Below, piece after piece: positions 1-64,000 of a stretch of 64,000 nt of DNA. Made by a program: the position numbers and the translations under genes. The notes beneath the pieces were generated by a model. It saw only the letters and a program-made list of their open reading frames with translations. It did no database searches and was not told where the DNA came from. Numbering within the stretch: the stretch's first letter is position 1; every line of letters starts with the position of its first letter. The stretch is taken from positions 248,001-312,000 of the forward strand of contig NZ_QQTY01000001.1 of the NCBI RefSeq assembly GCF_003670115.1, in the 5' to 3' direction. The stretch comes from Natronorubrum halophilum. Lineage in GTDB: Archaea > Halobacteriota > Halobacteria > Halobacteriales > Natrialbaceae.

Positions 1-1206
1 TCCGCACATCAGGGTCGAGAAATAGTCGTCGATCGCGATCACCTCAGTCCGGTGGTCCACCGCGCGGAACCCGTCGGACGTGGCCCCGTGTTAGAGCGAC
101 TGCTCGACGAGTTCGAACCCGTGTTCGACAGCGAACTGCCGCCGCCGATCGCCGTCGACGGTCCGGCGGGGTCGGGAACGTCGGCGATCGTCACCGCGCT
201 GTTCGACGCGCTGAACGAGCGACTCGGCGAATCGACCCGGACGATCGGCACGACGACGCGCGCCGGGAGCATGGGTCCGATCACGTGGTTCGTCTACGTC
301 GACGGCCGACGCGTCGAGAGCGCCTTCGCCTTCTATCGGACCGTGCTATCGGTGCTGTCCACCGAATCCGTTCCCGCGAGCGGCGTCGGTACCGACGAGT
401 TTCGAGAGCGGCTTCGCGATCGACTCGATCGACCGAACCACCGCGCCGTGATCGCTCTCGATCACCACGACGAGCCCGAAACCCTCTCCTACGGACGGGT
501 CCGTGACCTGCTCGAGCCGGTCGACGGGAGCGTCTCGACCGTCGCAGTCGGGCAGACCGTCCCCGATCGGTGGGACGACGAACAGCCCACCGTTTCCGTT
601 CCGGACTACCGCCATCACGAACTCGTCGACATCGTTACCGATCGCGCCTCGACCGGCCTCGCGGCGGGCGCGCTGGCCCACGAATCGGCCCGTGAGCTGG
701 CGACCTGGGCCGAGGGTAACGCTCACGACGCGCTCGCGGCCCTGTTCGGTGCCGGCGTGCTCGCGAACGCAGAGGGAAGCGATCGGCTCGAATCACACCA
801 CCTCGAGACGGCTCGAGCCGACGTCCCCGACAACGGCGTACACCTCGATCGGGCGCTCGCCCTCTCGGAAACGCGCCAGCGAGTCCTGCTGGATCTCATC
901 GCCGTCGACTCGACCGACACGCCCATCCGTGACGTCGCGACGAAGATCGCCGATCGCTCCTCGCTGACGACGGGGACGGTCAAACGGTTTCTCTACGAAC
1001 TCGCTGATCGCGGCGTCATCGAGCGCGTTCCGCTGCCCGCAAACGGGAGCGGCCGGCGGCCCAGCGCTGTCGTCCCGCGATTTCCGACGATCGCGTTTCG
1101 CGCGCTGGGACCGGATTCGAACGGAGACGAAACCGAGGCCGACGGTGCGAGCGAGGGCGAAGCGGCGGAGACGCCTCACGGCGACCTTCCAGATTCGTCG
1201 CCCTGA
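1..1206 (+). CDS. Orc1/Cdc6-family AAA protein, 5' partial, degenerate P-loop
   Basis: The reading frame is open to the window edge. The residues before the first possible start (GTG at 52) read like the family's N-terminal 'VVHR' region, so the gene probably begins outside the window. Orc1/Cdc6 proteins bind origins and load the replicative helicase. An AAA core is visible (GPAGSGTSA, then AVIALDHHDE as a Walker-B-like strand), followed by a C-terminal winged helix (SLTTGTVKRFLYELADRGV). The P-loop carries Thr where Lys is expected and the Walker B acidic pair is altered, so ATPase activity is doubtful. Haloarchaea carry many Orc paralogs and this may be a divergent one. It is convergent with the DUF368 gene. 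Confidence 0.7.
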   Translation, partial: SAHQGREIVVDRDHLSPVVHRAEPVGRGPVLERLLDEFEPVFDSELPPPIAVDGPAGSGTSAIVTALFDALNERLGESTRTIGTTTRAGSMGPITWFVYVDGRRVESAFAFYRTVLSVLSTESVPASGVGTDEFRERLRDRLDRPNHRAVIALDHHDEPETLSYGRVRDLLEPVDGSVSTVAVGQTVPDRWDDEQPTVSVPDYRHHELVDIVTDRASTGLAAGALAHESARELATWAEGNAHDALAALFGAGVLANAEGSDRLESHHLETARADVPDNGVHLDRALALSETRQRVLLDLIAVDSTDTPIRDVATKIADRSSLTTGTVKRFLYELADRGVIERVPLPANGSGRRPSAVVPRFPTIAFRALGPDSNGDETEADGASEGEAAETPHGDLPDSSP

Positions 1207-1281
1207 TCGGGACTCGAGGTTCGAAGAACGTGTTTTTCAGCAGGCGGGCGAATCGGATTCGAGAGTCGAAGAATCCGGTAT

Positions 1282-2208
1282 TCAGTACTCGAGATCGTCG
1301 GTGTACCAGTCGACGACGAAGACGGCTCCGGCACCGATAACACCGGCGATGACGGCGACGATCGGCGTCCCCAGTGCGGTCTCGTCGAAATTCCGGCCGA
1401 CTTCTGCGACCGGGAGCCGAAGCGACCCGACCATCAAACTCACCAGAAAGGCGAGCGTCGCCGATCGGTAGTGCTCGAGGGCGTAGCCCACCGCGTGGGC
1501 CATCGTGAACAGGCCGATCAGCGCGCCGACGCCGAAGACGGAGACGACCGTCCCCGCCTCGATCACGGGTGCGAACGCGTCGCCGTTGACCAGTCCGATC
1601 AGCCCGTCGACGAACTCGCTCAGGATCCCGGTCATGTACTCGTACTGACCGAGAATGAGGAGGAAGAAGGCACCTGAGACGCCCGGCAAGATCATCGCAC
1701 AGATCGCGACCGCGCCGGCGATAAAGACGATGAGCATTCCGTGTGAGGTCCCGTTGGTAGTTACGCCCGTGACGAGAAAGGCGATGGCGATTGCGGCGAT
1801 CGAGATGAGGACGCGCTGGGGCGTCCAGGTCTCGACTTCGCCGTAGAGCACGATCGCCGACGCCGCGATCAAGCCGAAGAAAAAGCCGTAGGTCGGCACC
1901 GGATACGTCGTCGCCGCCTCGTGCATCACCCGCGAGAGGATCACGATCGCCGTTGCAACCCCTAATCCGAGCGCGATCAGGAACGGAATATCCATTCGTT
2001 CGAGTTCGGTCCGAAGGGCCGCTCGAGCCTCGGGATCGTGAACCCGCAGGGCCGGTCGAAAGGCCCGGGGATCGACCGCCGTGATCGCACGGATCAGTCG
2101 ATCGTAGATGCCGACGATCAGCGCGATCGTCCCACCCGATACGCCGGGGACGACGTCGGCCGCCCCCATCGAGAATCCTTTCAGATAGACGGCGAGAAAT
2201 TCACGCAT
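1282..2208 (-). CDS. DUF368 family polytopic membrane protein (PopT-like)
   Basis: 308 aa with about eight hydrophobic segments. The two family signatures are PGVSGGTIA near residue 22 and LPGVSGAF near the middle. DUF368 proteins have been linked to recycling of undecaprenyl phosphate across bacterial membranes. In archaea the equivalent cargo would be dolichyl phosphate, which is inference. It lies about 140 bp beyond the 3' end of aglB on the same strand, and AglB releases dolichyl (pyro)phosphate outside the cell, so the pairing fits carrier recycling. The ATG at 2208 starts MREFLAVYLKGF, the usual family N-terminus. Confidence 0.85.
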   Translation of the reverse strand: MREFLAVYLKGFSMGAADVVPGVSGGTIALIVGIYDRLIRAITAVDPRAFRPALRVHDPEARAALRTELERMDIPFLIALGLGVATAIVILSRVMHEAATTYPVPTYGFFFGLIAASAIVLYGEVETWTPQRVLISIAAIAIAFLVTGVTTNGTSHGMLIVFIAGAVAICAMILPGVSGAFFLLILGQYEYMTGILSEFVDGLIGLVNGDAFAPVIEAGTVVSVFGVGALIGLFTMAHAVGYALEHYRSATLAFLVSLMVGSLRLPVAEVGRNFDETALGTPIVAVIAGVIGAGAVFVVDWYTDDLEY

Positions 2209-2350
2209 TGCACGAGCGTATTCCGGACGGGAGCAAAAGGCTTCTCACTTGTGTAGCGGACTGCATCGTGTCGGGTGACAGATCGAAGCCGAACGTGGAA
2301 TTCGTCGGTGCGATCACCGCGGATCGCGGCGCGAAGCGCGGGTACCGATC

Positions 2351-5300
2351 TCAGTTCTCTTCGGCGGCGGCTTCGTCGGTTTCGTTGCCGGCGGTTTCGT
2401 TGCCGGCGGTCTCGTTGCCGGCGGACTCGTTCCCATCGGACTCGTTTCCGGTAGACTCGTTCCCGTCGGATCCGTTCTCGTCCGTCCCGTCGTCCGGAAC
2501 CTCCGATTCGGATTCGTTGTCCGCCGGCTCCTCGAGTTGGGTCTGTTCGAACTCGATGTCGTCGATCGTCTCGCCCTGGACCACCGCCGTCTCGGGAACG
2601 GATAGCTGTCCCTCGTAGCCCTCTTCGCCGGGCACGCCGACGGAAACGGTGTAGTCACCGAGCGCCTCGACGCTGCTGTTCGTGTAGCCGTCCTCGACGC
2701 CCAGTTCATCGTTCGTCGCGTACGGAACGGTCACCTCGAAGGAGCCGTCCGCGGCGAGTTCGACCTCCTGCGTGTAGTTGAACGTCCGATCGGCGTTCGT
2801 CTCGAGTTCGAGTTCGACGTGAACCGTTGCGTCGTCGCCGAGCAAGTCGTCCTCGTCGTCGACGGTGCCGGCGATAGTCGCCCCCTCGACGCGCTCGAAG
2901 GTCTTTACCGCAGCACTTCGTTGAGCATCGAAAAGGACGGTGGACGGATTCTGTTGGAGCCGGAGCGCCCCCTGCTGGCTCTCCGGTCGGTTGATCCGGA
3001 CCGCGGGATTGCCCTCTCCGGGCGGAGCCAGCTGGCCACCCGAAACGTAGAGGACGTCGCCGTTCTCGTACCCCATCGATTCTAACTGCTGGGCCGTCTG
3101 TGGTTGGAACGCCTGCTCGTGGTACACTTCCGCGTAGCTGACGAAGAAGGCCGTTCCGGCATCTTCGTTCTCGTGGACGGTCCGGTAGTGTTCCATCCCC
3201 GATGCGTCGTCGAAGTACAGCTTGGACAACATCGTGTTGTCGTAGGGCACCTCGCCGAACGCCTCCGAGAGATTATCCGCGTGAAGCGGCTCGTCCCCGA
3301 GATCCTCCGCCGTCACGAAGTGGCTGTAGTCCGGCTCCGTCCACTCCGTGATCGCGTGGAACTTGCCGCCGGCCATCGCGTGGTCGATCATCACGTACCG
3401 AATCTCCTCGTGAGTCGCGTCCTCGGCCATCGCCTCGAGTTCCTCGTTCGAGCGCAGGGCGTTCTCGTCGTCGAGCGGCGACTCGCCGGCGGCGATCGTA
3501 TCGAGGACCAACTCGCCTTGCTCTTCGGACTCGGCGGTCAGGAACGCCGAGGACGAACGGGCGTTTTGCTGGAACGGGTTCGAGTGGGGGATCCGCTCGC
3601 CCTGGGTCGTTATCAGGTGACCGTAGTCCCACCACGACATCACGCCGTAGGCCCCCTGGGGATAGTCGTAATCACCACCGTCGGGATACTCGTAGGTGCC
3701 GAAGTAGTCGAGCTCGCTGGCGTTGTCCGCGCCGCCCCAGTTACCCGGTTCGGGCGTGTTTTCGGCGAGCCAGTGGTTCGATTCCTGCCAGTGCATGGCG
3801 TCTTGACTCGGACCGACGTTCTCGCCGCGGTCCCACGCCGTCGCGTTTTCGCCGGCCATCGGCGGCAGCAACGGCGCGAACAGGAGCAAGACGACCATCA
3901 ACAGGACGATGACCTGGTAGGTTTCGACCTGCCGGAGCGAGTCGACGCCGCCCTCGAGGTCGAGGTCGAAAAGGCGGACCACGTCGGCGATGAAGGCGGC
4001 GTTGACGACGGCGACCGCCAGGACGAGGTAGTAGCTGAACCGGACCTGGGTTGCCGTCATGCTGATCAGGAACAGCGACCAGACGATGACCAGCGTGTAC
4101 TCGGCGCGGTAGTCGCGACCGAAGAACGGTCGCGCGACGAGGAGCGCGAGTCCCAAGAGCATCGTGAAGAACGCCGCACCGAACTCGTCGGAGACGTAAC
4201 TCGTGAAGTCGTCCGGCGGCTGGGCTTCCGAGATCGTGAGCGTGCTCGTGCTCGGATCGATCGGCAGCAGTCGGCCCGTGAGGTTCCCGATCAGGGTACT
4301 GTACAGGTCGGGCAGCGCGAGCCACATGACGAGCATCGCGACGCCGGCGATGCCGCCGATCGCGAGGGGGTAGTACCGGCGGTCGAGGTCGCGCTCGTTC
4401 CAGGTGCGGGCGAGCCAGGCCATGAACAGACAACCGACGGCGACGAGGGCCGCGGTCAGCGGCTGGAGAACGCCGAAACTCGAGACGCTGAATCCGATTT
4501 CTTCGATCAGGAGCAGCGTAATGATTGTGGTCACGCCGAGGCTGACCGCGCCGACGAAGGCGACGTGGTCCGGGGAGATACCGCGGAGGTAGTCGAGACA
4601 GAGCTGGATCGCAAAGAAGACGCCGAAGATGCCGATGAGAACGATTGCAGACGGCCACGCCCAGACGTACAGCGACAGGGCGAACCCCGCGAGGACGCTG
4701 TAGATCGTCGGCGTGCGGAGCGCGTCCCAGTCCCGGTCGACGACCAGTTCGTAGATCGGCTGTTCCCGCTCGGCCACGCGGAGGGCGACCATCATCCCGA
4801 GGACGGCGATCGCCATAAAGAGCACCTCGCCGACGTGGTGGTCGAGCTGCCCGACCGTCGATCGCGAAAGGAACGACCCGGGTGCGAGCGCGAGGACGAT
4901 GATCGCGCTGATTCCGCCGATCGTGCCGCCGAGTCGACGCCCCATGTAGAACACGGGGACCGCGACCAGCGCGGCCATCGCCGGAATCGCGAGCAACGCG
5001 ACGGTGTACAGGGTTTCCGCCGACGGATCGCCGAGGCCGACGATCATCGCAACGGTGACGATAAGCTGGTCGAACAGCGTACCGAACTGGCCGACGTAGT
5101 TGCCCGTCGGGAACCCGGTCCAGATCTCGTAGGGCATCGTATTCGGGTAGTTCTCGGCGGTCCACTCGAGCGTTCGCCAGTGGTACCACGAGTCGACGCC
5201 GGCGAGGGCAGGCGTTCCGTCGTCGGTGACGAATCGGTCGTACGACTGGGTTCGTACCCAGAACATAAACAGCATCACGGCCCCGAGAACGGGGATGTGA

Positions 5301-5377
5301 TACCACTTGGCCCACGTCTCGAGGAAGGACGAGGACGTTTCGGCCCCTTCCTCAGCGCGTTCGGTGTCCGTACTCAT
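2351..5377 (-). CDS. aglB: Dolichyl-phosphooligosaccharide-protein glycosyltransferase AglB (STT3)
   Basis: 1008 aa. AglB moves lipid-linked glycans onto Asn of N-X-S/T sequons on the outer membrane face. Visible parts are a first TM segment (about residues 28-42), an early acidic motif GVDSWYHWR (Asp62), a DHH motif in the second external loop (QLDHHVGEV), roughly a dozen TM helices to about residue 510, the WWDYG catalytic motif near residue 580, and a soluble C-terminal domain with beta-sandwich-like stretches. The tail (about the last 55 residues) is an acidic Asn-Glu-Ser/Thr-rich repeat with eight sequons, encoded by imperfect 15-bp DNA repeats. It anchors the neighbouring glycan island. 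Confidence 0.96.
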   Translation of the reverse strand: MSTDTERAEEGAETSSSFLETWAKWYHIPVLGAVMLFMFWVRTQSYDRFVTDDGTPALAGVDSWYHWRTLEWTAENYPNTMPYEIWTGFPTGNYVGQFGTLFDQLIVTVAMIVGLGDPSAETLYTVALLAIPAMAALVAVPVFYMGRRLGGTIGGISAIIVLALAPGSFLSRSTVGQLDHHVGEVLFMAIAVLGMMVALRVAEREQPIYELVVDRDWDALRTPTIYSVLAGFALSLYVWAWPSAIVLIGIFGVFFAIQLCLDYLRGISPDHVAFVGAVSLGVTTIITLLLIEEIGFSVSSFGVLQPLTAALVAVGCLFMAWLARTWNERDLDRRYYPLAIGGIAGVAMLVMWLALPDLYSTLIGNLTGRLLPIDPSTSTLTISEAQPPDDFTSYVSDEFGAAFFTMLLGLALLVARPFFGRDYRAEYTLVIVWSLFLISMTATQVRFSYYLVLAVAVVNAAFIADVVRLFDLDLEGGVDSLRQVETYQVIVLLMVVLLLFAPLLPPMAGENATAWDRGENVGPSQDAMHWQESNHWLAENTPEPGNWGGADNASELDYFGTYEYPDGGDYDYPQGAYGVMSWWDYGHLITTQGERIPHSNPFQQNARSSSAFLTAESEEQGELVLDTIAAGESPLDDENALRSNEELEAMAEDATHEEIRYVMIDHAMAGGKFHAITEWTEPDYSHFVTAEDLGDEPLHADNLSEAFGEVPYDNTMLSKLYFDDASGMEHYRTVHENEDAGTAFFVSYAEVYHEQAFQPQTAQQLESMGYENGDVLYVSGGQLAPPGEGNPAVRINRPESQQGALRLQQNPSTVLFDAQRSAAVKTFERVEGATIAGTVDDEDDLLGDDATVHVELELETNADRTFNYTQEVELAADGSFEVTVPYATNDELGVEDGYTNSSVEALGDYTVSVGVPGEEGYEGQLSVPETAVVQGETIDDIEFEQTQLEEPADNESESEVPDDGTDENGSDGNESTGNESDGNESAGNETAGNETAGNETDEAAAEEN
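2372..2480 (-). repeat. Tandem 15-bp repeat encoding the AglB sequon tail
   Basis: Imperfect repeats of about 15 bp, reading GN-E-(S/T)-x units on the minus strand, lie inside the 3' end of aglB. The last three units are nearly identical at the DNA level, which suggests recent expansion by slippage. Confidence 0.75.
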
Positions 5378-5512
5378 TAGGTTTCAACAGACACAAGTCA
5401 AGAATAAGCCTTGTCATCTATTCGCGGTGTTTCATGTCGAATTCGATGACAGTCAGGACGATCGCTGTGGTATCCATAACACTGACGGCGAACGCTCTGG
5501 TACGGACGCTTC

Positions 5513-6433
5513 ATGTACGTCTCGGTCGTGCTCTGTACCTACGCCCTCGATGCGTACGACGACTTCCGTGAAGCCGCGACGAGCATCCTCGAGCAGACGT
5601 ACGACGAGGTCGAACTCGTCGTCGTCGTCGACGGCGTGGAGGCAGTCTACGAGCGCGCACTCGAGGACTTCGACGGGCGTGAGGACGTCCTCGTCCACTG
5701 CAACGACGAGAATCGCGGGCTGCTGGCGAGCCGAAATCGCGGCGTCGAACTCGCGAGCGGCGACGTGGTGGCGTTCCTCGACGACGACGCCGTCGCCGAC
5801 GAGACGTGGCTCGAGTCGCTCGTCGACGCCTACGAGGAGGAGCACGCGATCGCGGCGGGCGGGAAGATGACGCCCCGATGGCTCGCCGGAACGCCGGAGT
5901 TCCTCCCCGAAGAGTTCTACTGGCTCGTCGGCGTGACCCACCGCGGATTCGCCGACGGCGAGGGCGAGGTTCGAAACACGTTCGGCTCGAACCTCTCCTT
6001 CCGTCGCGACGTGTTCCGGAACCTCGGCGGGTTCGATACGGACATCGGCGGCCGAAAGGGCGAGAAAAACCTGCAGGGCGGGGAGACGGAGCTGTGCGCG
6101 CGGATGCAACGCGAGTACGGCCGCGGCGTCTGGTACGTTCCCGACGCGACGGTCGAACACAAGGTCTTCGAGTACCGAACCGATCCGAGCTGGCTGCTCG
6201 AGCGCGCGTTCTGGCAGGGCTACTCGAAGCGGGCGATGGCGACGCTCGTGCCGGACTCGAGCGACGAGGAGAGCGAATTTCTCGGTCAACTCCTCTTCGA
6301 CTCCGTCCCCGACCGAACGCGGGGCCTCGTAACCGAGCCGCGCGGCGAACGGGCGAAGCAACTGTTCGCGCTGTTCGCCTTCACCGCCGCCGTGGGAGTC
6401 GGCTATCTGTACGGGCTCGTCCGATACCGATGA
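5513..6433 (+). CDS. AglG-like family 2 glycosyltransferase
   Basis: 306 aa. A GT-A fold begins at residue 1 (MYVSVVLCTYALDAYDDF), the nucleotide-sugar/metal motif is FLDDDAVAD near residue 88, and an acceptor-side motif FLPEEFYWLVG follows. One C-terminal membrane helix is present (FTAAVGVGYLYGLV). This arrangement matches haloarchaeal AglG-type enzymes, which add a glucuronic acid to dolichyl-phosphate glucose on the cytoplasmic face. The actual sugar cannot be read from sequence. It is divergent from aglB and the first gene of a run to about 9.77 kb. Its stop overlaps the next start (ATGA). A close paralog sits at 20585. Confidence 0.88.
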   Translation: MYVSVVLCTYALDAYDDFREAATSILEQTYDEVELVVVVDGVEAVYERALEDFDGREDVLVHCNDENRGLLASRNRGVELASGDVVAFLDDDAVADETWLESLVDAYEEEHAIAAGGKMTPRWLAGTPEFLPEEFYWLVGVTHRGFADGEGEVRNTFGSNLSFRRDVFRNLGGFDTDIGGRKGEKNLQGGETELCARMQREYGRGVWYVPDATVEHKVFEYRTDPSWLLERAFWQGYSKRAMATLVPDSSDEESEFLGQLLFDSVPDRTRGLVTEPRGERAKQLFALFAFTAAVGVGYLYGLVRYR

Positions 6434-7428
6434 CCGCCGCGAGGGCCCCGCCGACGGTGCTCTGGCTCACCCCCGACAAACCGGCGGATATCAGCGTCGG
6501 GCGCCGGCGTATCGCCGACCACCTTGCGAACGAGGGCTTCGCGGTGACCGTGCGCGGAACGACGCCGAAGACGGTGTTGCGATCGCTTCGAGAGGGCGGA
6601 CGCTACGACATCGTCGTCGGGACGACGCGCGCGGGCGCTATCGCCGGCGCGGTCCTGAAACTCGCGACCGGGACGCCCCTGGTCGTCGACCACGTCGATC
6701 CGATCAGACAGTTCGAGGAGAACAATCCCCGCTGGCTCGCCGAAATCGTCCGCCGCCTCGAGAACGCGGCGTTTCGCGTCTCGGACCACACGCTGTACGT
6801 CTATGCCGAAGAGCGCGAGCGCGTCGGTCGCTTCGCAGCCGCGACGAAGACGGATCTCGGCGTCGAGTTCGACCGGTTCGCGAATCCGTCACCGGAGGCG
6901 CTCTCGAGGGCCGAATCGACGCTCGACGCGCACGGTGCGGAACGCGTCGCGATCTACGTCGGCGGACTCGAGCCGATCTACCGCATCCGGGAACTGCTCG
7001 CCGCGGCGAGGGAGCTCGCGGACGACGAGTGGACGCTCGTCGTCCTCGGCGCGGGATCGCTCTCGGACCTCGTCGAGCGAACGGCGGCGGCGCACGAGAA
7101 CGTCGTCTTCCCGGGGACGGTTCCGCACGAGGACGTGCCGGGGTATCTCCGCGCCGCCGACGTCGGCGTCTGTCTCGTCGACGACCCGCACACGCTGAAG
7201 GTCCTCGAGTACGGCGCTGCCGGACTGCCGACCGTGCAGGTTCGCGGTCGCGCCGAGGATCGGTTCGACGGACTCGTCGAGTTCTGCGACGCGACGCCGA
7301 CGGGAATCGCCCGCGCCGTCGAGCGCGCCGCGGGGACCGACCCGGAGCCGCTTCGGTCGTTCGCTCGAGGCTTCGAGTGGTCGAATATCGCCGAAACATA
7401 TAAGAAAGTCATCACAACCGTGAAATGA
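6430..7428 (+). CDS. Family 4 glycosyltransferase (GT-B)
   Basis: 332 aa. The ATG at 6430 overlaps the upstream stop, indicating translational coupling; the open frame upstream of it is a shadow. The N-terminal Rossmann half has VLWLTPDKPADISVGRRR and a long helix. The C-terminal half has the GT-B donor region: an IYVGGLEPIYRIRELLAA strand-helix, VVLGAG, FPGTVPHEDVPGYLRAADV and VLEYGAAGLP (the E-x-x-x-A-G-x-P-type nucleotide-binding segment). It probably extends the lipid-linked glycan begun by the preceding AglG-like enzyme. Substrate unknown. Confidence 0.85.
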   Translation: MTAARAPPTVLWLTPDKPADISVGRRRIADHLANEGFAVTVRGTTPKTVLRSLREGGRYDIVVGTTRAGAIAGAVLKLATGTPLVVDHVDPIRQFEENNPRWLAEIVRRLENAAFRVSDHTLYVYAEERERVGRFAAATKTDLGVEFDRFANPSPEALSRAESTLDAHGAERVAIYVGGLEPIYRIRELLAAARELADDEWTLVVLGAGSLSDLVERTAAAHENVVFPGTVPHEDVPGYLRAADVGVCLVDDPHTLKVLEYGAAGLPTVQVRGRAEDRFDGLVEFCDATPTGIARAVERAAGTDPEPLRSFARGFEWSNIAETYKKVITTVK

Positions 7429-7449
7429 TGCGACATTGGAGTTGTCGAC

Positions 7450-8808
7450 ATGGACGATATCCTTCTCGTGACCGTCGACTCCCTCCGCGCGGATCACGTC
7501 GGCTGGCACGGCTACGCGCGGAACACGACGCCGAACCTGGACGACCTCGCGGACCGCGGACACACCTGTACCAACGCGTTCGCCCACGCCTGCAGCACTC
7601 GACCCTCGTTCCCGTCGATCCTCACGTCGTCGTACGCGCTCATGTACGGCGGCTACGAGCGGCTCTCCGAGGATCGGACGCTGGTCTCGGAGGCGTTCGA
7701 CGACGCCGGCTACCGGACGGCCGGGTTTCACTCGAACCTCTACCTGAGCGCCGATTTCGGGTACGACCGCGGCTTCGACGAGTTCTACGATTCCAAGACG
7801 GACCCCTCGGCGACCGCGCGACTCCGACAACTCGTCAAAGATCAGTTGGACTCGGACGGGATGCTGTACCGGACGCTCGCTCGAGCCTTCGAGACCGCCG
7901 AGCGAACCGCGGGCGCGAACGTCGGCTCGGCGTACGTGAGCGCGGACGAAATCACCGACCGCGCGCTCGAGTGGGCGAACGCCGTCGAAGGCGACGGTCC
8001 CCGGTTCATGTGGGTCCACTACATGGACGTCCACCATCCGTACGTCCCGCCCGAGCGCCATCAGCGCGCCTTCCGCGACGAGCCGATCGGCGACCGGCGG
8101 GCGATCAAACTCCGCCGGAAGATGATCGAGTCGCCCGGCGAGGTTACCGACGGGGAACTCGCGGACATCGTCGACCTCTACGACGCGGAGATCCGCTTTA
8201 CCGACGAGCAGATCGGCCGCCTGATCGAAACCGTTCGAGACTCGTGGGACGGCGCGACGGTGACGGTCACGGCCGACCACGGGGAGGAGTTCCTCGACCA
8301 CGGACAGTTCAGCCACTACGCGACGTTTTACGACGAGGTGCTTCACGTCCCGCTGCTGTACGACGACGGCTCCGGCGACGGCGGGGAACACGACGACCTC
8401 GTCGGCCTCCTCGACGTCGCGCCGACGCTGGTCGACGGTGCGGGGCTCGAGCAGCCCCCGACCTTCCGCGGGGAGAGCCTGCGGTCGCTGTTCGACGGCG
8501 GCGGGTGGTCCAGAGACCGCGTCGTCGGCGACTGGGAGAACACGAATTCGGGAGAGCGACGCTTCTCCTACCGCGACCGCGAGTGGAAGTACATCCGCAC
8601 CGCCGAGGGCGAGGAACTGTACGACCTGCGGGCCGATCCCGACGAGCGGGAGAACGTCGTCGACGCGGAACCGGAAGCCCTCGAGCGCGCCCGGGCCGCG
8701 ATCGACGAGCACGAACGGGCGGTCGACGAGACCGAAACCGACCTCGGCGACGTCGAGATGGACGAAGACGTCAAAGAACGACTGCGCGACCTCGGCTACC
8801 AGGAGTGA
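7450..8808 (+). CDS. Alkaline phosphatase/sulfatase-superfamily hydrolase, Thr at the nucleophile position
   Basis: 452 aa. Metal-site strands typical of the superfamily are visible: LLVTVDSLRADHVGWHGY at the start, VTADHGEEFLDHG near residue 277, and a C-terminal region ending RLRDLGYQE. In formylglycine sulfatases the nucleophile lies in C-x-P-x-R. Here the aligned stretch is TRPSFPSILTS, with Thr at that site and Phe for Arg, so a phosphatase or phospho/phosphoglycerol-transferase mechanism fits better than a sulfatase (inference). No signal peptide is seen. It starts 21 bp after the GT4 gene and is followed by a GT2 gene after 1 bp, so it belongs to the glycan operon. Confidence 0.82.
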   Translation: MDDILLVTVDSLRADHVGWHGYARNTTPNLDDLADRGHTCTNAFAHACSTRPSFPSILTSSYALMYGGYERLSEDRTLVSEAFDDAGYRTAGFHSNLYLSADFGYDRGFDEFYDSKTDPSATARLRQLVKDQLDSDGMLYRTLARAFETAERTAGANVGSAYVSADEITDRALEWANAVEGDGPRFMWVHYMDVHHPYVPPERHQRAFRDEPIGDRRAIKLRRKMIESPGEVTDGELADIVDLYDAEIRFTDEQIGRLIETVRDSWDGATVTVTADHGEEFLDHGQFSHYATFYDEVLHVPLLYDDGSGDGGEHDDLVGLLDVAPTLVDGAGLEQPPTFRGESLRSLFDGGGWSRDRVVGDWENTNSGERRFSYRDREWKYIRTAEGEELYDLRADPDERENVVDAEPEALERARAAIDEHERAVDETETDLGDVEMDEDVKERLRDLGYQE

Positions 8809-8809
8809 G

Positions 8810-9766
8810 ATGACCGACCGATCGCCGCTCGTGAGCGTCGTCGTCCCGACGTACAACCGGCCCGAGCGACTGGTCCGATCCCTCGAGAGCGTGGCCGAAC
8901 AGACCTACGAACGCCTCGAGATCGTCGTCGTCGACGACGGATCGGAGACGCCCGCCGAAGCGGCCCTCGAGCCGCTTCGCGGGGACTTTCCGCACGAACT
9001 CGTCGTCATCAGGCACGACGAAAACCGCGGGGCGAACGCGGCCCGCAATACGGGCCTCAGCGCGGCGTCGGGCGAGTTCCTCGCGTTTCTCGACGACGAC
9101 GACGAGTGGGCACCCTCGAAGGTGGCTCGACAGGTGGAGGCGTTTCGACGCGCGCCCGACGACGTCGGACTGGTGTACACCGCCCTTCGGATCGTAGGCG
9201 ACGACGGGGCGGTCGTCCGAACGACCGACGCGTCCGCCGCCGGGGACGTGACGCGAACGCTCCTCTGTCGGAACGTTATCGGCTCGTTCTCCTGCGTGAT
9301 GGTTCGGGCCGTAGCGGCCGCCGACGCCGGCCCCCTCGACGAGGCGTTCCCGAGCTGGCAGGATCTGGACTGGTACATCCGAATCTCCGAGAACTGGCGC
9401 GTCCGGCCGATCGCCGACCCGCTCGTCACGAACCACGCGGGAGGACACGACCGGATCACCGACGATCTCGAGTCGCTGGTCGGGGAGACGTATCCGCGGT
9501 TCGTCCGGAAACACCGCCCTCGAGCGGCGACGTACGGGCGCGTGTTCGAGCGCAAAATGCGCGGCTGGGCCGCGTTCCGGGTCGGCGCGTGGTATGCGCT
9601 TCCGGCCGGGCGGTACGGAACGGCGCGTCGATTCCTCCGGCGGGCGATCGCGCTGTATCCCCTGGAGCCGCAGTTCCTCCTCTACGCCGCGATCGCTGCT
9701 GGTGGAGAACCGGCGCAATCGGCGTTCGAACGGGCGAAACGGACGGTCCTCCGCGATCGATCGTGA
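8810..9766 (+). CDS. Family 2 glycosyltransferase
   Basis: 318 aa from the ATG one base after the preceding stop. GT-A signatures are LVSVVVPTYNRPERLVRSL at residues 7-25, IVVVDDGSETPAE, NRGANAARNTGL and FLDDDDEW (the DxD-type motif). A later WQDLDWYIRISE element occupies the acceptor/catalytic-base region. The last about 90 residues are helical and basic without a clear TM segment. It closes the four-gene run beginning at 5513. Donor and acceptor are unknown. Confidence 0.87.
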   Translation: MTDRSPLVSVVVPTYNRPERLVRSLESVAEQTYERLEIVVVDDGSETPAEAALEPLRGDFPHELVVIRHDENRGANAARNTGLSAASGEFLAFLDDDDEWAPSKVARQVEAFRRAPDDVGLVYTALRIVGDDGAVVRTTDASAAGDVTRTLLCRNVIGSFSCVMVRAVAAADAGPLDEAFPSWQDLDWYIRISENWRVRPIADPLVTNHAGGHDRITDDLESLVGETYPRFVRKHRPRAATYGRVFERKMRGWAAFRVGAWYALPAGRYGTARRFLRRAIALYPLEPQFLLYAAIAAGGEPAQSAFERAKRTVLRDRS

Positions 9767-10052
9767 TCCGGTTTCGAGTCGCTACTCCTCGCGCACCGCC
9801 GTTCGTTTCGGTCCCGTCGAAGAGACGAGTGCCGGACGACCGAACGGATAATAACTTGACAATGCATCGGATTCGGTTAAACCGCACGCCGTGGTAGACC
9901 GGTACTATGCGACAGGTAGGCGCAGTCCTCTCATCGTCAACGTTCCCCGCGCTCGAGCAGAGATCGTCGTCCGGTCGCGTCGCGTCCGTACCCGAACTCA
10001 CGCCGGTTCCGACGCGAACCGATCGACGGAAAAACGCGAGGGAGTGGCAACG

Positions 10053-11117
10053 ATGACCGACGGCGGAAGCGATACGCACGTCGACGACGCCGCTGGTGAC
10101 GGCGGACGCGTCAAACGCGAAGCGCGGGTGACCGAGACGCCCGAGTCCCCGTATCCGACGGACGATCCGGTGCTAGCCCGCATCGGCGACACCCCGCTCA
10201 TCGAATATCCCGAGTCGACGGACGGCGGGGACCTCTTTCTCAAACTCGAGTCTGACAATCCCACCGGGTCGATGAAGGACCGGCTCGCGCTCGGCATCGT
10301 CCGCGAACTCGAGGCGGACGGCCGGTTGACGGACGGCGACGTCGTGGTCGAAGCGTCGTCGGGGAACACCGCCGGCGCGATCTCGCTGGTGACGAACCGG
10401 CTCGGCTACGACAGCGTGTTGACCGTCCCGGCCGGGACGAGTCCGCAGAAGATCGGCTACGTTCGATCGTTCGGGAGCGAAATCGCCGAGTGCCCGAACG
10501 TCGACGCCGACGACGAGCGACACTACCGGAAGACTGCGGAGCGGATCGCGGCGGAGCGAGACGGAATCTGGATCGACCAGTACTCGAACCAGTTGAACCC
10601 GACCGTTCACTACGAGTGGACCGGCCCCGAGCTGTGGGATCAGGCTGCGGGTGATCTGACCCACGTCGTCTGTCCGATGGGGACCGGCGGCACGGCCTCC
10701 GGCATCGCCAAGTTCCTCACGGAGCGGAAGCCGGACGTGCGCGTCGTCGGCGTCGACGCCGAGGAATCGAACATCTCGACCGCGTTTTACGGAACCGAGT
10801 CCGGGGCGTACGACACCGAGGTCGAGGGGCTCGGGAAGGGCCACGAACTCCCGACGATGTGGTTCGAGTACGTCGACGAGGTGCGAAGCGTCGACGACGA
10901 ACGGGCGTTCGTCCAGGCCCGGCGCGCCGCCGCCGAGTGCGGGGTTCTCGTCGGCGGCTCGTCCGGAGCCGCGATCGCCGTCGCTCGAGACATCGCGCGC
11001 GATCGCCCGGACGCGAAAATCGTCGTGATCGGCTGCGACAGCGGCGACCAGTACTTCGACACCGTCTTCGACGACGCGTGGATGCGAGAGCGGGGCTACC
11101 CGACGGACGATCGCTGA
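10053..11117 (+). CDS. PLP-dependent cysteine synthase-family enzyme
   Basis: 354 aa. Fold-type II PLP enzyme. The Schiff-base lysine is in NPTGSMKDR, the phosphate/substrate loop is SSGNTAGA, and the cofactor-binding GTGGTASG and SGAAIAVA segments are in family order. It matches O-acetylserine sulfhydrylase / cystathionine beta-synthase relatives. The ATG at 10053 is preceded by a GGAGTGG Shine-Dalgarno-like run at 10041. The frame is open further upstream, but that part is Arg-rich and unlike the family. A solitary cysteine-synthase homolog beside an asparagine-synthetase-like gene may serve glycan or metabolite modification, or plain cysteine synthesis; context does not decide. Confidence 0.85.
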   Translation: MTDGGSDTHVDDAAGDGGRVKREARVTETPESPYPTDDPVLARIGDTPLIEYPESTDGGDLFLKLESDNPTGSMKDRLALGIVRELEADGRLTDGDVVVEASSGNTAGAISLVTNRLGYDSVLTVPAGTSPQKIGYVRSFGSEIAECPNVDADDERHYRKTAERIAAERDGIWIDQYSNQLNPTVHYEWTGPELWDQAAGDLTHVVCPMGTGGTASGIAKFLTERKPDVRVVGVDAEESNISTAFYGTESGAYDTEVEGLGKGHELPTMWFEYVDEVRSVDDERAFVQARRAAAECGVLVGGSSGAAIAVARDIARDRPDAKIVVIGCDSGDQYFDTVFDDAWMRERGYPTDDR

Positions 11118-11191
11118 GCGCTATCCGCACGATTCTCTCGAATTCGAACGCTCCAGTACCCTTTTCTCGCTCTCCGGACAACGACGCACCT

Positions 11192-13075
11192 ATGGTCGGC
11201 ATCTGCGGGGTTCTGGGCGATCCACAGCACGATATCGACGCGATCGCGTCCACTGTCGAGTGGAGTGTCGACGAGAACACCGCCGATTACGGGGACGACG
11301 ATGCCCGGATACACCTGTCGGCACATCTCGAAACGGACGCACAGCAGCCCGCGACGGCTCGAGGGGCGGAAGGATCGGAGCGGTTGCTCTGGATCTGGGG
11401 CGACGTCATCGGATTCGAGGACGCGACGGGGTACGCGCCAAGGCGGGACCGCGAGACGGCCGACGCATCCTACTGTGCGGCGTTGCTGGCCGACCACGGT
11501 TCGTCGTTCGTCGACGGCTTGAACAGCGAATTCGCCGGCCTGATACTCGACCGCGATCGGTCGGAGGCGACGCTGTTCACGGACCGCCTCGGCGCTCGGC
11601 CGATCTACTTCACGGAGAGACTCGACGGTCGCGTCCTGTTCTCGACGAACCTGAACACCGTGCTGGCGCATCCGGACTTCCCCACCGCCGTCGACGACGA
11701 ACTCATGTCGGAGTACCTCAAACTCGAGCGCGCGTTCGGCGTCTGTACGCCGTTCGAGGGCGTGTCGCAGCTCCATCCCGGTTCGAAACTCACCGTCGAC
11801 CTCGAGAGCGGCGAAACCTCCCTCGAGACGTACTGGATGCCGCGATACCAACCGGCCGACAAGCCGTACGACGCGTTCGTCGAGGAGTTCGCCGCCATCA
11901 TTCGAGACAGCGTCGACGAGCGCAGGGAGCCGTCGGCCGAGGAGGGACTGTTCATCAGCGGCGGGAGCGACTCGAGGCTCCTCCTGTCGCTGTTCGAGGA
12001 TCGCGACGTGACCGGCTACCACCTGAACGACTCGATGAACGACGAGGCGAAGATCGCGCGGCGGGTGTGTGATACCGCCGGCGTCGAGTTCGAATTTCTT
12101 CGGCGCGAGCCGGACTATCTAACGGACGTTCTGGAGCGGGTGGCCGACTCGCACGTGTTCTCGTCGTTCTTCGATCAGGCGCACTTCACGGGATTCGAGG
12201 ACGAACTCACGGCCGACGTCGACGCCGTGTTCGCCGGCCACACGGCCGACACGGTGCTCGAGGGGTTTTACATGCCGACGCTCGAGGTGCCCGTCCCTCG
12301 CCTCGGGTGGACGATTCCGTTGCCGATCCTCGATCCCGTCGACGACGTCGACGCCTACGCCGAGCACATCGTCCGCAACTACCAGTACCACCGCGGGCCG
12401 TCGACGAACGCACAACCCGAGTACGTGACACTCGAGAAGCGCCCGATCGAAGTGTTGCGCGACCGTATGACGGAATCGGACGGCACCATCACCCACCACG
12501 GCGTGACGTATCCGTCCCTCGAGGCGCTCACGCACGCCGGCGGCTTCTACCCGCTGACGAACAACAAAGCGTACCTCATGTACTACACCACGAACCAGAT
12601 GCTGCCGACGCACTATCCGTTCTTGGACAACCGCGTGATCGATTTCTCGCTGTCGGTTCCCCACCGCCACCACGTGCGTCGGAGCGTCGTCAATCGCGCT
12701 CTCACGGCTCGAAATCGGACGCTGGCGGAGATCCCGAAGTCGAGCGTCGGTCTCCCGCTGACCTATCCGAGGACGGTGTACCGCGCGGCGCGACTCTGGC
12801 GAAGCTTCAGTAACAAGTTCGGCTCCGATTCTGACTCAGAGAGCGGGAGCGGCTCGTGGAGCGATCCCGACCGCGTGTTGCGCGAGACCGACATCGCCGA
12901 AACGCACCTGTTCACCCCGGAAAACCCCGATCAGTGCCCCGATATCGTCGACTGGGAGACGGTCGAGGAGCTGTACCGACGCCACCTCGAGGGCGAGAAC
13001 AACGCCTTCGATCTCTACGGCGTCCTCTCGCTCTGTAACTCGTATCCGGCTCGAAACGGACTGTTTACCCGCTGA
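11192..13075 (+). CDS. Asparagine synthetase-like protein without the Cys2 glutaminase residue
   Basis: 627 aa. The N-terminal Ntn-type glutamine amidotransferase-like domain begins MVGICGVLGD, and the second half is an asparagine-synthase ATP pyrophosphatase domain with a PP-loop SGGSDSR near residue 257. Functional class-II amidotransferases expose Cys at position 2 (MCGI). Here position 2 is Val and the nearest Cys is residue 5, so glutamine use is unlikely. In the glycan setting a role in amidating a sugar acid or peptide is possible, as for O-antigen-cluster homologs, but this is inference. A low-complexity Ser/Asp linker lies near residue 550. The preceding gene is 74 bp upstream. Confidence 0.82.
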   Translation: MVGICGVLGDPQHDIDAIASTVEWSVDENTADYGDDDARIHLSAHLETDAQQPATARGAEGSERLLWIWGDVIGFEDATGYAPRRDRETADASYCAALLADHGSSFVDGLNSEFAGLILDRDRSEATLFTDRLGARPIYFTERLDGRVLFSTNLNTVLAHPDFPTAVDDELMSEYLKLERAFGVCTPFEGVSQLHPGSKLTVDLESGETSLETYWMPRYQPADKPYDAFVEEFAAIIRDSVDERREPSAEEGLFISGGSDSRLLLSLFEDRDVTGYHLNDSMNDEAKIARRVCDTAGVEFEFLRREPDYLTDVLERVADSHVFSSFFDQAHFTGFEDELTADVDAVFAGHTADTVLEGFYMPTLEVPVPRLGWTIPLPILDPVDDVDAYAEHIVRNYQYHRGPSTNAQPEYVTLEKRPIEVLRDRMTESDGTITHHGVTYPSLEALTHAGGFYPLTNNKAYLMYYTTNQMLPTHYPFLDNRVIDFSLSVPHRHHVRRSVVNRALTARNRTLAEIPKSSVGLPLTYPRTVYRAARLWRSFSNKFGSDSDSESGSGSWSDPDRVLRETDIAETHLFTPENPDQCPDIVDWETVEELYRRHLEGENNAFDLYGVLSLCNSYPARNGLFTR

Positions 13076-13164
13076 GAACTCGCCGGTGACGGACCGCGCG
13101 ACTGTGCCGCGCGATCGATCCGCCGACCCGCCCGACGCTCGCGCTGAGCGAAAGCGGTGGCCAG

Positions 13165-13170
13165 TATAAT
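13165..13170 (+). promoter_or_regulatory. TATA box of the FkbM gene
   Basis: A TATAAT hexamer ends 27 bp before the ATG at 13198, the spacing expected for an archaeal promoter giving a nearly leaderless transcript. It supports the ATG over the in-frame GTG at 13171. Confidence 0.5.
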
Positions 13171-13197
13171 GTGCCCCTCCGTCGTACGACCGGACAG

Positions 13198-14037
13198 ATG
13201 TGCGCCATTCACGAACGAGCGGAAACGCTGTTGTCCTCGCTCTATACGGGACCGATCCGGCGCATCTCCGAACGGACCGGTCTCCACCCGTTCGTCTTCG
13301 AGATCCACCGTCGAATCCAGACGGGCACGAAGAGGATCGATCATCGTCGCGCCCCGAACCCGTATCCGGTCGACGTCGCCGGCCACACGGTTCGGTTCGA
13401 TGTGTCGACCCTCGCGGAGTACAACCGCGTCTCGAGTTTCCTCGAGGAGGAAGCGCTCATCGACGAAATCGTCGACGAGGTGAGCGCCGGCGACGTCTAC
13501 TGGGACGTGGGCGCGAATATCGGGACGCACGCGTTCCTCCCGGCGGCGGCGAACCCGGAGGCTCGCGTCATCGCCGTCGAACCCCACCACCGGAACGTCG
13601 CAAAGCTCATTCGGAACAAGACGCTGAACGATCTGGACACCGTTTCCATTCTCCCGGTCGCGCTGAGCGACCGGAACGGGACGGCCGCGTTACACGGCGA
13701 GGAGAACCAGCCCGGCTACGGGTCGTTCTCGCTGGTGAACGAATCGGCGGACGCGGTCGCCGACGTCCCCGTGCGGCCGGGGGACGACGTGATCGGAGAC
13801 GGCGTCCCGACACCGTCGGTCATCAAGATCGACGTCGAAGGCGGTGAGCTCGCGGTTCTCGACGGACTGGACGGGACGCTGTCCACGGACGCGGTGCGAA
13901 CCGTGTTCTGCGAGGTCCATCAGCAGGAAGGGATCAGCGAGGCTGCGGTCGAACGCCGGCTTCGGGGATTCGGGTACGACGTCCGCCGCATCGCGGAGCG
14001 CGGACCGATGGTGTTCCTGCGAGCGGATCGTGGTTAG
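13198..14037 (+). CDS. FkbM family SAM-dependent methyltransferase
   Basis: 279 aa. The SAM-binding motif I is WDVGANIGTHAFLPA near residue 101, followed by IAVEPHHRNVAKLIRNKT (motif II acidic residue) and KIDVEGGELAVLDGLDG, the FkbM signature. The family methylates hydroxyls on sugars and polyketides and is common in surface-polysaccharide clusters. Here it would act on a nucleotide- or lipid-linked glycan (inference). It stands alone transcriptionally, with its own TATA box, and lies 63 bp before a flippase gene. Confidence 0.88.
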   Translation: MCAIHERAETLLSSLYTGPIRRISERTGLHPFVFEIHRRIQTGTKRIDHRRAPNPYPVDVAGHTVRFDVSTLAEYNRVSSFLEEEALIDEIVDEVSAGDVYWDVGANIGTHAFLPAAANPEARVIAVEPHHRNVAKLIRNKTLNDLDTVSILPVALSDRNGTAALHGEENQPGYGSFSLVNESADAVADVPVRPGDDVIGDGVPTPSVIKIDVEGGELAVLDGLDGTLSTDAVRTVFCEVHQQEGISEAAVERRLRGFGYDVRRIAERGPMVFLRADRG

Positions 14038-14100
14038 GGTTCAACAACGTTTTTTCGCGAGAGCCCGTTGGTCGAGGGACGTTCACGCCGGAGTCAAAGT

Positions 14101-15519
14101 ATGAAGCTAGGCCAGATCTCGTTCATCAACTTCGCGTCCCAGATCGCGTCGTCGGTATTCGGGTTTCTCGCGACGATCTACCTCGCTCGCACGCTCGGTG
14201 CGGGCGTGTTGGGGACGTACTTCCTCGTCGTGGCGCTCGTGATCTGGCTGAAAGTGATCGCGTTCGGCGGCGTCCAGTCGGCGCTGACGAAACGCCTGAG
14301 CGAAGGCGGGGACAGCGGGGCGTACGTCACCGCCGGGATGGGGTTGTTTCTCGGGGTTTACGCGGTACTGCTCGTCGGCTTGTTCCTCGCGCGGGATCTC
14401 CTCGCCGCGTACATCGGACGGCCCGTAGCGCTCCCGATCGCCGTCGTCCTCTTCGCGACGCTGCTGCTCATGTTCGTCTCGGGCGCACTCCAGGGACAAC
14501 ACCGCGTCCACATCTCCGGCGCGCTCGAGCCCGTGGACACGTTCTCCCGCAGCACGCTCCAGATCGCCGCCGTCGTCATCGGGTTCGGGCTGTACGGGCT
14601 GCTCGCTGGATACGCGATCGCCAGCGCCGTCGCGGGGCTCGTCGGGGCGATATTCGTCACCTGGAAGGTGGGTCTGCCCGGTCGTCGCCACCTGTGGAGC
14701 CTGTTCGACTACGCCCGATACTCGTGGCTCGGAAGACTGAGTTCGCGCACGTTCTCGTCCATGGACACGCTCGTCCTCGGCGTCTTCGTCGCGCCCGATC
14801 TCATCGGCGTCTACGAGATTTCCTGGAACCTCGCGTCGCTGCTCGCGGTCTTCAGCCTCGCGATTCAGCAGACGCTGTTCCCCGAAATCAGTAGCGTCGC
14901 CGCGGACGACGAGCGCGACCGGATCGTCAACCTTCTGGACGACGCGTTCGCGTACGCCGGGCTGTTTCTCATTCCCGGCCTGGTCGGCAGCGCGCTCATC
15001 GGGGATTTCGTCCTCCGGATCTACGGCCCCGAGTTCGGCGTCGGCCACGTCGTGCTCGTGATACTCGTCGGCTCGAGGCTCGCCTACGCGTACGGCGAGC
15101 AGTTCCTCAACGCGCTCAACGGACTCGACAGACCCGACCTTTCGTTTCGAATCAACGGAATCTTCTTCGTCACCAACATCACCCTCAATGTCGTGCTCGT
15201 CTCCGCGTACGGCTGGGTGGGGGCCGCCGTCGCGACCGCGGTATCCGCGCTAGTAACGCTGGTGATCGGCTACCGGGTTCTCGATCGGTTCATCACGATC
15301 TCGTTCCCGTACCGGGAGGTCGGAACGCAGATGCTCGCCACGGTACCGATGGCCGCCGCCGTCGGTGCCGGACGCCTAGTTCTCGAGCCGAGTGCGCTGG
15401 CGGCCCTGACGCTGGTCACCCTCGGTGCGGCGACGTACTTCGCAGCCCTGTTCCTCCTGTCCGGCCGGTTCCGAGCGACGGTGATTCGCAACTTGCCGAC
15501 GGGGTACGGCGGTTCGTAG
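14101..15519 (+). CDS. Oligosaccharide flippase (Wzx/AglR-like, MATE/MOP superfamily)
   Basis: 472 aa with about 12-14 hydrophobic segments across the whole length and no large soluble domain. The N-terminus (ISFINFASQIASSVFGFLATIYLARTLGAGVLGTYF) is typical of polysaccharide biosynthesis exporters. Such proteins move lipid-linked glycans outward, as proposed for AglR in Haloferax. A second member is encoded at 24212, so the island may export two different glycans. The ATG at 14101 leaves a normal N-terminus; the open frame upstream is short and Arg-rich. Confidence 0.87.
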   Translation: MKLGQISFINFASQIASSVFGFLATIYLARTLGAGVLGTYFLVVALVIWLKVIAFGGVQSALTKRLSEGGDSGAYVTAGMGLFLGVYAVLLVGLFLARDLLAAYIGRPVALPIAVVLFATLLLMFVSGALQGQHRVHISGALEPVDTFSRSTLQIAAVVIGFGLYGLLAGYAIASAVAGLVGAIFVTWKVGLPGRRHLWSLFDYARYSWLGRLSSRTFSSMDTLVLGVFVAPDLIGVYEISWNLASLLAVFSLAIQQTLFPEISSVAADDERDRIVNLLDDAFAYAGLFLIPGLVGSALIGDFVLRIYGPEFGVGHVVLVILVGSRLAYAYGEQFLNALNGLDRPDLSFRINGIFFVTNITLNVVLVSAYGWVGAAVATAVSALVTLVIGYRVLDRFITISFPYREVGTQMLATVPMAAAVGAGRLVLEPSALAALTLVTLGAATYFAALFLLSGRFRATVIRNLPTGYGGS

Positions 15520-15550
15520 GGTTCGCCAGTCGTCCGGTCGCGACGGTCGA

Positions 15551-16408
15551 TTAGCTCGACGGCCGCGCCTCGAGGCTCTCGTACTCCCAGATCAGGTCGA
15601 AATACCGTAGCATTCCGGCGACGAACGATCCGTTTTCCGTGATCGCAGCCTGCCGCCGGTGGTCGGGCACGTCGGTCTCCTCGACGAGGAAGATCGCCTT
15701 CCCCGAGTCGTACGCCATGCTGGGATCGACGAACGTCCCGCGCCACGGGAGTCGCTCCTCGCTGAACCGGTAGTCGATCGCCGGAAACTCGGCCTCGAGT
15801 CGGTCGACGACGTCCGCCTGCACGGCGGCTTTCTCCTGCGGGAGCGTTCGCGGGTCGAGGAAGAGTATCGAAACGTCGACGCCGTTCTCGAGCGCGCCGT
15901 TTACGGCCGGTTCGACGTCGTCGAAGTAGGCGAAGCTGTTGGTGATGACGAAGACCTCGTCCGTCGCGTTCCGGTAGAGCTGTCGGGTCTCCGTCTCGCT
16001 CGGCGTTCCGACGTCGACCACGTGAAACAGTTCGGCCGTCGGCGTCACGTCCTCGTCCGCCCGCTCGTACAACGGGCCGAACTCCTCGATGAACGCCTCG
16101 CGGAGATCCTCGACCTCGGTGCAGTAGTCCTCGTATCGCTGTCGCCGGTTCTCCTTCGCTCGCTCGAGGATCTCCGCGGGCGATTTCGGCTGGTACTGCT
16201 TCGGTCGGCCCGGAATCACCTTGATGAAGCCGTAATCGGCCAGCGAATCGAGGACGCCGTACACCCGCGCCTGCGGGATGCCCGTCGCCTCGGAGATATC
16301 CGGAGCCGTCGTCCGACCGGCGCTCAGCAAGTGGGCGAGCGCCGTGGCCTCGTACTCCTTCAGGTTCAGTTGCTGAAGCAGTTCCGTCGAACCGGTTCGC
16401 GGACCCAT
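15551..16408 (-). CDS. TrmB-family transcriptional regulator
   Basis: 285 aa. An N-terminal winged helix (LNLKEYEATALAHLLSAGRTTAPDISEATGIPQARVYGVLDSL) is followed by a coiled-coil stretch and a phospholipase-D-like TrmB ligand region (VFVITNSFAYFD). TrmB proteins sense sugars and control sugar uptake and metabolism in archaea. It is convergent with the flippase gene and follows the epimerase cluster, so control of the surrounding sugar genes is a reasonable guess. The start at 16408 gives MGPRTGSTELLQQL; the open frame further upstream is unlike the family. Confidence 0.85.
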   Translation of the reverse strand: MGPRTGSTELLQQLNLKEYEATALAHLLSAGRTTAPDISEATGIPQARVYGVLDSLADYGFIKVIPGRPKQYQPKSPAEILERAKENRRQRYEDYCTEVEDLREAFIEEFGPLYERADEDVTPTAELFHVVDVGTPSETETRQLYRNATDEVFVITNSFAYFDDVEPAVNGALENGVDVSILFLDPRTLPQEKAAVQADVVDRLEAEFPAIDYRFSEERLPWRGTFVDPSMAYDSGKAIFLVEETDVPDHRRQAAITENGSFVAGMLRYFDLIWEYESLEARPSS

Positions 16409-16509
16409 TGTCGTTCGATTGACCGCGAACGACCGTAAATCCGAGTGGTTGCATACCTCGAGCGCTCTCCGAAACGGTTCGTGGATCTCGGGAACGGTCC
16501 GCGAGTCGC

Positions 16510-17499
16510 CTACGCGCGCCGTCGCAGTAGCTCTCGGACCGATTCCTCGACCGAGTGGTGCACCTCCCACCCGAGCGTCTCGGTCGCTCTCGAGGTGTCG
16601 ACCGCGAACTCCTCGACCATCGTCTCGGCGCTCCGCGGGTTCTCGACGAGTTCGACGTCGACCGTCTCGCCGAGTTCGTCGCGAGCGAGGTCGCGGACCG
16701 TTTTCGCGACCGCCATCACGGACGGATCCTCGTCGCCGGCGATCTCGTACGTCTCGGTGCCCGTTTCCCCGTCCGCGAGCTGTTCGAGCAGCCGCTCCGC
16801 GCTCCGGACGTAGGCCCTCGCGACGTCTTTGACGTGGACGAAGTTGCGCGACTGCGTCCCCGGTTCGTACACCGTCAGCGTCTCGCCCGCCGCCGCCCGC
16901 TCGACGAAGAAATTAATCACGGTCGGTTTCGAGACGACGGTCCCGTCGATGACGTGATCCCCGTAGAGGTTCGACTTCAAGAGCAGGTGTGCGGGGAACG
17001 AGCCGTCGGCGAACGCCTCGATCGCCCGTTCGCCGAGGAGCTTCGTCCGCCCGTACCAGTTCATCGGATCGCGCGCCAGATCCGCGGTGATCGGGAACGT
17101 CTCGGGATCGCCGAGGACGGCCATGCTGTACGGGAACACGAGCGCCGCGCCGGTCTTCCGACAGAACCAGGCGACGTTGTTCGTCCCCGTGACGTTGACT
17201 TCGTACGCCAGATCGGCGTTCTCGTCGCAGTCGTCGACCCCGCTGACCGCCGCGAGGTGGAAGACGATGTCCGCCCCCTCGAAGCGTTCCTCGAGCCGGT
17301 ATCGATCTCGAACGTCCACGTGGTCGATGTCCACGTCCTCGACGGAGTCAACCTGCCCGCGGTACTGGTTGTCGAGCGTGAGCACGTTCCACTCGGGATG
17401 CGTCGCCCGGAGTTGCTGTACGACGCGGCTGCCGATGAACCCGGACGCGCCGGTGATCGCGATCGTCGGTTCGTCGCGAGCGGTCGTCGGTCCGGTCAC
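16510..17499 (-). CDS. NAD-dependent epimerase/dehydratase (SDR)
   Basis: 329 aa. Extended SDR with GASGFIGS for NAD binding, VFHLAAVSG, and the catalytic Tyr/Lys pair in WYGRTK (YxxxK). A GTG start at 17499 overlaps the upstream stop by four bases, so the three SDR genes 19698-16510 form a coupled operon. The operon probably makes a nucleotide sugar for the glycan island; the exact reaction (epimerisation, dehydration or reduction) is not clear. It is the last gene of the operon. Confidence 0.85.
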   Translation of the reverse strand: MTGPTTARDEPTIAITGASGFIGSRVVQQLRATHPEWNVLTLDNQYRGQVDSVEDVDIDHVDVRDRYRLEERFEGADIVFHLAAVSGVDDCDENADLAYEVNVTGTNNVAWFCRKTGAALVFPYSMAVLGDPETFPITADLARDPMNWYGRTKLLGERAIEAFADGSFPAHLLLKSNLYGDHVIDGTVVSKPTVINFFVERAAAGETLTVYEPGTQSRNFVHVKDVARAYVRSAERLLEQLADGETGTETYEIAGDEDPSVMAVAKTVRDLARDELGETVDVELVENPRSAETMVEEFAVDTSRATETLGWEVHHSVEESVRELLRRRA

Positions 17500-18449
17500 G
17501 CCTCGATCACTCGCGTTCGTGTTCGTCGCAGTCGGTCCGCGAGTTCGCGAACGCCCCGTCGAACCGTCCACTCGGTCTCGAATCCCGTCTCGGCCAGCCG
17601 ATCGAAGTTCACGTGGTAGGACGGTCCGGGATGTTCGTCCCCGAGGTAGGTGATCTCGAGGTCGCGGTCGAGTTCGTCGCGGACGATTCTGGCGATGTCG
17701 GCGATCCGGTAGTTCTCGTCGTTCGAGCCGACGTTGTAGACCAGTTGTGGCCACGACTCGGGCTCGAGGGCGGCGTGTGCGTACGCCCGCGCGGCGTCCT
17801 CGACGTGGATGAACGGCCGCCAGTTGCGGCCGTCGCCGTACACCGTCAGCGGGCGGTCGGTCAGCCCGCGGAAGACGAAGTGGTTCACGACCAGGTTGAA
17901 GCGGACGCCCGGCGACCAGCCGTAGTTCGTACTCATCCGCAACGCCGTGCCGTCGATGCCGTGGTCATCGATCGCTTCGGCGAGCAGCTCCTCCGACTCG
18001 ACTTTCGACGCCGCGTAGGGGTTGATCGGATCCTGCTCGGACGTCTCCTCGAGGTTCCTACTGGCCGCCTGCCCGTAGTTGTTACACGACGACGCGAACA
18101 CGACGGATTCGACATCGAGCTTCCCGGCGGCGGTGAGCACGTTCTCCGTCCCGTCGCGATTGACCGCGAAGGTCTCGTCACGGCGGTCGTGGGTCGAGGC
18201 CGCGCCCGTGATCGCCGCCAGGTGGATGACGCTGTCGACGCCGCGCATCGCGCGTTCGACGTCGCCGTATTCGCGAACGTCGCCCCGGTGGAACCGTAGC
18301 GAACCGTCGATACACCCGCGGAGGGTTTCCGGGGAACCCGACGCGAGCGAGTCGAGGACGACGACCTCCTCAACCCGCTCGTCCTCGAGTAACTGCGGGA
18401 CGAGCGCGCTCCCGATGTAGCCACAGCCCCCCGTTACGAGGACGCGCAT
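17496..18449 (-). CDS. NAD-dependent epimerase/dehydratase (SDR)
   Basis: 317 aa. The Rossmann motif is TGGCGYIGS at the N-terminus, HLAAITGA follows, a Ser-rich substrate strand is present (FASSCNNYG), and the YxxxK pair is PYAASK. A C-terminal YNVGSNDENYRIADIA element resembles UDP-glucose 4-epimerase-type enzymes. It begins one base past the stop of the SQD1-like gene and overlaps the next gene by four bases. It could act on the sugar made by its neighbour. Substrate unknown. Confidence 0.85.
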   Translation of the reverse strand: MRVLVTGGCGYIGSALVPQLLEDERVEEVVVLDSLASGSPETLRGCIDGSLRFHRGDVREYGDVERAMRGVDSVIHLAAITGAASTHDRRDETFAVNRDGTENVLTAAGKLDVESVVFASSCNNYGQAASRNLEETSEQDPINPYAASKVESEELLAEAIDDHGIDGTALRMSTNYGWSPGVRFNLVVNHFVFRGLTDRPLTVYGDGRNWRPFIHVEDAARAYAHAALEPESWPQLVYNVGSNDENYRIADIARIVRDELDRDLEITYLGDEHPGPSYHVNFDRLAETGFETEWTVRRGVRELADRLRRTRTRVIEA

Positions 18450-18450
18450 G

Positions 18451-19698
18451 CTACTCGGCCTCTGTATCGACCGGCTGTGTTTCATCGGACGACGATTCCT
18501 CGGCGTCGGAAGCCGTTTTGGCCGCCTCGTCTCCGGTCAACACGTCCGGCAGGAACCGGTCTTCGTGCGCCTCGATCGTGTCGTCGTACTCGCCTATCGT
18601 TCCGAGGACCTCCCTGACCCCCTCCTCGAACGTGGTCGACTGACCGTCGATCAGGTCGACGTACCGATCGTTCTCGATCTCCATCTTGTGGGTTTCGTCC
18701 TCCTCGCGGGGGTTTTCGAAGTGTTCGACGTCGACGTCGAGATCGAATTCACCGGCGACGTCGGCGATCGTCTCCGCGACTTCGACGATGCTGATCGCCC
18801 GCGTCACCTGATTGTAGACGACGTGATCGTCGGGTCTCTCCGCGGGATCGGAGAGGGCCAGTCGCGCCAACCCTTCGACGGCGTCCTCGAGCGCGATGAA
18901 GGGTTTGCGCTGCTCGCCCCGTCCGTAGACGGTCATCGGGTACTCGGCGACCGCCTGGGCGCAAAACCGGTGGGCGACCACGCCGAAGTAGTAGTCGAAG
19001 TCGAACCGGGTTGCCAGGCGCGGATCCGCGGCCGTCTCCTCGGTTTCGCTCCCGTACGTGATCGCCGTCCGAACGTCCGAGATCGGAATGTCGAACTGCG
19101 TGTGCGCGAGACGCATGTTGGCCGCGTCGTGGCTCTTGGTGAGGTGGTACCAGCTCCCGGCCATCGCGGGGAACGGAACCTCGTCGCGTTCGCCCTCGTG
19201 CTCCATCGTCGCCCCGCCTTCGGGGATCGGAAACTCGGGCGCGCCGTAGACGCCGGTCGTCGTCGTCTCGATGAAGTGCGTGTCCGTGAGTCCGTGTTCC
19301 TCGAGACCCCACAGCAGGTTCCGCGTCGCCTGCATGTTGTTGTGCTGGGTGTAGTTCGCTCGCTCGCCGTTGATCTGTGAGTACGGTGCCGACGGCTGTG
19401 CGGCGGTGTGGACGATCACCGACGGTTCGTGGATCGACAGCAAGCGGTCGACGGTCTCCGTATCGGTCAGGTCTCCCTCGATGAACGAGAGGTTCGCGCA
19501 TCCGTGTACCTCCTCGGCCGCCGCGAGACGCTCGGCCATCTCGGCCGCGGGCACGGCGCTCGTCGAACCGACGGAGTCGACCCACTCTCGTCTGGCGAGG
19601 GTGTCGACGAGAACCACCCGATCGGTCGTCCGCGTCGCGATTCGAAGTGCCGTCGGCCATCCGATGTATCCATCGGCTCCCGTAACGAGTACGGTCAT
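18451..19698 (-). CDS. UDP-sulfoquinovose synthase-like SDR (SQD1/Agl3 family)
   Basis: 415 aa. Residue patterns follow SQD1 throughout: TGADGYIGWPTAL, then HTAAQPSAPYSQI, RANYTQHNNMQATRNLLWG, ETTTTGVYGAPEFPIPEGG, the catalytic WYHLTK pair, and RFDFDYYFGVVAHRFCAQA. SQD1 makes UDP-sulfoquinovose from UDP-glucose and sulfite, and Sulfolobus Agl3 does so for N-glycans. A C-terminal acidic tail of about 35 residues is extra. Context (AglB, flippases, GTs) suggests a sulfonated sugar in a surface glycan or glycolipid, which is inference. It is first in a three-SDR operon. Confidence 0.85.
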   Translation of the reverse strand: MTVLVTGADGYIGWPTALRIATRTTDRVVLVDTLARREWVDSVGSTSAVPAAEMAERLAAAEEVHGCANLSFIEGDLTDTETVDRLLSIHEPSVIVHTAAQPSAPYSQINGERANYTQHNNMQATRNLLWGLEEHGLTDTHFIETTTTGVYGAPEFPIPEGGATMEHEGERDEVPFPAMAGSWYHLTKSHDAANMRLAHTQFDIPISDVRTAITYGSETEETAADPRLATRFDFDYYFGVVAHRFCAQAVAEYPMTVYGRGEQRKPFIALEDAVEGLARLALSDPAERPDDHVVYNQVTRAISIVEVAETIADVAGEFDLDVDVEHFENPREEDETHKMEIENDRYVDLIDGQSTTFEEGVREVLGTIGEYDDTIEAHEDRFLPDVLTGDEAAKTASDAEESSSDETQPVDTEAE

Positions 19699-20064
19699 GG
19701 TATAGTGACTCGAGTCGTGAGTAAGTAACAAAAGTCCCCTGTTCGTTCAGCGATTGTACGGGAACCGTACTTTCGGCGGCGAAGTTTTCCGTCAGGTACA
19801 ATCCGATTACCCGGCCCGTAACGCCTTCGACGAACGGAGTCGTTCGGTCGCCGGCGGACGCCACACGGCGGACCCTATTTGCGCTCGCCGACACCGTTTA
19901 CAGAATGAAAACTGTTGACTCGAGGCGACCGATCACGGCCGAGCGCAACTCACGACGGTGCTACGAGGGCTTACTTCATGCCAATATACGGAACACTTGG
20001 CGACAACCGAACGTTTCTCCGAGGGGTTAATATTCGATACCGAGTTACTCAGAACTCGAGTACC
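19699..20064. other. Intergenic region between divergent genes
   Basis: Contains the leftward promoter of the SDR operon (AT-rich TATAGTGACT immediately upstream of the start at 19698) and, on the right, TTAATATTCG near 20027, a candidate TATA for the small ORF at 20065. I see no further gene in it. Confidence 0.5.
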
Positions 20065-20193
20065 ATGGGTACAGAGAAACAGCAGAGTGAAGACGGAGAC
20101 CGACAACACTCCGACCACCTCTCGAATGTCGACGACGGATGCGGCTGCACCGAAATCTGGGAACGCCTCAGCGAGATCCGGGCGTCCGAGTAG
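20065..20193 (+). CDS. Small Cys-containing acidic haloarchaeal protein
   Basis: 42 aa, strongly acidic and ending DDGCGCTEIWERLSEIRASE, with a C-x-C pair and an amphipathic C-terminal helix. A TTAATA element about 34 bp upstream suits transcription of this ORF. Short proteins with a D-G-C-G-C-x-E-I-W-like end are, to my recollection, recurrent in haloarchaeal genomes, but I cannot verify this here. A possible metal- or redox-linked role is guesswork. Confidence 0.5.
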   Translation: MGTEKQQSEDGDRQHSDHLSNVDDGCGCTEIWERLSEIRASE

Positions 20194-20584
20194 TCAGTCT
20201 CCGGAGTTGGAACTGGTCTCGAACCATCGAACGTCGCGCCGAGGTCGGCCTCGATGTCGCCGTTGAACGCGGCTTATTCACCAGGACGTCGCACACTCCG
20301 TTTCGAAGCTCTCAGTTCCGTTCCGCGCCGAGTTCCGATCCGCGTCGGTCGCTTGTCGCACGAGCAACAGCCGCCCCACCGTGAGCGTCCGTTCGTGATA
20401 GCGGTAGCCCACGACGAACGACGCGCCGTTTTCGAGCGCGCGACGGCGTTCGATCCGCGGGTTCGACCACCCCGATAACAAGGGATTATTCGCGAGTTTC
20501 GCGTTCGACAACCGTCGCTAACGAGCCGTCCCAAACACATCGGAACGAAAAAGTTTATTCTTCGATCACAGAAATCAGATCGCG
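20194..20584. other. Intergenic region, no supported gene
   Basis: About 390 bp. Short frames exist on the minus strand (for example 20278-20511), but they lack a recognisable family and a promoter; this may be a decayed gene. The right end carries the promoter of the next gene. Confidence 0.4.
20554..20559 (+). promoter_or_regulatory. TATA-like box of the second AglG-like gene
   Basis: TTTATT after an A-run ends 25 bp before the ATG at 20585, giving a near-leaderless transcript. Confidence 0.45.
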
Positions 20585-21544
20585 ATGAAGGTCTCCGTCG
20601 TCATCTGTACCTACGCAATGGATCGCTACGACGTGTTCTCCAAATGCGTCGACAGCGTCCTCGCCCAGACGTACGATCCACTCGAGGTCGTCATCGTGGT
20701 CGACGGGAACGACGACGTCTTCGATCGTGTCCGTACCGATTACGCCGCTCACGACACGGTGAACGTACACTGTAACGATGTGAATCAGGGCATCTCCTAC
20801 AGTCGGACTCGAGGCGCCGAACTCGCGACCGGCGACGTCGTGGCGTTCATCGACGACGACGCCGTCGCCGAGGACGACTGGGTGGCACAACTGGCTCGAA
20901 TGTACGACGAAACCGATGCGGTCGCCGTCGGCGGCCACGCCAAACCGGATTGGGTTACCGAAAAACCGGACTTTTTCCCCGAAGAGTTCTACTGGCTCGT
21001 CGGCTGCGACGAACGCGGGATGGGCGAGCACATGGAGGAGTTGCGGAACACGTACGGCTCGAACATCTCGTTTCGCCGGGAGGTGTTCTTGAACGTCGGC
21101 GGCTACGACGAGAACACGGGTCGACACGGCGATCGACACATCCAGGCCCACGAAGCGCCGGTCTGTATCCGGATGGCGAACAAGTACGGGAAGGGCGTGG
21201 TGTACAACACGGAGGCCGTGGTACACCACAAACTGTTCGACTATCGCGGCGACTTCCGGTGGCTCGTGTTCCGGTCGTTCTGGCAGGGCTACTCGAAGCG
21301 GATCATGGACCTGCTGCTGCCCGAGGCGTCGGGTGATAAAAACCAGTATCTGAAACGACTCATGCTCGAGTTCGTTCCGTCTCGCTTGTCGGATCTCGTG
21401 CGGAAGCCGTCGGGACCGAAGGCGAAACAGTTGGTGTCGATTCTGGTCTTCACCGCGGCGGTCGGGTTTGGGTATCTATACGGGCTTCTCGAGGTGGAGC
21501 GCTCGGAGTTGACCGCCGATCGTGAGGCTGTGGCAGAGGTCTAA
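20585..21544 (+). CDS. AglG-like family 2 glycosyltransferase, second copy
   Basis: 319 aa, a clear paralog of the gene at 5513. It shares the VSVVICTYAMDRYDVF start, VVIVVDGNDDV, the FIDDDAVAEDDW motif, FFPEEFYWLVG, SFWQGYSKRIMDLLLP and the C-terminal membrane helix VFTAAVGFGYLYGLL. Two copies in one island suggest two hexuronic-acid steps or two separate glycans. It is monocistronic, facing a convergent GT gene. Confidence 0.88.
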   Translation: MKVSVVICTYAMDRYDVFSKCVDSVLAQTYDPLEVVIVVDGNDDVFDRVRTDYAAHDTVNVHCNDVNQGISYSRTRGAELATGDVVAFIDDDAVAEDDWVAQLARMYDETDAVAVGGHAKPDWVTEKPDFFPEEFYWLVGCDERGMGEHMEELRNTYGSNISFRREVFLNVGGYDENTGRHGDRHIQAHEAPVCIRMANKYGKGVVYNTEAVVHHKLFDYRGDFRWLVFRSFWQGYSKRIMDLLLPEASGDKNQYLKRLMLEFVPSRLSDLVRKPSGPKAKQLVSILVFTAAVGFGYLYGLLEVERSELTADREAVAEV

Positions 21545-21580
21545 TGGTCTCGGATTGTCGTCGCGGTGAGTGGGCTTCGC

Positions 21581-22492
21581 TTACTGCTCGAGTCGCGGGA
21601 TCCCATCTTCGAGGTCCGGCTCTCGATTGCCGATGAGGTACTCTCGGTAGTAGCCCAGGCCGCGGACGCCGGTGAGGGTTCTCGAGAGCGCGCCGAACGC
21701 GAGACGCTCACCGCGCGGGAGGTTGTGATCTGGGGACTTGATACCGCTCGGTCGAGGCGGAATGCTGGGTGTACCGTAGCGGGCGGGATGATAGCGCTGG
21801 AGCTGGCAGAGGCCGCGACCGACACGGAGATCTTTCTTGACGAGCGCTTGCAGCGAGTTTCGCGTCGGGTGAAACATGGTGACGTCCTCGGCGAAGTGCA
21901 TGTCGTAGCTCGCCTCGTGGACCCGATTGCCGAACTCCTTGTCACCGCCGGAGACGAGTCGATAGTCGAACAGACCGACATCCTCGAAGACTTCGCGGCG
22001 GACGAAGAGACAGCAGGTCGGGGCGAAGTGCTGGCGCTCGATGTATTGTTCGATGGGGAAGCCAGTGTGGTGATCGTAGCGGGCCGCGAGTGTCGGGCTT
22101 TCTGGGAGGATGAGGTCGACGTTGCAGCCCATGTAGTCGGCGTCTGTGGTTTGGAAGGTTTCGAGGGCGGACTCGAGCCAGTCTTCGGGGACGGTCATAT
22201 CCGCGTCGACGAACGCGAGGATATCACCGGTTGACGTCTGAATGCCAGTGTTTCGAGCGGCGTACGAGCCCTGCCGCTTGGCCTCGACCAGTACCCGTGC
22301 ATTGTCGACGTCATCAAGACGTTCCTCAACAACCGTTTGCGTCCGGTCTGACGAGCCGTTGTCTACGACCAGTAGTTCGTACTCGTCTCCGGGAAGCGAC
22401 TGCGAGCGCAACGATGCGATCGTTGTCGCAACTCCGTCTGGATCGTTGTAGACGGGAACGATAAGTGAGATTTCGGCCGATGAGGGATTCAT
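21581..22492 (-). CDS. Family 2 glycosyltransferase
   Basis: 303 aa from the ATG at 22492 (an in-frame ATG three codons earlier, at 22501, is equally possible). GT-A signatures are ISLIVPVYNDPDGVATTIASL, LLVVDNGSSDRT, GSYAARNTGI and FVDADMTVPEDW. The middle contains CCLFVRREVFEDVGLFD, an acceptor-side feature of many polysaccharide GTs. No C-terminal TM helix is seen. Codon use is less GC-rich at third positions than in the 5-19 kb genes. Substrate unknown. Confidence 0.87.
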   Translation of the reverse strand: MNPSSAEISLIVPVYNDPDGVATTIASLRSQSLPGDEYELLVVDNGSSDRTQTVVEERLDDVDNARVLVEAKRQGSYAARNTGIQTSTGDILAFVDADMTVPEDWLESALETFQTTDADYMGCNVDLILPESPTLAARYDHHTGFPIEQYIERQHFAPTCCLFVRREVFEDVGLFDYRLVSGGDKEFGNRVHEASYDMHFAEDVTMFHPTRNSLQALVKKDLRVGRGLCQLQRYHPARYGTPSIPPRPSGIKSPDHNLPRGERLAFGALSRTLTGVRGLGYYREYLIGNREPDLEDGIPRLEQ

Positions 22493-22721
22493 ACGCTTCA
22501 TTCGGCGGAATGGTCTGAAAAAATCACCGTTACTGCGGGTATACGGGAAGCGAGTTCATACCGACTGCGTTCCACGGACTAGTCGGGATACCTCAATAGT
22601 ATCGTTCCGGCCGGAAATAACCGTCAACAGATCAGCAGCGGCCAATCTGCAAGTTTTCGTGATCCTAGGGATACGTCAAATCGATACATACTTTCCTGTC
22701 GAACGGAATTCTTACCGTTAT

Positions 22722-24149
22722 ATGTCCTCTCCGAACGTGCTCTTGATTGTTCTTGATAGCGTTCGTGCCCGAAACACCAGTCTTCACGGGCATCACTGCG
22801 AGACGACACCTGTTCTCGACCGCTTCGCAGAGGGGGCGACTCGGTATACGCAGGCTCGCGCACCCGGAATTCACAGTATTACCAGTCACATCAGTCTGTT
22901 CACCGGCCACGCCGTTGCACAGCATCGAGCGACCGACCACGGCGTCTCGCTCAAGTCGGGCCACACTGTCTGGGAGACGCTGGTCGAACAGTACGACTAC
23001 GAAACCGGACTCTTCACGCCGAATTCGATCGTCTCTGAATCGTCGAATCTCGCGGAGTTCTTCGAACATTTAGTTGGCCCGAAACGCCGGATCGAGGCAT
23101 TCCCCGAAGCGATCTCGCCCCAGGACGTTTCGGGTAATCCGTCCTACGTCGAATACGTCGCTGAGTGTCTCCGTGATGACCGACCGCTCCGATCGATCTG
23201 GAACGGGCTTGCTCGCTTGACCGAATCCGGATCGCTCGCGCACTCACCGTCCAAAGAACACGGCGGTATCTATACGGACGAATTGCTCGAGTGGATCGAT
23301 AATCGGACCGGACCGTGGGCGGCCTGTCTTAACCTGATGGATGCTCACTATCCCTATGTTCCGGACGACAAGTACAATCGATGGGGGGGACAGAAACTCC
23401 GGGCAATTCAAGACGACATTCCAGATGGTCCGCTCGTCAACGCCGGCTTCTTCGAGGACAGGCCGTGGTGGCAACTCGCGGTCCTCGAGACGATGTACGA
23501 CGGCTGTATCAGACAGGCTGATGCACATATCGGCAAGTTGTTGACGGGACTTCACGATCGCAACGCGTTCGATGATACCCTGATCGTTGTGACAAGTGAT
23601 CACGGTGAAGGGTTCGGCGAGTTGAGCGTCGTCTCGCCCGGCGTGCGACTCGTCGATCATAACTGGGGGATTGATGAAGCGTTAACACACGTCCCGTTGG
23701 TCGTCAAGCACCCTGATCAACGGAACGGCGAGGAAATCACTGACCCAGTTTCGCTCGCCGCGTTCCCGTCGGTCGCCGAGCGGATGGTCGAGGGTGAGAG
23801 TAGACCATCATTTGTATCCGACAGGCCGGTCCTGACGACTTGCTATCGCCTCAAGGAACCCGACGAGTCGCTATCGATCCCTCGAGAGGACCAAGAGACG
23901 TACCTCGGTCCGTGGCACGCCCGCTATCGGACGGCTGACCAAGGAGTCGAGAAAGACGTTCATCACCGGGGAGCCGAGATGACCGTTCACGCACCCGATT
24001 CACGGTCGTCCTACAAGCGTTCACGCGAACCGGCGACCGACACCGTCGAATCGACGATTGCCTCTCTTGAACAGATAGATATCGTGGCTGGCGAGCAAGA
24101 TATTTCGGACGACGTCGAAACCCGTCTCGAAGAACTCGGTTACCGATAA
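22722..24149 (+). CDS. Sulfatase-superfamily protein, Ser at the nucleophile position
   Basis: 475 aa from MSSPNVLLIVLDSVRARNTS; the frame continues upstream but with no family-like residues. Superfamily metal motifs include LDSVRA at the N-terminus and VTSDHGEGFGE near residue 290, with NLMDAHYPYVPDD between. At the C-x-P-x-R position the sequence is SITSHISLFTG: Ser for Cys, no Pro, His for Arg. A formylglycine sulfatase is therefore unlikely, and a phosphotransferase or phosphatase is possible. It is first in a run with flippase, GT61 and a close paralog at 26991. Confidence 0.82.
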   Translation: MSSPNVLLIVLDSVRARNTSLHGHHCETTPVLDRFAEGATRYTQARAPGIHSITSHISLFTGHAVAQHRATDHGVSLKSGHTVWETLVEQYDYETGLFTPNSIVSESSNLAEFFEHLVGPKRRIEAFPEAISPQDVSGNPSYVEYVAECLRDDRPLRSIWNGLARLTESGSLAHSPSKEHGGIYTDELLEWIDNRTGPWAACLNLMDAHYPYVPDDKYNRWGGQKLRAIQDDIPDGPLVNAGFFEDRPWWQLAVLETMYDGCIRQADAHIGKLLTGLHDRNAFDDTLIVVTSDHGEGFGELSVVSPGVRLVDHNWGIDEALTHVPLVVKHPDQRNGEEITDPVSLAAFPSVAERMVEGESRPSFVSDRPVLTTCYRLKEPDESLSIPREDQETYLGPWHARYRTADQGVEKDVHHRGAEMTVHAPDSRSSYKRSREPATDTVESTIASLEQIDIVAGEQDISDDVETRLEELGYR

Positions 24150-24211
24150 GTCATGATTTCGAACACGACCCGGACTATCATCAAGCGAGCGGGTGGCGAG
24201 GTGGTGCGTGG

Positions 24212-25648
24212 ATGAGAGTCGGTCAACAGTCATTCGTCTACTTCCTTGCGAAGAACGCTGCGTACGTCGTCTCATTTCTGGCAGTGGTCTATTTCGCACG
24301 GCTCGTCGATCCGAGTACGCTCGGCATCTACTACGTCGTCATCGGACTCCTCTCCTGGTTACAGCTCCCCGGAAACATGGGAATCTCGTCAGCTATCAAA
24401 AAGCGGGTCAGCGAGGGGACCGACGCCAACGAACACATCACGGCAGGCATCATCGTCATCGGTACGCTGTTCGTCGTTACGGCGGGATTGCTGTTCGCGT
24501 TTAGTGAGTACGTAACGGCGTACATCGGTGCCGACGTGACGGAATATCTCGTCTTGTTACTATTCGCGGGCCTCAGTTATTCGATCGTTCAGGCCGTGCT
24601 TGAGGGCAGACAACTTGTTCACGTCTCTGGACTGCTCTTCCCGGTCAAAGTCGGCGGTAGAAGTCTTTTGCAGATTTCATTCGTGATCGCCGGATTCGGA
24701 CTCGTCGGAATGCTTGCCGGATTCGCCATCGGCGTCCTCGCGGCCGCCGTGCTGGGAGCGACTGTATTGACGCTCCGACTCCGGCGACCAGCCAGACGAC
24801 ACTTCAAAAATATTGGCTCCTTCGCCAAGTACTCGTGGCTCGGTTCGGTTCAATCGCGGACATTCAACTGGATCGACATACTCCTCCTGAACGTCTTCGT
24901 CTCCAGCGCACTCGTCGGTTCGTACTCCGTCGCATGGAACGTCGCCGCGTTTCTCAATACGTTCGGCGTGTCGGTCAGCAGATCTATTTTTCCGGAGATC
25001 AGTAAATTATCGACTGACAACAGTATTGATTCGACGACCCACTTGATCGAAGACGCGCTCTCGTACGCGGGACTGATGCTAATCCCCGGATTTATCGGCG
25101 GACTACTCATCGGTGACCGGGTAATACGATTGTACGGGGCAGAGTACGTCACTGGAACGGCAGTTCTCGGGATCCTGATCGCAGCCTGTCTGGTTAACGG
25201 CTACCAGCGACAACTTCTGACGACATTCAACGCGCTTGATCGCCCCAATCTGGCATTTCGCGTCAACGCGGTCTTCGTCGCGAGCAACGTCGTACTCAAT
25301 GTCGTGTTCATCACCCAGTTCGGATGGATCGGAGCGGCGTACGCAACATTGCTCACCGTTTCCGTCGCAACGTGTGCGTCGTTCATGCTCCTCTCTCGGC
25401 TCGTTACATTCTCCGTTCCAGTCACAGAAATCGCACGCCAGTGGATCGCTGCGATCGCAATGGGCATCGTCATCTACGTCGTGGAGCCGATGGTTTCCCC
25501 GCTCGAGGGAGCAATCCCATTCGGTACTACCGTCGGGACGATCATTCTCGTAGCGATCGGTGCGTCCATCTATTTCCTCACACTGATCGGAATCTCGAGA
25601 GAATTTCGGACGACCGTCGAACAGAACCTACCCGTAGACGAACCGTGA
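24212..25648 (+). CDS. Oligosaccharide flippase (Wzx/AglR-like), second copy
   Basis: 478 aa with about 12-14 hydrophobic segments. The N-terminus (MRVGQQSFVYFLAKNAAYVVSFLAVVYFARLVDPSTLGIYY) parallels the flippase at 14101, as does KYSWLGSVQSRTFNWIDILLLNVFV. It follows the sulfatase-like gene by 62 bp and precedes GT61 by 49 bp. It probably exports the lipid-linked glycan made by this sub-cluster. Confidence 0.87.
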   Translation: MRVGQQSFVYFLAKNAAYVVSFLAVVYFARLVDPSTLGIYYVVIGLLSWLQLPGNMGISSAIKKRVSEGTDANEHITAGIIVIGTLFVVTAGLLFAFSEYVTAYIGADVTEYLVLLLFAGLSYSIVQAVLEGRQLVHVSGLLFPVKVGGRSLLQISFVIAGFGLVGMLAGFAIGVLAAAVLGATVLTLRLRRPARRHFKNIGSFAKYSWLGSVQSRTFNWIDILLLNVFVSSALVGSYSVAWNVAAFLNTFGVSVSRSIFPEISKLSTDNSIDSTTHLIEDALSYAGLMLIPGFIGGLLIGDRVIRLYGAEYVTGTAVLGILIAACLVNGYQRQLLTTFNALDRPNLAFRVNAVFVASNVVLNVVFITQFGWIGAAYATLLTVSVATCASFMLLSRLVTFSVPVTEIARQWIAAIAMGIVIYVVEPMVSPLEGAIPFGTTVGTIILVAIGASIYFLTLIGISREFRTTVEQNLPVDEP

Positions 25649-25697
25649 TAAGAAACATTCCGATACATATTACTCATCGTCGCCGGATATCCCCAGC

Positions 25698-26897
25698 GTG
25701 AACCTGCTTCGACGCGCGTTTCGGAAGTACCGGATATCGGGTATCAGACCCGTCATCTCGGAGGCACAGACACTCATCTATCGCGACCGGATTCTGTCCG
25801 ACCTGTTCGTCGAACGCTGGTTCGACCGGCTCAAGGCGGAGGGACGACTACTCACGAGGCCGGCACTTCGTGATCAAGCCGAGTGGACAGTGGGCCCGGC
25901 ACCGCCGAACTCGGAAATCGTCCAGAAAGGGAGCTTGAATATCGGAGAGCCGTTCGCGAACAAGGAGACGAAAGCACTCACCGAACCGGCCGTGGCATCG
26001 TTCCCTAACGGTCGACTACTCGGTCCAGTAGGACTGGGAATGACTGAGGACGGAAACCTAATTACGGACACGATCGCACGACCGGAGAATACGGTTCGTC
26101 GAATCACCATCGGAATCGGGTCTCTCGCGGCCGAGAACGGGGTTCGTCAGACCCGGTCGACGTTGTTCGGAACCGGTCCCGAACCGACACGGCAGGTCGA
26201 GCGAGCGAGCGCAATTCTCCCCCTTTGGAACAACTACTACCACTGGACGGTCGAGTGTCTCCCCCGGCTCCGCTCACTCGAACAGTATGCAGCCGAGACC
26301 GGAACGAGACCGACCGTCTTCGTTCCGTCAGATATGTCTGGGTGGATGCTCGAGTGGCTCTCGATTCTCGGCTGGGAAACGCACATCGAACCGCTCCCGA
26401 ACGAGACCGTCGAAGCGGAGCAGTTAGTCGTAACGTCACACCCTGAACCGATCCCGGCAGACTGCATGTGGCTTCGTGAACGCGGATTCGAGGCCGCCGA
26501 CTGGGACGATGACGGTTCGAGCTCACGCCGGGTTTATATATCGCGGGCCGACGCGACCAGACGTCGAGTGAGCAATCGCTCTCGACTGGACCCGCTTCTC
26601 GAGGAGTTTGGGTTCGAATCCTACGTCCTCGGAGAGCTCACGGTTGCCGAACAGATTGGCCTGTTTTCCGAGGCCGAAATCGTTCTCGCACCACACGGTG
26701 CGGGTCTCACGAACGTCGTCTTTGGTAGGGACCTCTCCGTCGTCGAATTGTTCGGACCGAAGAAGAACACGACATTCTACCGGCTCTCGGACCTGTGCGG
26801 TCACGAGTATCGATCGCTCGAGTGCCCCTCAGACGGACTCGATATCGACGTCGATCTGGATGTACTACGAACAGTACTGGAGGACGTTACGGCATAA
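25698..26897 (+). CDS. Glycosyltransferase family 61 (DUF563)-like protein
   Basis: 399 aa from a GTG start. The GT61 pattern is visible: an ILPLWNNYYHWTVECLPRL segment, later RRVYISRADATRRRVSN, EEFGFESYVLGELTVAEQIGLFSEAEIVLAPHGAGLTNVVF and VELFGP. The HGAGLTN motif is the family hallmark. GT61 members include xylosyl-, arabinosyl- and GlcNAc-transferases. Here it would add one sugar in the acquired-looking sub-cluster 22.7-28.4 kb. Confidence 0.85.
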   Translation: MNLLRRAFRKYRISGIRPVISEAQTLIYRDRILSDLFVERWFDRLKAEGRLLTRPALRDQAEWTVGPAPPNSEIVQKGSLNIGEPFANKETKALTEPAVASFPNGRLLGPVGLGMTEDGNLITDTIARPENTVRRITIGIGSLAAENGVRQTRSTLFGTGPEPTRQVERASAILPLWNNYYHWTVECLPRLRSLEQYAAETGTRPTVFVPSDMSGWMLEWLSILGWETHIEPLPNETVEAEQLVVTSHPEPIPADCMWLRERGFEAADWDDDGSSSRRVYISRADATRRRVSNRSRLDPLLEEFGFESYVLGELTVAEQIGLFSEAEIVLAPHGAGLTNVVFGRDLSVVELFGPKKNTTFYRLSDLCGHEYRSLECPSDGLDIDVDLDVLRTVLEDVTA

Positions 26898-26961
26898 GTA
26901 TGGAGAACACATGGCCCACGAACGACCTTCGACCGATGACGAACCGGTAGCTCCGTTAGCG

Positions 26962-26967
26962 TTATAC
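26962..26967 (+). promoter_or_regulatory. TATA box of the third sulfatase-like gene
   Basis: TTATAC ends 23 bp before the ATG at 26991, suggesting this gene has its own promoter despite the tight arrangement. Confidence 0.4.
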
Positions 26968-26990
26968 TACCCGGCTAAAGAGAGGACCGC

Positions 26991-28403
26991 ATGACCTCGC
27001 CCAACGTTCTCCTCGTCATTCTCGACAGCGTCCGAGCGGCGAACACGAGTCTTCACGGACATTACAACGAGACGACGCCGGAACTCGAGGCGTTCGCCTC
27101 GGAGGCGACGGTGTATACGCAGGCCCACTCGCCCGGCATCCATAGTATCGCAAGCCACGTGAGTATTTTTACCGGTTACGAAGTCGCCGAACACCGTGCA
27201 GTAGATCACACAGCAGAAATCGAACCGGGAACAACTATCTGGGAGGAACTCTCCGAGATTGGGTATCAGACGGGGCTCTTCACGTCGAACAGCGTCATCG
27301 CCGACGCATCATCGCTCGCTCAGTCGTTCGATGATGTGGATGGGCCATCAGCCTCTGCATACCCCTTTCCTGACGCACTATCACCCGATGAGTTGAGCGG
27401 TGAAACCGGAAAGTGGGAGTTTCTCAGGGCTGCACTCGGTAGCAATCAACCGGTCAGATCACTTTCCAATGGTGTCAGTGACCAACTCCGACGAATTCGC
27501 GGACCGTTGGTCGATCACGACGAGAGTCGCCAACATATCGACTCGTTTCTCGAGTGGACAGACGAGCGGACCCGGCCGTGGGCCGCGTGTCTCAACCTCA
27601 TGGACGCCCACTATCCGTACCTCCCTGCGCCGAGATACGATCGATGGGGTGGATCTCGACTCCGAGAACTTCACGAGGAGATTAGGGAGCCACTGTTACG
27701 CGAATTTCTGGGTGGCCGACCCTGGTGGCAACTGGGTGCGTTCGAATCGCTGTACGACGGGTGTATTCGTCAGGCCGATGCGATTGTCCATGAGTTGCTC
27801 GACGCTTTGCGCGCCCGGGACGAACTATCGAACACTTTACTCGTCATTACGTCCGACCACGGCGAAGGATTTGGCGAACCGTGTGAGCTTGGAACCCCAG
27901 TTAGACTAATCGATCACAACTTCGGAGTCAACGAACAGTTGACACACGTTCCACTCATCGTGAGCCATCCCGGTCACGATCAGGGAGAGACAGTCGACAA
28001 ACCGGTTTCGCTGGCCCAGTTCCCTGCTGTCGTGCATGCACAACTCGAGGGGCGCCATCGGACGTTCAAACGGGCTGATCCGGTACTCACCACAACGTAT
28101 CGAATTCAGGAGCCCGGTGACGAACTCCCGCTGGAGGCGACCGATCGTTCTCCGTACTTCGGGCCGTGGCACGCGATATACGAAACTCGAGACGGCGTCG
28201 TTCGAAAGGACGCACTTCATAACGAGTACGATGCACAGATGGCGATTCCGAACGCCTGCGAGCGATCCGTCGTCGGCCGCGCCGATCGAACGCGTATCGA
28301 GGAAACTATTTCGTCTCTCGAGCCGGCGACAATCGTTTCCGGGCAGCAGCAGGTCTCGGACTCGATTGAACAACGGCTGAACGATCTCGGCTACATCCAA
28401 TAA
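26991..28403 (+). CDS. Sulfatase-superfamily protein, paralog of the one at 22722
   Basis: 470 aa, very similar to the 22722 product: MTSPNVLLVILDSVRAANTSLHGH at the start, NLMDAHYPYLPAP, ITSDHGEGFGEP and the ending RLNDLGYIQ. The nucleophile region reads SIASHVSIFTG, again Ser without the C-x-P-x-R signature. The two flank a flippase and GT61, as if a duplicated cassette had been split. They may add the same group (for example a phospho-substituent) at different glycan positions, which is inference. Confidence 0.82.
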   Translation: MTSPNVLLVILDSVRAANTSLHGHYNETTPELEAFASEATVYTQAHSPGIHSIASHVSIFTGYEVAEHRAVDHTAEIEPGTTIWEELSEIGYQTGLFTSNSVIADASSLAQSFDDVDGPSASAYPFPDALSPDELSGETGKWEFLRAALGSNQPVRSLSNGVSDQLRRIRGPLVDHDESRQHIDSFLEWTDERTRPWAACLNLMDAHYPYLPAPRYDRWGGSRLRELHEEIREPLLREFLGGRPWWQLGAFESLYDGCIRQADAIVHELLDALRARDELSNTLLVITSDHGEGFGEPCELGTPVRLIDHNFGVNEQLTHVPLIVSHPGHDQGETVDKPVSLAQFPAVVHAQLEGRHRTFKRADPVLTTTYRIQEPGDELPLEATDRSPYFGPWHAIYETRDGVVRKDALHNEYDAQMAIPNACERSVVGRADRTRIEETISSLEPATIVSGQQQVSDSIEQRLNDLGYIQ

Positions 28404-28538
28404 CCCGCTGATTTCGTTCGAACACCGGTCAATCACTCGTGCATTCGTCAAGTATTCGCGAGCCGCAGTCAAGTGCGTTTTCCGAGATCGTGGACTATTA
28501 GACAGAGGCTAGAACGACGAGTCAGAACCCCGAAAACA

Positions 28539-28544
28539 TATAAT
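28539..28544 (+). promoter_or_regulatory. TATA box of the nucleotidyltransferase gene
   Basis: TATAAT within ACATATAATG, 23 bp before the ATG at 28568; a near-leaderless start. Confidence 0.55.
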
Positions 28545-28567
28545 GTTCAAGAATAATCGGTAGAAAC

Positions 28568-29302
28568 ATGCAAGCAGTCGTCTTAGCCGCCGGAAAGGGC
28601 ACCCGCCTCCGGCCGCTCACGGAAGACAAACCGAAGGTTCTCGTCGAGGTCGACGACACGCCCCTCATCGAGGACGTCTTCGATAGCCTCCTCGAGATCG
28701 GCGTCACCGAACTGGTAGTTGTCGTCGGCTACATGAAAGAAAAGATCATCGAGCGCTACGGCGACGAGTACGAAGGCGTGCCGATCACCTACGCCCACCA
28801 GCGCGAACAACTCGGACTCGCACACGCCATTCTCCAGGCCGAACCACACATCGACGGTGATTTCGTGCTCATGCTCGGGGACAACGTTTTCCGCGGGAAC
28901 CTCGGCGACGTGATCAATCGCCAGCAGGAGGATCGCGCTGACGCAGCCTTTCTCGTCGAGGAAGTCCCCTACGAGGAGGCCTCCCGGTACGGCGTCCTCG
29001 ACACCAACGAGTACGGCGAGATCGTCGAGGTCGTCGAAAAGCCGGACGATCCGCCGTCGAACCTCGTCATGACCGGGTTCTACACCTTCACACCGGCGAT
29101 CTTCCACGCCTGTCACCTCGTACAGCCCTCGGACCGCGGCGAGTACGAGCTTCCGGACGCGATCGATCTGCTCATCCAGTCGGGGAGAACCATCGACGCG
29201 ATCCGAATGGACGGGTGGCGGATCGACGTCGGCTATCCCGAGGACCGCGAGACGGCGGAAGAGCGGATCCGGGACCAGCGAGAAGCGCTCTCGGAGCAGT
29301 AG
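28568..29302 (+). CDS. Sugar-1-phosphate nucleotidyltransferase (AglF-like)
   Basis: 244 aa. The nucleotide-binding loop is LAAGKGTRLRPLTEDKPKVLVEV at the N-terminus, followed by LMLGDNVFRG (metal-binding Asp), YGVLDTNEYGEIVEVVEKP and GWRIDVGYPEDRETAEE. It makes UDP- or dTDP-glucose from glucose-1-phosphate, as AglF does in Haloferax N-glycosylation. It has a strong TATA box and lies 66 bp before a broken epimerase gene, so the two were probably a functional pair. Confidence 0.9.
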   Translation: MQAVVLAAGKGTRLRPLTEDKPKVLVEVDDTPLIEDVFDSLLEIGVTELVVVVGYMKEKIIERYGDEYEGVPITYAHQREQLGLAHAILQAEPHIDGDFVLMLGDNVFRGNLGDVINRQQEDRADAAFLVEEVPYEEASRYGVLDTNEYGEIVEVVEKPDDPPSNLVMTGFYTFTPAIFHACHLVQPSDRGEYELPDAIDLLIQSGRTIDAIRMDGWRIDVGYPEDRETAEERIRDQREALSEQ

Positions 29303-29368
29303 GCTCGTTTCGGTCGATCGAACGCTGGCTTCGAAAACGACTAACGATTCCGGACCGTTCGGGATGAT

Positions 29369-30351
29369 ATGAACGTCCTCGTGACCGGCGGTGCAGGGTT
29401 TATCGGCTCCCACATCGCCGAGGGACTCCTCGAGGCGGGCCACGACGTCACCGCCCTCGACGTCCTCGATCCCTACTACGACCTCGGCATCAAGGAACGA
29501 AACATCGACATCTGTCGCGATATCGCCCCCGACAGCTTCGAGTTCGTCGAGGGGTCGATCACCGACGAGGAACTGGTTCGAGAGCTCGTCTCGAGTCGCG
29601 ATATCCAGTTCATCTACCATCAGGCCGCCCAGGCGGGGGTCAGGACCAGCGTCGAGAACCCGAAAAAGCCCCACGAGATCAACACGACCGGGCTTCTCAA
29701 TCTCTTGCTCGCAGCCGACGATCACGGCGTGACCCGATTCGTCAACGCATCTCCTCGTCCGTCTACGGCGAGGTCGAGTATCTGCCGTACGACGAGGATC
29801 ACCAGAACGTGCCACAGAGCCCCTACGGCGTCACCAAACTCGCCGCCGAACACTACTGTCGAGTCTGGGACGAGGTCTACGACCTGCCGACGGTCAGCCT
29901 CCGGTACTTTACGGTGTACGGTCCCCGGATGCGGCCGAACATGGCGATTACGAACTTCACCTCCCGCTGTCTGAACGGAACCGCACCCGAGATCTACGGG
30001 GACGGCCAGCAGACCCGGGACTTCACCTACATCGACGACATCGTCGGGGCGAACCTCGCGCTCCTCGAGACCGGCGCTGCGGACGGTGAGGTGATGAACA
30101 TCGGGTCGACGGGGAACATCACGATCGAGGAACTCGCGGAATACATCATCGACGAGACCGGGGCCGACGTGGACATCGAGTACACCGATGCGAAGGAGGC
30201 CGACGCTCGCCACACGCACTCCGACGTGACGAAAGCCAGCGAGTTGATCGACTACGAGCCGTCGACGACGATCCGCGAGGGCGTCTCGCAGTTCGTCGGC
30301 TGGTACCGCGAGAACCGCGAGTGGTACGAGCCGCTCGTGTTGAACTCCTAG
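29369..30351 (+). pseudogene. NAD-dependent sugar-nucleotide epimerase, frameshifted
   Basis: The first part reads MNVLVTGGAGFIGSH to FVNAS, and the second, in another frame, reads SSVYGEVEYLPYDED... through PYGVTKLAAE (YxxxK) to the end. The 983-bp span is one base short of 328 codons. Placing a one-base deletion near 29750-29754 restores the canonical NASSSSVYGE motif. As written, the product stops being family-like at about residue 128. Both halves are otherwise intact, so the lesion is recent or a sequencing error. The family includes UDP-glucose and UDP-glucuronate 4-epimerases. Confidence 0.85.
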
Positions 30352-30443
30352 CGGTCGCGAACGGCGGCGATCGGACTCGAGGACGGACTTTCGACCGTCC
30401 GATTCGTGGAAAAAACGCCTCGAGTCCGATTCGCCGAACCCAA

Positions 30444-30989
30444 CTACCAGGGTTCGTTCTTCAGCCCGAGTTTGTAGGCGATCACGTTGGTCGTGACGTG
30501 TAGAATCGGCGTTAGAATCACGACGACGGCAACGACCTCCCACGTGAATACGTCGAAGAACCACTCGCTGGCCAACAGCGCGGTCAGGGGCAGCGAGACG
30601 ACGACGAAGTCGAGTTGGTCGAGTCCGGGAAACATCGCGCCGCGCTGGCGGCCGGAACGGCGTTTCAGGAACGACGCCAGGATATCGCCGAGCATCGCCC
30701 CGGCAGCGAGGCCGAGCGCGGCGAACGGCGTGAACTCCGGTACGTCCACACCGGTCGCGCTGTTGACGTCGGGCGCGAAGAGGCTCAAAATACCCGCGAG
30801 AGCGAGGCCAGCAATGATTCCGGCAGCGGTTCCACGCCACGTTTTCCCGTCGCCCAACATCCGCTTGTCACCCCACGTCCGACCGCCGTCGATCGGTCGT
30901 CCGCCGCCAGCCAACACCGCGGCATTGTTGGGGACGTAGGCGGGCAACATCGCCCAGAACGCGATCACGATCGTCTCGAGGATTGCCAT
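30444..30989 (-). CDS. carS: CDP-archaeol synthase
   Basis: 181 aa, five hydrophobic segments. The DUF46/CarS signatures are LPAYVPNNAAVLAGGG, DGKTWRGTAAG and GDILASFLKRRSGRQRGAMFPGLDQLDF. CarS joins CTP to unsaturated archaetidic acid to give CDP-archaeol, the precursor of polar membrane lipids. It acts in the cytoplasmic membrane and is a core archaeal gene that marks the end of the glycan island. It is convergent with the broken epimerase gene. Confidence 0.93.
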   Translation of the reverse strand: MAILETIVIAFWAMLPAYVPNNAAVLAGGGRPIDGGRTWGDKRMLGDGKTWRGTAAGIIAGLALAGILSLFAPDVNSATGVDVPEFTPFAALGLAAGAMLGDILASFLKRRSGRQRGAMFPGLDQLDFVVVSLPLTALLASEWFFDVFTWEVVAVVVILTPILHVTTNVIAYKLGLKNEPW

Positions 30990-31145
30990 ATCCGCGGGAA
31001 CGAACCGCCGTGTCTTAATCGGCGGTGGTTCGCACCCGAGTTATCGCGGGGACTTCGAGTCGCCCGACCCCAGCGGAATGAGACCCCGCACCTTACCCAG
31101 CGGAGTGAGATCCCGCTCCGTCCCCGACCGACCGCCACACGAACC

Positions 31146-31166
31146 ACAGATGTACACAGTATCTGT
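31146..31166. promoter_or_regulatory. Inverted repeat upstream of the ectoine hydrolase gene
   Basis: ACAGAT, nine bases, then ATCTGT: a perfect 6-bp inverted repeat 64 bp before the GTG at 31231. Its core holds TACACAG, also found before other genes of the island (43371 and 45228). A regulator-binding site is plausible. Confidence 0.4.
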
Positions 31167-31230
31167 AACACCTATACACGAAAAACTTTTAGCACTCCTG
31201 ATCGATCCACCTCCTAGAGGCCCTGTTATC

Positions 31231-32409
31231 GTGTCACGAGATATCTTCGACGAGGCGGAGTACGAACGGCGGGTGAATCGGACGAAAGAACGGTTACGCG
31301 AGGAGGAACTCGACGCCATCGTCGTTTCCGACCCGGCCAACATGAACTACCTCACGGGGTACGACGGCTGGTCGTTCTACGTCCATCAGGCCGTCATCGT
31401 CACGCCGGACCACGAGGAACCGGTCTGGGTCGGCCGCGAGATGGACGCGGGCGGCGCGCGCGCGACGACCCACCTGTCCGAACCCAACGTTCTCACCTAC
31501 AGCGACGATCACGTCCACTCGCCGCACGACCTCCATCCGATGGACTACGTCGCGGGCGTCCTCGAGGACCTCGACGTCGAAGACGGGCGTATCGGGCTCG
31601 AGATGGACGCCTCCTACTTCACCGCGAAGTCCTACACCCGACTCCAGCAAAACCTCCCCGACGCCGAGTTCGAGGACGCGACGCTACTGGTCGGCTGGGT
31701 CCGAATCAAGAAGTCCGAGCGGGAACTCGAGTACATGCGCGAGGCGGCCCGCATCTCGGAGAACGCGATGCGGGCCGGCCTCGATACGATCGAGGAGGGC
31801 GTTCCGGAGTACGAAGCCGCGGCCGAGATCTACGAGGCGCTGATCACCGGCACCGACGAGTACGGCGGCGACTACCCCTCGATCGTCCCGCTGATGCCCT
31901 CGGGCGACCACACGGACACCCCGCACCTCACGTGGACCGACCGTCCGTTCGAGGACGGCGACCCGGTCATCATCGAACTCTCGGGCTGTCGCCACCGATA
32001 CCACTCCCCGCTCGCGCGGACGATGTTCGTCGGCGACCCGCCCGAGGAACTCGAGCGAACCGCCGATATCGTCGTCGAGGGGATCGAAACCGCCCTCGAC
32101 GTCGCCGAACCGGGCGTCACCTGCGAAGCCGTCGAAACGGCCTGGCGCGAAACCATCGCGCAGTACGGTCTCGAGAAGGAGGATCGAATCGGCTACTCGA
32201 TGGGGCTTGGCTACCCGCCGGACTGGGGCGAACACACCGCGAGCATCCGGCCCGGCGACGAGACGGTACTCGAGGAGAACATGACGTTCCACATGATCCC
32301 CGGCATCTGGACGGAAGCGGTCGGCATGGAGATCAGCGAAACGTTCCGCGTCACGTCCGACGGGGCGGAAACGCTCGCCGACTTCCCGCGACGACTGTTC
32401 ACGACATAA
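31231..32409 (+). CDS. doeA: Ectoine hydrolase (DoeA/EutD), M24 creatinase-like
   Basis: 392 aa from the GTG at 31231. The pattern [21 protein letters not shown], the [14 protein letters not shown] segment, [52 protein letters not shown] and [13 protein letters not shown] are those of DoeA-type proteins. DoeA opens the ectoine ring to N-acetyl-diaminobutyrate. The M24 metal ligands are changed (Glu249 for the first Asp; no Asp before LART), as expected for the metal-independent creatinase branch. It is followed 25 bp later by a Glu/Leu-type dehydrogenase gene. Other M24 amidohydrolase activity is possible, but the whole-length match favours DoeA. Confidence 0.82.
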
Positions 32410-32434
32410 CGACCACTTCGCACTCACCCTACCA

Positions 32435-33721
32435 ATGACTACGACACCAACGCAACAGGAGGCAGAACCGGACGACGATCTCGATTCGGCGCTCGTCACC
32501 GCCCGCCGACAGCTCGAGCGCGCGGCGACGCACGTCGATGTCGACCCCGGCGTTATCGAGCGCCTGAAACACCCGACCAAGGTCCAGCAGGTCTCGGTTC
32601 CCCTCGAGCGCGATGACGGCTCCGTCGACGTCTTCACCGGATACCGCGCCCAGCACGACGACGTCCGCGGGCCCTACAAGGGCGGACTGCGATACCATCC
32701 CGAGGTATCCGCCGAGGAGTGTACCGGCCTCTCGATGTGGATGACCTGGAAGTGCGCCGTGATGGATCTCCCCTTCGGCGGCGGAAAGGGCGGTATTTCC
32801 GTCGATCCCAAAGCGCTGACCGAGGACGAGACCGAACGGCTCACGCGCCGGTTCGCCGAAGAGCTGCGCGACGTCGTCGGGCCGACGAAGGACGTTCCGG
32901 CACCGGACATGGGTACCGACGCCCAGACGATGGCCTGGTTCATGGACGCCTACTCGATGCAACAGGGCGAGACCATTCCCGGCGTCGTCACCGGTAAGCC
33001 GCCCGTCGTCGGCGGCTCCTACGGCCGCGAGGAGGCACCGGGACGCTCGACAGCGATCGCCGCTCGAGAGGCCGTCGACTACTACGACCGCGACCTCTCG
33101 AACACGACGGTCGCCGTCCAGGGATTCGGGAGCGTCGGCGCTAACGCCGCTCGCCTGCTCGAGGACTGGGGTGCGACAGTCGTCGCCGTCAGCGACGTCA
33201 ACGGCGCGATCTACGACCCCGGCGGCCTCGCGATCCACGAGATCCCGACCCACGAGGAGGAACCCGAAGCCGTCCTCGCACAGGACGCACCGGAAACGAT
33301 CTCGAACGCGGAGATCCTCGAACTCGACGTCGACGTGTTGATCCCGGCCGCCGTCGGGAACGTCATCACGGCGGACAACGCGGACGCCATCGCGGCCGAC
33401 ATCGTCGTCGAGGGTGCGAACGGCCCGACCACGTTCGCCGCCGACACCATCCTCGAGGAACGCGATGTCGCCGTGATTCCCGACATTCTCGCCAACGCCG
33501 GCGGGGTGACGGTGAGTTACTTCGAGTGGCTCCAGGACATCAACCGCCGCCAGTGGTCGCTCGAGCGCGTCAACACGGAACTCGAAGAACACATGCTCGA
33601 GGCCTGGGCGGACGTCCGCGAGGAAGTCGAGGAGAAGGACCTGGCGTGGCGCGACGCCGCCTACGTCGTGGCGCTGTCGCGGATCGCCGAGGCGAAGGCG
33701 ACGCGCGGGCTCTGGCCGTAA
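32435..33721 (+). CDS. Glu/Leu/Phe/Val dehydrogenase
   Basis: 428 aa. The Lys of [13 protein letters not shown] and Asp of [17 protein letters not shown] form the substrate site. The NAD(P) fold is [20 protein letters not shown] and [16 protein letters not shown] are family hallmarks. It interconverts glutamate (or another amino acid) and its 2-oxo acid. Cotranscribed with doeA, it could regenerate 2-oxoglutarate for the transaminases and release ammonium (inference). Haloarchaea have several paralogs and coenzyme choice is unknown. Confidence 0.9.
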
Positions 33722-33869
33722 TTTCCGCCGGCCGGCTATCGTCACCCCGTTCTCTCGACACCCGTCTACGCGACCGACCGGGGGAATTGCGCGTTCGTCT
33801 TCGAGAGTCGCTTGCTCGAGGAACACCGTCGGTACCGACGACAGACGGTCACTCGATCGAAGTTTGTGG

Positions 33870-34209
33870 TCAGCGTCGCTCGATACCGATATACGCACCG
33901 AGCTGTCCAACGACATCGTCGACGAGCGACTCGTCGAGCGTGCCGAGCTCACGATCGATTCGAGTCGTCTCGACCGATGCGACCGCCCACGGGAGAATGG
34001 AACTGTCCTTCGGGAGACCACCGCCGATGATATCGTCGTCGTCGATCGGAACGCGCTCGTCGTACCACATTTTCGTCGAGAGCGTGAGTGCGATGTACTG
34101 GTCGCCGTGAAACGGCCGCATCCGTTCCGATAATCAGCCACGGTCGACTCGCATCGTCGCCCTTAAACGGATCATCCGCGAAGACGATCGTCCCTCGCTC
34201 GTGCGTCAT
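33870..34209 (-). pseudogene. PemK/MazF-like toxin gene, frameshifted
   Basis: The first frame gives MTHERGTIVFADDPFKGDDASRPWLIIGTDA. A second frame then gives PFHGDQYIALTLSTKMWYDE and continues to SSILPWAVASVE and the end at 33870. The span of 340 bp is 113 codons plus one base, and a net +1 shift in the GGCC run at 34114-34117 explains it. Intact relatives cleave RNA. The start overlaps the stop of the upstream HTH gene (ATGA), the usual toxin-antitoxin arrangement. Lesion or sequencing error cannot be separated here. Confidence 0.75.
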
Positions 34210-34565
34210 TCGCTCGCTTCGATCCACTCGTCGCGATCCTCGTCGCCGTAGAGTTCGTTGAACCGCTGGATCGTCCGATGGAACTGGTGTGCACGACGAA
34301 GCCGTTCCGTGTCGTCCGTAATGGCCCAGTACGAACCCTTGTGTCGAACGAGATCCTGTTCCTTCAGCCGGTTGAGTACCGCCGAGATCGAGTTCTCGTT
34401 GACGTCCGATCGTTCGGCGATCGTCGACGCCTTCCACGCCTTGTCCCTGTGTTCGTAGAGGAACCGGAGCACTCGTTCGGCGTTACTCGGCTCTTCGAGT
34501 TCCGCGGACGTCCGCTCTTCGAAATCTTCGATATCGATCGGCATATCTGGAATAACGAGCTGCAT
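34206..34565 (-). CDS. MarR-like HTH antitoxin/regulator
   Basis: 119 aa from the ATG at 34565; an in-frame ATG at 34544 (MPIDIEDFEERTSAELEE) is an alternative. A winged helix is visible: RVLRFLYEHRDKAWKASTIAERSDVNENSISAVLNRLKEQDLVRHKG. The acidic N-terminal segment is the likely toxin-contact part. It overlaps the frameshifted PemK-like gene by four bases, so it is the antitoxin and autoregulator of a two-gene module. Confidence 0.75.
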   Translation of the reverse strand: MQLVIPDMPIDIEDFEERTSAELEEPSNAERVLRFLYEHRDKAWKASTIAERSDVNENSISAVLNRLKEQDLVRHKGSYWAITDDTERLRRAHQFHRTIQRFNELYGDEDRDEWIEASE

Positions 34566-34709
34566 CAATAAAAACGTATTCGAGCTATTATCAATATGGC
34601 GTGTATCATAGTATCCGATGTATCCTCTATATTTTACGTCGGCCGTCGACGGATAGGTCTACCCGAGAAATTAACGCGAAACTCGAGCCACACCATCGTC
34701 TCACAACCG

Positions 34710-37700
34710 TTACTCCGCCGACAGCGCCGCCGAAACCTTCTCGATCGGATGCGGTGGATCGCCGCAGCCGTCGTACGTCGACAGCTGCGACCGACAGGAA
34801 GCTCCGGGCGCGACGACAGTTTCGCCGTCGCTCGAGTCGATCTGATCGAACAGCACCTCTCCGATGGCTCGACTCAGCGAGTAGTGTTCGGCCTCGTAGC
34901 CGAAGGAGCCGGCCATGCCGCAACAGCCCGAATCGAGCGCGTCGACCTCGTAGCCGACGGTCTCGAGGACCGTCGCCGCGTGGCCGTCCTTCTTCGTCGC
35001 CTTCTGGTGGCAGTGGCCGTGGTAGGTCAGGCGCTCCTCGAGTCCGCCGTCCCCGGTCGGCAGTCGATCAGCCAGATCGAACCGCTCTACGTACTCCATG
35101 ACGCCGTAGGTGTTCGCCGAGATCCGTTCCACGTCGCGCCCGGAAAGCAGGTCCAGGTAGTCCGACTGGAGCATTACGGCGTCCGAGGGCTCGACCAGGA
35201 CGACCTCCCAGCCGTCCTCGACGGCCGGCGTCAGCGCGTCGACGTTCGTCCGAGCGCGCTCCCGGGAAACGTCGAGGAAGCCCTTCGAGTGCGCCGGCCG
35301 GCCGGTCGACGTCACGCCCTCGGGAATCCGGACGTGGACGCCCGCCGTCTCGAGGACCTGCACGGCAGCCTTCCCGGCTCGCGGGTGGTTGTAGTTCGTG
35401 TACGTATCCGGGAAGAGCAACACCTTCCGGTCGGCGTCCGCTTCCGAAACCTTCGGCCCGCGCTTTGCGAACCAGTCCTCGAAGCTCTCGCTCGCGAACG
35501 TCGGCAGGTCGCGCTCGCGGGCGATCCCGACCGTTTTTTCGGCGATCGTTCCGACACCCGGCAGCGAGGCCGCCCAGTTCGAGAGCGGTGCGAGCGCGGA
35601 GCCGACGGCGTTCAGTCGGTCGACGTTCGCGAACAGCTTGTCCCGGAGGCTCGAGCCGTGTTCGCGGTGGTGGGCGTGTTCGACTTCGGCCTTGAGCTTC
35701 GCCATGTCGACCTCGCTCGGACAGTCCCGCGCACAGCCCTTGCAGCCGATACAGAGGTCCATCACCTCGGCGACGAACTCCTCGTCGGTGGGGTCGACCT
35801 CGAGTTCGCCGTCCATCGCCCCCCGGAGCATGTTCGCCCGGCCGCGGGTGCTCAGACTCTCCTCTTCGGCCGCGCGATACGTCGGACACATCACGCCGCC
35901 GGTCGTCGCCTGGTCGCCGCGGCAACCGCCACAGCCGTGACAGAGTTCGACCATGCCCTGCATGCCGTTGTCGGTGTCCCACTCGAGGGCGGGTTCGAAC
36001 CCCGCGTCGAACTCGTAGTTGGGCGAGAACCGGAGGTGCTCCGTCATGTCGTGGTCGCCACAGACGTTCCCCGGGTTCAACAGCCAGTCCGGATCGAACG
36101 CCGTCTTGAGGTCGCAAAAGAGCGACCAGACGTCGTCGCCGTACAGTTTCCGATTCCACTGCGTTCGGGCGCGGCCGTCGCCGTGCTCGCCCGACACGCT
36201 CCCGCCGTACTCGACGACGAGGTCGGTCACCGCGTCCGAAATCGCCTCGAACTGGTTCAGCCCGGCCGGACTCTTGGTGTCGACCAGCGGTCGCATGTGC
36301 ATACAGCCCGGTCCGGCGTGGGCGTAGAAGCTCGCGAACGTGTCCTGTTCCTCGAGGACCGCTTGAAAGTCGGCGACGTAGTCCGCGAGGTTCTCGGTCG
36401 GGACGGCCGTGTCCTCGATGAAGGAGATGTGCTTCGCGTCGGACGTCCGCGACAGAAGGATTGGCGCGGCGCTCTTCCGAAGTTTCCAGAGTTCCGCCTT
36501 CCCCTCGGCGTCGTGGGCCTCGAGGGCGTCGAAAGCGCGGACGGGGTCGCGCCCGGCGGTCACGTTTCCGTCGCCGTCCGCGTCGCTCGCATCGGCCGTC
36601 GGATCGGGCACGTCCTCGTCTGGGAGCCGATCCCGGAGCAGTTCCGCGACCTGCTCGCGGCCGTTTTCGTCGCCGTCGCCGTAGAACTCGACCAGCAGTG
36701 CCGTCTCGGTATCGGCGGGAAGCCGGTCGGCCACGGCGGCGAACTCCTCCGTCTCTCGAGCGAGATCGAGCAACACGTCGTCGATCGCCTCGATCGCCGC
36801 CGGATCGTGCGTCCGGACGATGGTGTCGACGTCCGCCATCGCCTCGAGCAGGTCGTGGTAGGTCAGGAGGGCGACGGAGGTGGTCTCGGGGACGGTCTCG
36901 AGCGAGAGGGTCGCCGCCGTCACGATGCCGAGGGTCCCTTCGCTGCCGGCGAAGACGCGCGCGAGGTTGACCGTCGCGTCGGGATCGGGTTCGTCGTCGG
37001 TCACGACCGATTCGTCGGTGTTTTCGTCGAACCCGGTCGGATTGCCGTAGGCCTCCGCAACCAGTCGGTCGAGGTTGTACCCCGACACGTTGCGCTTCAG
37101 TTGCGGGAACACCTCCCGGATCGCGTCGGCTTCCTCGTCGATCACGCGACGCAGGGCCTCGTGGATCCGCTCGAGCAAGTCGCCCTCCGGATCGGCCCGT
37201 TCGCGAAGCTCCGCGACCGATAGCTCGCCGAAGCGCTCGACGGAGCCGTCGGCGAGGACGACTTCGACCGCTTCGACGTACGCATCCGTCTTGCCATACT
37301 GCAGCGAGTGCGCGCCGGTGGAGTTGTTGCCGATCGCCCCGCCAACGGTACTACGGTTCCCGGCGGCGGGATCGGGCGCGAACTTCAGATCGTGGGGGGC
37401 GAGCGCGTCGTTGAGATCGGCGAGAATCGTACCCGCCTGGACGGTCGCTCGTCGCTCGCCAGGGTTGAGCGAGCACAACTCGTCCATGTGCGTCGTGAGA
37501 TCGAGAACGACGGCCTCGTTGACCGCCTGTCCGGCGAGACTGGTCCCGCCGCCGCGCGGGAGGACCGGAACCCCGTGCTCGGCGCAGTACTCGACGACGT
37601 TCGCGATGTCGGCCGTCGATCGCGGCAACACGACGCCGACGGGCGTCATCTCGTAGGCGCTGGCGTCGGTCGCGTACAGCCGTCGGCTGTACTCGTCGAA

Positions 37701-37904
37701 CCGGACCTCGCCGTCGACGCGCTCGCGCAGCGCCGACACGAGTTCGGGTCGGTCGATGTCGCCGCCGACGTAGTCGTAGTTCGCCCGAGCGTCCGCCGCC
37801 GGATCGCCCTCGCGCGGATCGTCCGGCGGCCCGAGATGGCTCTCGTCCGGGGTCGACGTCTGGTCGCTGTGGTCGGTCGTCGACGGCGAGTTATCGGTAG
37901 CCAT
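34710..37904 (-). CDS. FAD-linked oxidase / Fe-S / CCG-domain fusion (D-2-hydroxyacid dehydrogenase-like)
   Basis: 1064 aa. An FAD_binding_4 domain (LPRGGGTSLAGQAV; DPAAGNRSTVGGAIGNNSTG; FAGSEGTLGIVTAATL) is followed by an FAD-oxidase C domain (HISFIEDTAVP, SGEHGDGRART), then Cys-rich Fe-S motifs (CHGCGGCRGDQ, CIGCKGCARDCP) and a CCG domain (HGHCHQKA, CCGMAGSFG). Such fusions oxidise D-lactate, D-2-hydroxyglutarate or similar acids and pass electrons to the membrane. The gene starts 4 bp after a D-2-hydroxyacid dehydrogenase gene and is cotranscribed with it. Confidence 0.88.
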   Translation of the reverse strand: MATDNSPSTTDHSDQTSTPDESHLGPPDDPREGDPAADARANYDYVGGDIDRPELVSALRERVDGEVRFDEYSRRLYATDASAYEMTPVGVVLPRSTADIANVVEYCAEHGVPVLPRGGGTSLAGQAVNEAVVLDLTTHMDELCSLNPGERRATVQAGTILADLNDALAPHDLKFAPDPAAGNRSTVGGAIGNNSTGAHSLQYGKTDAYVEAVEVVLADGSVERFGELSVAELRERADPEGDLLERIHEALRRVIDEEADAIREVFPQLKRNVSGYNLDRLVAEAYGNPTGFDENTDESVVTDDEPDPDATVNLARVFAGSEGTLGIVTAATLSLETVPETTSVALLTYHDLLEAMADVDTIVRTHDPAAIEAIDDVLLDLARETEEFAAVADRLPADTETALLVEFYGDGDENGREQVAELLRDRLPDEDVPDPTADASDADGDGNVTAGRDPVRAFDALEAHDAEGKAELWKLRKSAAPILLSRTSDAKHISFIEDTAVPTENLADYVADFQAVLEEQDTFASFYAHAGPGCMHMRPLVDTKSPAGLNQFEAISDAVTDLVVEYGGSVSGEHGDGRARTQWNRKLYGDDVWSLFCDLKTAFDPDWLLNPGNVCGDHDMTEHLRFSPNYEFDAGFEPALEWDTDNGMQGMVELCHGCGGCRGDQATTGGVMCPTYRAAEEESLSTRGRANMLRGAMDGELEVDPTDEEFVAEVMDLCIGCKGCARDCPSEVDMAKLKAEVEHAHHREHGSSLRDKLFANVDRLNAVGSALAPLSNWAASLPGVGTIAEKTVGIARERDLPTFASESFEDWFAKRGPKVSEADADRKVLLFPDTYTNYNHPRAGKAAVQVLETAGVHVRIPEGVTSTGRPAHSKGFLDVSRERARTNVDALTPAVEDGWEVVLVEPSDAVMLQSDYLDLLSGRDVERISANTYGVMEYVERFDLADRLPTGDGGLEERLTYHGHCHQKATKKDGHAATVLETVGYEVDALDSGCCGMAGSFGYEAEHYSLSRAIGEVLFDQIDSSDGETVVAPGASCRSQLSTYDGCGDPPHPIEKVSAALSAE

Positions 37905-37908
37905 TCGC

Positions 37909-38886
37909 TTAGCTCGAGTCCGGTTGGTAGACCGCGTTCTCGAGGTCGTCGCCCTCGCCGGCCTCGAGCGCGCTCACGTTGTTCGCGACGATGTCGGCCA
38001 ACCGCTCCCAGTGTTTGGGCGTGTGGCCGCCCGTGTGGGGGGAGATCAGGCAGTTCTCGAGGTCCCAGAGCTCGTGGTCGTTGGGCAGGGGCTCGGGATC
38101 GGTGACGTCGAGGGCTGCGCCGCGAATCCCGTCGAACTGCAGCGCCGAGACGAGCGCGTCGGTGTCGATGATGCCGCCGCGGGCCGCGTTGACGACGACC
38201 GCGTTCGGCGGCAGCGTCGCCAGCGCGTCTTCGTCGACGAGGTTGCGCGTCAGATCGTTGAGCGGGCACGCGAGCACGACGTACTCGCTTCGCGAAAAGG
38301 CCTCGTGGATATCCTCCGCCTCGAAGCTCAGCACTTCGTCGGTCGGTCCGCCCTTCGACGGCGTGTAGCGGATCCCGATCGTCTCGACCTCGAACCCCTC
38401 GAGTCGCTGGACGATCTCCTGACCGATCGAGCCGAGACCGACGACCGTCACGGTGCTGTCCGTGAACTCGTGGGACTGGAAGTGGCGCCACTCGTTGTTC
38501 GCCTTGCGTCGCCAGCCCTCGTGGAGGTTCCGCGCGAAGACGAGCATGTTGGCGATCGACTGTTCGGCGATGCCGGGGGCGTGGATGCCACCCGCGTTGG
38601 TGACGGCGACACCGTGGTCGGCCAGCGCGTCCATCGGGACGTGGTCGGTGCCGGCGAACGTACACGCGAACAGTTCGAGCCGGTTCGCGCGCTCGAGAAG
38701 ATCTTCCTCGATCGTGATGCCCGTCACGACCCGCGCCCGGGGCACGAGTTCGCGCTCTTCGGCGGGCGTTCGCGCGAGCGCGACGGTGTGGTTCGGCAGG
38801 CGCTCGCGCAAGGTTTCGGCGTACGACTCCATCGACAGACCTTCCGTCCCCTCTCGGAGGACGACGACGTCTGGGTTCGTGCTCAT
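37909..38886 (-). CDS. D-isomer-specific 2-hydroxyacid dehydrogenase
   Basis: 325 aa. NAD-binding VVGLGSIGQEI, catalytic Arg in NAARGGIIDTDAL, Glu in DVTDPEPLP and His in ISPHTGGH are all present. It reduces a 2-oxoacid to a D-2-hydroxyacid or the reverse. It is divergent from the M20 amidohydrolase gene, with a shared 128-bp promoter region carrying the motif described at 38955. With the downstream flavoprotein it could form a 2-hydroxyacid shuttle (inference). Confidence 0.88.
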   Translation of the reverse strand: MSTNPDVVVLREGTEGLSMESYAETLRERLPNHTVALARTPAEERELVPRARVVTGITIEEDLLERANRLELFACTFAGTDHVPMDALADHGVAVTNAGGIHAPGIAEQSIANMLVFARNLHEGWRRKANNEWRHFQSHEFTDSTVTVVGLGSIGQEIVQRLEGFEVETIGIRYTPSKGGPTDEVLSFEAEDIHEAFSRSEYVVLACPLNDLTRNLVDEDALATLPPNAVVVNAARGGIIDTDALVSALQFDGIRGAALDVTDPEPLPNDHELWDLENCLISPHTGGHTPKHWERLADIVANNVSALEAGEGDDLENAVYQPDSS

Positions 38887-38954
38887 ATGGGATGGTGTGG
38901 CGTCTCGAGGACGCGTTGCCCTATGATTGTCATCGCTTGCCTTATCCCTTTTGT

Positions 38955-38985
38955 GTATCCGTCGTAAACACTGATTGTGTATAAT
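38955..38985 (+). promoter_or_regulatory. Promoter and candidate operator between divergent catabolic genes
   Basis: GTATCCGTCGTAAACACTG is followed by GATTGTGT and TATAAT (38980-38985). The TATA lies 29 bp before the ATG at 39015 and 20 bp before the GTG at 39006. Nearly the same block recurs at 45218. It may be bound by a regulator shared by the island. Confidence 0.5.
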
Positions 38986-39014
38986 TAAGTCGCTGGGGCG
39001 CGTCAGTGACCCGC

Positions 39015-40337
39015 ATGAACGAGCCGATACGCGACCGCCTCGTGACCCTCCGTCGGAGTTTGCACCGCCACCCCGAGCCGGCGTGGCGCGAGTTCTACAC
39101 GACGGCCCAACTCGTCGAGGAGATCCGAGCCATCGGCGTCGACGAACTCGCCGTCGGGCCGGACGCCTACGACCCCGCCGATCGGATGGCCGTTCCCGAG
39201 GACCACCGACTCGCATCGTGGGACCGCCGCGCTCGCGAGCGCGGCGCCGATCCAGATCTGCTCGAACGAATGGCCGGCGGCAACACCGGTGCCGTCGCCG
39301 TCCTCGAGCGCGGCGAGGGACCCGCCATCGGCCTCCGGGTCGATATCGACGCGCTGTTCATCGAGGAGTCTGACGAAACGGGACACGATCCGGCCACCGA
39401 GGGCTTTCGCTCGGAGATCGAGGGGACGATGCACGCCTGCGGCCACGACGCCCACATGACCTGGGGGCTGGCCGCCCTCGAGGCGATCGCGGAGAGCGAC
39501 TTTTCCGGGCAACTGGTCGTCTTCTTTCAGCCCGCCGAGGAGACGAGCGGCGGGGGGTGTCCGATGGCGAGGAGCGAGTTCGCCGAGGACTTGGACTACC
39601 TGCTGGCGATCCACGTCGGCCTCGATCATCCGACGGGCGAAGTCGTGGCGGGCATCGAGAAACCACTCGCCATGTGCCACGTCGACGCCACGATCACGGG
39701 GACCTCCGCGCACGCGGGGAAGGCACCGAACGAAGGCGATAACGCGATGCACGCCATGGGGACGGCGATCGAGAACGCCTACGGTATCCCCCGCCACAGC
39801 GACGGGATGACCCGGGTGAACATCGGCTACGCCGAGGCCGGCTCCGCGAGCAACGTCATCGCCGAGGAAGCCCACATGGAGGCCGAAGCGCGCGGCGAGA
39901 CCACCGAACTGATGGAGTACATGAAGGACCGACTCGAGCGAACGGTCACATCCGCCGCGACGATGCACGGCTGTCGGGCCGACGTCGAGGTCGTCAGCGA
40001 GTCGCCGCGAGCCGACAGCGATCCCGAACTCCAGACCCTCGTCAGCGAGGTCGCGAGCGGCGTCGACGGAATCGATCGCGTGGTGCCGGCCGCCGACTTC
40101 GGCGCGAGCGAGGACGCGACGTTCCTGATGGAGCGCGTACAGCGAGACGGCGGGCTGACGACGTACATGATCGTCGGCACCGACCACCCGACGAGTCACC
40201 ACACGCCGACGTTCGACGTGGACGAGGCGAGCCTCGAGCACGGCGTCGACGTTCTCGTCGAATCGATCCGCGAACTCGAGCGGCGGCACCCGGTTCCACG
40301 CGTCGAGGACTCGGAGCACGCGGAGGGCGATAGATGA
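39015..40337 (+). CDS. M20 family amidohydrolase / deacylase
   Basis: 440 aa; an in-frame GTG at 39006 is an alternative start. The M20 metal site is visible in GLRVDIDALF, HACGHDAHMTWG, PAEETSGGG and SHHTPTFDVDE; a dimerisation domain is in between (SAHAGKAPNEGDNAMHA). The family removes acyl groups from amino acids. In this island it could replace the usual aspartoacylase-type DoeB and deacetylate N-acetyl-diaminobutyrate (inference). It overlaps the next gene by four bases. A close paralog is encoded at 46240. Confidence 0.85.
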   Translation: MNEPIRDRLVTLRRSLHRHPEPAWREFYTTAQLVEEIRAIGVDELAVGPDAYDPADRMAVPEDHRLASWDRRARERGADPDLLERMAGGNTGAVAVLERGEGPAIGLRVDIDALFIEESDETGHDPATEGFRSEIEGTMHACGHDAHMTWGLAALEAIAESDFSGQLVVFFQPAEETSGGGCPMARSEFAEDLDYLLAIHVGLDHPTGEVVAGIEKPLAMCHVDATITGTSAHAGKAPNEGDNAMHAMGTAIENAYGIPRHSDGMTRVNIGYAEAGSASNVIAEEAHMEAEARGETTELMEYMKDRLERTVTSAATMHGCRADVEVVSESPRADSDPELQTLVSEVASGVDGIDRVVPAADFGASEDATFLMERVQRDGGLTTYMIVGTDHPTSHHTPTFDVDEASLEHGVDVLVESIRELERRHPVPRVEDSEHAEGDR

Positions 40338-41572
40338 GTCGCCGACTCGTCACCCCCGAGGACGTCGAGACGGCTCGAAAGCGGATCGACGACGTCGTCC
40401 ACCGCACGCCCCTCGACACCTCGCGAACCTTCGCCGAACTGAGCGGTGCCGACTCCCTGGGGCTCAAACTCGAGAACGTCCAGCGAACGGGCTCGTTCAA
40501 GATCCGCGGCGCGTACAACACGATGGCCCAGCTCGCTCCCGAGGAGCGCGAGGCGGGCGTCATCTCCTCGAGCGCGGGCAACCACGCGCAGGGGGTCGCA
40601 CTGGCCGGTAACCTGCTCGATATCGACACGACGATCGTCGTTCCGGCGGTGACGCCCGCGGCGAAGATCGAGGCCACCCGCGGCTACGGTGCCGAGGTCG
40701 TCGTCGAGGGCGACATCTACGAGCGCTCCTACGAGTACGCCCTCGAGCGCGCCGAGGAAACGGGCGAGACGTTCGTCCACCCCTTCGACGACGAGGCGAT
40801 CATCGCCGGGCAGGGGACCATCGGCCTGGAGTTGCTAGAGCAATATCCCAGCATCGACACCGTCCTCGTCGCCATCGGCGGCGGCGGGCTGATCTCGGGT
40901 ATCGGGACGGTGTTGAAGGCTCGCGATCCGAATACTCGCGTGATCGGCGTCCAGCCGGCGGGTGCGTCTCACGCGAAGCCGTCGCTCGAGGCCGGCGAGA
41001 TTCGGGAACTCGAGGACGTCGACACCGTCGCGGAGGGGATCGCCGATACGCGCATGCTCGAGACCACGTTCGCGAACGCTCGCGAGGTCGTCGACGACGT
41101 GGTGAGCGTCAGCGACCGCGAGATCGCCGCCGCCGTGACGCTGCTCGCGGAACGCGCGAAGACCGTCGCCGAGAGCGCCGGTGCGGCACCGCTTGCGGCC
41201 GCGCTGTCGGATTCGGTCGGACTGGACCTCGGGGGCGAGCACGTCGGCGTCGTGATCTCGGGGGGGAACGTGAACCTCACCGAACACGCCGAACTGACCC
41301 GGACCGGACTGTACGAACTCGAGCGCTACGCCGAGGCGAGGCTGGCCGTCGCGGGGTGGCCGACGACCGTCGGTGCCATCGTCGAGGCCGTCGAAGCCGA
41401 GGGTGCCGAACTGGACGTCCTCGAGCGCGCCCGACGCGGCGCGGTCGACGAGCCGAATCGAGTTCCGGTGACCGTGGGACTCGAGGGCAGCGGCCCGGAG
41501 CATTTGGACGGCGTGCTCGAGACACTTTCCGAACTCGAGGGGGTTTCCGTGGTCGAACGCTCGCTCGCATAA
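40334..41572 (+). CDS. Threonine ammonia-lyase-like PLP enzyme (EutB/IlvA type)
   Basis: 412 aa. Fold-type II PLP enzyme: Schiff-base Lys in TGSFKIRGAYN, SSSAGNHAQGVA, IGGGGLISGIGTVLKA and VISGGNVN. A C-terminal ACT-like domain of about 85 residues follows. It deaminates threonine or serine to 2-oxo acids. In bacterial ectoine clusters the homolog EutB handles the hydroxyectoine branch. Tight coupling to an M20 deacylase favours an EutB-like role, but ordinary IlvA is the alternative. Confidence 0.83.
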   Translation: MSRRLVTPEDVETARKRIDDVVHRTPLDTSRTFAELSGADSLGLKLENVQRTGSFKIRGAYNTMAQLAPEEREAGVISSSAGNHAQGVALAGNLLDIDTTIVVPAVTPAAKIEATRGYGAEVVVEGDIYERSYEYALERAEETGETFVHPFDDEAIIAGQGTIGLELLEQYPSIDTVLVAIGGGGLISGIGTVLKARDPNTRVIGVQPAGASHAKPSLEAGEIRELEDVDTVAEGIADTRMLETTFANAREVVDDVVSVSDREIAAAVTLLAERAKTVAESAGAAPLAAALSDSVGLDLGGEHVGVVISGGNVNLTEHAELTRTGLYELERYAEARLAVAGWPTTVGAIVEAVEAEGAELDVLERARRGAVDEPNRVPVTVGLEGSGPEHLDGVLETLSELEGVSVVERSLA

Positions 41573-42009
41573 CCACCCGGAGCACACTGTTGGCGCGCTG
41601 AACCGCGACGAGCGAAAGCGAGGCGCGGTTCGAATACCGCGAGGTCATCACGAACGGAGTGAGTGATGGTTCGGAAGGCGCGAAGCGTCTTCCGGTGGAT
41701 GAGTGAGTGAACGGGGTGAACGAACGAATCGGCTGGGGAGGACGTGGGAATCCCCGTTGCCACGATTCGAGAGTATTTGTTGGCAGTGGTGGCGGAAACA
41801 AGACAGAGTGTCCTGCTCACACTGGCAACTAGGGTTTCCACGTCCTCCCCAGCCGATTCGTTCAGTCGCTCCCTCCTTCACTCACCCCTCGCACGCCTTC
41901 GGACCGCGCCTCGCACCGCTCGTCGCGGCCCAGCGCGCGCCACCGCACGTGGATAGTCCGAACTGGGCGAACAGCGGACCAAAAACCAACTCGAGAATAC
42001 AAAACCCGA
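41573..42009. other. Non-coding region with palindromic DNA
   Basis: No supported gene. The left part has short GAGCGAAAGCGAGG/GAACGGAGTGAGTG-type haloarchaeal intergenic repeats, the middle holds the long hairpin at 41722-41863, and the right part leads to the 3' end of the convergent aminotransferase. Confidence 0.6.
41722..41863. repeat. Long imperfect inverted repeat (MITE-like hairpin)
   Basis: The left arm 41722-41762 and right arm 41822-41863 are complementary over about 41 bp. The outer 26 bp (starting GAACGAATCGGCTGGGGAGG) are perfect, and the inner part ends GTTGCCA/TGGCAAC. The loop is about 60 bp. No ORF is inside. It could be a miniature transposon or a transcribed structured RNA. 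Confidence 0.7.
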
Positions 42010-43371
42010 TTACGCGGCCTTCGCGCTCGGGCCGACGGCGTCGATCGCCTCGAGGAAAATATCGATCCCGAACGCGATTTCGCGCTCGCTCGAGTCCAGC
42101 GGCGGGAGCAGCCGGATCGTCTTTTTCCCGCAGCCGAGCGTCAGCAGGCCGCGCTCGAGCGACGCCTGAACGACGGCGGTCCGTCGCTCGGGGGTGTCGA
42201 ACTCGACGGCGAGCATGAGCCCTTTTCCGCGCACGTCCTCGACGTACTCCGGCGAGTCGTCGCGCAGCAGTTCCTTCGCCTGTTCGCCGCGCGTCGTGGC
42301 GTTGTCGAGCAGGTCGTACTCGTCGATGGCCTCGAGAGTGAACGTGCCCATCATCGAACCGAGCAGGTCGCCGCCGCCGAAGGTCGACCCGAGCCGGTTC
42401 TTCTCGCTGGGGAAGATCTCGGAGCGCGAAATCGTCGCGCCGACGCGCAGGGCCTTCGCGCTGGCGATGACGTCGGGTTCGATCGGGTAATGATCCGAGG
42501 CCCAGATCTCGCCGGTGCGACCGACGCCGGACTGGATCTCGTCGACGACGAGCGGAATGTCGTACTCGTCGGTCACGTCCGCCACCTCCTGCATGAACGC
42601 CTCGCTGGGGAAGCGGTAGCCGCCGACGCCCTGAATCGGCTCGAGGGTGAGGAACGCGATTTCCTCGGGGTTGATGTGGCCGCCTTCGGGCGACAGCGAG
42701 TTGCGAAGCTGCGAGCCACCGTCGGTGAAGAAACCGCAGTCACAACTCGCGGGGTCACAGCCGCGGTCCGCACAGAACGGCACCGTCTCGATCCCGGCGA
42801 TTTCGGGGTAGTGGCGCGTGTAGACCTCCTTGGACTTCGTGATCGAGAGCGTGCCGAAGGTTCGGCCGTGGAAGCTTCCCGCGAAGGCGATGCCGTACTT
42901 CGAGGGCGCGCGGTAGTCGTTCGTGATCTTCATCGCGTTCTCCATGGCCTCCGCCCCGGAGTTCGAGAGGAAGACCGTGTCCATCCCGTACTGGCTCGAG
43001 ACGTCGGTCAGTTTCTCCATGAGGTGACTCGAGCCGGGAACGGTCGTGTCCTCGGGGCTCGGACCGGCGCCGAAGTACATGTCCTGACCGGCGATCTTCA
43101 TCGGTTCGACGAGATCGAACTCCCGGAACTTCTCGAGGATCTTCTCGTTGTTGTAGCCGAGCGGCGCGGCACCGATGTGACAGGTGAAATCGAGCAAGAC
43201 GTTTCCATCGACGTCCGTGACGAAGGGGCCGTCGGCCTCGCGGGTGATGTCCCAGACGAACTCGTGGGAGTACTCGCTCGGCGCGGCGTTCTTCCCGTGA
43301 AACGCGACCCATTCGCGAGCGTTGGGGCCGGGGAAGGCGTCCACGCTCGGTTCGGCAGTGTCCCTATCCAT
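42010..43371 (-). CDS. Class-III aminotransferase
   Basis: 453 aa. PLP fold-type I: SNSGAEAMENAMK, AFAGSFHGRTFG, EPIQGVGGY and DEIQSGVGRTG. The position of the usual catalytic lysine reads ASAKALRVGATIS, so it lies in SAKAL. It resembles archaeal 4-aminobutyrate and broad-specificity omega-transaminases. An internal Cys-rich insertion (CADRGCDPASCDCGF) could bind metal. A role in transaminating diaminobutyrate or another amine from osmolyte breakdown is inference. An ACACA-N5-TGTGT palindrome touches its start. Confidence 0.87.
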   Translation of the reverse strand: MDRDTAEPSVDAFPGPNAREWVAFHGKNAAPSEYSHEFVWDITREADGPFVTDVDGNVLLDFTCHIGAAPLGYNNEKILEKFREFDLVEPMKIAGQDMYFGAGPSPEDTTVPGSSHLMEKLTDVSSQYGMDTVFLSNSGAEAMENAMKITNDYRAPSKYGIAFAGSFHGRTFGTLSITKSKEVYTRHYPEIAGIETVPFCADRGCDPASCDCGFFTDGGSQLRNSLSPEGGHINPEEIAFLTLEPIQGVGGYRFPSEAFMQEVADVTDEYDIPLVVDEIQSGVGRTGEIWASDHYPIEPDVIASAKALRVGATISRSEIFPSEKNRLGSTFGGGDLLGSMMGTFTLEAIDEYDLLDNATTRGEQAKELLRDDSPEYVEDVRGKGLMLAVEFDTPERRTAVVQASLERGLLTLGCGKKTIRLLPPLDSSEREIAFGIDIFLEAIDAVGPSAKAA

Positions 43372-43386
43372 ACACAGATAATGTGT
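43372..43386. promoter_or_regulatory. Palindrome at the aminotransferase start
   Basis: ACACA, five bases, TGTGT, directly before the start codon; the leftward promoter's AT-rich element (ATTTAATG on the minus strand) is about 20 bp upstream. TACACAGAT here (43371-43379) matches 45228-45236. A repressor bound here would block a leaderless start. Confidence 0.4.
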
Positions 43387-43455
43387 ACGTCGTACATTAA
43401 ATGTTATTATGGATCGGCGCGACAGTCGGCAGAAAACGAGGTCGGGTATCGAGGC

Positions 43456-45090
43456 TCAGTCGTCGTCGCCCGGCTCCGCGGTCGTCGTCGGCTCGTCGGA
43501 TTTGCTTTTCGCCGATCCGTAGATGACCGTCTCCTCCTGGAACAGCACCCGTCCGTTGGTGCCGCTCAAGTTCTTGATCAGCGAGAGCATCGCGAGGAAG
43601 CAGACGATCGCGAACGGCGCGCCGGTGATGACGACCGCTTGCTCGAGCGCGCCGGTGCCGTCCTGACCGCCGAGGATCATCAGGATCGCGGCGGTCAGGC
43701 CGAGGACGATACCCCAGAAGACCCGGTTGATCGTCGACGGCGACTCCTTGCCGCCGGTGGTCATCATCGAGACGGCGAGCGTCGAGGAGTCCGCCGACGT
43801 GATGAAGAACGTCGTCACGAGGACGAGGAACGCGACCATGAGTATCGCACCGAACGGCAGGGCGTCGAACAGGATGAAACCGGAGACTTCCGCACCCGCG
43901 TCTCCGGCGATGACCGCGCCGAAGTCCGCAGCAGCCGTGTCCTGCAGGTAGACGGCGGTACCGCCGACGAACGTGAACCACGGGATCGTCGCCGCGGAGG
44001 TCGCCACGATGCCGGTGAAAGCGACCTCGCGGATGGTTCGTCCCTTCGAGATGCGGGCGATGAACAGCCCGGCGAACGGGGACCACGAGAGCGCCCACGC
44101 CCAGTAGAAGACGGTCCAGTCTTCGACCCAGGTGGTGCCGCCCTCGCCGGCGCCGGTGTAGAGGCTCATCGTCACGAAGTCGCCGATCATCCCGCCCATC
44201 GCCTGCGAACCGAGCAGCAAGAGGAACATCGACGGACCGAGGATGAACGTCGCGAGCATGAGCACGACGAACAGGCCCATGTTGAAGTTCGAGAGGCGGC
44301 GGATCCCCCTGTCGACTCCCAACACCATCGAGAACGTAAACAGGATCGTCATCGTCGTCACCACGACCAGCACCCCGATATCACCGAAGTTGAGTCCCCA
44401 CTGGTACTCGAGGCCGCTGATGAACTGACTCCCGATGAAGCCGAGCGAGGTCGCGACGCCGCCGATCGTCGCGAACACGGCGAGGATGTCGATGACTTTC
44501 GCGACCGGCCCATCGAGGTTCTCCTTCCCGAGAATCGGCGTCAGGGCCGACGAGACGCGCAGTGGCACGCCGTCGTAGTTGTACGCGAAGTAGCCGATCG
44601 CGATGCCCATGATCGTAAACACCGCGAGCTGGGGCAGCGCCCAGTGGAACAGCGTCTGCTGGATCGCGTACGGTACCGCTTCGCTCGTGCTCCCTTCGAC
44701 GCCGAACAGTGGATTGGGATCGGCGTAGTAGAACAGTCCTTCGGTCGGCCCCCAGAACACGACGCCCGCGGCGAATCCGGCCGAGTACAACATCGAGAAA
44801 AACGAGATGAAGCTGTACTCCGGATCCTCGTCGCCCAGCTTGAGTCGTCCCCACGGACCGACGATCAAGTACAACAGGAAGACGACGATCAGGAACACGA
44901 TCACCAGCAACGCCCAGCTCATGTAGCTGAGCATCTCCCCGTGCACGGTATCGATTCCGCTGGCGACGAAATCGCGATCGATGAAGAACGCGACGATCAC
45001 GCCGATCGTCAACAACGCTCCGAACAGGAAGACGACCGGATCGAGTTCGTCGAAGAAACGACGGACCATCCCCTGTTCGCTGTTACTCAT
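43456..45090 (-). CDS. BCCT family transporter (betaine/ectoine type)
   Basis: 544 aa with 12 TM segments. The BCCT signature is FYWAWALSWSPFAGLFIARISKGRTIREV. The canonical W-W-x-x-W tryptophan group has Ala at the second Trp position. BCCT carriers import betaine, carnitine, choline or ectoine, usually with Na+. Lying between the aminotransferase and M20 genes, it is the likely uptake system for the island's substrate. N- and C-terminal tails are short, so osmosensing by a long tail is not evident. Confidence 0.9.
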   Translation of the reverse strand: MSNSEQGMVRRFFDELDPVVFLFGALLTIGVIVAFFIDRDFVASGIDTVHGEMLSYMSWALLVIVFLIVVFLLYLIVGPWGRLKLGDEDPEYSFISFFSMLYSAGFAAGVVFWGPTEGLFYYADPNPLFGVEGSTSEAVPYAIQQTLFHWALPQLAVFTIMGIAIGYFAYNYDGVPLRVSSALTPILGKENLDGPVAKVIDILAVFATIGGVATSLGFIGSQFISGLEYQWGLNFGDIGVLVVVTTMTILFTFSMVLGVDRGIRRLSNFNMGLFVVLMLATFILGPSMFLLLLGSQAMGGMIGDFVTMSLYTGAGEGGTTWVEDWTVFYWAWALSWSPFAGLFIARISKGRTIREVAFTGIVATSAATIPWFTFVGGTAVYLQDTAAADFGAVIAGDAGAEVSGFILFDALPFGAILMVAFLVLVTTFFITSADSSTLAVSMMTTGGKESPSTINRVFWGIVLGLTAAILMILGGQDGTGALEQAVVITGAPFAIVCFLAMLSLIKNLSGTNGRVLFQEETVIYGSAKSKSDEPTTTAEPGDDD

Positions 45091-45503
45091 CCACCCTCAC
45101 CCCTAAAATCGGATGACGGCCAGCCGTTCGTACCCACCGTCCTCGGTTGAGACGTACCATGCTGCGCAATGGCATACCGAACCAATTATCAGTATATCGT
45201 ATAAGTATTTTCTTTTCGTACCCGTCATACACAGATTGCGTTTATTAGACGAGCGGGCCGCTGGCGGCCTACACGATGACCGTTATTGAACGTTCATCCA
45301 AAAAAACCCGGAAACAATCGATACACGGATTCAAAGATGATCTTCGCAACCGCTATCTGGAACTGGTGTCTCCGGCGATTGCAGGAGTAGCGAAAGTTAC
45401 TGCCTGCGTACTCGTTCACATACTGTAGTCGATCCGCGCTCACAACCTGAGCCAACAGACGATCCGATTGCCGGCGGAAATCGGTCGCCACACGGCGGCC
45501 GTC
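45091..45503. other. Intergenic region with duplicated promoter-like block
   Basis: Holds AT-rich promoter elements for the leftward BCCT gene (CGTATAAG around 45200) and, at 45218-45250, a block resembling 38955-38990. A 50-codon ORF (45276-45428, plus strand) follows that block at promoter distance, but its product matches nothing I recognise; it may be a relic. DNA here is AT-richer than average. Confidence 0.45.
45218..45250 (+). promoter_or_regulatory. Second copy of the 38955-type regulatory block
   Basis: GTACCCGTCATACACA, GATTGCGT and TTTATTAG align with GTATCCGTCGTAAACA, GATTGTGT and TATAATTA at 38955-38987, allowing a 2-bp gap. TACACAGAT here also matches 43371-43379. Confidence 0.45.
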
Positions 45504-46151
45504 TCAGTTCGTGATGTCCTCGAGTTGCCGGTCGCGCTCCGCGGCGCTCTCGGTTACCCGTTCGCCGAACTCGTCGACGCGGTCTTTGATCTCCTCGCGC
45601 GTCGCCTCGGGCGAGAACGTCTCCGACATCGTCAACAGCCGAACGAACGCGCGGAGTTCCTCGTCCGTAAGCTGGGCGAACTCCTCGTTCTCGAGTTTCT
45701 CGACGACCTCGTCGACGTCGATCTGGCCGACCGGTTTGACGTTGAACTCGACGTTCACCATCCGATAGTTCGAACCGGCGAGTTGCTGTTCGGCCTTCCC
45801 GACGCCCTCCGAGAGCATGTCCTTGAACGGCGTGTGATAGCCCATCGTTCCGAGATGGAGGAAGGCGAGCATGTCGGTGATTCCCTGCGTGTAGGCGTCG
45901 CGCCCCTCGTCGTCGGGGTCGAAGACCGTATTCAGGTCACGTTCTTCCAGATACTCGAAGAGGATGCTGAAATCGAGAACCGCGTTGCGAACCCGGCGTC
46001 GAATCCGGTTTCGCTTCTGTTTTTTCGAATGATCCGTGTAGTCCGTTTTCCGGCCGAGCAGGAAATCACGGTCGGAGGGCGTGAGAATTCCGCGCGGTCG
46101 ATCCGAGTCCGCCGCCGTTCGTAACGACTCCGGCACGTCATCCTGGCTCAT
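45504..46151 (-). CDS. Conserved haloarchaeal protein of unknown function
   Basis: 215 aa, soluble, highly charged, starting MSQDDVPESLRTAADSDRP. It contains a SDRDFLLGRKTDYTDHSKKQKRNRIRRRVRNAVLDF segment (basic helix), then an acidic helical body and an ending rich in Glu/Arg helices. I know no assigned function. It is encoded between the BCCT and the second M20 gene on the same strand, probably with its own promoter. Confidence 0.7.
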   Translation of the reverse strand: MSQDDVPESLRTAADSDRPRGILTPSDRDFLLGRKTDYTDHSKKQKRNRIRRRVRNAVLDFSILFEYLEERDLNTVFDPDDEGRDAYTQGITDMLAFLHLGTMGYHTPFKDMLSEGVGKAEQQLAGSNYRMVNVEFNVKPVGQIDVDEVVEKLENEEFAQLTDEELRAFVRLLTMSETFSPEATREEIKDRVDEFGERVTESAAERDRQLEDITN

Positions 46152-46239
46152 ATCTGGTACACAGGGAGCACGCGAATTAACGTTTCTGATCCGCCGAACG
46201 TGATGGTTGTCAAACAGATCGGCGCTCCGAAGAGCCCTG

Positions 46240-47520
46240 CTAGGGCCGCCGTCGGGAGAGTTCGACCGCGGTATCGGCGAGCACCGACACGCCGATCTCG
46301 AGGCTCTCTTCGTCGATATCGAACGTCGGCGTGTGGTGGCTCGTCGGGTGGTCCGACCCGACGAGGACGTACGACGCCAACCCGTTGTCACTTTGGACGC
46401 GCTCCATCAGGTAGGTGACGTCTTCGCTCGCGCCGAAGTCGGTCGTCGGAACCACCGACTCGACCCCCGAAATCTCCCAGGCTACGTCGCCGACGAGCGC
46501 CCGGAGCGCCGGATGGCTGTCGACGCGCGGCGACTCCCCGAGGACCCGCGGCGTGACGTCGCAATCGTGCATCTCGGCGGCGGCGTACAGAACGCGCTCG
46601 AGTTCCGTCCGAGTGTACTCCATCAGCGCCGTCGTCTCGCCGCGGACTTCGGCCTCGAGCGACACCTCCTCGGCGATGACGTTGCTCGCGGTGCCGCCTT
46701 CGATCTGCCCGACGTTCACGCGGGTCATCCCGTCGCTGTGACGGGGAATCGCGTACGCGTTCTGGATCGACGTCGCAGCCGCCTGCATCGCGTTCGCGCC
46801 CGCGTTCGGCGCTTTGCCGGCGTGGGCGCTCGCCCCTTCGAACGTCGCGGTGAGGTGCGCCATCGCCAGTGGCTTTTCGATCCCGGCGACGATCTCGCCG
46901 GTCGGATGGTCCAGACCGAGGTGGACCGCGAGGAGGTAGTCGACGTCGTCGAGATAGCCGCCCGCGGCCATCGCCTTGCCGCCGCCGGAGATCTCCTCTG
47001 CGGGCTGGAAGAACACCTTCAACGTCCCCGTAAAGTCGCTGTGTTTGACGGTCTCTATGGTTCCGAGCCCCATCGCGACGTGAGCGTCGTGGCCGCAGGC
47101 GTGCATGTAGCCGTCGTGTTCGGATCGAAAGCCTTCGGCGGCCGGTCGGTGGTCGTCGGCAGCCGATTCCGTCATCGAGATCGCATCGAGATCGACGCGC
47201 AACCCGATACAGGGGCCCGAGCCCTGCTCGAGGACCGCCACGACGCCCGTGTGACCCCCGTCGGTGCGCTCGAGAATGTCCGACCGAACCCCCGCCTCGC
47301 GCGCTCGCTCGAGCCACGGCTCGAGTTCCGTCTCCGACGGGACGGCCATGCGCTCGTCGGTCGCCAGCGACTCGCGACCGACGGCGATCTCGTCGACGCC
47401 GAGCCGCTCGAGTTCGTCGACGACCCGAGCCGTCGTCTGGAACTCGCGCCAGCCGGGTTCCGGGTGACGGTGGAACGCCCGCCGTAAGTCGCGCAATCTG
47501 GTGGGCAGATCGTAGGACAT
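46240..47520 (-). CDS. M20 family amidohydrolase / deacylase, second copy
   Basis: 426 aa, close paralog of the 39015 product: LRRAFHRHPEPGWREFQTTARVV at the N-terminus, GLRVDLDAI, HACGHDAHVAMG, QPAEEISGGG, SAHAGKAPNAGANAMQA and SHHTPTFDIDEE. All M20 metal ligands are present. Two deacylases on one island may split the alpha- and gamma-N-acetyl-diaminobutyrate isomers or act on different acyl amino acids (inference). Confidence 0.85.
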   Translation of the reverse strand: MSYDLPTRLRDLRRAFHRHPEPGWREFQTTARVVDELERLGVDEIAVGRESLATDERMAVPSETELEPWLERAREAGVRSDILERTDGGHTGVVAVLEQGSGPCIGLRVDLDAISMTESAADDHRPAAEGFRSEHDGYMHACGHDAHVAMGLGTIETVKHSDFTGTLKVFFQPAEEISGGGKAMAAGGYLDDVDYLLAVHLGLDHPTGEIVAGIEKPLAMAHLTATFEGASAHAGKAPNAGANAMQAAATSIQNAYAIPRHSDGMTRVNVGQIEGGTASNVIAEEVSLEAEVRGETTALMEYTRTELERVLYAAAEMHDCDVTPRVLGESPRVDSHPALRALVGDVAWEISGVESVVPTTDFGASEDVTYLMERVQSDNGLASYVLVGSDHPTSHHTPTFDIDEESLEIGVSVLADTAVELSRRRP

Positions 47521-47727
47521 TGTTGCCGCATCTAGGCGGAGGAGCTACTTAGTCGTGATCAATAATCGGATAGAGACGATCGCCGTGAGAGTGCTTATAG
47601 CTGGTAGGATAGCCTAGAAGGGAGCCGTCGATCGCTCTTTCAAGAGCCCACAGAAGTCGATTCGTGGGCGCAAATTCCCGTTTGGTGCCCGCCAAATTCT
47701 CACGGGGGTTTACTTCGGTCTCACGCC

Positions 47728-48345
47728 ATGCCCGAAACAGCGATGACGACCCTCCCCGTGTGGATCGAGGACCGAATCGACCCCACGCTCGAGAAAAAAC
47801 TCACGCAGCGCCACGTCGTCGAGGTCATGCTCGAGGCCGAGCGACCGTTCTTCTCCATCCAGCAACTGCAGGCGCTGGTGGGGCCGACGGTGAGCAAGGA
47901 AACTATTCGAAACCGGCTCAACGAACTCCGCGAGATCGACGTCGTGGCCGCCGAGACCTATCCCGAGACGATCACGCTCTACTACGTGAACCATCCCGAA
48001 TCCAACTGGCCGCTCTCGCCTGAGGGCCGGCAGGCGCTCGCGTACGACTCGCCGCTCGAGACGCTCTCGCTGGGCGACTTCCTCCGACTCCGGAACCCTG
48101 CCGGTATCAGAACGCTAGTCCTCGCGGGGTTTCAGCTCACGCTCGTGCTGTTCAGTACCGGCGTCCTCCTGTGGGCGCTCGGACTCGACGCGCCGGTCTC
48201 GGCAACCTCGGCGATGGCGGAAGCCGCTGGAAACCTCTTCGTCGTCTGTCTGGTGTTGCTCGTCGCCGAACGCATTGCCCGAGCGGTTCGCGACGGCGGC
48301 CGCGATAGTGCCGTCTCGGCTACCGAGCGGTCCACGCCGAAGTGA
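47728..48345 (+). CDS. Winged-helix protein with C-terminal membrane anchor
   Basis: 205 aa (ATG at 47743 is an alternative start). An N-terminal HTH region (FSIQQLQALVGPTVSKETIRNRLNELREIDVVAAETYPETITLYYV) is followed by two hydrophobic segments (TLVLAGFQLTLVLFSTGVLLWAL and AAGNLFVVCLVLLVAERIA). Membrane-bound DNA-binding regulators with this plan occur in haloarchaea. Target unknown. It is divergent from the M20 gene. Confidence 0.7.
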   Translation: MPETAMTTLPVWIEDRIDPTLEKKLTQRHVVEVMLEAERPFFSIQQLQALVGPTVSKETIRNRLNELREIDVVAAETYPETITLYYVNHPESNWPLSPEGRQALAYDSPLETLSLGDFLRLRNPAGIRTLVLAGFQLTLVLFSTGVLLWALGLDAPVSATSAMAEAAGNLFVVCLVLLVAERIARAVRDGGRDSAVSATERSTPK

Positions 48346-48396
48346 CGAGTCGAGAGTGCCACCCACGAGAACACGACAGTAGATTACAACGATACG

Positions 48397-48912
48397 ATGT
48401 CCACGAATACGTCACCGACCGACTCGCCGTCGAACGAACCGTCTCCGTCCGAACAGTCGTCGACGCCGCCCGGCCCGGCACTCTTGGCCGAGCGATCGCT
48501 GCTCGGCATCTTCGTCCACTTCTTCGCGATCGTTCCGTTGTGGGGCGTTCTCGTCGCCGGACTGGTGTACCGGTTCTCGAGTCACGAGTTCACTCGAGCC
48601 AACGCGCGAAACGCCTTCAACTGGCAACTGCTCGTCACGGGATCGATCGCGGCGACGTTGCTCGGGGTGTTCGGCCTGTCGGCACTGGTCGACCGAGTCG
48701 CTCTGCCCGGATTGATCGAAACCCTCGTCTTCCTTCCAGTGCTCGCTGTCATGATCCTCATGTTCGCGCTCACGTGGCTGAACTTCATCTTCCCGTTCGT
48801 CGCGATGGGAAAGGCGATCTTCGGTGGCGCGTGGAACTACCTGTTCGTCCCCGATTTCCTCCGACTCGTCGCGACACGCACGCGATTCGGGCAGAAATAT
48901 AGTAACAACTGA
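48397..48912 (+). CDS. DUF4870 family membrane protein
   Basis: 171 aa: a Ser/Pro-rich N-terminus, then four hydrophobic segments with HFFAIVPLWGVLVAGLVYRF, RANARNAFNWQL (family signature) and LTWLNFIFPFVAMGKAI. Function unknown. The last codons and the stop (YSNN-stop) fall inside the left inverted repeat of the MITE-like element starting at 48898, so the natural C-terminus may have been altered by that insertion. Confidence 0.75.
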   Translation: MSTNTSPTDSPSNEPSPSEQSSTPPGPALLAERSLLGIFVHFFAIVPLWGVLVAGLVYRFSSHEFTRANARNAFNWQLLVTGSIAATLLGVFGLSALVDRVALPGLIETLVFLPVLAVMILMFALTWLNFIFPFVAMGKAIFGGAWNYLFVPDFLRLVATRTRFGQKYSNN

Positions 48913-48981
48913 AACGATTTACACACTGATCGTACAGCTGTCGTGCGATCAGCTGTGCATTGACGTTCAGTGGCTACTATA
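48898..48981. repeat. MITE-like inverted-repeat element, copy A
   Basis: The termini read TATAGTAACAACTGAAACG... and ...GTTCAGTGGCTACTATA, forming imperfect inverted repeats of about 35 bp around a short centre (ACAGCTGTCGTG). The element lies between two convergent genes and covers the stop codon of the DUF4870 gene. Related copies are at 57875 and 58876. Confidence 0.7.
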
Positions 48982-48997
48982 GTGTGCGAGGTGAGTC

Positions 48998-49387
48998 TTA
49001 GCCGAGGTACGCGATCGCGTCCAACTCGACGCGAACGTCCTCGGGCAGCCGCGAGACCTCCACGCAGACGCGCGCTGGCGGTTCCTCGTCGAACTTCGCG
49101 CCGTAGGCCTCGTTGACCGCGTCGTAGTCCTCGAGATCGGTCAGATAGACGGTGACTTTGACGACGTCGGCGAGGCCGTCGCCGCCGGCTTCGTCGACGA
49201 CGGTCGCGATGTTCTCGAGTACCCGATCGGTTTGCTCTTGAACATTGCCGTCGACGACCTCGCCGGTTTCGGGATCGACGGGGCCGTAGCCGGAGACGTA
49301 GCACGTGTCGCCGGCGCGGACGCCCTGCGAATAGGGGTTGTCGTTGCTCGGTGCGCCGTCGGTTTCGATGGGGTCTGTGTCGGACAT
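48998..49387 (-). CDS. RidA family enamine/imine deaminase
   Basis: 129 aa. The RidA signature is PARVCVEVSRLPEDVRVELDAIAYL, with the substrate-binding Arg in ARVCVEV; SGYGPVDPETGEVV and NIATVVDEAGG match the family. RidA hydrolyses reactive 2-aminoacrylate-type intermediates from PLP enzymes. It lies 40 bp after the class-III aminotransferase gene on the same strand and would protect against the imines made by the dehydratase and transaminases of the island. Confidence 0.9.
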   Translation of the reverse strand: MSDTDPIETDGAPSNDNPYSQGVRAGDTCYVSGYGPVDPETGEVVDGNVQEQTDRVLENIATVVDEAGGDGLADVVKVTVYLTDLEDYDAVNEAYGAKFDEEPPARVCVEVSRLPEDVRVELDAIAYLG

Positions 49388-49427
49388 GGTGAACTCGAAA
49401 TTCGGATCCGAGACCGAGACGACCGGT

Positions 49428-50810
49428 TCAGGCCGCCTGAGTCGCGTCGGTAGTCGCGTGTTCGATCGCCTCGACCACGATATCGAGCGCCGTTTCCGCC
49501 AGATCGTGCGTGAGCACGAGCGGCGGCAGGAATCGAAGGACGTTGCCGTGTCGGCCGGCCGTCCAGATCAGGACGCCGCGCTCGAAGCAGTACTGCTGGA
49601 TCGCGTCGACGACGTCGCCGTCGGGCGCACCGGTTTCGTCGACGAACTCGGCCCCGATGAACAGCCCCTCGCCGCGGATCTCGGCGAGGCGGTCGGTTTC
49701 GTCGGCGGCATCGCGAAGCCGGCCCCGAATGTATTCGCCGAGTTCGCGCGCGTGTTCGAGCAGGTCGTGTTCCTGAATGTACTCGATGGCGCGGGTGCCG
49801 GCTCGCATGCCGACGACGTGGCCGCGGTAGGTGCCGGCGTGGTCGCCCGGACCCCACGTGTCGAGGTCCTCGTGGTACATCGTCGCCGACAGCGGGAAGC
49901 CGACGCCGCCGAGCGCCTTGGCGGAGGTCATCACGTCCGGCGTAACGCCCGCCCAGTCACTGGCCCACCACTCGCCGGTGCGGCCGAGCCCGCTTTGAAT
50001 CTCGTCGAAAACGAGGACGACGTCGTTGTCGGTCGCGATCTCGCGAAGCCCGCGGAGGAACCCGTCCGGCGGGGTGATGATCCCGCCCTCGCCCTGGATC
50101 GGTTCGACGATGATCCCCGCCGGGTTAGCCAGCCCGCCGTAGGGATCTTCCACGATGGCCCGAACCTCCTCGAGCGCGTGATCGACGGCCTCCTGGGGCG
50201 TCTTGTCCTGCCGGAACGGGTACGGATACGGCGCGTGAACGACGTCCGAAAGCAGCGGCGTGTAGTGGCCCTTGAACTTCTTGTTCGAGGTGACGCTCAT
50301 CGCGCCCGTCGTCGCGCCGTGATAGGCACCGCGGAACGCGATGAGGCCGTCGCCGCCCGTGTTGTATTTCGCCAACTTGATCGACGCCTCGATGGCGTCG
50401 CTGCCGGTCGGGCCGCCGAAGACGACCTTGTTCCGGTCCCGTAGCCCGGCGGGCGCGATCTCGTTGAGTTTCTCGATCAACTCGAGGCGCGCTTCCGTCG
50501 GAAAGTCGACCGTGTGGACGAACTTGTCCGCCTGCTCGTGGACGGCCTCGAGCACGTAGGGGTTCGAGTGCCCGACGTTGAGCACGCCGATCCCCGCAAA
50601 GAGATCGATGAAGGTGTTTCCGTCGGCGTCGCGAACCGTCGCGCCCTTCCCTTCCTCGAAGGCGATGGGAATATCGTCCGGGTACGCGACCGCGTTGCTG
50701 TCGATTTCGTCCTGTTTCTCGAGCAGCGCTCGGGTGTTCGGCCCGGGGACGGAGTCGACGTTCGGTGCGTCGTCGAAGTGAATGTCGTCGATCGGCGGTC
50801 CTGCCGTCAT
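49428..50810 (-). CDS. Class-III aminotransferase, diaminobutyrate transaminase-like (DoeD/EctB type)
   Basis: 460 aa. Fold-type I motifs are [62 protein letters not shown] and the catalytic Lys in TSAKALGG. The [10 protein letters not shown] stretch is characteristic of 2,4-diaminobutyrate:2-oxoglutarate transaminases. In ectoine breakdown DoeD converts diaminobutyrate to aspartate semialdehyde. A strong Shine-Dalgarno (GAGGTGA) precedes the start, unlike the leaderless neighbours. RidA follows in the operon. Confidence 0.85.
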
Positions 50811-51100
50811 AGGTCACCTCAGGTGAAACAGATATTAATAACTTGTCCACAGTATCCATAGAACGTGTATACAAATATTGAATGGTTCCGCGTTACCGAA
50901 GCGCAGCGTCGGCCACGGTGAGTTCGAATCGCACGCCGTCGGGCAGCGGTCAGTGCTCCTCGGATGGAGGTCAGTACTTCTCGGACGGAGATCAGCGATC
51001 AGCTTCGACCTCGGCCGGTCCCGTCCGTTCGCGACGCGGCGAACGATCCGGTCCGAGAGACGTACAAACTCCCTTATAATTGGCGACCAAACTGCCGAGC
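50811..51100. other. Divergent promoter region
   Basis: Leftward: TTATTAATATCTG about 35 bp from the aminotransferase start, plus the CACCTGAGGTG hairpin overlapping its ribosome site. Rightward: TTATAAT for the proline dehydrogenase. In between are short direct repeats of a GGTCAGT/CTCGGA type (50945-50990). No gene seen. Confidence 0.5.
51074..51080 (+). promoter_or_regulatory. TATA box of the proline dehydrogenase gene
   Basis: TTATAAT ends 20 bp before the ATG at 51101, a leaderless arrangement that argues against the upstream TTG start. Confidence 0.5.
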
Positions 51101-51973
51101 ATGATCCCTCCGATCGCGAACCGCTTCGTCGCGGGAGAGGGGCCGGCACAGGCCCTCGAGCACGTACAACGACTCAACGAGCGAAACGTCGCGGCGATCG
51201 TCAACCTGCTGGGCGAACACTACGACGAGCGCCCGCCCGTTCGATCCGACGCGGGGGAGTACCGGGCGCTTGCCGGCGACATCGCGAACTCCGATCTCGA
51301 GGCCTGCATCTCGGTCAAACCCTCACAGCTGGGGCTCGATCTGGGCGAAGACGTCTTTCGCGAGGAACTCTGGGGCGTGGTCGACGCGGCGGCCGAACAC
51401 GGCGTCTTCGTCTGGATCGATATGGAGGACTACACGACGACCGACGCGACGCTGGACGCCTTCGAGGAGCTCGCCCGCGAGTACGGCGAAACCGGGCGAT
51501 CCTCGTCGGATCAGGGATCCGACGCCGGTGTCGGGCTCTGCGTCCAGGCGAATCTCAAACGCACTCGCGCGGACGTCGAACGACTCGCGGACGTGCCCGG
51601 AAAGGTTCGGTTCGTCAAAGGGGCATACAACGAACCGGCCGACGTCGCCTACCAGGACTCGGAACGGATCAACCGAGAGTACGAAACCCTTCTCGAGTAC
51701 GCGTTCGAACACTACGACGGCGGAATCGCGGTCGGGAGTCACGACCCGGCGATGATCGACCGCGCGATCGAACTTCACGAGCAACACGGTACCGACTTCG
51801 AGATCCAGATGCTCATGGGGGTTCGCGAGACGGCCCAGTACGACCTCGCCGAGGAGTATTCCGTCTATCAGTACGTTCCCTACGGCGATCGGTGGAAATC
51901 GTACTTCTATCGCCGCGTCACCGAACGGAAGGAAAACGTCTGGTTCGCCCTCAGGGCGATCCTCGGACGCTAA
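51101..51973 (+). CDS. Proline dehydrogenase
   Basis: 290 aa beta/alpha-barrel: MIPPIANRFVAGEGP, SVKPSQLGLDLG, VWIDMEDYTTTDATLDAF, GLCVQANLKRTRADVERL, KVRFVKGAYNEP and the C-terminal YVPYGDRWKSYFYRRVTERKEN flavin-binding helix, all PRODH hallmarks. It oxidises proline to pyrroline-5-carboxylate with FAD. It is placed beside the osmolyte and amino-acid catabolism genes and suits use of compatible solutes and amino acids as nutrients. Confidence 0.9.
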   Translation: MIPPIANRFVAGEGPAQALEHVQRLNERNVAAIVNLLGEHYDERPPVRSDAGEYRALAGDIANSDLEACISVKPSQLGLDLGEDVFREELWGVVDAAAEHGVFVWIDMEDYTTTDATLDAFEELAREYGETGRSSSDQGSDAGVGLCVQANLKRTRADVERLADVPGKVRFVKGAYNEPADVAYQDSERINREYETLLEYAFEHYDGGIAVGSHDPAMIDRAIELHEQHGTDFEIQMLMGVRETAQYDLAEEYSVYQYVPYGDRWKSYFYRRVTERKENVWFALRAILGR

Positions 51974-52012
51974 AGGGAAGGGCTCATTAGCCCCTAGTGT
52001 GAGGTGGCGTAC

Positions 52013-52750
52013 ATGGCTTCGTGGAAACGGGATTTCGCGAGCGGGCTGATCGTTCTCGGTCCCATTCTCGTTACCCTTTACGTTATCTACTGGCTCTACG
52101 GAATCGTCGCCGGGATCACTCCCGGTCTCATCCTCGATTCGGGGGCCCTGAGACCGCTCATTCCCGGGGACGGCTCGCAGGCCGTGCAGACTCGCGAGCA
52201 ACTCGCACAGTTCCTCCGCGTCATCGTCGCCCTGACCGTCTTCGTCATCCTCACCTTCTCGGTCGGATACCTCATGCGGACCACCGTCGGCGGACTCGTC
52301 GAACGGGTCGTCGACAACGTGGCGAACCGCGTCCCCGTGATACGGGTCGTCTACAACGCGTCGAAGATGGCCGCCGAAACCGCGTTCGGCGAGCAAGAAT
52401 CCCTCCAGAAACCCGTCAAACTCGAGACCTGGAACGGGTTATGGATGACGGCGTTCAAGACCGGGAAGACCACCGAGGACGGCCGCGAAGTGCTCTTCTT
52501 GCCGACGTCGCCGAACATCACGACGGGATTCGTCGTCGAGGTCGAACCCGAGCGGATCATCGAACTCGACGAGGACGTCGAGGACGCTCTCACCCGCGTC
52601 CTGAGCGCCGGGTTCGGCGACGCGAACCGAAACCGCGGGATGGAAGCCGGCGTCTCGATCGACGTCGTCGACGAGGCGAGAACCGACTCCCTCGAGAACT
52701 CGAAGAAGGGACACGGTGACGGCGCGGCGGCGGAGAACGACGACGATTGA
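52013..52750 (+). CDS. DUF502 family membrane protein
   Basis: 245 aa. Two TM helices (GLIVLGPILVTLYVIYWLYGIV and IVALTVFVILTFSVGYLM) come before a conserved soluble region (RVPVIRVVYNASKMAAETAF; VLFLPTSPNITTGFVVEV), the DUF502 signature. The acidic C-terminal tail of about 30 residues is haloarchaeal. Function is unsettled. The ATG at 52013 is preferred over the GTG at 52004. It starts 39 bp after the proline dehydrogenase stop. Confidence 0.85.
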   Translation: MASWKRDFASGLIVLGPILVTLYVIYWLYGIVAGITPGLILDSGALRPLIPGDGSQAVQTREQLAQFLRVIVALTVFVILTFSVGYLMRTTVGGLVERVVDNVANRVPVIRVVYNASKMAAETAFGEQESLQKPVKLETWNGLWMTAFKTGKTTEDGREVLFLPTSPNITTGFVVEVEPERIIELDEDVEDALTRVLSAGFGDANRNRGMEAGVSIDVVDEARTDSLENSKKGHGDGAAAENDDD

Positions 52751-52821
52751 GACCACACTGACGTCGCGGCCGTCGATCGCGGTACACCTATCAGTTGGAC
52801 GGCTGTCATCCCTCACTAGCG

Positions 52822-53052
52822 ATGTTTCCGGTAACCTCCACCGAATCGATATTCAGCGGTGACATGAACCCGCTCACCTATCGAGACGTCGTCATCTACG
52901 ACGAGGGCGGTCGACTCCTCTCGCCGAGTGCGGTCCATCACATCGACATCTACGACGATATTGACGAGAGCGGGGACCGGAACGCCGACGAGCGGAATGC
53001 TGACGACGACACTGGCGACGGCTATCGGACCGGCCGATTCAGCCCTCGCTGA
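52822..53052 (+). CDS. Possible small acidic protein
   Basis: 76 aa, rich in Asp in its second half (IDIYDDIDESGDRNADE). Composition and third-position GC look haloarchaeal, but I recognise no family and the start is uncertain (ATG at 52864 possible). Treat as tentative. Confidence 0.35.
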   Translation: MFPVTSTESIFSGDMNPLTYRDVVIYDEGGRLLSPSAVHHIDIYDDIDESGDRNADERNADDDTGDGYRTGRFSPR

Positions 53053-53241
53053 CGTTCGGTGAGTACCAGTAGTCGGTAATGCGGTTTCGATATTAGAGAT
53101 TAGATTTAGAAATAAAACACCCGGTTCGGTAACTGCATCTGCGGACTGACCGCTGGGATTCTTACTACCTATGGATGATGTTCGTAGCGTCGTGCAAGCC
53201 CCGAGGCGCATATTCAGCAGCGAAGCGATTACAGTTCCGGG

Positions 53242-53547
53242 TTACTTGTCATGATCATCAGTGATCTGCTCGAGAAATTGACGCACCTCGTCGAATCTCA
53301 GTCCTCGCCGTACCTCGTCTTCGAACCTGTCGAACTCGACAAGTCTCATATCCGCTAATTCGGGGAGTAGAACGTGATGGAGTTCGTAACAGATCGTGAG
53401 GTACTCCTCGGCGTCAAGAGTTTCCTCCTTCCGAAGAATCGGATCTGCAGACATCGCACTCTCATCCAGTAGCGCACGTAATACTCGCCACTGTTGTGCT
53501 GAGAGCACACGTTCGATGCGATCATCGTTACAGCGTTTCTCTCTCAC
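53242..53547 (-). CDS. Small winged-helix-like protein (DUF7344-like)
   Basis: 101 aa. A helix-rich N-terminus RIERVLSAQQWRVLRALLDES is followed by LTICYELHHVLLPELADMRLVEFD, the 'H-H-x-x-L-P-x-L' pattern seen in haloarchaeal DUF7344 proteins such as the one at 55765. Probably a small DNA-binding regulator. It starts the AT-richer regulator cluster that runs to 56.2 kb. Confidence 0.6.
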   Translation of the reverse strand: MREKRCNDDRIERVLSAQQWRVLRALLDESAMSADPILRKEETLDAEEYLTICYELHHVLLPELADMRLVEFDRFEDEVRRGLRFDEVRQFLEQITDDHDK

Positions 53548-53587
53548 GGACCTGTTATCTGCGACGACCGGTAACCCTCGTCGTCGG

Positions 53588-53773
53588 TCACTCCGAATGC
53601 TCGTTCTTTTCGACTTCCGTGACGATCACGTCCCAGTCAGGATGTTCAACCCCATTCCGACATTCGAATCCACCTTCCACATCGATTTCATTCTCGTAGG
53701 CCCTGCGAAGGAGGGCTTTCAGCTCCGCGTTTAATCCCTCCTTCGACGTAAGCGAGGTCGCCTCAGAAGTCAT
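53588..53773 (-). CDS. Small haloarchaeal protein linked to HalOD1
   Basis: 61 aa, acidic, with LNAELKALLRRAYENEIDVEGGFECRNG. Its start overlaps the stop of the HalOD1 gene by four bases (ATGA), so the two are co-translated. Short partners of this kind often follow HalOD1 genes. Function unknown. Confidence 0.65.
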   Translation of the reverse strand: MTSEATSLTSKEGLNAELKALLRRAYENEIDVEGGFECRNGVEHPDWDVIVTEVEKNEHSE

Positions 53774-54120
53774 CTTCCCGCGCCCCGTTCGTATTTCTCC
53801 GCTGTGAGTTCGTGTTCTGGTGTGATGGTAATCACACCGTAGCTGTGTGCGGTTATCGCGTGCCCCTCGTGCGTGAATGCAACGTGGGAATCTCCGTTCG
53901 TCCCGTTTCGAACGCGGACAAGCGCATCTAATTCGTCGGGGTCAATAGTAGAATAGAGCGGGTCGAGTTCAACAGGATCAGTCCCCAGTAGGTCCGCCAG
54001 CGTTGCGATAACAGCCATGCTCGCGGGTGTCTTCTCCTGATCAAATCTGGTGCGAACGGTCCCAGATTCCTGAGCGTACTCGACCGCTTCGACTCCAACC
54101 CCAGATACCTTCGTGTCCAT
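53770..54120 (-). CDS. HalOD1 output-domain protein
   Basis: 116 aa; an in-frame ATG at 54153 would add 11 residues. The HalOD1 pattern is visible: SMAVIATLADLLGTDPVELDPLYSTIDPDELDALV, then VAFTHEGHAITAHSYGVITI. HalOD1 is a haloarchaeal signalling output domain of unknown target. It forms a two-gene unit with the downstream 61-aa gene. Confidence 0.75.
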   Translation of the reverse strand: MDTKVSGVGVEAVEYAQESGTVRTRFDQEKTPASMAVIATLADLLGTDPVELDPLYSTIDPDELDALVRVRNGTNGDSHVAFTHEGHAITAHSYGVITITPEHELTAEKYERGAGR

Positions 54121-54204
54121 CGCTACTGATTCTAGGCGTTTGAGTCGATTCAATAGGGTTACTGATTATACAGTGGGTTTAATAGGGGGCGACTATCCGA
54201 ACGG

Positions 54205-54849
54205 TCACGACGAACTGCTGAGCGTCGCTCCAATGAGGCGTCGATGCCCGCGACGGAGGCGTGATGAAAGCGACTGTTGGGTGATGCCGATCTCGTCTGC
54301 GATCTCTTCAAGCGATGTTTCGCGCGGGGTGTCGAAATAGCCTCGTTCGTAGGCCAGTATCAGTGCCTCGCGTTGGGTCTCGGTCAACTCGTAGCCCTCT
54401 CCCTGGATCGGAAGCATGGCGTGGACGGCAGTGATCGCTATCGAGATATCGTTTTCTTGGGAGTACTCTCGAAACTCGGCGATCGCCTCCTGACTCTCGG
54501 CACGCACCTCGAACCGCCACTCGTCTTTCGTGCCGATTCCAGTGAGTACGACGACGTTGGCCTCGGCAAGCGCACTCAGGATGCCGAAGTACTCTTGCTC
54601 CCACTCGGCACGCATGAGATACTCATCTTCGACGCTATCGACCACTCGGATGTTACTCACACCAGCATGTTGTTCGAACGACGCTTCGATGTCCTCCGTT
54701 TCTGCACCACGCACCCAGAAGTACGGAATAATCAGCGTCTCGTGTGGAATCAGTCGCTCCAGTTCGACGGTCACACCCGGTAAATTCTCGAACACACTTC
54801 CCAACGGAAACTCCGCTACCGGACTCGTAAACTCCATCACAGTCGCCAT
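54205..54849 (-). CDS. Bat-type HTH_10 transcriptional regulator
   Basis: 214 aa. The C-terminal HTH_10 domain reads LTETQREALILAYERGYFDTPRETSLEEIADEIGITQQSLSSRLRRGHRRL, as in the bacterio-opsin activator. The N-terminal about 150 residues form the usual sensor-like alpha/beta region (VVDSVEDEYLMRAEWE). Target unknown. It is divergent from a similar regulator at 55041, with about 190 bp between, possibly cross-regulating. Confidence 0.8.
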   Translation of the reverse strand: MATVMEFTSPVAEFPLGSVFENLPGVTVELERLIPHETLIIPYFWVRGAETEDIEASFEQHAGVSNIRVVDSVEDEYLMRAEWEQEYFGILSALAEANVVVLTGIGTKDEWRFEVRAESQEAIAEFREYSQENDISIAITAVHAMLPIQGEGYELTETQREALILAYERGYFDTPRETSLEEIADEIGITQQSLSSRLRRGHRRLIGATLSSSS

Positions 54850-55040
54850 GAGGAACCTTCGTCTAGCAGACAAATAACCAGTATGGGTGGTGTATCATGG
54901 CTTCGAGAAGAGACAACACACAGGTGTTGGCCTGTATAGTGTGCGCTGCGAGCGGGGGAGCCTGTTTGATATCCGGGCAGACATGGTGCACCATGCCTCC
55001 TCCTTTTGTACGACCGAACAATCTAGTCTCACAAGCGAGC

Positions 55041-55706
55041 ATGAGTGTGATAACGGAGATTCGCATCCCGTCCGATGATTTTGAACTTGGACAAATTCTC
55101 AGTCTAGAGCAAGCGTCGGCAATCGAACTCGAAACGCTCGTCCCGAGTGGGGACGTTACCGTACCGCTCTTCTGGGTCTACGAACCGGTCAAAAACGGCT
55201 TCCTCGAGACCGTCGAACGCTATCCAACTGTCAACAGCGCCACGGAGGTGGACGTGTTCGACGACCGGACGCTGTTCAGGCTCGACTGGGATGCGAGCCA
55301 GGACCACCTTTTTCAGTGTATCTTGAGTCACGAGGGGCAAATATTGAGTGCTACTGGATCACCGGACGGGTGGAATTTCGAGATACGATTCTCAGACCGC
55401 GAGGCATTGAGTCATTGCCAGGACTGTTGTGAAGACGCGCACATCTCCCTGGATCTAACCCGTATATACAACCCAACGGACCCCGAGGCTGGTCCGTGGT
55501 ACGGCCTGAGTGAGCCCCAACGAGAAGCACTTACGCTTGCCGTTCGAATGGGATACTACGACATTCCACGCGGCTGTACGACCGCAGAGTTAGCTGACGA
55601 GATCGGGATTTCCGATCAGGCAGTGACGGAGCGACTGCGTCGTGCCATCGGTACCTTCGGGAGGTACGCACTTCTCACTCCCGAGTCAACGGCGCACGTG
55701 GACTGA
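55041..55706 (+). CDS. Bat-type HTH_10 transcriptional regulator
   Basis: 221 aa from the ATG at 55041 (the frame is open earlier, but that part is unlike the family). The HTH_10 domain is LSEPQREALTLAVRMGYYDIPRGCTTAELADEIGISDQAVTERLRRAIGTF. The sensor part contains several Cys (HCQDCCEDAH), which could respond to redox or metal. It is a distant paralog of the divergent gene at 54205. Confidence 0.78.
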   Translation: MSVITEIRIPSDDFELGQILSLEQASAIELETLVPSGDVTVPLFWVYEPVKNGFLETVERYPTVNSATEVDVFDDRTLFRLDWDASQDHLFQCILSHEGQILSATGSPDGWNFEIRFSDREALSHCQDCCEDAHISLDLTRIYNPTDPEAGPWYGLSEPQREALTLAVRMGYYDIPRGCTTAELADEIGISDQAVTERLRRAIGTFGRYALLTPESTAHVD

Positions 55707-55764
55707 CCGTTTCCATTATACATCATGGAACAGAAGTAGGCAGTTGGGCCTACGCTGTGTGGGT

Positions 55765-56172
55765 ATGGATGAGAGTCGAGAGCTGGGGACACGTGGTCTC
55801 CAGTCAATTGATGAGAGTTTCGATCCTTCGGGGCGTGAAAGACCGATCTCCCCCGATACAATTCTGTCGGTAGTAGCGAACGAACACCGACGTGCCATTC
55901 TCAACGCGTTGGACAACGCATCCGAGAAGACACTGGCATACGATTCGCTCGTAGATCGCGTTGCAGACCGGGTTCAAGACGAAGACGCGGACCGGGTATC
56001 TGACGAACAACGACAACGCGTCCGAATCGCACTTCACCATACCCATCTCCCAAAGATGGAAGAGGCCCGGATCATCGACTACGAGGCTGAAACGGGGTAC
56101 GTCCAGTTTGTTGGCGGTAAACTGGAACGGGATATCCTGACGTTTGTCGAATCGTACGACGTCCACGAGTGA
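55765..56172 (+). CDS. DUF7344-like winged-helix protein
   Basis: 135 aa. The pattern SVVANEHRRAILNALDNASEKTLAYDSLVDRVADRV, then RIALHHTHLPKMEEARIIDYEAETGYV is a small winged helix with the H-H-T-H-L-P-K-M-E signature. Presumably a DNA-binding regulator or adaptor; targets unknown. It follows the HTH_10 gene by 58 bp on the same strand. Confidence 0.7.
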   Translation: MDESRELGTRGLQSIDESFDPSGRERPISPDTILSVVANEHRRAILNALDNASEKTLAYDSLVDRVADRVQDEDADRVSDEQRQRVRIALHHTHLPKMEEARIIDYEAETGYVQFVGGKLERDILTFVESYDVHE

Positions 56173-56660
56173 GAGGTGTGATCGAGTAGCTCCAGTTTCA
56201 AACACATTTCACTCGCCCAACGTGGTGATGTTATTCACCAAGTGAAGAGGAGTGGCTCCATTCAGCACGTCGCTGCAATTCAAGATAGGTGGGAATGGGG
56301 GGAGGTCGTATTTCCTGACTTTGCAACAACGCGTGGTTTTTTCGAAAGTCTCCCGGACCAGACTATCGATTTCGGTATTTTTAATTATAATGATTGGAAC
56401 TGACTCAATGGGTCACCAGAGCGTTCAAAGATCGATCAAAACGGCTTGAAACAATCGAAGCCAAACGCTGAACTCATGCTCTGCATGCAATTCCTATCAG
56501 GTACCAGTCAGATCGCAATCTATTGCGTTACATCCTTTACCTGTACATACCGTGAGTTTCACGGATAGCTTGGAATACCGAAGCCGTACTCCCATCGAAC
56601 CGAGTTCCGGGGAACAGCGAACCGTCGCCGGACGCCCCCTCGAGCGCCCTATGTCCGTCG
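56173..56660. other. AT-rich gene-poor region
   Basis: About 490 bp with no supported gene. TTTTTAATTATAATG near 56377 is promoter-like but leads to no convincing ORF, and CTGACTTTGCAACAACG near 56316 is reminiscent of insertion-sequence ends, though no matching partner is present. Probably eroded DNA. Confidence 0.45.
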
Positions 56661-57851
56661 CTACACGCCCTGGCTCATCAGGTGACTTCGCAACACGTCC
56701 CCTTCCTTGTTCCCCGAGGCGGTGTTGACGATGACGACCGTTTCGTCGCCGTCGAACTCGCCGCGCTCGGCGAGTTCCCACACGCCGCTCGCGGCCGCCG
56801 CCGGACTCGGCGCCATCTCGAGTCCCTCGTGTTGGGCGACCTGTACCGCAGCCGCGAGGATGTCCCGGTCCTCGGTGGCGACCGCGCCGCCGTCGGTCTC
56901 GCGAAGCGCCTCGAGAACCCGCGAACTCGCCAGCGGATCCGCGATCTCGATCTCGCCGCAGATGGTGTCGGGCGTCTCGACCGGTTCGTGTGCGTCGCCG
57001 CCGGCATCGAACGCCTCGATGATGGGGGCACAGCCCTCCGCCTGTGCGGCGTACAGCCCAGGCAACTCGTCGACCAACCCGAGCTCTCGAAGCTCCGTCG
57101 CGGCCTTGTACGCGCCGACGAGACCGACGCCGACGCCGGTCGGATACGCGATGGCGTCCGGAACCGACCACTCGAGTTGTTCGATGATTTCGTAGAGCGT
57201 CGTCTTCGCGCCCTCGTGACGGTAGGGCGTGTGGAACGGGTGCACCGAGTGCCAGGACTCGTGTTCGGCGAGTCCCTCTTCGTACGCGCCGACGGCGTCG
57301 TCGTACCGGCCGCCGACGACGTTCATGTCGCCGCCGTGGACGTTGACCATCGCCTTCGTGGTGAAACTCGAGCGCGAGGGGACGTAGGCGTGCGACTCGA
57401 GACCGGCCCGTCCCGCGTACGCGGCGGCCGCCTGCCCGCCGTTGCCCGTCGTGGCGAGTGCGACGTCGGTTGCGCCGCGCTGGCTGGCCGCCGTCAGGGC
57501 GACGGACTGCCCGCGGTCCGTGGTCGATCCGGTCGGGTTTCGTCCGTCGTCCTTGATAAGCATGCGCTCGACGCCCAGTTCGGCGGCCAGATCGGGACAG
57601 TCGACCAGCGCCGTCGCCCCCTCGTTCGTCGTCACCGCCGACTCACGGGGGAACGGCAGCAGTTCCTCGTAGCGCCATTGCGAGTCGAACGGTCGCGACT
57701 CGAGCGTTTCGCGGTCGAGGTCGATCGCGTCGTAGTCGTACGTCGGATCGAGCGCGCCGCCGCAGTCGGGACACTGCTGGGATCCGTCTACGTCGAAGAT
57801 CCCGCCGCAGTCGACACACTCGAGGCCGGCAAAGGCGTCCGTCGTTTTCAT
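56661..57851 (-). CDS. Threonine synthase-like PLP-fold protein lacking the PLP lysine
   Basis: 396 aa. An N-terminal zinc-ribbon (CVDCGG...CPDCGG) and threonine-synthase fold are clear: TTGNGGQAAAAYAGRAGL, TKAMVNVHGGD, YPTGVGVGLVGAYKA. But the cofactor motif, NPTGSFKDRG in true enzymes, reads NPTGSTTDRG here, so the Schiff-base lysine is Thr. A normal PLP reaction is therefore unlikely; a binding, regulatory or altered function is possible. The promoter overlaps the end of a MITE-like element. Confidence 0.82.
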   Translation of the reverse strand: MKTTDAFAGLECVDCGGIFDVDGSQQCPDCGGALDPTYDYDAIDLDRETLESRPFDSQWRYEELLPFPRESAVTTNEGATALVDCPDLAAELGVERMLIKDDGRNPTGSTTDRGQSVALTAASQRGATDVALATTGNGGQAAAAYAGRAGLESHAYVPSRSSFTTKAMVNVHGGDMNVVGGRYDDAVGAYEEGLAEHESWHSVHPFHTPYRHEGAKTTLYEIIEQLEWSVPDAIAYPTGVGVGLVGAYKAATELRELGLVDELPGLYAAQAEGCAPIIEAFDAGGDAHEPVETPDTICGEIEIADPLASSRVLEALRETDGGAVATEDRDILAAAVQVAQHEGLEMAPSPAAAASGVWELAERGEFDGDETVVIVNTASGNKEGDVLRSHLMSQGV

Positions 57852-58306
57852 GGCTGAGTGTTCGCGGGCCCGAACTATAGTAGCCATTGAAAGTCATTGC
57901 ACACCTGATCGCACGGTCCGCGGTTCTCGCTCACTCCGTTCGCTCACGGCTCGCAGGGCTCGCCGTCTGCTCACGGGCGCTGTGCGCCCGTTCGCATGGT
58001 CCGCGGGATCTCCGATCCCGCGCTATTCGCGTTCCCGCGGTTCTTACTCACTTCGTTCGCTCCGAACCGCGCTGCCGTCGTGCGATGGGTGTGTAACTCG
58101 TTTCAGTTGTTACGATAATGGCTGTCTATCGCCCGTTTCGACGGACGGGGGCGGGCGCTCGGCGGTCTCGCCGTGAGGCGAACGCGGACGACGCGAAAAT
58201 CGGTGCCAGAGCGGTCGTTATCGCGGTTTTGCGAGAACTGAACGGGCGGTGGTCGTCACTCGAGGTCGTTGAAAGCAGAGAGCGAAGACGGCAGAATCGT
58301 CGGCAA
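57852..58306. other. Non-coding region between threonine synthase-like and L37e genes
   Basis: Contains the long MITE-like element (57875-58116) and then about 190 bp without a supported gene before the 3' end of the L37e gene. Confidence 0.6.
57875..58116. repeat. MITE-like inverted-repeat element, long copy
   Basis: The left end (CTATAGTAGCCATTGAAAGTC...) and right end (...CTCGTTTCAGTTGTTACGATA) are imperfect inverted repeats of about 40 bp related to copy A at 48898. The 156-bp interior is GC-rich and itself palindromic (CGGTTCTCGCTCACTCCGTTCGCTC type), without an ORF. The left end supplies TACTATA 24 bp before the start codon of the threonine-synthase-like gene. Confidence 0.7.
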
Positions 58307-58483
58307 TCAGTTGTCGCCGGTCTTCGACTGCCACTCGTAGCTGCGGCGCTTGGCGGATTTGCCAAAGCCACACGACGAGCAGACTTTCTTCTTGGTGTGG
58401 TAAGACTTCTCTCCGCAACGGCGACACTTGGTGTGTGTCGTCGTGTTCTTCTTTCCTTGGCTTGGGGTTCCTGCGCCAGTCAT
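58307..58483 (-). CDS. rpl37e: Ribosomal protein L37e (eL37)
   Basis: 58 aa, [20 protein letters not shown] at the start and [17 protein letters not shown] at the end. Zinc ligands Cys20, Cys23, Cys35 and Cys38 (CRRCG...CSSCG) are all present. It is an archaeal/eukaryotic large-subunit protein. Its ATG overlaps the stop of the LSm gene by four bases. Confidence 0.97.
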
Positions 58484-58707
58484 GGAGTGATCGAAACGAC
58501 GTTATCGCCGCGTATAATGGTTGTGTCTTCGACCGGCGTCTCTTCCTCGACGCTTCCTTCGACCGGAATCGTCGCGTCCTCAAGGACGAGGTTCATGTGC
58601 TGGTCGTAACCAGCGAGGTCGCCGACGTACTCGTCACCACTCTTGAGTCGTACCCTAACACGTTCGCCAAGTGACGCCTCGAGGACGTCAAGCGGTCGTC
58701 CACTCAT
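58480..58707 (-). CDS. Sm-like (LSm/SmAP) RNA-binding protein
   Basis: 75 aa. The Sm1 motif is [29 protein letters not shown] and the Sm2 motif is [12 protein letters not shown]. Archaeal LSm proteins form heptameric rings that bind U-rich RNA and small RNAs. Coupling to L37e in one operon is the standard archaeal arrangement. The start at 58707 gives [17 protein letters not shown]; the open frame upstream is not family-like. Confidence 0.95.
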
Positions 58708-58875
58708 ACGAAAGAGCGCAGGTGACGGACACTTAATCGTACCGGTCCTGTGTCCGGTAGCGGGGAAAACGGACGTTTGTATCCGCTCCCTTTCGATGTG
58801 AACGGCTGATTTATCGCGAAACGGAGTAACGCGAACCGTGTCGATCACGGAGCGCAGTGGCGTTCGGTAGGTACG

Positions 58876-58955
58876 CAAGCGACAACTGAAAAACCCCACA
58901 CAGATCACACAGCTGTCGTGCGGCCGGGTGTGCACGACGCTCAGTGGCTACTGTA
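58876..58955. repeat. MITE-like inverted-repeat element, copy B
   Basis: GACAACTGAAAAACC..., a CACACAGCTGTCGTGCGG centre, and ...CTCAGTGGCTACTGTA match copy A at 48898-48981 along most of its length. It sits upstream of the gene at 58995 in the divergent promoter region of the LSm-L37e operon. Confidence 0.65.
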
Positions 58956-58994
58956 AACCCAACGGCTAAGTGTTCGCTCGTTGAGCGTCCGATC

Positions 58995-59294
58995 ATGGGA
59001 GAAAAGAAATTTACCCTCATCGAGTTGCATCTCGACGGCGACCCCCAGTTCGGACCGCGAACCATCGGCGAAGGGCTGCCGTTCGGCGAGACGGACGACA
59101 CGGCCGACCGCGAGACCGAAACCGACGACGAGGCCGCCGCGGCCGACGACGAAGACGGCTCCGGCGGCAAGGCCATCGGTGCCCTGATCGCGCTCGTCGT
59201 CCTCGTCGGTATCGCCGCCGCCGCGAAAAAGTTCCGCGGCGACGACGAACCGGAACTCGAGGAAGAAGAACAGCCGGACGTTATCGTTAACTGA
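58995..59294 (+). CDS. Small acidic single-pass membrane protein
   Basis: 99 aa: N-terminal MGEKKFTLIELHLDGDPQFGP, an Asp/Glu-rich middle, one TM helix (AIGALIALVVLVGIAAAA) followed by a basic KKFRGDD, and an acidic tail. This plan recurs in haloarchaea; function unknown. Confidence 0.7.
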   Translation: MGEKKFTLIELHLDGDPQFGPRTIGEGLPFGETDDTADRETETDDEAAAADDEDGSGGKAIGALIALVVLVGIAAAAKKFRGDDEPELEEEEQPDVIVN

Positions 59295-59428
59295 TACCCG
59301 GCCGTGGATTGTTTTCGGAAGCGGGTTGGACGCGTTCGCTGACTCGCCCGCCAACTCATTTAGCGACTGACAACAACCCCGATTCGTGCGGCCGAACGCT
59401 TTTGCGCGTGCCTCCCGTACCCGTCTCT

Positions 59429-60391
59429 GTGAATCTCTATCGTAGCGCTCAGGCCGTTGCCGGGGCGTCCGGTGACGATATGATCGACTGGCAGTCGGCT
59501 GCCGACGCTGCGAAGGCAGCGACTGACCCGGGCTCGCTCGACCTCGCGCCCGGCGAGCGTGAGGCCTACGCGCGTGACGTTCGAGACGCTCGAGAGGCCA
59601 TCCGAACGGTGTCCGGCGCGGAGTTCGACGTTCCCGACACCGTCGAGATCCAGAACCGTCACCACTGGATCGACGCCAACATCGCGACCTTCGAACGCGT
59701 CATGGGCACCCTCGAGGACCAGGTCCCCACCGGTGCCTTCCCCGCTGTTTCCCGGACGATCAACACGGGAACGATGACCGTGCTCCTCTCGTTTCTCGGC
59801 CGGAACGTCCTCGGTCAGTACGACCCGCTGTTGCTCGCCGAGACGCCCGAGGACGACCACGCGCTGTACTTCGTCCGGCCGAACATCCTGAACGCCGCCG
59901 AGAAACTCGACGTCGACGCCGATCGGTTCCGCCGCTGGATCGCCTTCCACGAGGTGACCCACGCCGCCGAGTTCGGAGCCGCGCCGTGGCTGTCGGACCA
60001 CCTCGAGGCCCGGATGCAACAGGGTATCGCAGCGCTGTCGGACGGCTCGTTCGATCGGGACGCGTTCCGCGACCTCGACGCGGCGATGACCGTCGTCGAG
60101 GGCTACGCGGAGCTCCTGATGGACCACGCCTTCGACGACGAGTACGCGGACCTGCGCCGGAAACTCGACGCGCGACGGCAGGGTCGCGGCCCGCTTCAGA
60201 AGCTGTTCCGTCGGCTGCTCGGCCTCGGTCTCAAAGAGCGACAGTACGAGCGCGGAAAGAACTTCTTCGAAACGGTCGTCACCGCTCGAGACCTCGAGAC
60301 GGCGAGTCTCGTCTGGGAGGGTCCCGAGAACCTCCCGACGCACGACGAACTCGACCAGCCGGGGCTGTGGATTCGACGCGTCGATCGGTGA
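59429..60391 (+). CDS. Zinc-dependent metalloprotease (DUF2342-like)
   Basis: 320 aa from a GTG start. The zinc motif HEVTHAAEF lies near residue 175, with a further VVEGYAELLMDHAF segment that supplies an acidic ligand in this family. The N-terminal region has the IQNRHHWIDANIATFERVM pattern. The family is sometimes annotated as linked to coenzyme F420 biosynthesis, but the substrate is unknown. No signal peptide is seen, so it is probably cytoplasmic. Confidence 0.8.
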   Translation: MNLYRSAQAVAGASGDDMIDWQSAADAAKAATDPGSLDLAPGEREAYARDVRDAREAIRTVSGAEFDVPDTVEIQNRHHWIDANIATFERVMGTLEDQVPTGAFPAVSRTINTGTMTVLLSFLGRNVLGQYDPLLLAETPEDDHALYFVRPNILNAAEKLDVDADRFRRWIAFHEVTHAAEFGAAPWLSDHLEARMQQGIAALSDGSFDRDAFRDLDAAMTVVEGYAELLMDHAFDDEYADLRRKLDARRQGRGPLQKLFRRLLGLGLKERQYERGKNFFETVVTARDLETASLVWEGPENLPTHDELDQPGLWIRRVDR

Positions 60392-60423
60392 TCTATCCCC
60401 TGGCGATTCGCCCCTCGTCAGCG

Positions 60424-60654
60424 CTACTCGGCAATCCGGAGCACGTACCACAGCAACGCGACGCCGGCGACGAGGCCGCCGACTACTGCCAGCCCGATGA
60501 CGATCGGCGAGGCCCCGCCCTGAAGCGCTATCATGCCGCCGGAGAACGCGACGAGAGCGACGAATCCTCCCTTTAGCTGGTCGGACGCGCTCGTCAACGC
60601 ACTGTTCCGCGAGCGACCATCACGTTCGGAGTCCCGGTCGGGACCGCGACTCAT
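60424..60654 (-). CDS. Small two-TM haloarchaeal protein
   Basis: 76 aa. A basic, Ser-rich N-terminus, then GGFVALVAFSGGMIALQGG and VIGLAVVGGLVAGVALLWYVL as two membrane helices. Its start overlaps the stop of the gene at 60651 by four bases, so they form a coupled pair. Function unknown. Confidence 0.65.
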   Translation of the reverse strand: MSRGPDRDSERDGRSRNSALTSASDQLKGGFVALVAFSGGMIALQGGASPIVIGLAVVGGLVAGVALLWYVLRIAE

Positions 60655-61052
60655 AGCTCGCGGGCCGTGCTGACGTGCATCGTCGCGAACAGCCAGTCCT
60701 GCTCGTCGTCAGCGCGCTCCACCGCAGATCGAACCAGCGTCCCGCTCCATCGCGTCTCGAAGCGTCGGTCCTCGCCGGACTCGGTGTCGGTCCACGCCAT
60801 CGTCACTTCGTCGGCGAACGTGGCGAACGCGTCCCGCTCGGCGACTTCGAGGCGATCGCTCTCGACGGTCCAATCGGCGGTCGTTTCGGTCTGTTTTCGC
60901 AGGGCCTCGCGCACCCTCTCGAAACCGAACAGTTCCTCGCTGATGCCGAACTTGACCGTCGATTCGTCTTCGAGGAAGTACGGCTCGAGGAGGTCGCCGT
61001 TCCGGAGGGCGTCGTAGTAGTCGCGGACGGTAGCCTGGGCGGTGGTGCTCAT
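60651..61052 (-). CDS. SnoaL/NTF2-like domain protein
   Basis: 133 aa. The N-terminus TAQATVRDYYDALRNGDLLEPYFLEDESTVKFG and later beta-strands with WTVESDRLEVAERDAFATFADEV and RRFETRWSGTLVRS fit the NTF2-like cone fold used by SnoaL and DUF4440 proteins. Substrate unknown. It is the first gene of a coupled pair. Confidence 0.65.
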   Translation of the reverse strand: MSTTAQATVRDYYDALRNGDLLEPYFLEDESTVKFGISEELFGFERVREALRKQTETTADWTVESDRLEVAERDAFATFADEVTMAWTDTESGEDRRFETRWSGTLVRSAVERADDEQDWLFATMHVSTAREL

Positions 61053-61173
61053 TTCTAGCCCGTTCGGAGCCCGGTTGCAAAGGCTCACCGGACGCAGACG
61101 CAGGTCGTCGAGAGCGCTCGTCGTTTCAGTGAGGATCGCGCGACCGTCGCCTCAGTCGAGGGGAAGGGCTGCC

Positions 61174-62200
61174 TCAATCGGTCGGCTGCTCGTCCGACCG
61201 CTCGAGCGACCAGCCCGACTGCGGAGTACGTTTCCGCGGGGGATCGACGTTCGTCCTGGTACCGGACGCCCTATTCACACCGCTCCCGGCCTCGGGGCCG
61301 CTCGAGAGCGACTCGACGCCCACCCGCGCCCGGCCGCTGGTTTCGTCGAAGACGTGGTGGGTGTGCGGATACGCGATCTCGACGTCTTCGTCCTCGAAGG
61401 CATCGAACGCTCGGCGGTGAACGGCAGAGCGGACCTTCAGCGGGAGGTACGGGGCTTCGATTCAGCACTTGAGGTCGATCAGGATCCCGTGATCGGCGAA
61501 CTCTCGAACGAACGCCGTCGGGCCCGCGGGGAACTTCGAACGGCCGACGCGGATCGGGGGGCCGCCCGAAATGACGCCGTCGACCGGTCTGGCGGCGCGC
61601 TCGAGGAGTTCACACGCCCGTTCGAGGTCGCCCTCGTAGGTGACGCAGACCTCGATCGAGAGCCTGCTGCGTTCGTCCTGGGACGAGAGGTTGCGCACGT
61701 CGCGTTCGGAACGACGAGAAACGAGTTCTCGAGGGTGTAGATCCGCGTGTACCCCAGCGTGATGTCGTCGACGTGCCCCGTTCCTCGCGATCGACGAGTT
61801 CGATCATGTCGCCGACCTCGTAGGGGCGGTGAACGATGATGAACAGGCCGCTGATGTAGCTGCGCCCGATCGGAGCTAACACCGCACCGACCACGAGTGA
61901 GAGGACGGTAAACGAGAGCAGGACGTTCTCCGGCCGGAAGCCGAGCAGACCGGCGAACGGGACGAGCGCGTAGCAGACGATCGCGACTCGACCGGCCAGT
62001 AAAACCGCGTTCGCGGTCGTCGGCCGGAGGACGCGCTCCTCGAGTCGTGGGCGGAGCCGCTCGGTCAGCAGCTTCGACCCGTACCAGACCACGATCACCG
62101 CGAGGACGGCGAACACCCACGAGAGCTCGAGGCCGTCGACGACGTCCCCGAGTTGCGCTACCCTGTCAGCTCCGTCGGACGACGACAGTGAGGGCGACAC
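61174..62200 (-). pseudogene. Mechanosensitive channel (MscS family), decayed
   Basis: Homology runs through three frames. Part 1 (MSPSLSS... to IELVDREERG) has three TM helices and VGAVLAPIGRSYISGLFIIV. Part 2 resumes as HVDDITLGYTRIYTLENSFLVVPN after about one base lost near 61777. Part 3 resumes as ERDVRNLSSQDERSRLSIEV after a deletion near 61700. An in-frame TGA at 61462-61464 then replaces the Trp of a K-C-W-like site, beyond which IEAPYLPLKVRSA continues in frame to 61174. Three separate lesions mean a true pseudogene of an osmotic-shock release channel. Confidence 0.85.
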
Positions 62201-62290
62201 TGGGTGGCTCTTCCGCCGGCGTCAGAAAAAGGCTCTTCGTGGCAACAGCCGGGTCGCCTCGAGCGGGGAGCAACGGCGATTTTCGGATCG

Positions 62291-62842
62291 TCACATGAAG
62301 CCGCGGTCGACCTCGTCGTCCTCGATCAGGTCCTCGAGTTCCGCGCTCAACAGTTCCTCGGCCTCCTCGAAGCGCTCGGCGAGATCCTCGAGTTCGTCTG
62401 GTCGGTCGTACTGATCGTACTCCATCGGGCCGAACGCGGGGCTCTCGACGGCGTCCATGATGTCGTCGAAGAGATCCTGCGGTCGAGTCGGCGCGTCCGC
62501 GTGCGTCTCGAGGACCGTCTCGAGGCGCTTCGAGACGGTTTCGGCCTGTGCTTCGTCCTCGGGCGGGGACTGGACGGCGAAGCGACCGCCCGAGTCCCCC
62601 GTCGGCATGAACGAGCCGATTTCGTCGTCGAGACTGCGGGCGACCCGGGTGCCGACGCCGCGAACCTCGAAGGGGTTCTTCGCGTACGTTTTCAGGAAGA
62701 AGACCCCGGCGCGAGGGTGCGCGAGGTACATGTCTTCGCCGACGCCGCCGGCGCGGTCACCGGCGACCGCGCGCCAGTTTTCGGGATCGACGTTCCGCTC
62801 GGTGACGTCCTCGAGTATGTCCTGCCAGTCGCGAATCCGCAT
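62291..62842 (-). CDS. Conserved haloarchaeal protein of unknown function
   Basis: 183 aa, acidic, no TM. The N-terminal MRIRDWQDILEDVTERNVDPENWRAVAGDR and the middle AHPRAGVFFLKTYAKNPFEVRGVGTRVAR look conserved; the C-terminus is a Glu-rich helix (LAERFEEAEELLSAELEDLIE). I cannot assign a function. Confidence 0.7.
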   Translation of the reverse strand: MRIRDWQDILEDVTERNVDPENWRAVAGDRAGGVGEDMYLAHPRAGVFFLKTYAKNPFEVRGVGTRVARSLDDEIGSFMPTGDSGGRFAVQSPPEDEAQAETVSKRLETVLETHADAPTRPQDLFDDIMDAVESPAFGPMEYDQYDRPDELEDLAERFEEAEELLSAELEDLIEDDEVDRGFM

Positions 62843-63002
62843 ACTCGTCCGTTACGACGCGGGCAGAATGAACGTATCGGTCGTGGCGAACAGTGAGAGA
62901 CGCCGACTGGAAGCGATCGGTTCCGGATCCCCGGCCGCGGCGCGATCGAACCGAAAGGGATACGACGGCCCCGCCGACAGGGCGAGTAATCGACGTTTGA
63001 CC

Positions 63003-63278
63003 ATGTCCGGCCGTCACTCACTCTCGCTCGTCGAACTGTTTCGCGCGACACCAGCCAAAACCTCGCTTCTCGCGTTCGGCCCGCTCGTACTGGCGCTCGG
63101 ACAGTTAGGGAACAGTTACGCCAACAACATCTCGCCCGCCGTCTCGATCGGGTTCGCGGTCGTGATGGTCGCGTTCGCCGTCATCGCGACGCGCCACCAC
63201 GCGGCCGAGCATCGACTGCGACGACTCGAGGGCGAGATCGACGCCGATCGCGAGTCGCCGTTCGATGCGACCCGGTGA
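63003..63278 (+). CDS. Small two-TM membrane protein
   Basis: 91 aa. LLAFGPLVLALGQLGNSYANNISPAVSIGFAVVMVAFAVIA forms two membrane helices, followed by a charged helical tail (EHRLRRLEGEIDADRES). Function unknown. It converges directly on the SPW-repeat gene, with no gap. Confidence 0.6.
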   Translation: MSGRHSLSLVELFRATPAKTSLLAFGPLVLALGQLGNSYANNISPAVSIGFAVVMVAFAVIATRHHAAEHRLRRLEGEIDADRESPFDATR

Positions 63279-63854
63279 TCAGGCCCGCGCGGAATCGGTC
63301 GCGACGCTCCGTGCGTCTCGAGCGTCGTAGGCGTTGTAACCGGCCAGCCCCGCGATGAGTAGGCCGGAGGCGAGCGTGCTCCAGAACGGGCTCTCCGTCA
63401 GCCCGATCCCGGCCGGCATCTCGAAGAGCGCCGGCGCGATGATCAACCAGACCCCGAGCAGTGCGACCAGCCCCGAAACCCCGACGCTGAGGGGGATGTC
63501 GTTGGCGAGTCGATAGGAGTTGTAGCTGCCGGCGACGAAGACGACGGCACCGACGAGGACGTTGTTCCAGAACGCGGCCTGCGAGACGTCGTAGACGATC
63601 ACGACCGACAGGGCGACCCACGCGCCGATGATGGCGACGATCGCGCTGATGACCGAGAGCTTACGCCGGCGTTCCTCGTTTGCGATCTGCGTCGAGTCGT
63701 CGCGATTGTCGCGCCCGGGATCGTCCCGATCGCCGACGCCGGTTCCCGAGTCGACATCGTCGGACGGCGATCGTGCTCGCTCTTCCCGTCCGACTCCACC
63801 CTCGGTTCCGCTCGCCGTCTCCGGGTTGCGGTCGTCTCCGTTCGAATCACTCAT
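63279..63854 (-). CDS. SPW-repeat membrane protein
   Basis: 191 aa. An acidic N-terminal tail of about 65 residues precedes four TM helices arranged as two SPW-type repeats (AFWNNVLVGAVVFVAGSYN and SPFWSTLASGLLIAGLAGYNAY). SPW repeats are typical of archaeal and actinobacterial four-helix membrane proteins of unknown function. Confidence 0.75.
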   Translation of the reverse strand: MSDSNGDDRNPETASGTEGGVGREERARSPSDDVDSGTGVGDRDDPGRDNRDDSTQIANEERRRKLSVISAIVAIIGAWVALSVVIVYDVSQAAFWNNVLVGAVVFVAGSYNSYRLANDIPLSVGVSGLVALLGVWLIIAPALFEMPAGIGLTESPFWSTLASGLLIAGLAGYNAYDARDARSVATDSARA

Positions 63855-64000
63855 GGCGAAGACGAGTTCATCGCAGTCGGCCAAAAACGGCCCCGACCGT
63901 TCCACGACACGGTGACGAAATCCGCGAGTAATCAGCGATTACGCTGACCCGTTTCGATCGGTGACACGGAAATGGCGCTCAGCGCCGATCCGCTTCCCTC

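Follow-up and report, generated by a model that had tools for sequence, protein, structure and literature searches.

A conserved three-SDR cassette led by an SQD1/Agl3-family gene in Natronorubrum halophilum, with a possible role in the synthesis of a 6-sulfo amino sugar

The SQD1/Agl3-family gene of Natronorubrum halophilum analyzed here (gene 1) leads a cassette of three SDR genes that is real, widely conserved and partly described, and the annotation of such genes as UDP-sulfoquinovose synthases is doubtful. Our preferred reading, to which we assign a probability of roughly 45%, is that the cassette uses UDP-GlcNAc to build a nucleotide-activated 6-sulfo amino sugar for a cell-surface glycan. 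The gene lies in a stretch of 64,000 nucleotides, hereafter the window. Since 2006, haloarchaeal genes of this kind have carried the name UDP-sulfoquinovose synthase and have been cited in support of sulfolipids or of glycans with sulfoquinovose. That name misleads if the clade lacks residues required by Agl3 and serves an amino sugar instead. The missing 6-sulfo-quinovosamine enzyme of Haloarcula would then become directly testable, and the cassette would illustrate a diversification of the SQD1-type route to C6-sulfonated sugars.

The three-gene cassette and its conservation

Gene 1 is an open frame that begins with ATG and whose limits on the minus strand of the window are exactly 18451 and 19698. 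On the same strand it is followed by SDR2, SDR3 and a TrmB-type regulator, in that order, with a gap of a single base between gene 1 and SDR2 (TAG-C-ATG) and an overlap of 4 bases between SDR2 and SDR3 (GTGA); this arrangement agrees with the three-SDR operon described in an earlier note on this DNA. AglB, glycosyltransferases and two flippases, which the same note had placed nearby, are all present in the window, where gene 1 is also surrounded by two AglG equivalogs, AglF and three sulfatase-superfamily genes. The principal features, with their positions and strands, are the following:

18451..19698, minus strand: gene 1, SQD1/Agl3-family SDR, 415 amino acids (open reading frame, profile, PDB and fold matches)
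19393..19395, minus strand: Pro102 codon of gene 1, at the SQD1 Arg101 position (QPSAPYS, not QRSAPYS)
19255..19260, minus strand: Thr147-Thr148 codons, the catalytic Thr (SQD1 T145) and the Thr at the Met146 position
19135..19149, minus strand: catalytic Tyr184-x3-Lys188
17496..18449, minus strand: SDR2 (gene 2), GalE/dehydratase-like, motif SSCNNYG...YAASK
16510..17499, minus strand: SDR3 (gene 3), GalE-like, motif YSMAVLG...YGRTK, with a GTG start overlapping the SDR2 stop
15551..16570, minus strand: TrmB-family transcriptional regulator following the cassette (coordinates of the longest frame; translation probably starts further in)
2351..5377, minus strand: AglB oligosaccharyltransferase, some 13 kb away from gene 1
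14068..15519, plus strand: polysaccharide flippase-like protein
24212..25648, plus strand: second flippase-like protein
20585..21544, plus strand: AglG-type glucuronosyltransferase, over the NF041394 cut-off

Other genes of this glycosylation island were also recorded. A second AglG-type glucuronosyltransferase lies at 5513-6433, both AglG-type copies of the island scoring above the equivalog cut-off, and the sulfatase-superfamily (PF00884) genes are located at 7450-8808, 22659-24149 and 26991-28403. The plus-strand gene at 9891-11117 encodes a cysteine synthase-type PLP enzyme whose best NCBIfam matches, cystathionine beta-synthase and CapA cysteate synthase, are about equal and both far below cut-off; on a Pseudonocardia plasmid (L135), too, the first annotated gene behind the SQD1 homologue is cysteine-synthase-like. 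At 29369-30351 on the plus strand, adjoining AglF, a UDP-sugar epimerase-like gene is split over two frames, one holding the N-terminal part and another SSVYG...YGVTK, with an apparent frameshift at about 29750; either the gene is broken or the sequencing is in error. The GC content across 22001-28000 is 0.56-0.58, compared with about 0.65, and this segment, which holds sulfatases, a flippase and a GT61-type gene, is possibly acquired DNA.

We searched a class sample of 391 genomes and found gene 1 in 157 of them (about 40%), representing 52 of the 86 genera. The cassette is a near-obligate unit, an observation that is new here: an SDR2 orthologue (threshold E <= 1e-85) accompanies gene 1 in 149 of the 157 genomes and is found in none of the 234 genomes that lack it. 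Within the genus of N. halophilum, only 1 of the 8 sampled genomes carries gene 1, so the distribution of the cassette is patchy. Gene order could be judged at 76 named loci that were long enough. SDR2 lies directly downstream of gene 1 in 70 of these and SDR3 directly after SDR2 in 59, while 69 contain both partners; 27 of the 76 have a TrmB-type gene no more than about 3 kb from the cassette, and 7 non-halobacterial loci have one as well. The catalytic Ser/Thr of SDR2 stands in an invariant [ST]-Cys-Asn (119 of 119 sequences) and SDR3 carries Ser-Met-Ala in 113 of 115, non-halobacterial orthologues included in both cases. By analogy, the SDR2 cysteine may be a lead, as it recalls the Thr-Cys-Glu of TunA, a UDP-GlcNAc 5,6-dehydratase (PMC8987622). 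At four loci outside Halobacteria (L142, L144, L145 and L146), one of the two partners is a different SDR.

Proximity to AglB was considered as a general property of the cassette and rejected, given that the two lie within 10 kb of each other in 1 of 59 genomes and within 20 kb in 11 of 59. Scans of viral sequences returned no virus-borne copies of gene 1. The genome of Hfx. volcanii, used as a control, gave no match to gene 1, though the same genome does match AglB.

Family membership and active site of gene 1

Gene 1 belongs to the SQD1/Agl3 family, as the earlier note had recognized, and SQD1 is its best relative of solved structure, by sequence as well as by fold. The similarity is far beyond chance: the search against the PDB returned SQD1 (1qrr/1i24) with E 6e-67, and the NCBIfam model for UDP-sulfoquinovose synthase (NF041015) matched positions 1-384 with 336.8 bits and E 1.6e-100. 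This score is below the equivalog cut-off of 575 bits that marks full-length membership, and none of the 295 genomes in a phylum sample passed that cut-off. The AlphaFold model of gene 1 (pLDDT 83.5, pTM 0.85) gave SQD1 as all of its top three Foldseek matches (TM 0.82/0.87), with the next fold trailing by about 14 orders of magnitude in E-value. The earlier note had suggested a phylogeny with SQD1 and Agl3. In our tree the subfamily groups together (support 91/94) and is separate from the canonical rows; the grouping of those rows has weak support and contains long branches.

The 130 aligned homologues in which individual residues (SQD1 numbers) were compared come from the haloarchaea and from further families of their phylum. 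His96, Thr145, Tyr182 and Lys186, and with them the SDR catalytic Thr, Tyr and Lys, are conserved in all 130; in gene 1 the catalytic residues are Thr147, Tyr184 and Lys188, and these, like the SAPYS...YTQHNN stretch, had been pointed out before and are present. The long SQD1-specific stretches kept in the subfamily are QxSAPYS, YTQHNN and NPRxExE, the invariant columns being taken over a set that included the two canonical-type rows. Three other positions are replaced almost throughout, namely Arg101 (Pro in 128 of 130), Met146 (Thr in 127 of 130) and Glu148 (Val, Ile or Leu in 128 of 130). Judged by these sequences, the clade is a distinct subfamily with Arg101 and Met146 replaced, which is new here.

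Arg101 is found in SQD1, in a canonical archaeal copy (L114) and in five bacterial plasmid sequences (L135-L139). Among all canonical sequences compared it is missing only from L115, a divergent outlier that nevertheless keeps GTMGE, and no member of the subfamily has it. At the Met that follows the catalytic Thr, L135 and L137 deviate too, and 3 of the 5 plasmid sequences read GTMGVYG, the motif of the alphaproteobacterial SqdB relatives. The change of Glu148 to Val was rejected as a sign of lost function, since these relatives also have Val. The GalE Tyr299 gate position was likewise dropped as an indicator of the substrate: it is Met in 123 of the 130 homologues, which fits UDP-GlcNAc, but Leu in the alphaproteobacterial SqdB relatives. 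The closest bacterial plasmid relative (43% identity) is the L135 homologue, at 6001-7149 of plasmid pPA12743CP of Pseudonocardia autotrophica; it has Arg101 and GTLGKYG, adjoins a GT2 gene and lies near a MurJ-like gene.

Mutagenesis of Agl3, as described in Zolghadr 2015 (PMC4388408), found His95, Arg101, Met145, Tyr182 and Lys186 to be essential, with R101A and M145A each inactivating the enzyme, Glu147 and Tyr148 to be important (12-15% activity left on mutation) and Thr144 to be dispensable. We matched residues by motif, the His95/Arg101 numbering in this paper being off by one relative to its own primers. Gene 1 lacks Arg101 and Met145/146, on which Agl3 depends, and may thus have lost sulfite addition as well. 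The earlier proposal of a sulfosugar synthase holds for the family, while activity as a UDP-sulfoquinovose synthase is not established with Arg101 replaced by Pro and Met146 by Thr. A loss of sulfite-binding residues, named in the earlier note as a point against its proposal, is plausible from the Arg101 replacement and not demonstrable, as Arg101 is only a candidate for a sulfite-site residue. The gene 1 model is ligand-free, with pLDDT 66-80 in blocks 101-110 and 141-190, and its active-site loops are too uncertain for the sulfite site to be read from it.

Linkage to amino-sugar supply and the candidate product

GlmS is the commonest neighbor family besides the cassette and its regulator, occurring at 25 of 80 named loci. 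In 26 of 59 genomes, from 19 genera, a glmS is found no more than 10 kb from gene 1, where we estimate a chance expectation of about 0.7 (2.1 glmS per genome, genomes of about 3.7 Mb); these counts come from related genomes that are not independent, and the number of genera is the fairer figure. For comparison, aglB and glmS were within 10 kb of each other in 0 of 59 genomes. UDP-glucose dehydrogenase lies within 10 kb of glmS in 15 of 52 genomes (7 genera), and 11 of these 15 share the cassette neighborhood. Three non-haloarchaeal loci, from other families of the phylum, display related arrangements: L147 reads SQ-SDR2-SDR3-GlmU-GlmU-GlmS, all in one direction; L145 reads SQ-SDR-GlmU-GlmU-GlmS, co-directional, with one SDR and with a small gene separating the glmU copies; and in L146, glmS and glmU follow a short way downstream, on the opposite strand. 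The cassette is tied to UDP-GlcNAc supply in separate lineages. The N. halophilum genome has four glmS copies, the nearest about 170 kb from the cassette. The glmS linkage shows that an amino sugar is supplied somewhere in the glycan, and is not proof that gene 1 uses one.

According to our preferred reading, gene 1, SDR2, SDR3 and the TrmB-type regulator would together serve the production of one nucleotide-activated sugar for a surface glycan. Gene 1 would act on UDP-GlcNAc, not UDP-Glc, along the scheme that PMC4388408 gives for Agl3 (C4 oxidation by bound NAD+, 5,6-dehydration, sulfite addition and C4 reduction): C4 would be oxidized by the bound NAD+, water would then be lost across C5-C6, sulfite would presumably be added at C6, and by homology the reduction of C4 would close the cycle. 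The product would be N-acetylated UDP-6-sulfo-quinovosamine rather than UDP-sulfoquinovose. SDR2 and SDR3 may be companions in the same pathway, perhaps performing a dehydration, epimerization or reduction step, and the sugar may be delivered to an AglB-linked glycan. We favor the amino-sugar product over plain sulfoquinovose because of the glmS/glmU linkage and the presence of 6-sulfo-QuiN in Haloarcula. The reading is weakened by the loss of Arg101 and Met145/146, by the distance between glmS and the cassette in the N. halophilum genome and by the fact that canonical synthases need no SDR partners. A search of this genome for PAPS reductase (PF01507) found none at E <= 1e-10, a result that bears on the supply of sulfite and also counts against the reading.

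Among families and folds, NF041015 and SQD1 match gene 1 best by a wide margin, and Gln100 and SAPY are retained along with His96, Thr145, Tyr182 and Lys186, which would suit a divergent but genuine UDP-sulfoquinovose synthase that uses UDP-Glc and sulfite, has another residue in place of Arg101 and relies on the two SDRs to supply or modify the sugar. The signature around Glu148 is flexible in the alphaproteobacterial SqdB relatives, which lack this residue as well; a haloarchaeal S-layer has been reported to contain residues of the sulfoquinovose type, and the Haloquadratum annotation matches. We consider this explanation unlikely, since it requires activity without Arg101 throughout a subfamily when R101A and M145A inactivate Agl3, and it leaves the glmS/glmU linkage unexplained. 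Sulfoquinovose was reported in Hfx. volcanii, without a pathway; that report was rejected as support because the species lacks gene 1, and it instead tells against this explanation.

It is also unlikely that the clade has left sulfonate chemistry, with the likeness to SQD1 reflecting ancestry only and the three SDRs forming another nucleotide-sugar pathway, for example one in which oxidation, epimerization or dehydration of UDP-GlcNAc leads to another surface amino sugar. Such a departure would fit the replacement throughout the clade of Arg101, Glu99 and Met146, which mark sulfoquinovose synthases off from ordinary SDRs, the epimerase-like appearance of the TTGVYG motif, the PF01507 search result and the pairing with two more SDRs, unlike canonical synthases. 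The long SQD1-specific stretches that are kept extend beyond a bare SDR scaffold, however, and the occurrence of 6-sulfo-QuiN in Haloarcula also speaks against it.

A broader version of the preferred amino-sugar reading would make the haloarchaeal 'SqdB' cassette a UDP-6-sulfo-QuiNAc pathway for surface glycans, in which the single-enzyme SQD1 reaction is split among three co-inherited SDRs in about 40% of the sampled haloarchaea; this version is tentative and, taken whole, doubtful. In the literature searched, we found no earlier proposal of an amino-sugar role for the cassette.

Comparison with known systems

Gene 1 and its two GalE-like SDR genes fit the definition of the SqdB cassette of the Hqr. 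walsbyi type. The 2006 genome paper of Haloquadratum walsbyi reported an operon of SqdB and two GalE homologs and linked it to sulfolipids (PMC1544339); it is the same three-gene cassette, the L098 copy falling in the clade, with 64-66% identity for SDR2/SDR3. The sulfolipid role was proposed there in relation to phosphate limitation and without a functional test, and the literature searched yielded none for the three-SDR arrangement. The distant 'cluster IV' of haloarchaeal UDP-sulfoquinovose synthases in Zolghadr 2015 (PMC4388408) is the same clade, with only 36 residues identical to other synthases; in its available excerpts, the paper makes no mention of the absent Arg/Met, the glmS link or the SDR partners. 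The combination of genes, which the earlier note did not know from described haloarchaeal pathways, had thus already been reported.

The S-layer proteins of Haloarcula hispanica carry N-linked 6-sulfo-QuiN b(1,6)-[Glc a(1,2)]Gal (PMC9943897, citing Lu 2015), an account whose available excerpts do not name the biosynthetic genes. This sulfonated amino sugar occurs in a species of a genus with gene 1 in all near-complete genomes (28 of 28 for the genus of Haloarcula argentinensis, a genus-level match).

With SQD1, the UDP-sulfoquinovose synthase of Arabidopsis, gene 1 shares the fold, the SDR triad, QxSAPYS and YTQHNN, at 32% identity in the structural alignment, and it differs by Arg101 to Pro, Glu99 to Ala, Met146 to Thr, Gly144 to Thr and Glu148 to Val. 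SQD1 also works without SDR partners, whereas gene 1 comes with two. Agl3, the UDP-sulfoquinovose synthase of N-glycosylation in Sulfolobus acidocaldarius, resembles gene 1 in its NF041015 family and its archaeal surface-glycan context; in contrast, the Arg101 and Met145 on which Agl3 depends are replaced in gene 1, which reaches 337 bits against the cut-off of 575.

Follow-up and report, generated by a model that had tools for sequence, protein, structure and literature searches.

An island of genes around a predicted ectoine hydrolase in the haloarchaeon Natronorubrum halophilum is likely, judging by the enzyme families that it encodes, to be a system for scavenging and degrading ectoine and probably also hydroxyectoine. 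In this island, the canonical deacetylase DoeB/EutE has probably been replaced by an enzyme of a different family, an AbgA-like M20 amidohydrolase. The island lies in a window of 64,000 nucleotides (the whole stretch of DNA that was analyzed; contig NZ_QQTY01000001.1), and positions below refer to this window.

An archaeal ectoine island, which the original prediction had considered notable, is not new, because putative haloarchaeal EutD clusters are already in print. More than 100 archaeal EutD matches were reported in April 2026 and, in the part of that paper available to us, the authors describe clusters of EutD, an aminotransferase, an “aminopeptidase” and a BCCT carrier, conserved between genera like those studied here, and label them provisional (PMC13188858). 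The fresher parts of our analysis are the separate recruitment of the M20 enzymes and the oxidoreductase; the main text of that paper, as far as it was available and with its supplementary Fig. S11 set apart, makes no mention of M20, threonine, RidA or hydroxyacid. Among the matches listed in the literature, we found no report of an experimental test of haloarchaeal ectoine use.

Gene content and conservation of the island

We hand-picked 80 haloarchaeal EutD loci (77 genomes) for spread and read them over up to 40 kb, 55 of them with both halves. The genes of the window island, with their occurrence at these 55 fully read loci, are as follows.

31231-32409, + strand: ectoine hydrolase of the EutD/DoeA lineage, M24 fold, function predicted from profile, tree and motifs
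32435-33721, + strand: GdhB, a glutamate dehydrogenase, 25 bp downstream of EutD; common accessory gene (29/55)
34710-37904, - strand: FAD/Fe-S oxidoreductase resembling D-2-hydroxyglutarate dehydrogenase (YdiJ), 4 bp after the next gene listed; frequent accessory gene (27/55)
37909-38886, - strand: D-2-hydroxyacid dehydrogenase; core (51/55)
39015-40337, + strand: M20a, AbgA-like M20 amidohydrolase, candidate N-acetyl-DABA deacetylase; core (51/55)
40334-41572, + strand: PLP dehydratase resembling threonine ammonia-lyase (IlvA), with a 4-bp overlap with M20a; core (47/55)
42010-43371, - strand: AT1, class III aminotransferase; core (51/55)
43456-45090, - strand: BCCT-family carrier, candidate ectoine importer; core (51/55)
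45504-46151, - strand: conserved protein with no family match, beside BCCT; core (48/55)
46240-47520, - strand: M20b, second AbgA-like M20 amidohydrolase (32/55)
48998-49387, - strand: RidA imine/enamine deaminase (43/55)
49428-50810, - strand: AT2, class III aminotransferase, 40 bp upstream of RidA (46/55)

All genes that the original prediction had named between 31231 and 50810 are intact open reading frames at these positions, except for proline dehydrogenase, which lies outside that interval (51080-51973) and which we do not regard as part of the pathway, since it is a neighbor solely in the host's own family (16/55 loci). Three island genes had not been named, namely those for the D-2-hydroxyacid dehydrogenase (37909), the FAD/Fe-S protein (34710) and the conserved protein (45504). 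The last of these, for which we considered a regulatory role, matches no Pfam model at E ≤ 0.001 and no NCBIfam model at E ≤ 1e-20, and the structure predicted for it has low confidence (pLDDT 55). The top NCBIfam match of AT2 is a diaminobutyrate transaminase subfamily. The window island genes that we scanned include neither an EnuR-like regulator nor a DoeC-like gene; IclR genes were encountered at 18 of 85 loci within the DNA that was read, in some cases at a long distance.

EutD itself was found in 144 of 391 sampled genomes and 41 of 86 genera. At 50 of the 55 fully read loci, distributed over seven families, at least six of nine core genes are present, and the four genes that occur at 51 loci each are found all together at 49. 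The gene order differs in some genomes, and several copies of the island are located on plasmids. Three fully read loci (G017, G310 and G308) have no core gene beside EutD, and a fourth (G330) has only M20a and BCCT. Among the 25 part-read loci, G308b and G328b contain no core gene, G250 contains only BCCT, and G087, G325 and G019 have no core gene within their shortened stretch.

The hydrolase as a member of the DoeA/EutD lineage

Clustering of the 31231 protein with Xaa-Pro peptidases had been set beforehand as the outcome that would refute its reading as a DoeA-type enzyme. No such clustering was seen; profile, tree and motifs place it with DoeA/EutD, and as judged from its sequence the protein belongs to this ectoine hydrolase lineage. 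It reached 466 bits with the ectoine_eutD profile TIGR02993, versus 234 with NF038259 and 112 with archaeal PepQ, and its best solved relative is DoeA (PDB 6twk, 387 bits, versus 110 for the best prolidase). The TIGR02993 score is below the curated cut-off of 613 bits, a shortfall that is shared by two other haloarchaeal EutD copies (471 and 491 bits) and by that of Priestia (Bacillota; 531 bits). In the M24 tree, in which long branches were flagged, a fork with support of 99/97 unites 31 EutD/DoeA-like rows and excludes five further M24 proteins encoded by the same genome, and a second EutD/DoeA fork (95/84) comprises 28 rows. E249 of the window protein aligns with E255 of DoeA, to which we ascribe a catalytic role, the metal ligands of prolidases having presumably been lost in DoeA. 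A Glu at this position is found in all EutD-like rows, whereas four of those five further M24 proteins have an Asp. The window protein has the motifs of DoeA, including the aligned Glu, from which the haloarchaeal rows deviate slightly in places other than this Glu, but differs from it in falling under the curated cut-off and in its location in a haloarchaeal clade adjoining Bacillota.

M20 amidohydrolases, dehydratase and alternative readings

The original prediction had also noted that DoeB/EutE is not seen, which our searches confirmed: with TIGR02994 (cut-off, 402.7), no protein exceeded the cut-off in any of 40 island genomes, host included, that were hand-chosen from the 144 EutD genomes. 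The same 40 genomes contain no ectoine synthase over cut-off. Moreover, a scan for recurrent island genes (acidic open reading frames, families in at least 5 loci with members mostly outside the known genes) showed no DoeB-type gene among its first 25 families.

M20a and M20b score 248 and 279 bits against TIGR01891, over its cut-off of 153.75, and their HACGHD, PAEE, HVG/HLG and HH motifs, which we take to be the metal and catalytic motifs, are intact. They are not DoeB2, given that they reach only 99 and 118 bits with its model NF038260 (cut-off, 550) and that, in the M20 tree, the archaeal M20s group in a clade of their own (100/100 fork). Some M20 of the AbgA-like kind is present in 349 of 391 genomes, so that the family has an older, different function. 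A close M20 orthologue (E ≤ 1e-160, a threshold picked after inspecting rounded E-values, and among genomes that are related to one another) accompanies EutD in 142 of the 144 EutD genomes, versus 5 of the 247 without EutD; with stricter thresholds, the numbers are 136 versus 1 (1e-170) and 129 versus 1 (1e-180). The notion that an M20 enzyme sits where a deacetylase is needed is therefore upheld insofar as M20 is a tight partner of EutD, but its novelty is reduced, because NCBIfam already has a named M20 deacetylase for this step (DoeB2) and bacterial EutD loci often include an M20. Of 72 such bacterial loci, 42 have M20, 14 have DoeB, none has both and 16 have neither, i.e., M20 and DoeB are mutually exclusive.

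Ectoine could still be degraded with the help of a distant aspartoacylase-family deacetylase encoded elsewhere, the M20s acting on other N-acyl amino acids or peptides. In line with this, all 40 island genomes contain sub-cut-off matches to the DoeB model (up to 112 bits), and the M20s are nearer to the aminobenzoyl-glutamate utilization protein 3io1 (306 bits) than to DoeB2. However, none of these matches reaches the DoeB cut-off, M20 recurs at the islands whereas the recurrent genes scanned include none of DoeB type, and the two exclude one another at bacterial loci, so that we consider this explanation unlikely and replacement of DoeB/EutE by the AbgA-like M20 the probable one.

The enzyme at 40334, predicted to be EutB- or threonine-dehydratase-like, retained only the second part of this description. 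It scores 378.2 bits against the threonine ammonia-lyase model TIGR01127 (cut-off, 378.75), and we rejected EutB on the basis of sub-cut-off scores with TIGR02991 (236 bits; cut-off, 413.35) and PRK07476 (261 bits; cut-off, 413) and of the dehydratase tree, where a distinct clade (98/95) unites the island copies apart from EutB. Its gene adjoins M20a on the same strand at 47 of 47 loci. Together with RidA and the two 2-hydroxyacid enzymes, this IlvA-like enzyme would fit a 2-oxo-acid pathway, and a further alternative is that the EutD homologue cleaves another cyclic amidine or amino acid derivative within a general catabolism of N-acylated or beta-hydroxy amino acids. The hydrolase is only 48% identical to DoeA of the Sinorhizobium meliloti ectoine cluster, the M24 fold spans many activities, and the M20s come from a general amidohydrolase group. 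This alternative seems to us unlikely, given the DoeA-like motifs, the closely matching list of functions found with EutB in a halophilic member of the Bacillota, and a transaminase type and an osmolyte-type carrier that suit ectoine. Finally, a chance gathering of broad housekeeping amino acid genes by an M24 gene, to which the relatives of the M20s and of the IlvA-like enzyme elsewhere in the host genome might lend some credit, is contradicted by the core's recurrence in seven families, in varied order and with several plasmid copies, and by the co-occurrence of EutD and M20, and has next to no probability: the island is real.

Proposed route and comparison with known systems

While family membership, conservation, co-occurrence and DoeB absence rest on analysis, we infer all substrates and the sequence in which the steps occur. 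Under ectoine degradation, the reading that we prefer, BCCT would import the solute and EutD would open its ring to give N-acetyl-2,4-diaminobutyrate, from which the AbgA-like M20 hydrolase, standing in for DoeB/EutE, would cleave off the acetyl group. A class III transaminase, probably AT2, would then produce aspartate semialdehyde, with GdhB recycling glutamate. Aspartate would be made by an aldehyde-oxidizing enzyme. In some relatives, a tungsten-type oxidoreductase (AOR) or an aldehyde dehydrogenase encoded close to the island may fill this gap; the enzyme of this host would be encoded away from the island. At least 34 of the 144 EutD genomes have AOR no more than 20 kb from EutD, a lower bound hand-picked from lists of best places only, and AOR occurs at 17 distinct loci of the 83 read (18 entries; the plasmid loci L040 and L041 duplicate G242 and G088). 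We did not retain AOR as an island-restricted marker, because it is widespread (272/391 genomes; unlinked to the island in the host) and informative solely through its proximity to EutD or AT2. A side branch, most likely for hydroxyectoine, would consist of M20a, the IlvA-like dehydratase, RidA and two dehydrogenases, the D-2-hydroxyacid and the FAD/Fe-S enzyme; after deacetylation, beta-elimination would yield an imine or 2-oxo acid, and a hydrolytic step by RidA and redox steps would follow.

More tentatively, haloarchaea may have put together a pathway of their own for ectoine and hydroxyectoine, with EutD at its center and enzymes of different descent at several steps, with an AbgA-like M20 for DoeB, an IlvA-derived dehydratase and RidA for EutB, and in some lineages a tungsten-type aldehyde:ferredoxin oxidoreductase for DoeC. 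The two M20s might then share the work, either between alpha- and gamma-N-acetyl-DABA or between the products of ectoine and hydroxyectoine; the gamma form is seemingly not used by DoeB, according to a 2018 review.

Bacteria make ectoine as a major protectant against salt. If our reading is true, this nitrogen- and carbon-rich bacterial product would feed archaea in brines and saline soils, possibly with broad effect given how common EutD is, and one pathway would exist in two domains, built with enzymes of different descent. Roles open to assay would also follow for haloarchaeal M20 enzymes, for an IlvA-like enzyme and for an oxidoreductase.

Among known systems, the pSymB locus of Sinorhizobium meliloti (L045) shares the ectoine hydrolase, and related clusters also include a transaminase and a succinate-semialdehyde-type dehydrogenase, but it carries DoeB, EutABC and ABC transporter genes, none of which is among the window island genes scanned. 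The Tsukamurella plasmid locus of DoeB2 (L192) has an M20 beside a DoeA-type hydrolase and a transaminase and no annotated DoeB, although its M20 belongs to a clade other than that of the archaeal enzymes, which stay far under the DoeB2 cut-off. In the Bacillota clusters of Priestia, Oceanobacillus and Lentibacillus, the M20s again belong to a different clade, EutB serves as the dehydratase and the hydroxyacid dehydrogenase has only ∼25% identity; nevertheless, these clusters also combine EutD with M20, a dehydratase and an aldehyde dehydrogenase. Some of them include a RidA-like protein and a D-2-hydroxyacid dehydrogenase too, as at the Oceanobacillus locus L247, which encodes EutD, D-2-hydroxyacid dehydrogenase, SSADH, a RidA-like protein, M20 and EutB (422 bits; cut-off, 413).

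A DoeA-type hydrolase and its conserved gene neighborhood

The 4.67-Mb host genome, of which the window is a part and whose relatives mark it as haloarchaeal, encodes at 31231 an M24 protein that, judged by its sequence, belongs to the DoeA/EutD group of ectoine hydrolases, with its activity being predicted. A tree built from 36 M24 proteins, with several long branches flagged, places it inside the DoeA/EutD group (31 rows, support 99/97) and inside a 28-row group including canonical DoeA (95/84), and five further M24 proteins of the host outside. This placement upholds the DoeA type of the original prediction over an Xaa-Pro peptidase. The best solved relative is DoeA (PDB 6twk, 387 bits, versus 110 for the best prolidase), and profile scores were 466 bits for the ectoine hydrolase model, 234 for a second DoeA model, and 112 for archaeal PepQ. 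The haloarchaeal proteins show the DoeA motif pattern (a 16-residue motif, RYHxPLxRT, PPDWGE, and FHxIPG), with slight departures in a few of the rows (e.g., those of loci L106, L122, L123, and L125). E249 aligns with DoeA E255, whose role we take to be catalytic; four of the five other host M24 proteins carry Asp at this site. The curated ectoine hydrolase cutoff of 613 bits is not reached by this protein, nor by two further haloarchaeal copies (471 and 491) or the Priestia protein (531), so that the name is based on the tree and motifs. L125 (G328:C2:199642-200802) is a second EutD-like protein, 58% identical, which lacks the island and adjoins two IclR-type regulators; copies resembling it (55 to 56% identical) occur in genomes G061 and G248.

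All genes originally named are present in the window, and two additional ones, the D-2-hydroxyacid dehydrogenase and FAD/Fe-S genes, belong to the island:

31231-32409 (+): EutD/DoeA-type M24 protein
32435-33721 (+): glutamate dehydrogenase, GdhB
37909: D-2-hydroxyacid dehydrogenase
4 bp from the 37909 gene: FAD/Fe-S protein, most similar to D-2-hydroxyglutarate dehydrogenase YdiJ (509 bits; cutoff, 1350)
39015-40337 (+): M20 amidohydrolase, M20a
40334-41572 (+): IlvA-like dehydratase
42010-43371 (-): class III aminotransferase, AT1
43456-45090 (-): BCCT carrier
45504-46151 (-): 215-amino-acid protein
46240-47520 (-): M20 amidohydrolase, M20b
48998-49387 (-): RidA
49428-50810 (-): class III aminotransferase, AT2

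Among the genomes sampled from the class, 144 of 391 have EutD (E ≤ 1e-60), as do 41 of the 86 genera. Our reading took in 80 EutD loci in 77 genomes; 55 were read fully (over up to 40 kb). A gene was counted at ≥50% identity if the match spanned over half of the query. Among the 55, the D-2-hydroxyacid dehydrogenase, M20a, AT1, and BCCT each occur in 51 and all together in 49, followed by the 215-amino-acid protein (48), the IlvA-like enzyme (47), AT2 (46), RidA (43), M20b (32), GdhB (29), and the FAD/Fe-S protein (27). At least six of nine core genes are present in 50/55 loci, spanning seven families, and four genomes (G276, G060, G045, and G213) hold the same genes in a different order, which favors function rather than mere ancestry as the cause of the island. 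Proline dehydrogenase, originally counted as an island gene, does not hold that place, being found at 16/55 loci and confined to the host's family, as are the proteins at 30444 (22/55) and 52004 (19/55). Three fully read loci (G017, G310, and G308) have EutD without any other core gene, and G330 adds only M20a and BCCT. Another 25 loci were read in part; of these, no core gene accompanies EutD in G308b and G328b, BCCT alone does so in G250, and G087, G325, and G019 have none in the shortened stretch. Island copies lie on plasmids in Natrialba magadii, Halopiger xanaduensis, Halobaculum, Haloprofundus, and Haladaptatus.

The 215-amino-acid protein is conserved with the island (48/55 loci), often adjoins BCCT, and has many invariant residues; it gave no Pfam or NCBIfam match, and its structure model was too poor for use. 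Separately, an epimerase-like gene (sugar-nucleotide type, by sequence) at 29369-30351 (+) is broken across two frames (29369-29974 and 29809-30351), i.e., a pseudogene or a sequencing error.

M20 proteins as candidate replacements for DoeB/EutE, and the adjoining dehydratase

The canonical deacetylase DoeB/EutE is missing, as originally noted: in 40 island genomes, our own choice from the 144 with EutD, no protein exceeded the cutoff of 402.7 bits, and all 40 gave matches below it (best, 112 bits). A close M20a orthologue (E ≤ 1e-160, a threshold set after the values were seen) occurs in 142/144 EutD genomes versus 5/247 others, and at 1e-170 in 136/144 versus 1/247, these genomes being related and hence not independent. 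An M20 of this type (E ≤ 1e-140) is present in 349/391 genomes, so that the island M20s are descended from a general haloarchaeal M20; in the host there are four, counting the two in the island. Both island copies retain the HACGHD, PAEE, and HH motifs and resemble aminobenzoyl-glutamate utilization protein 3io1 (306 bits); with the model of DoeB2, a named M20 deacetylase family, they score 99 and 118 bits against a cutoff of 550.

The M20a and IlvA-like genes overlap by 4 bp in the window and adjoin on the same strand in all 47 fully read loci holding both, suggesting consecutive steps. The dehydratase is IlvA-like and not EutB itself, so that only this half of the original EutB/threonine-dehydratase-like call stands. 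Three further IlvA-like proteins (42 to 46% identical) are encoded by the host, so the island copy need not be the host's ordinary threonine dehydratase. Outside the window, at G000:C3:422008-426031, another host IlvA-like gene lies <2 kb from a further M20 gene belonging to the same clade, a pairing reminiscent of that in the island.

Proposed route and the aldehyde oxidation step

Ectoine synthase was not found over the cutoff in any of 40 genomes (two weak matches, 21 and 23 bits versus 27), and the solute would therefore come from outside. BCCT would import it, EutD would open the ectoine ring, an M20 would remove the acetyl group, AT2 would yield aspartate semialdehyde, and an oxidoreductase would convert this to aspartate. 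M20a and then the IlvA-like enzyme might, for example, deacetylate a hydroxylated intermediate and carry out a beta-elimination, after which RidA would clear the imine, and the 2-oxo acid would pass to the two 2-hydroxyacid enzymes. A 2018 review (PMC5924519) states that the EutABC steps were then without biochemical evaluation, that DoeA yields alpha- and gamma-N-acetyl-DABA at 2:1 with the gamma form apparently unused by DoeB, and that some ectoine clusters include a gene for a hydroxyacid dehydrogenase whose role is undefined.

A scan for recurrent genes turned up 18 entries, or 17 distinct loci of 83, in which a tungsten-type aldehyde:ferredoxin oxidoreductase (AOR; Pfam AFOR_N and AFOR_C) lies close to EutD or AT2. 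Seven other loci have an aldehyde dehydrogenase (five adjoining island genes), none of those scanned has both, and most have neither. By coordinates, an AOR lies ≤20 kb from EutD in at least 34/144 EutD genomes. Because the host version (70% identical) sits elsewhere and such AORs occur in 272/391 genomes, a role in oxidizing aspartate semialdehyde is only suggestive.

Published and bacterial EutD clusters

The island itself is borne out, but not as a new idea: a study of April 2026 (PMC13188858) already describes, in what its authors term provisional clusters, >100 archaeal EutD hits with aminopeptidase, aminotransferase, and BCCT genes, and in Bacillota the absence of EutE together with an amidohydrolase (abgB). 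Its main text makes no mention of M20, RidA, hydroxyacid, or threonine.

For bacteria, we scanned genome contigs and used 80 named EutD loci, the best of 579. Among these 80, the 72 bacterial loci comprise 42 with M20 and no DoeB, 14 with DoeB and no M20, 16 with neither (some on short contigs), and none with both, whereas the eight haloarchaeal loci all have M20 and none has DoeB. In this bacterial set, a RidA-like gene lies near 8/42 M20 loci versus 0/14 DoeB loci, and a D-2-hydroxyacid dehydrogenase near 4/42 versus 1/14. When 47 M20 proteins were placed in a tree, those from archaea, whether island copies or not, fell into one clade (98/99), split from the bacterial EutD-cluster M20s (100/100), so that M20 joined EutD clusters at least twice.

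Other loci broaden this range. L194, on a Sinorhizobium meliloti accessory plasmid, has EutD-like, ectoine ABC transporter, M20, and Asp/Glu racemase genes with no annotated DoeB, an M20 variant inside the Alphaproteobacteria. In the plasmid collection, 28 Klebsiella records match EutD, and the one read (L193) has doeA, doeB, and ehu transporter genes. L224, a Syntrophomonadaceae MAG locus with EutD and M20, has an AOR homologue (30% identical) 7.6 kb from EutD.

The Oceanobacillus locus L247 brings together EutD, M20, SSADH, a regulator, EutB (the hydroxyectoine dehydratase; 422 bits against a cutoff of 413), and, encoded on the other strand, a D-2-hydroxyacid dehydrogenase. It also has a RidA-like protein, which is 38% identical and gave no match in NCBIfam at E ≤ 1e-30, and on the other side there is a transaminase. 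This gene list is the best hint that the island's IlvA-like enzyme may do an EutB-like job: the functions are close to those of the archaeal island, but the subfamilies differ.
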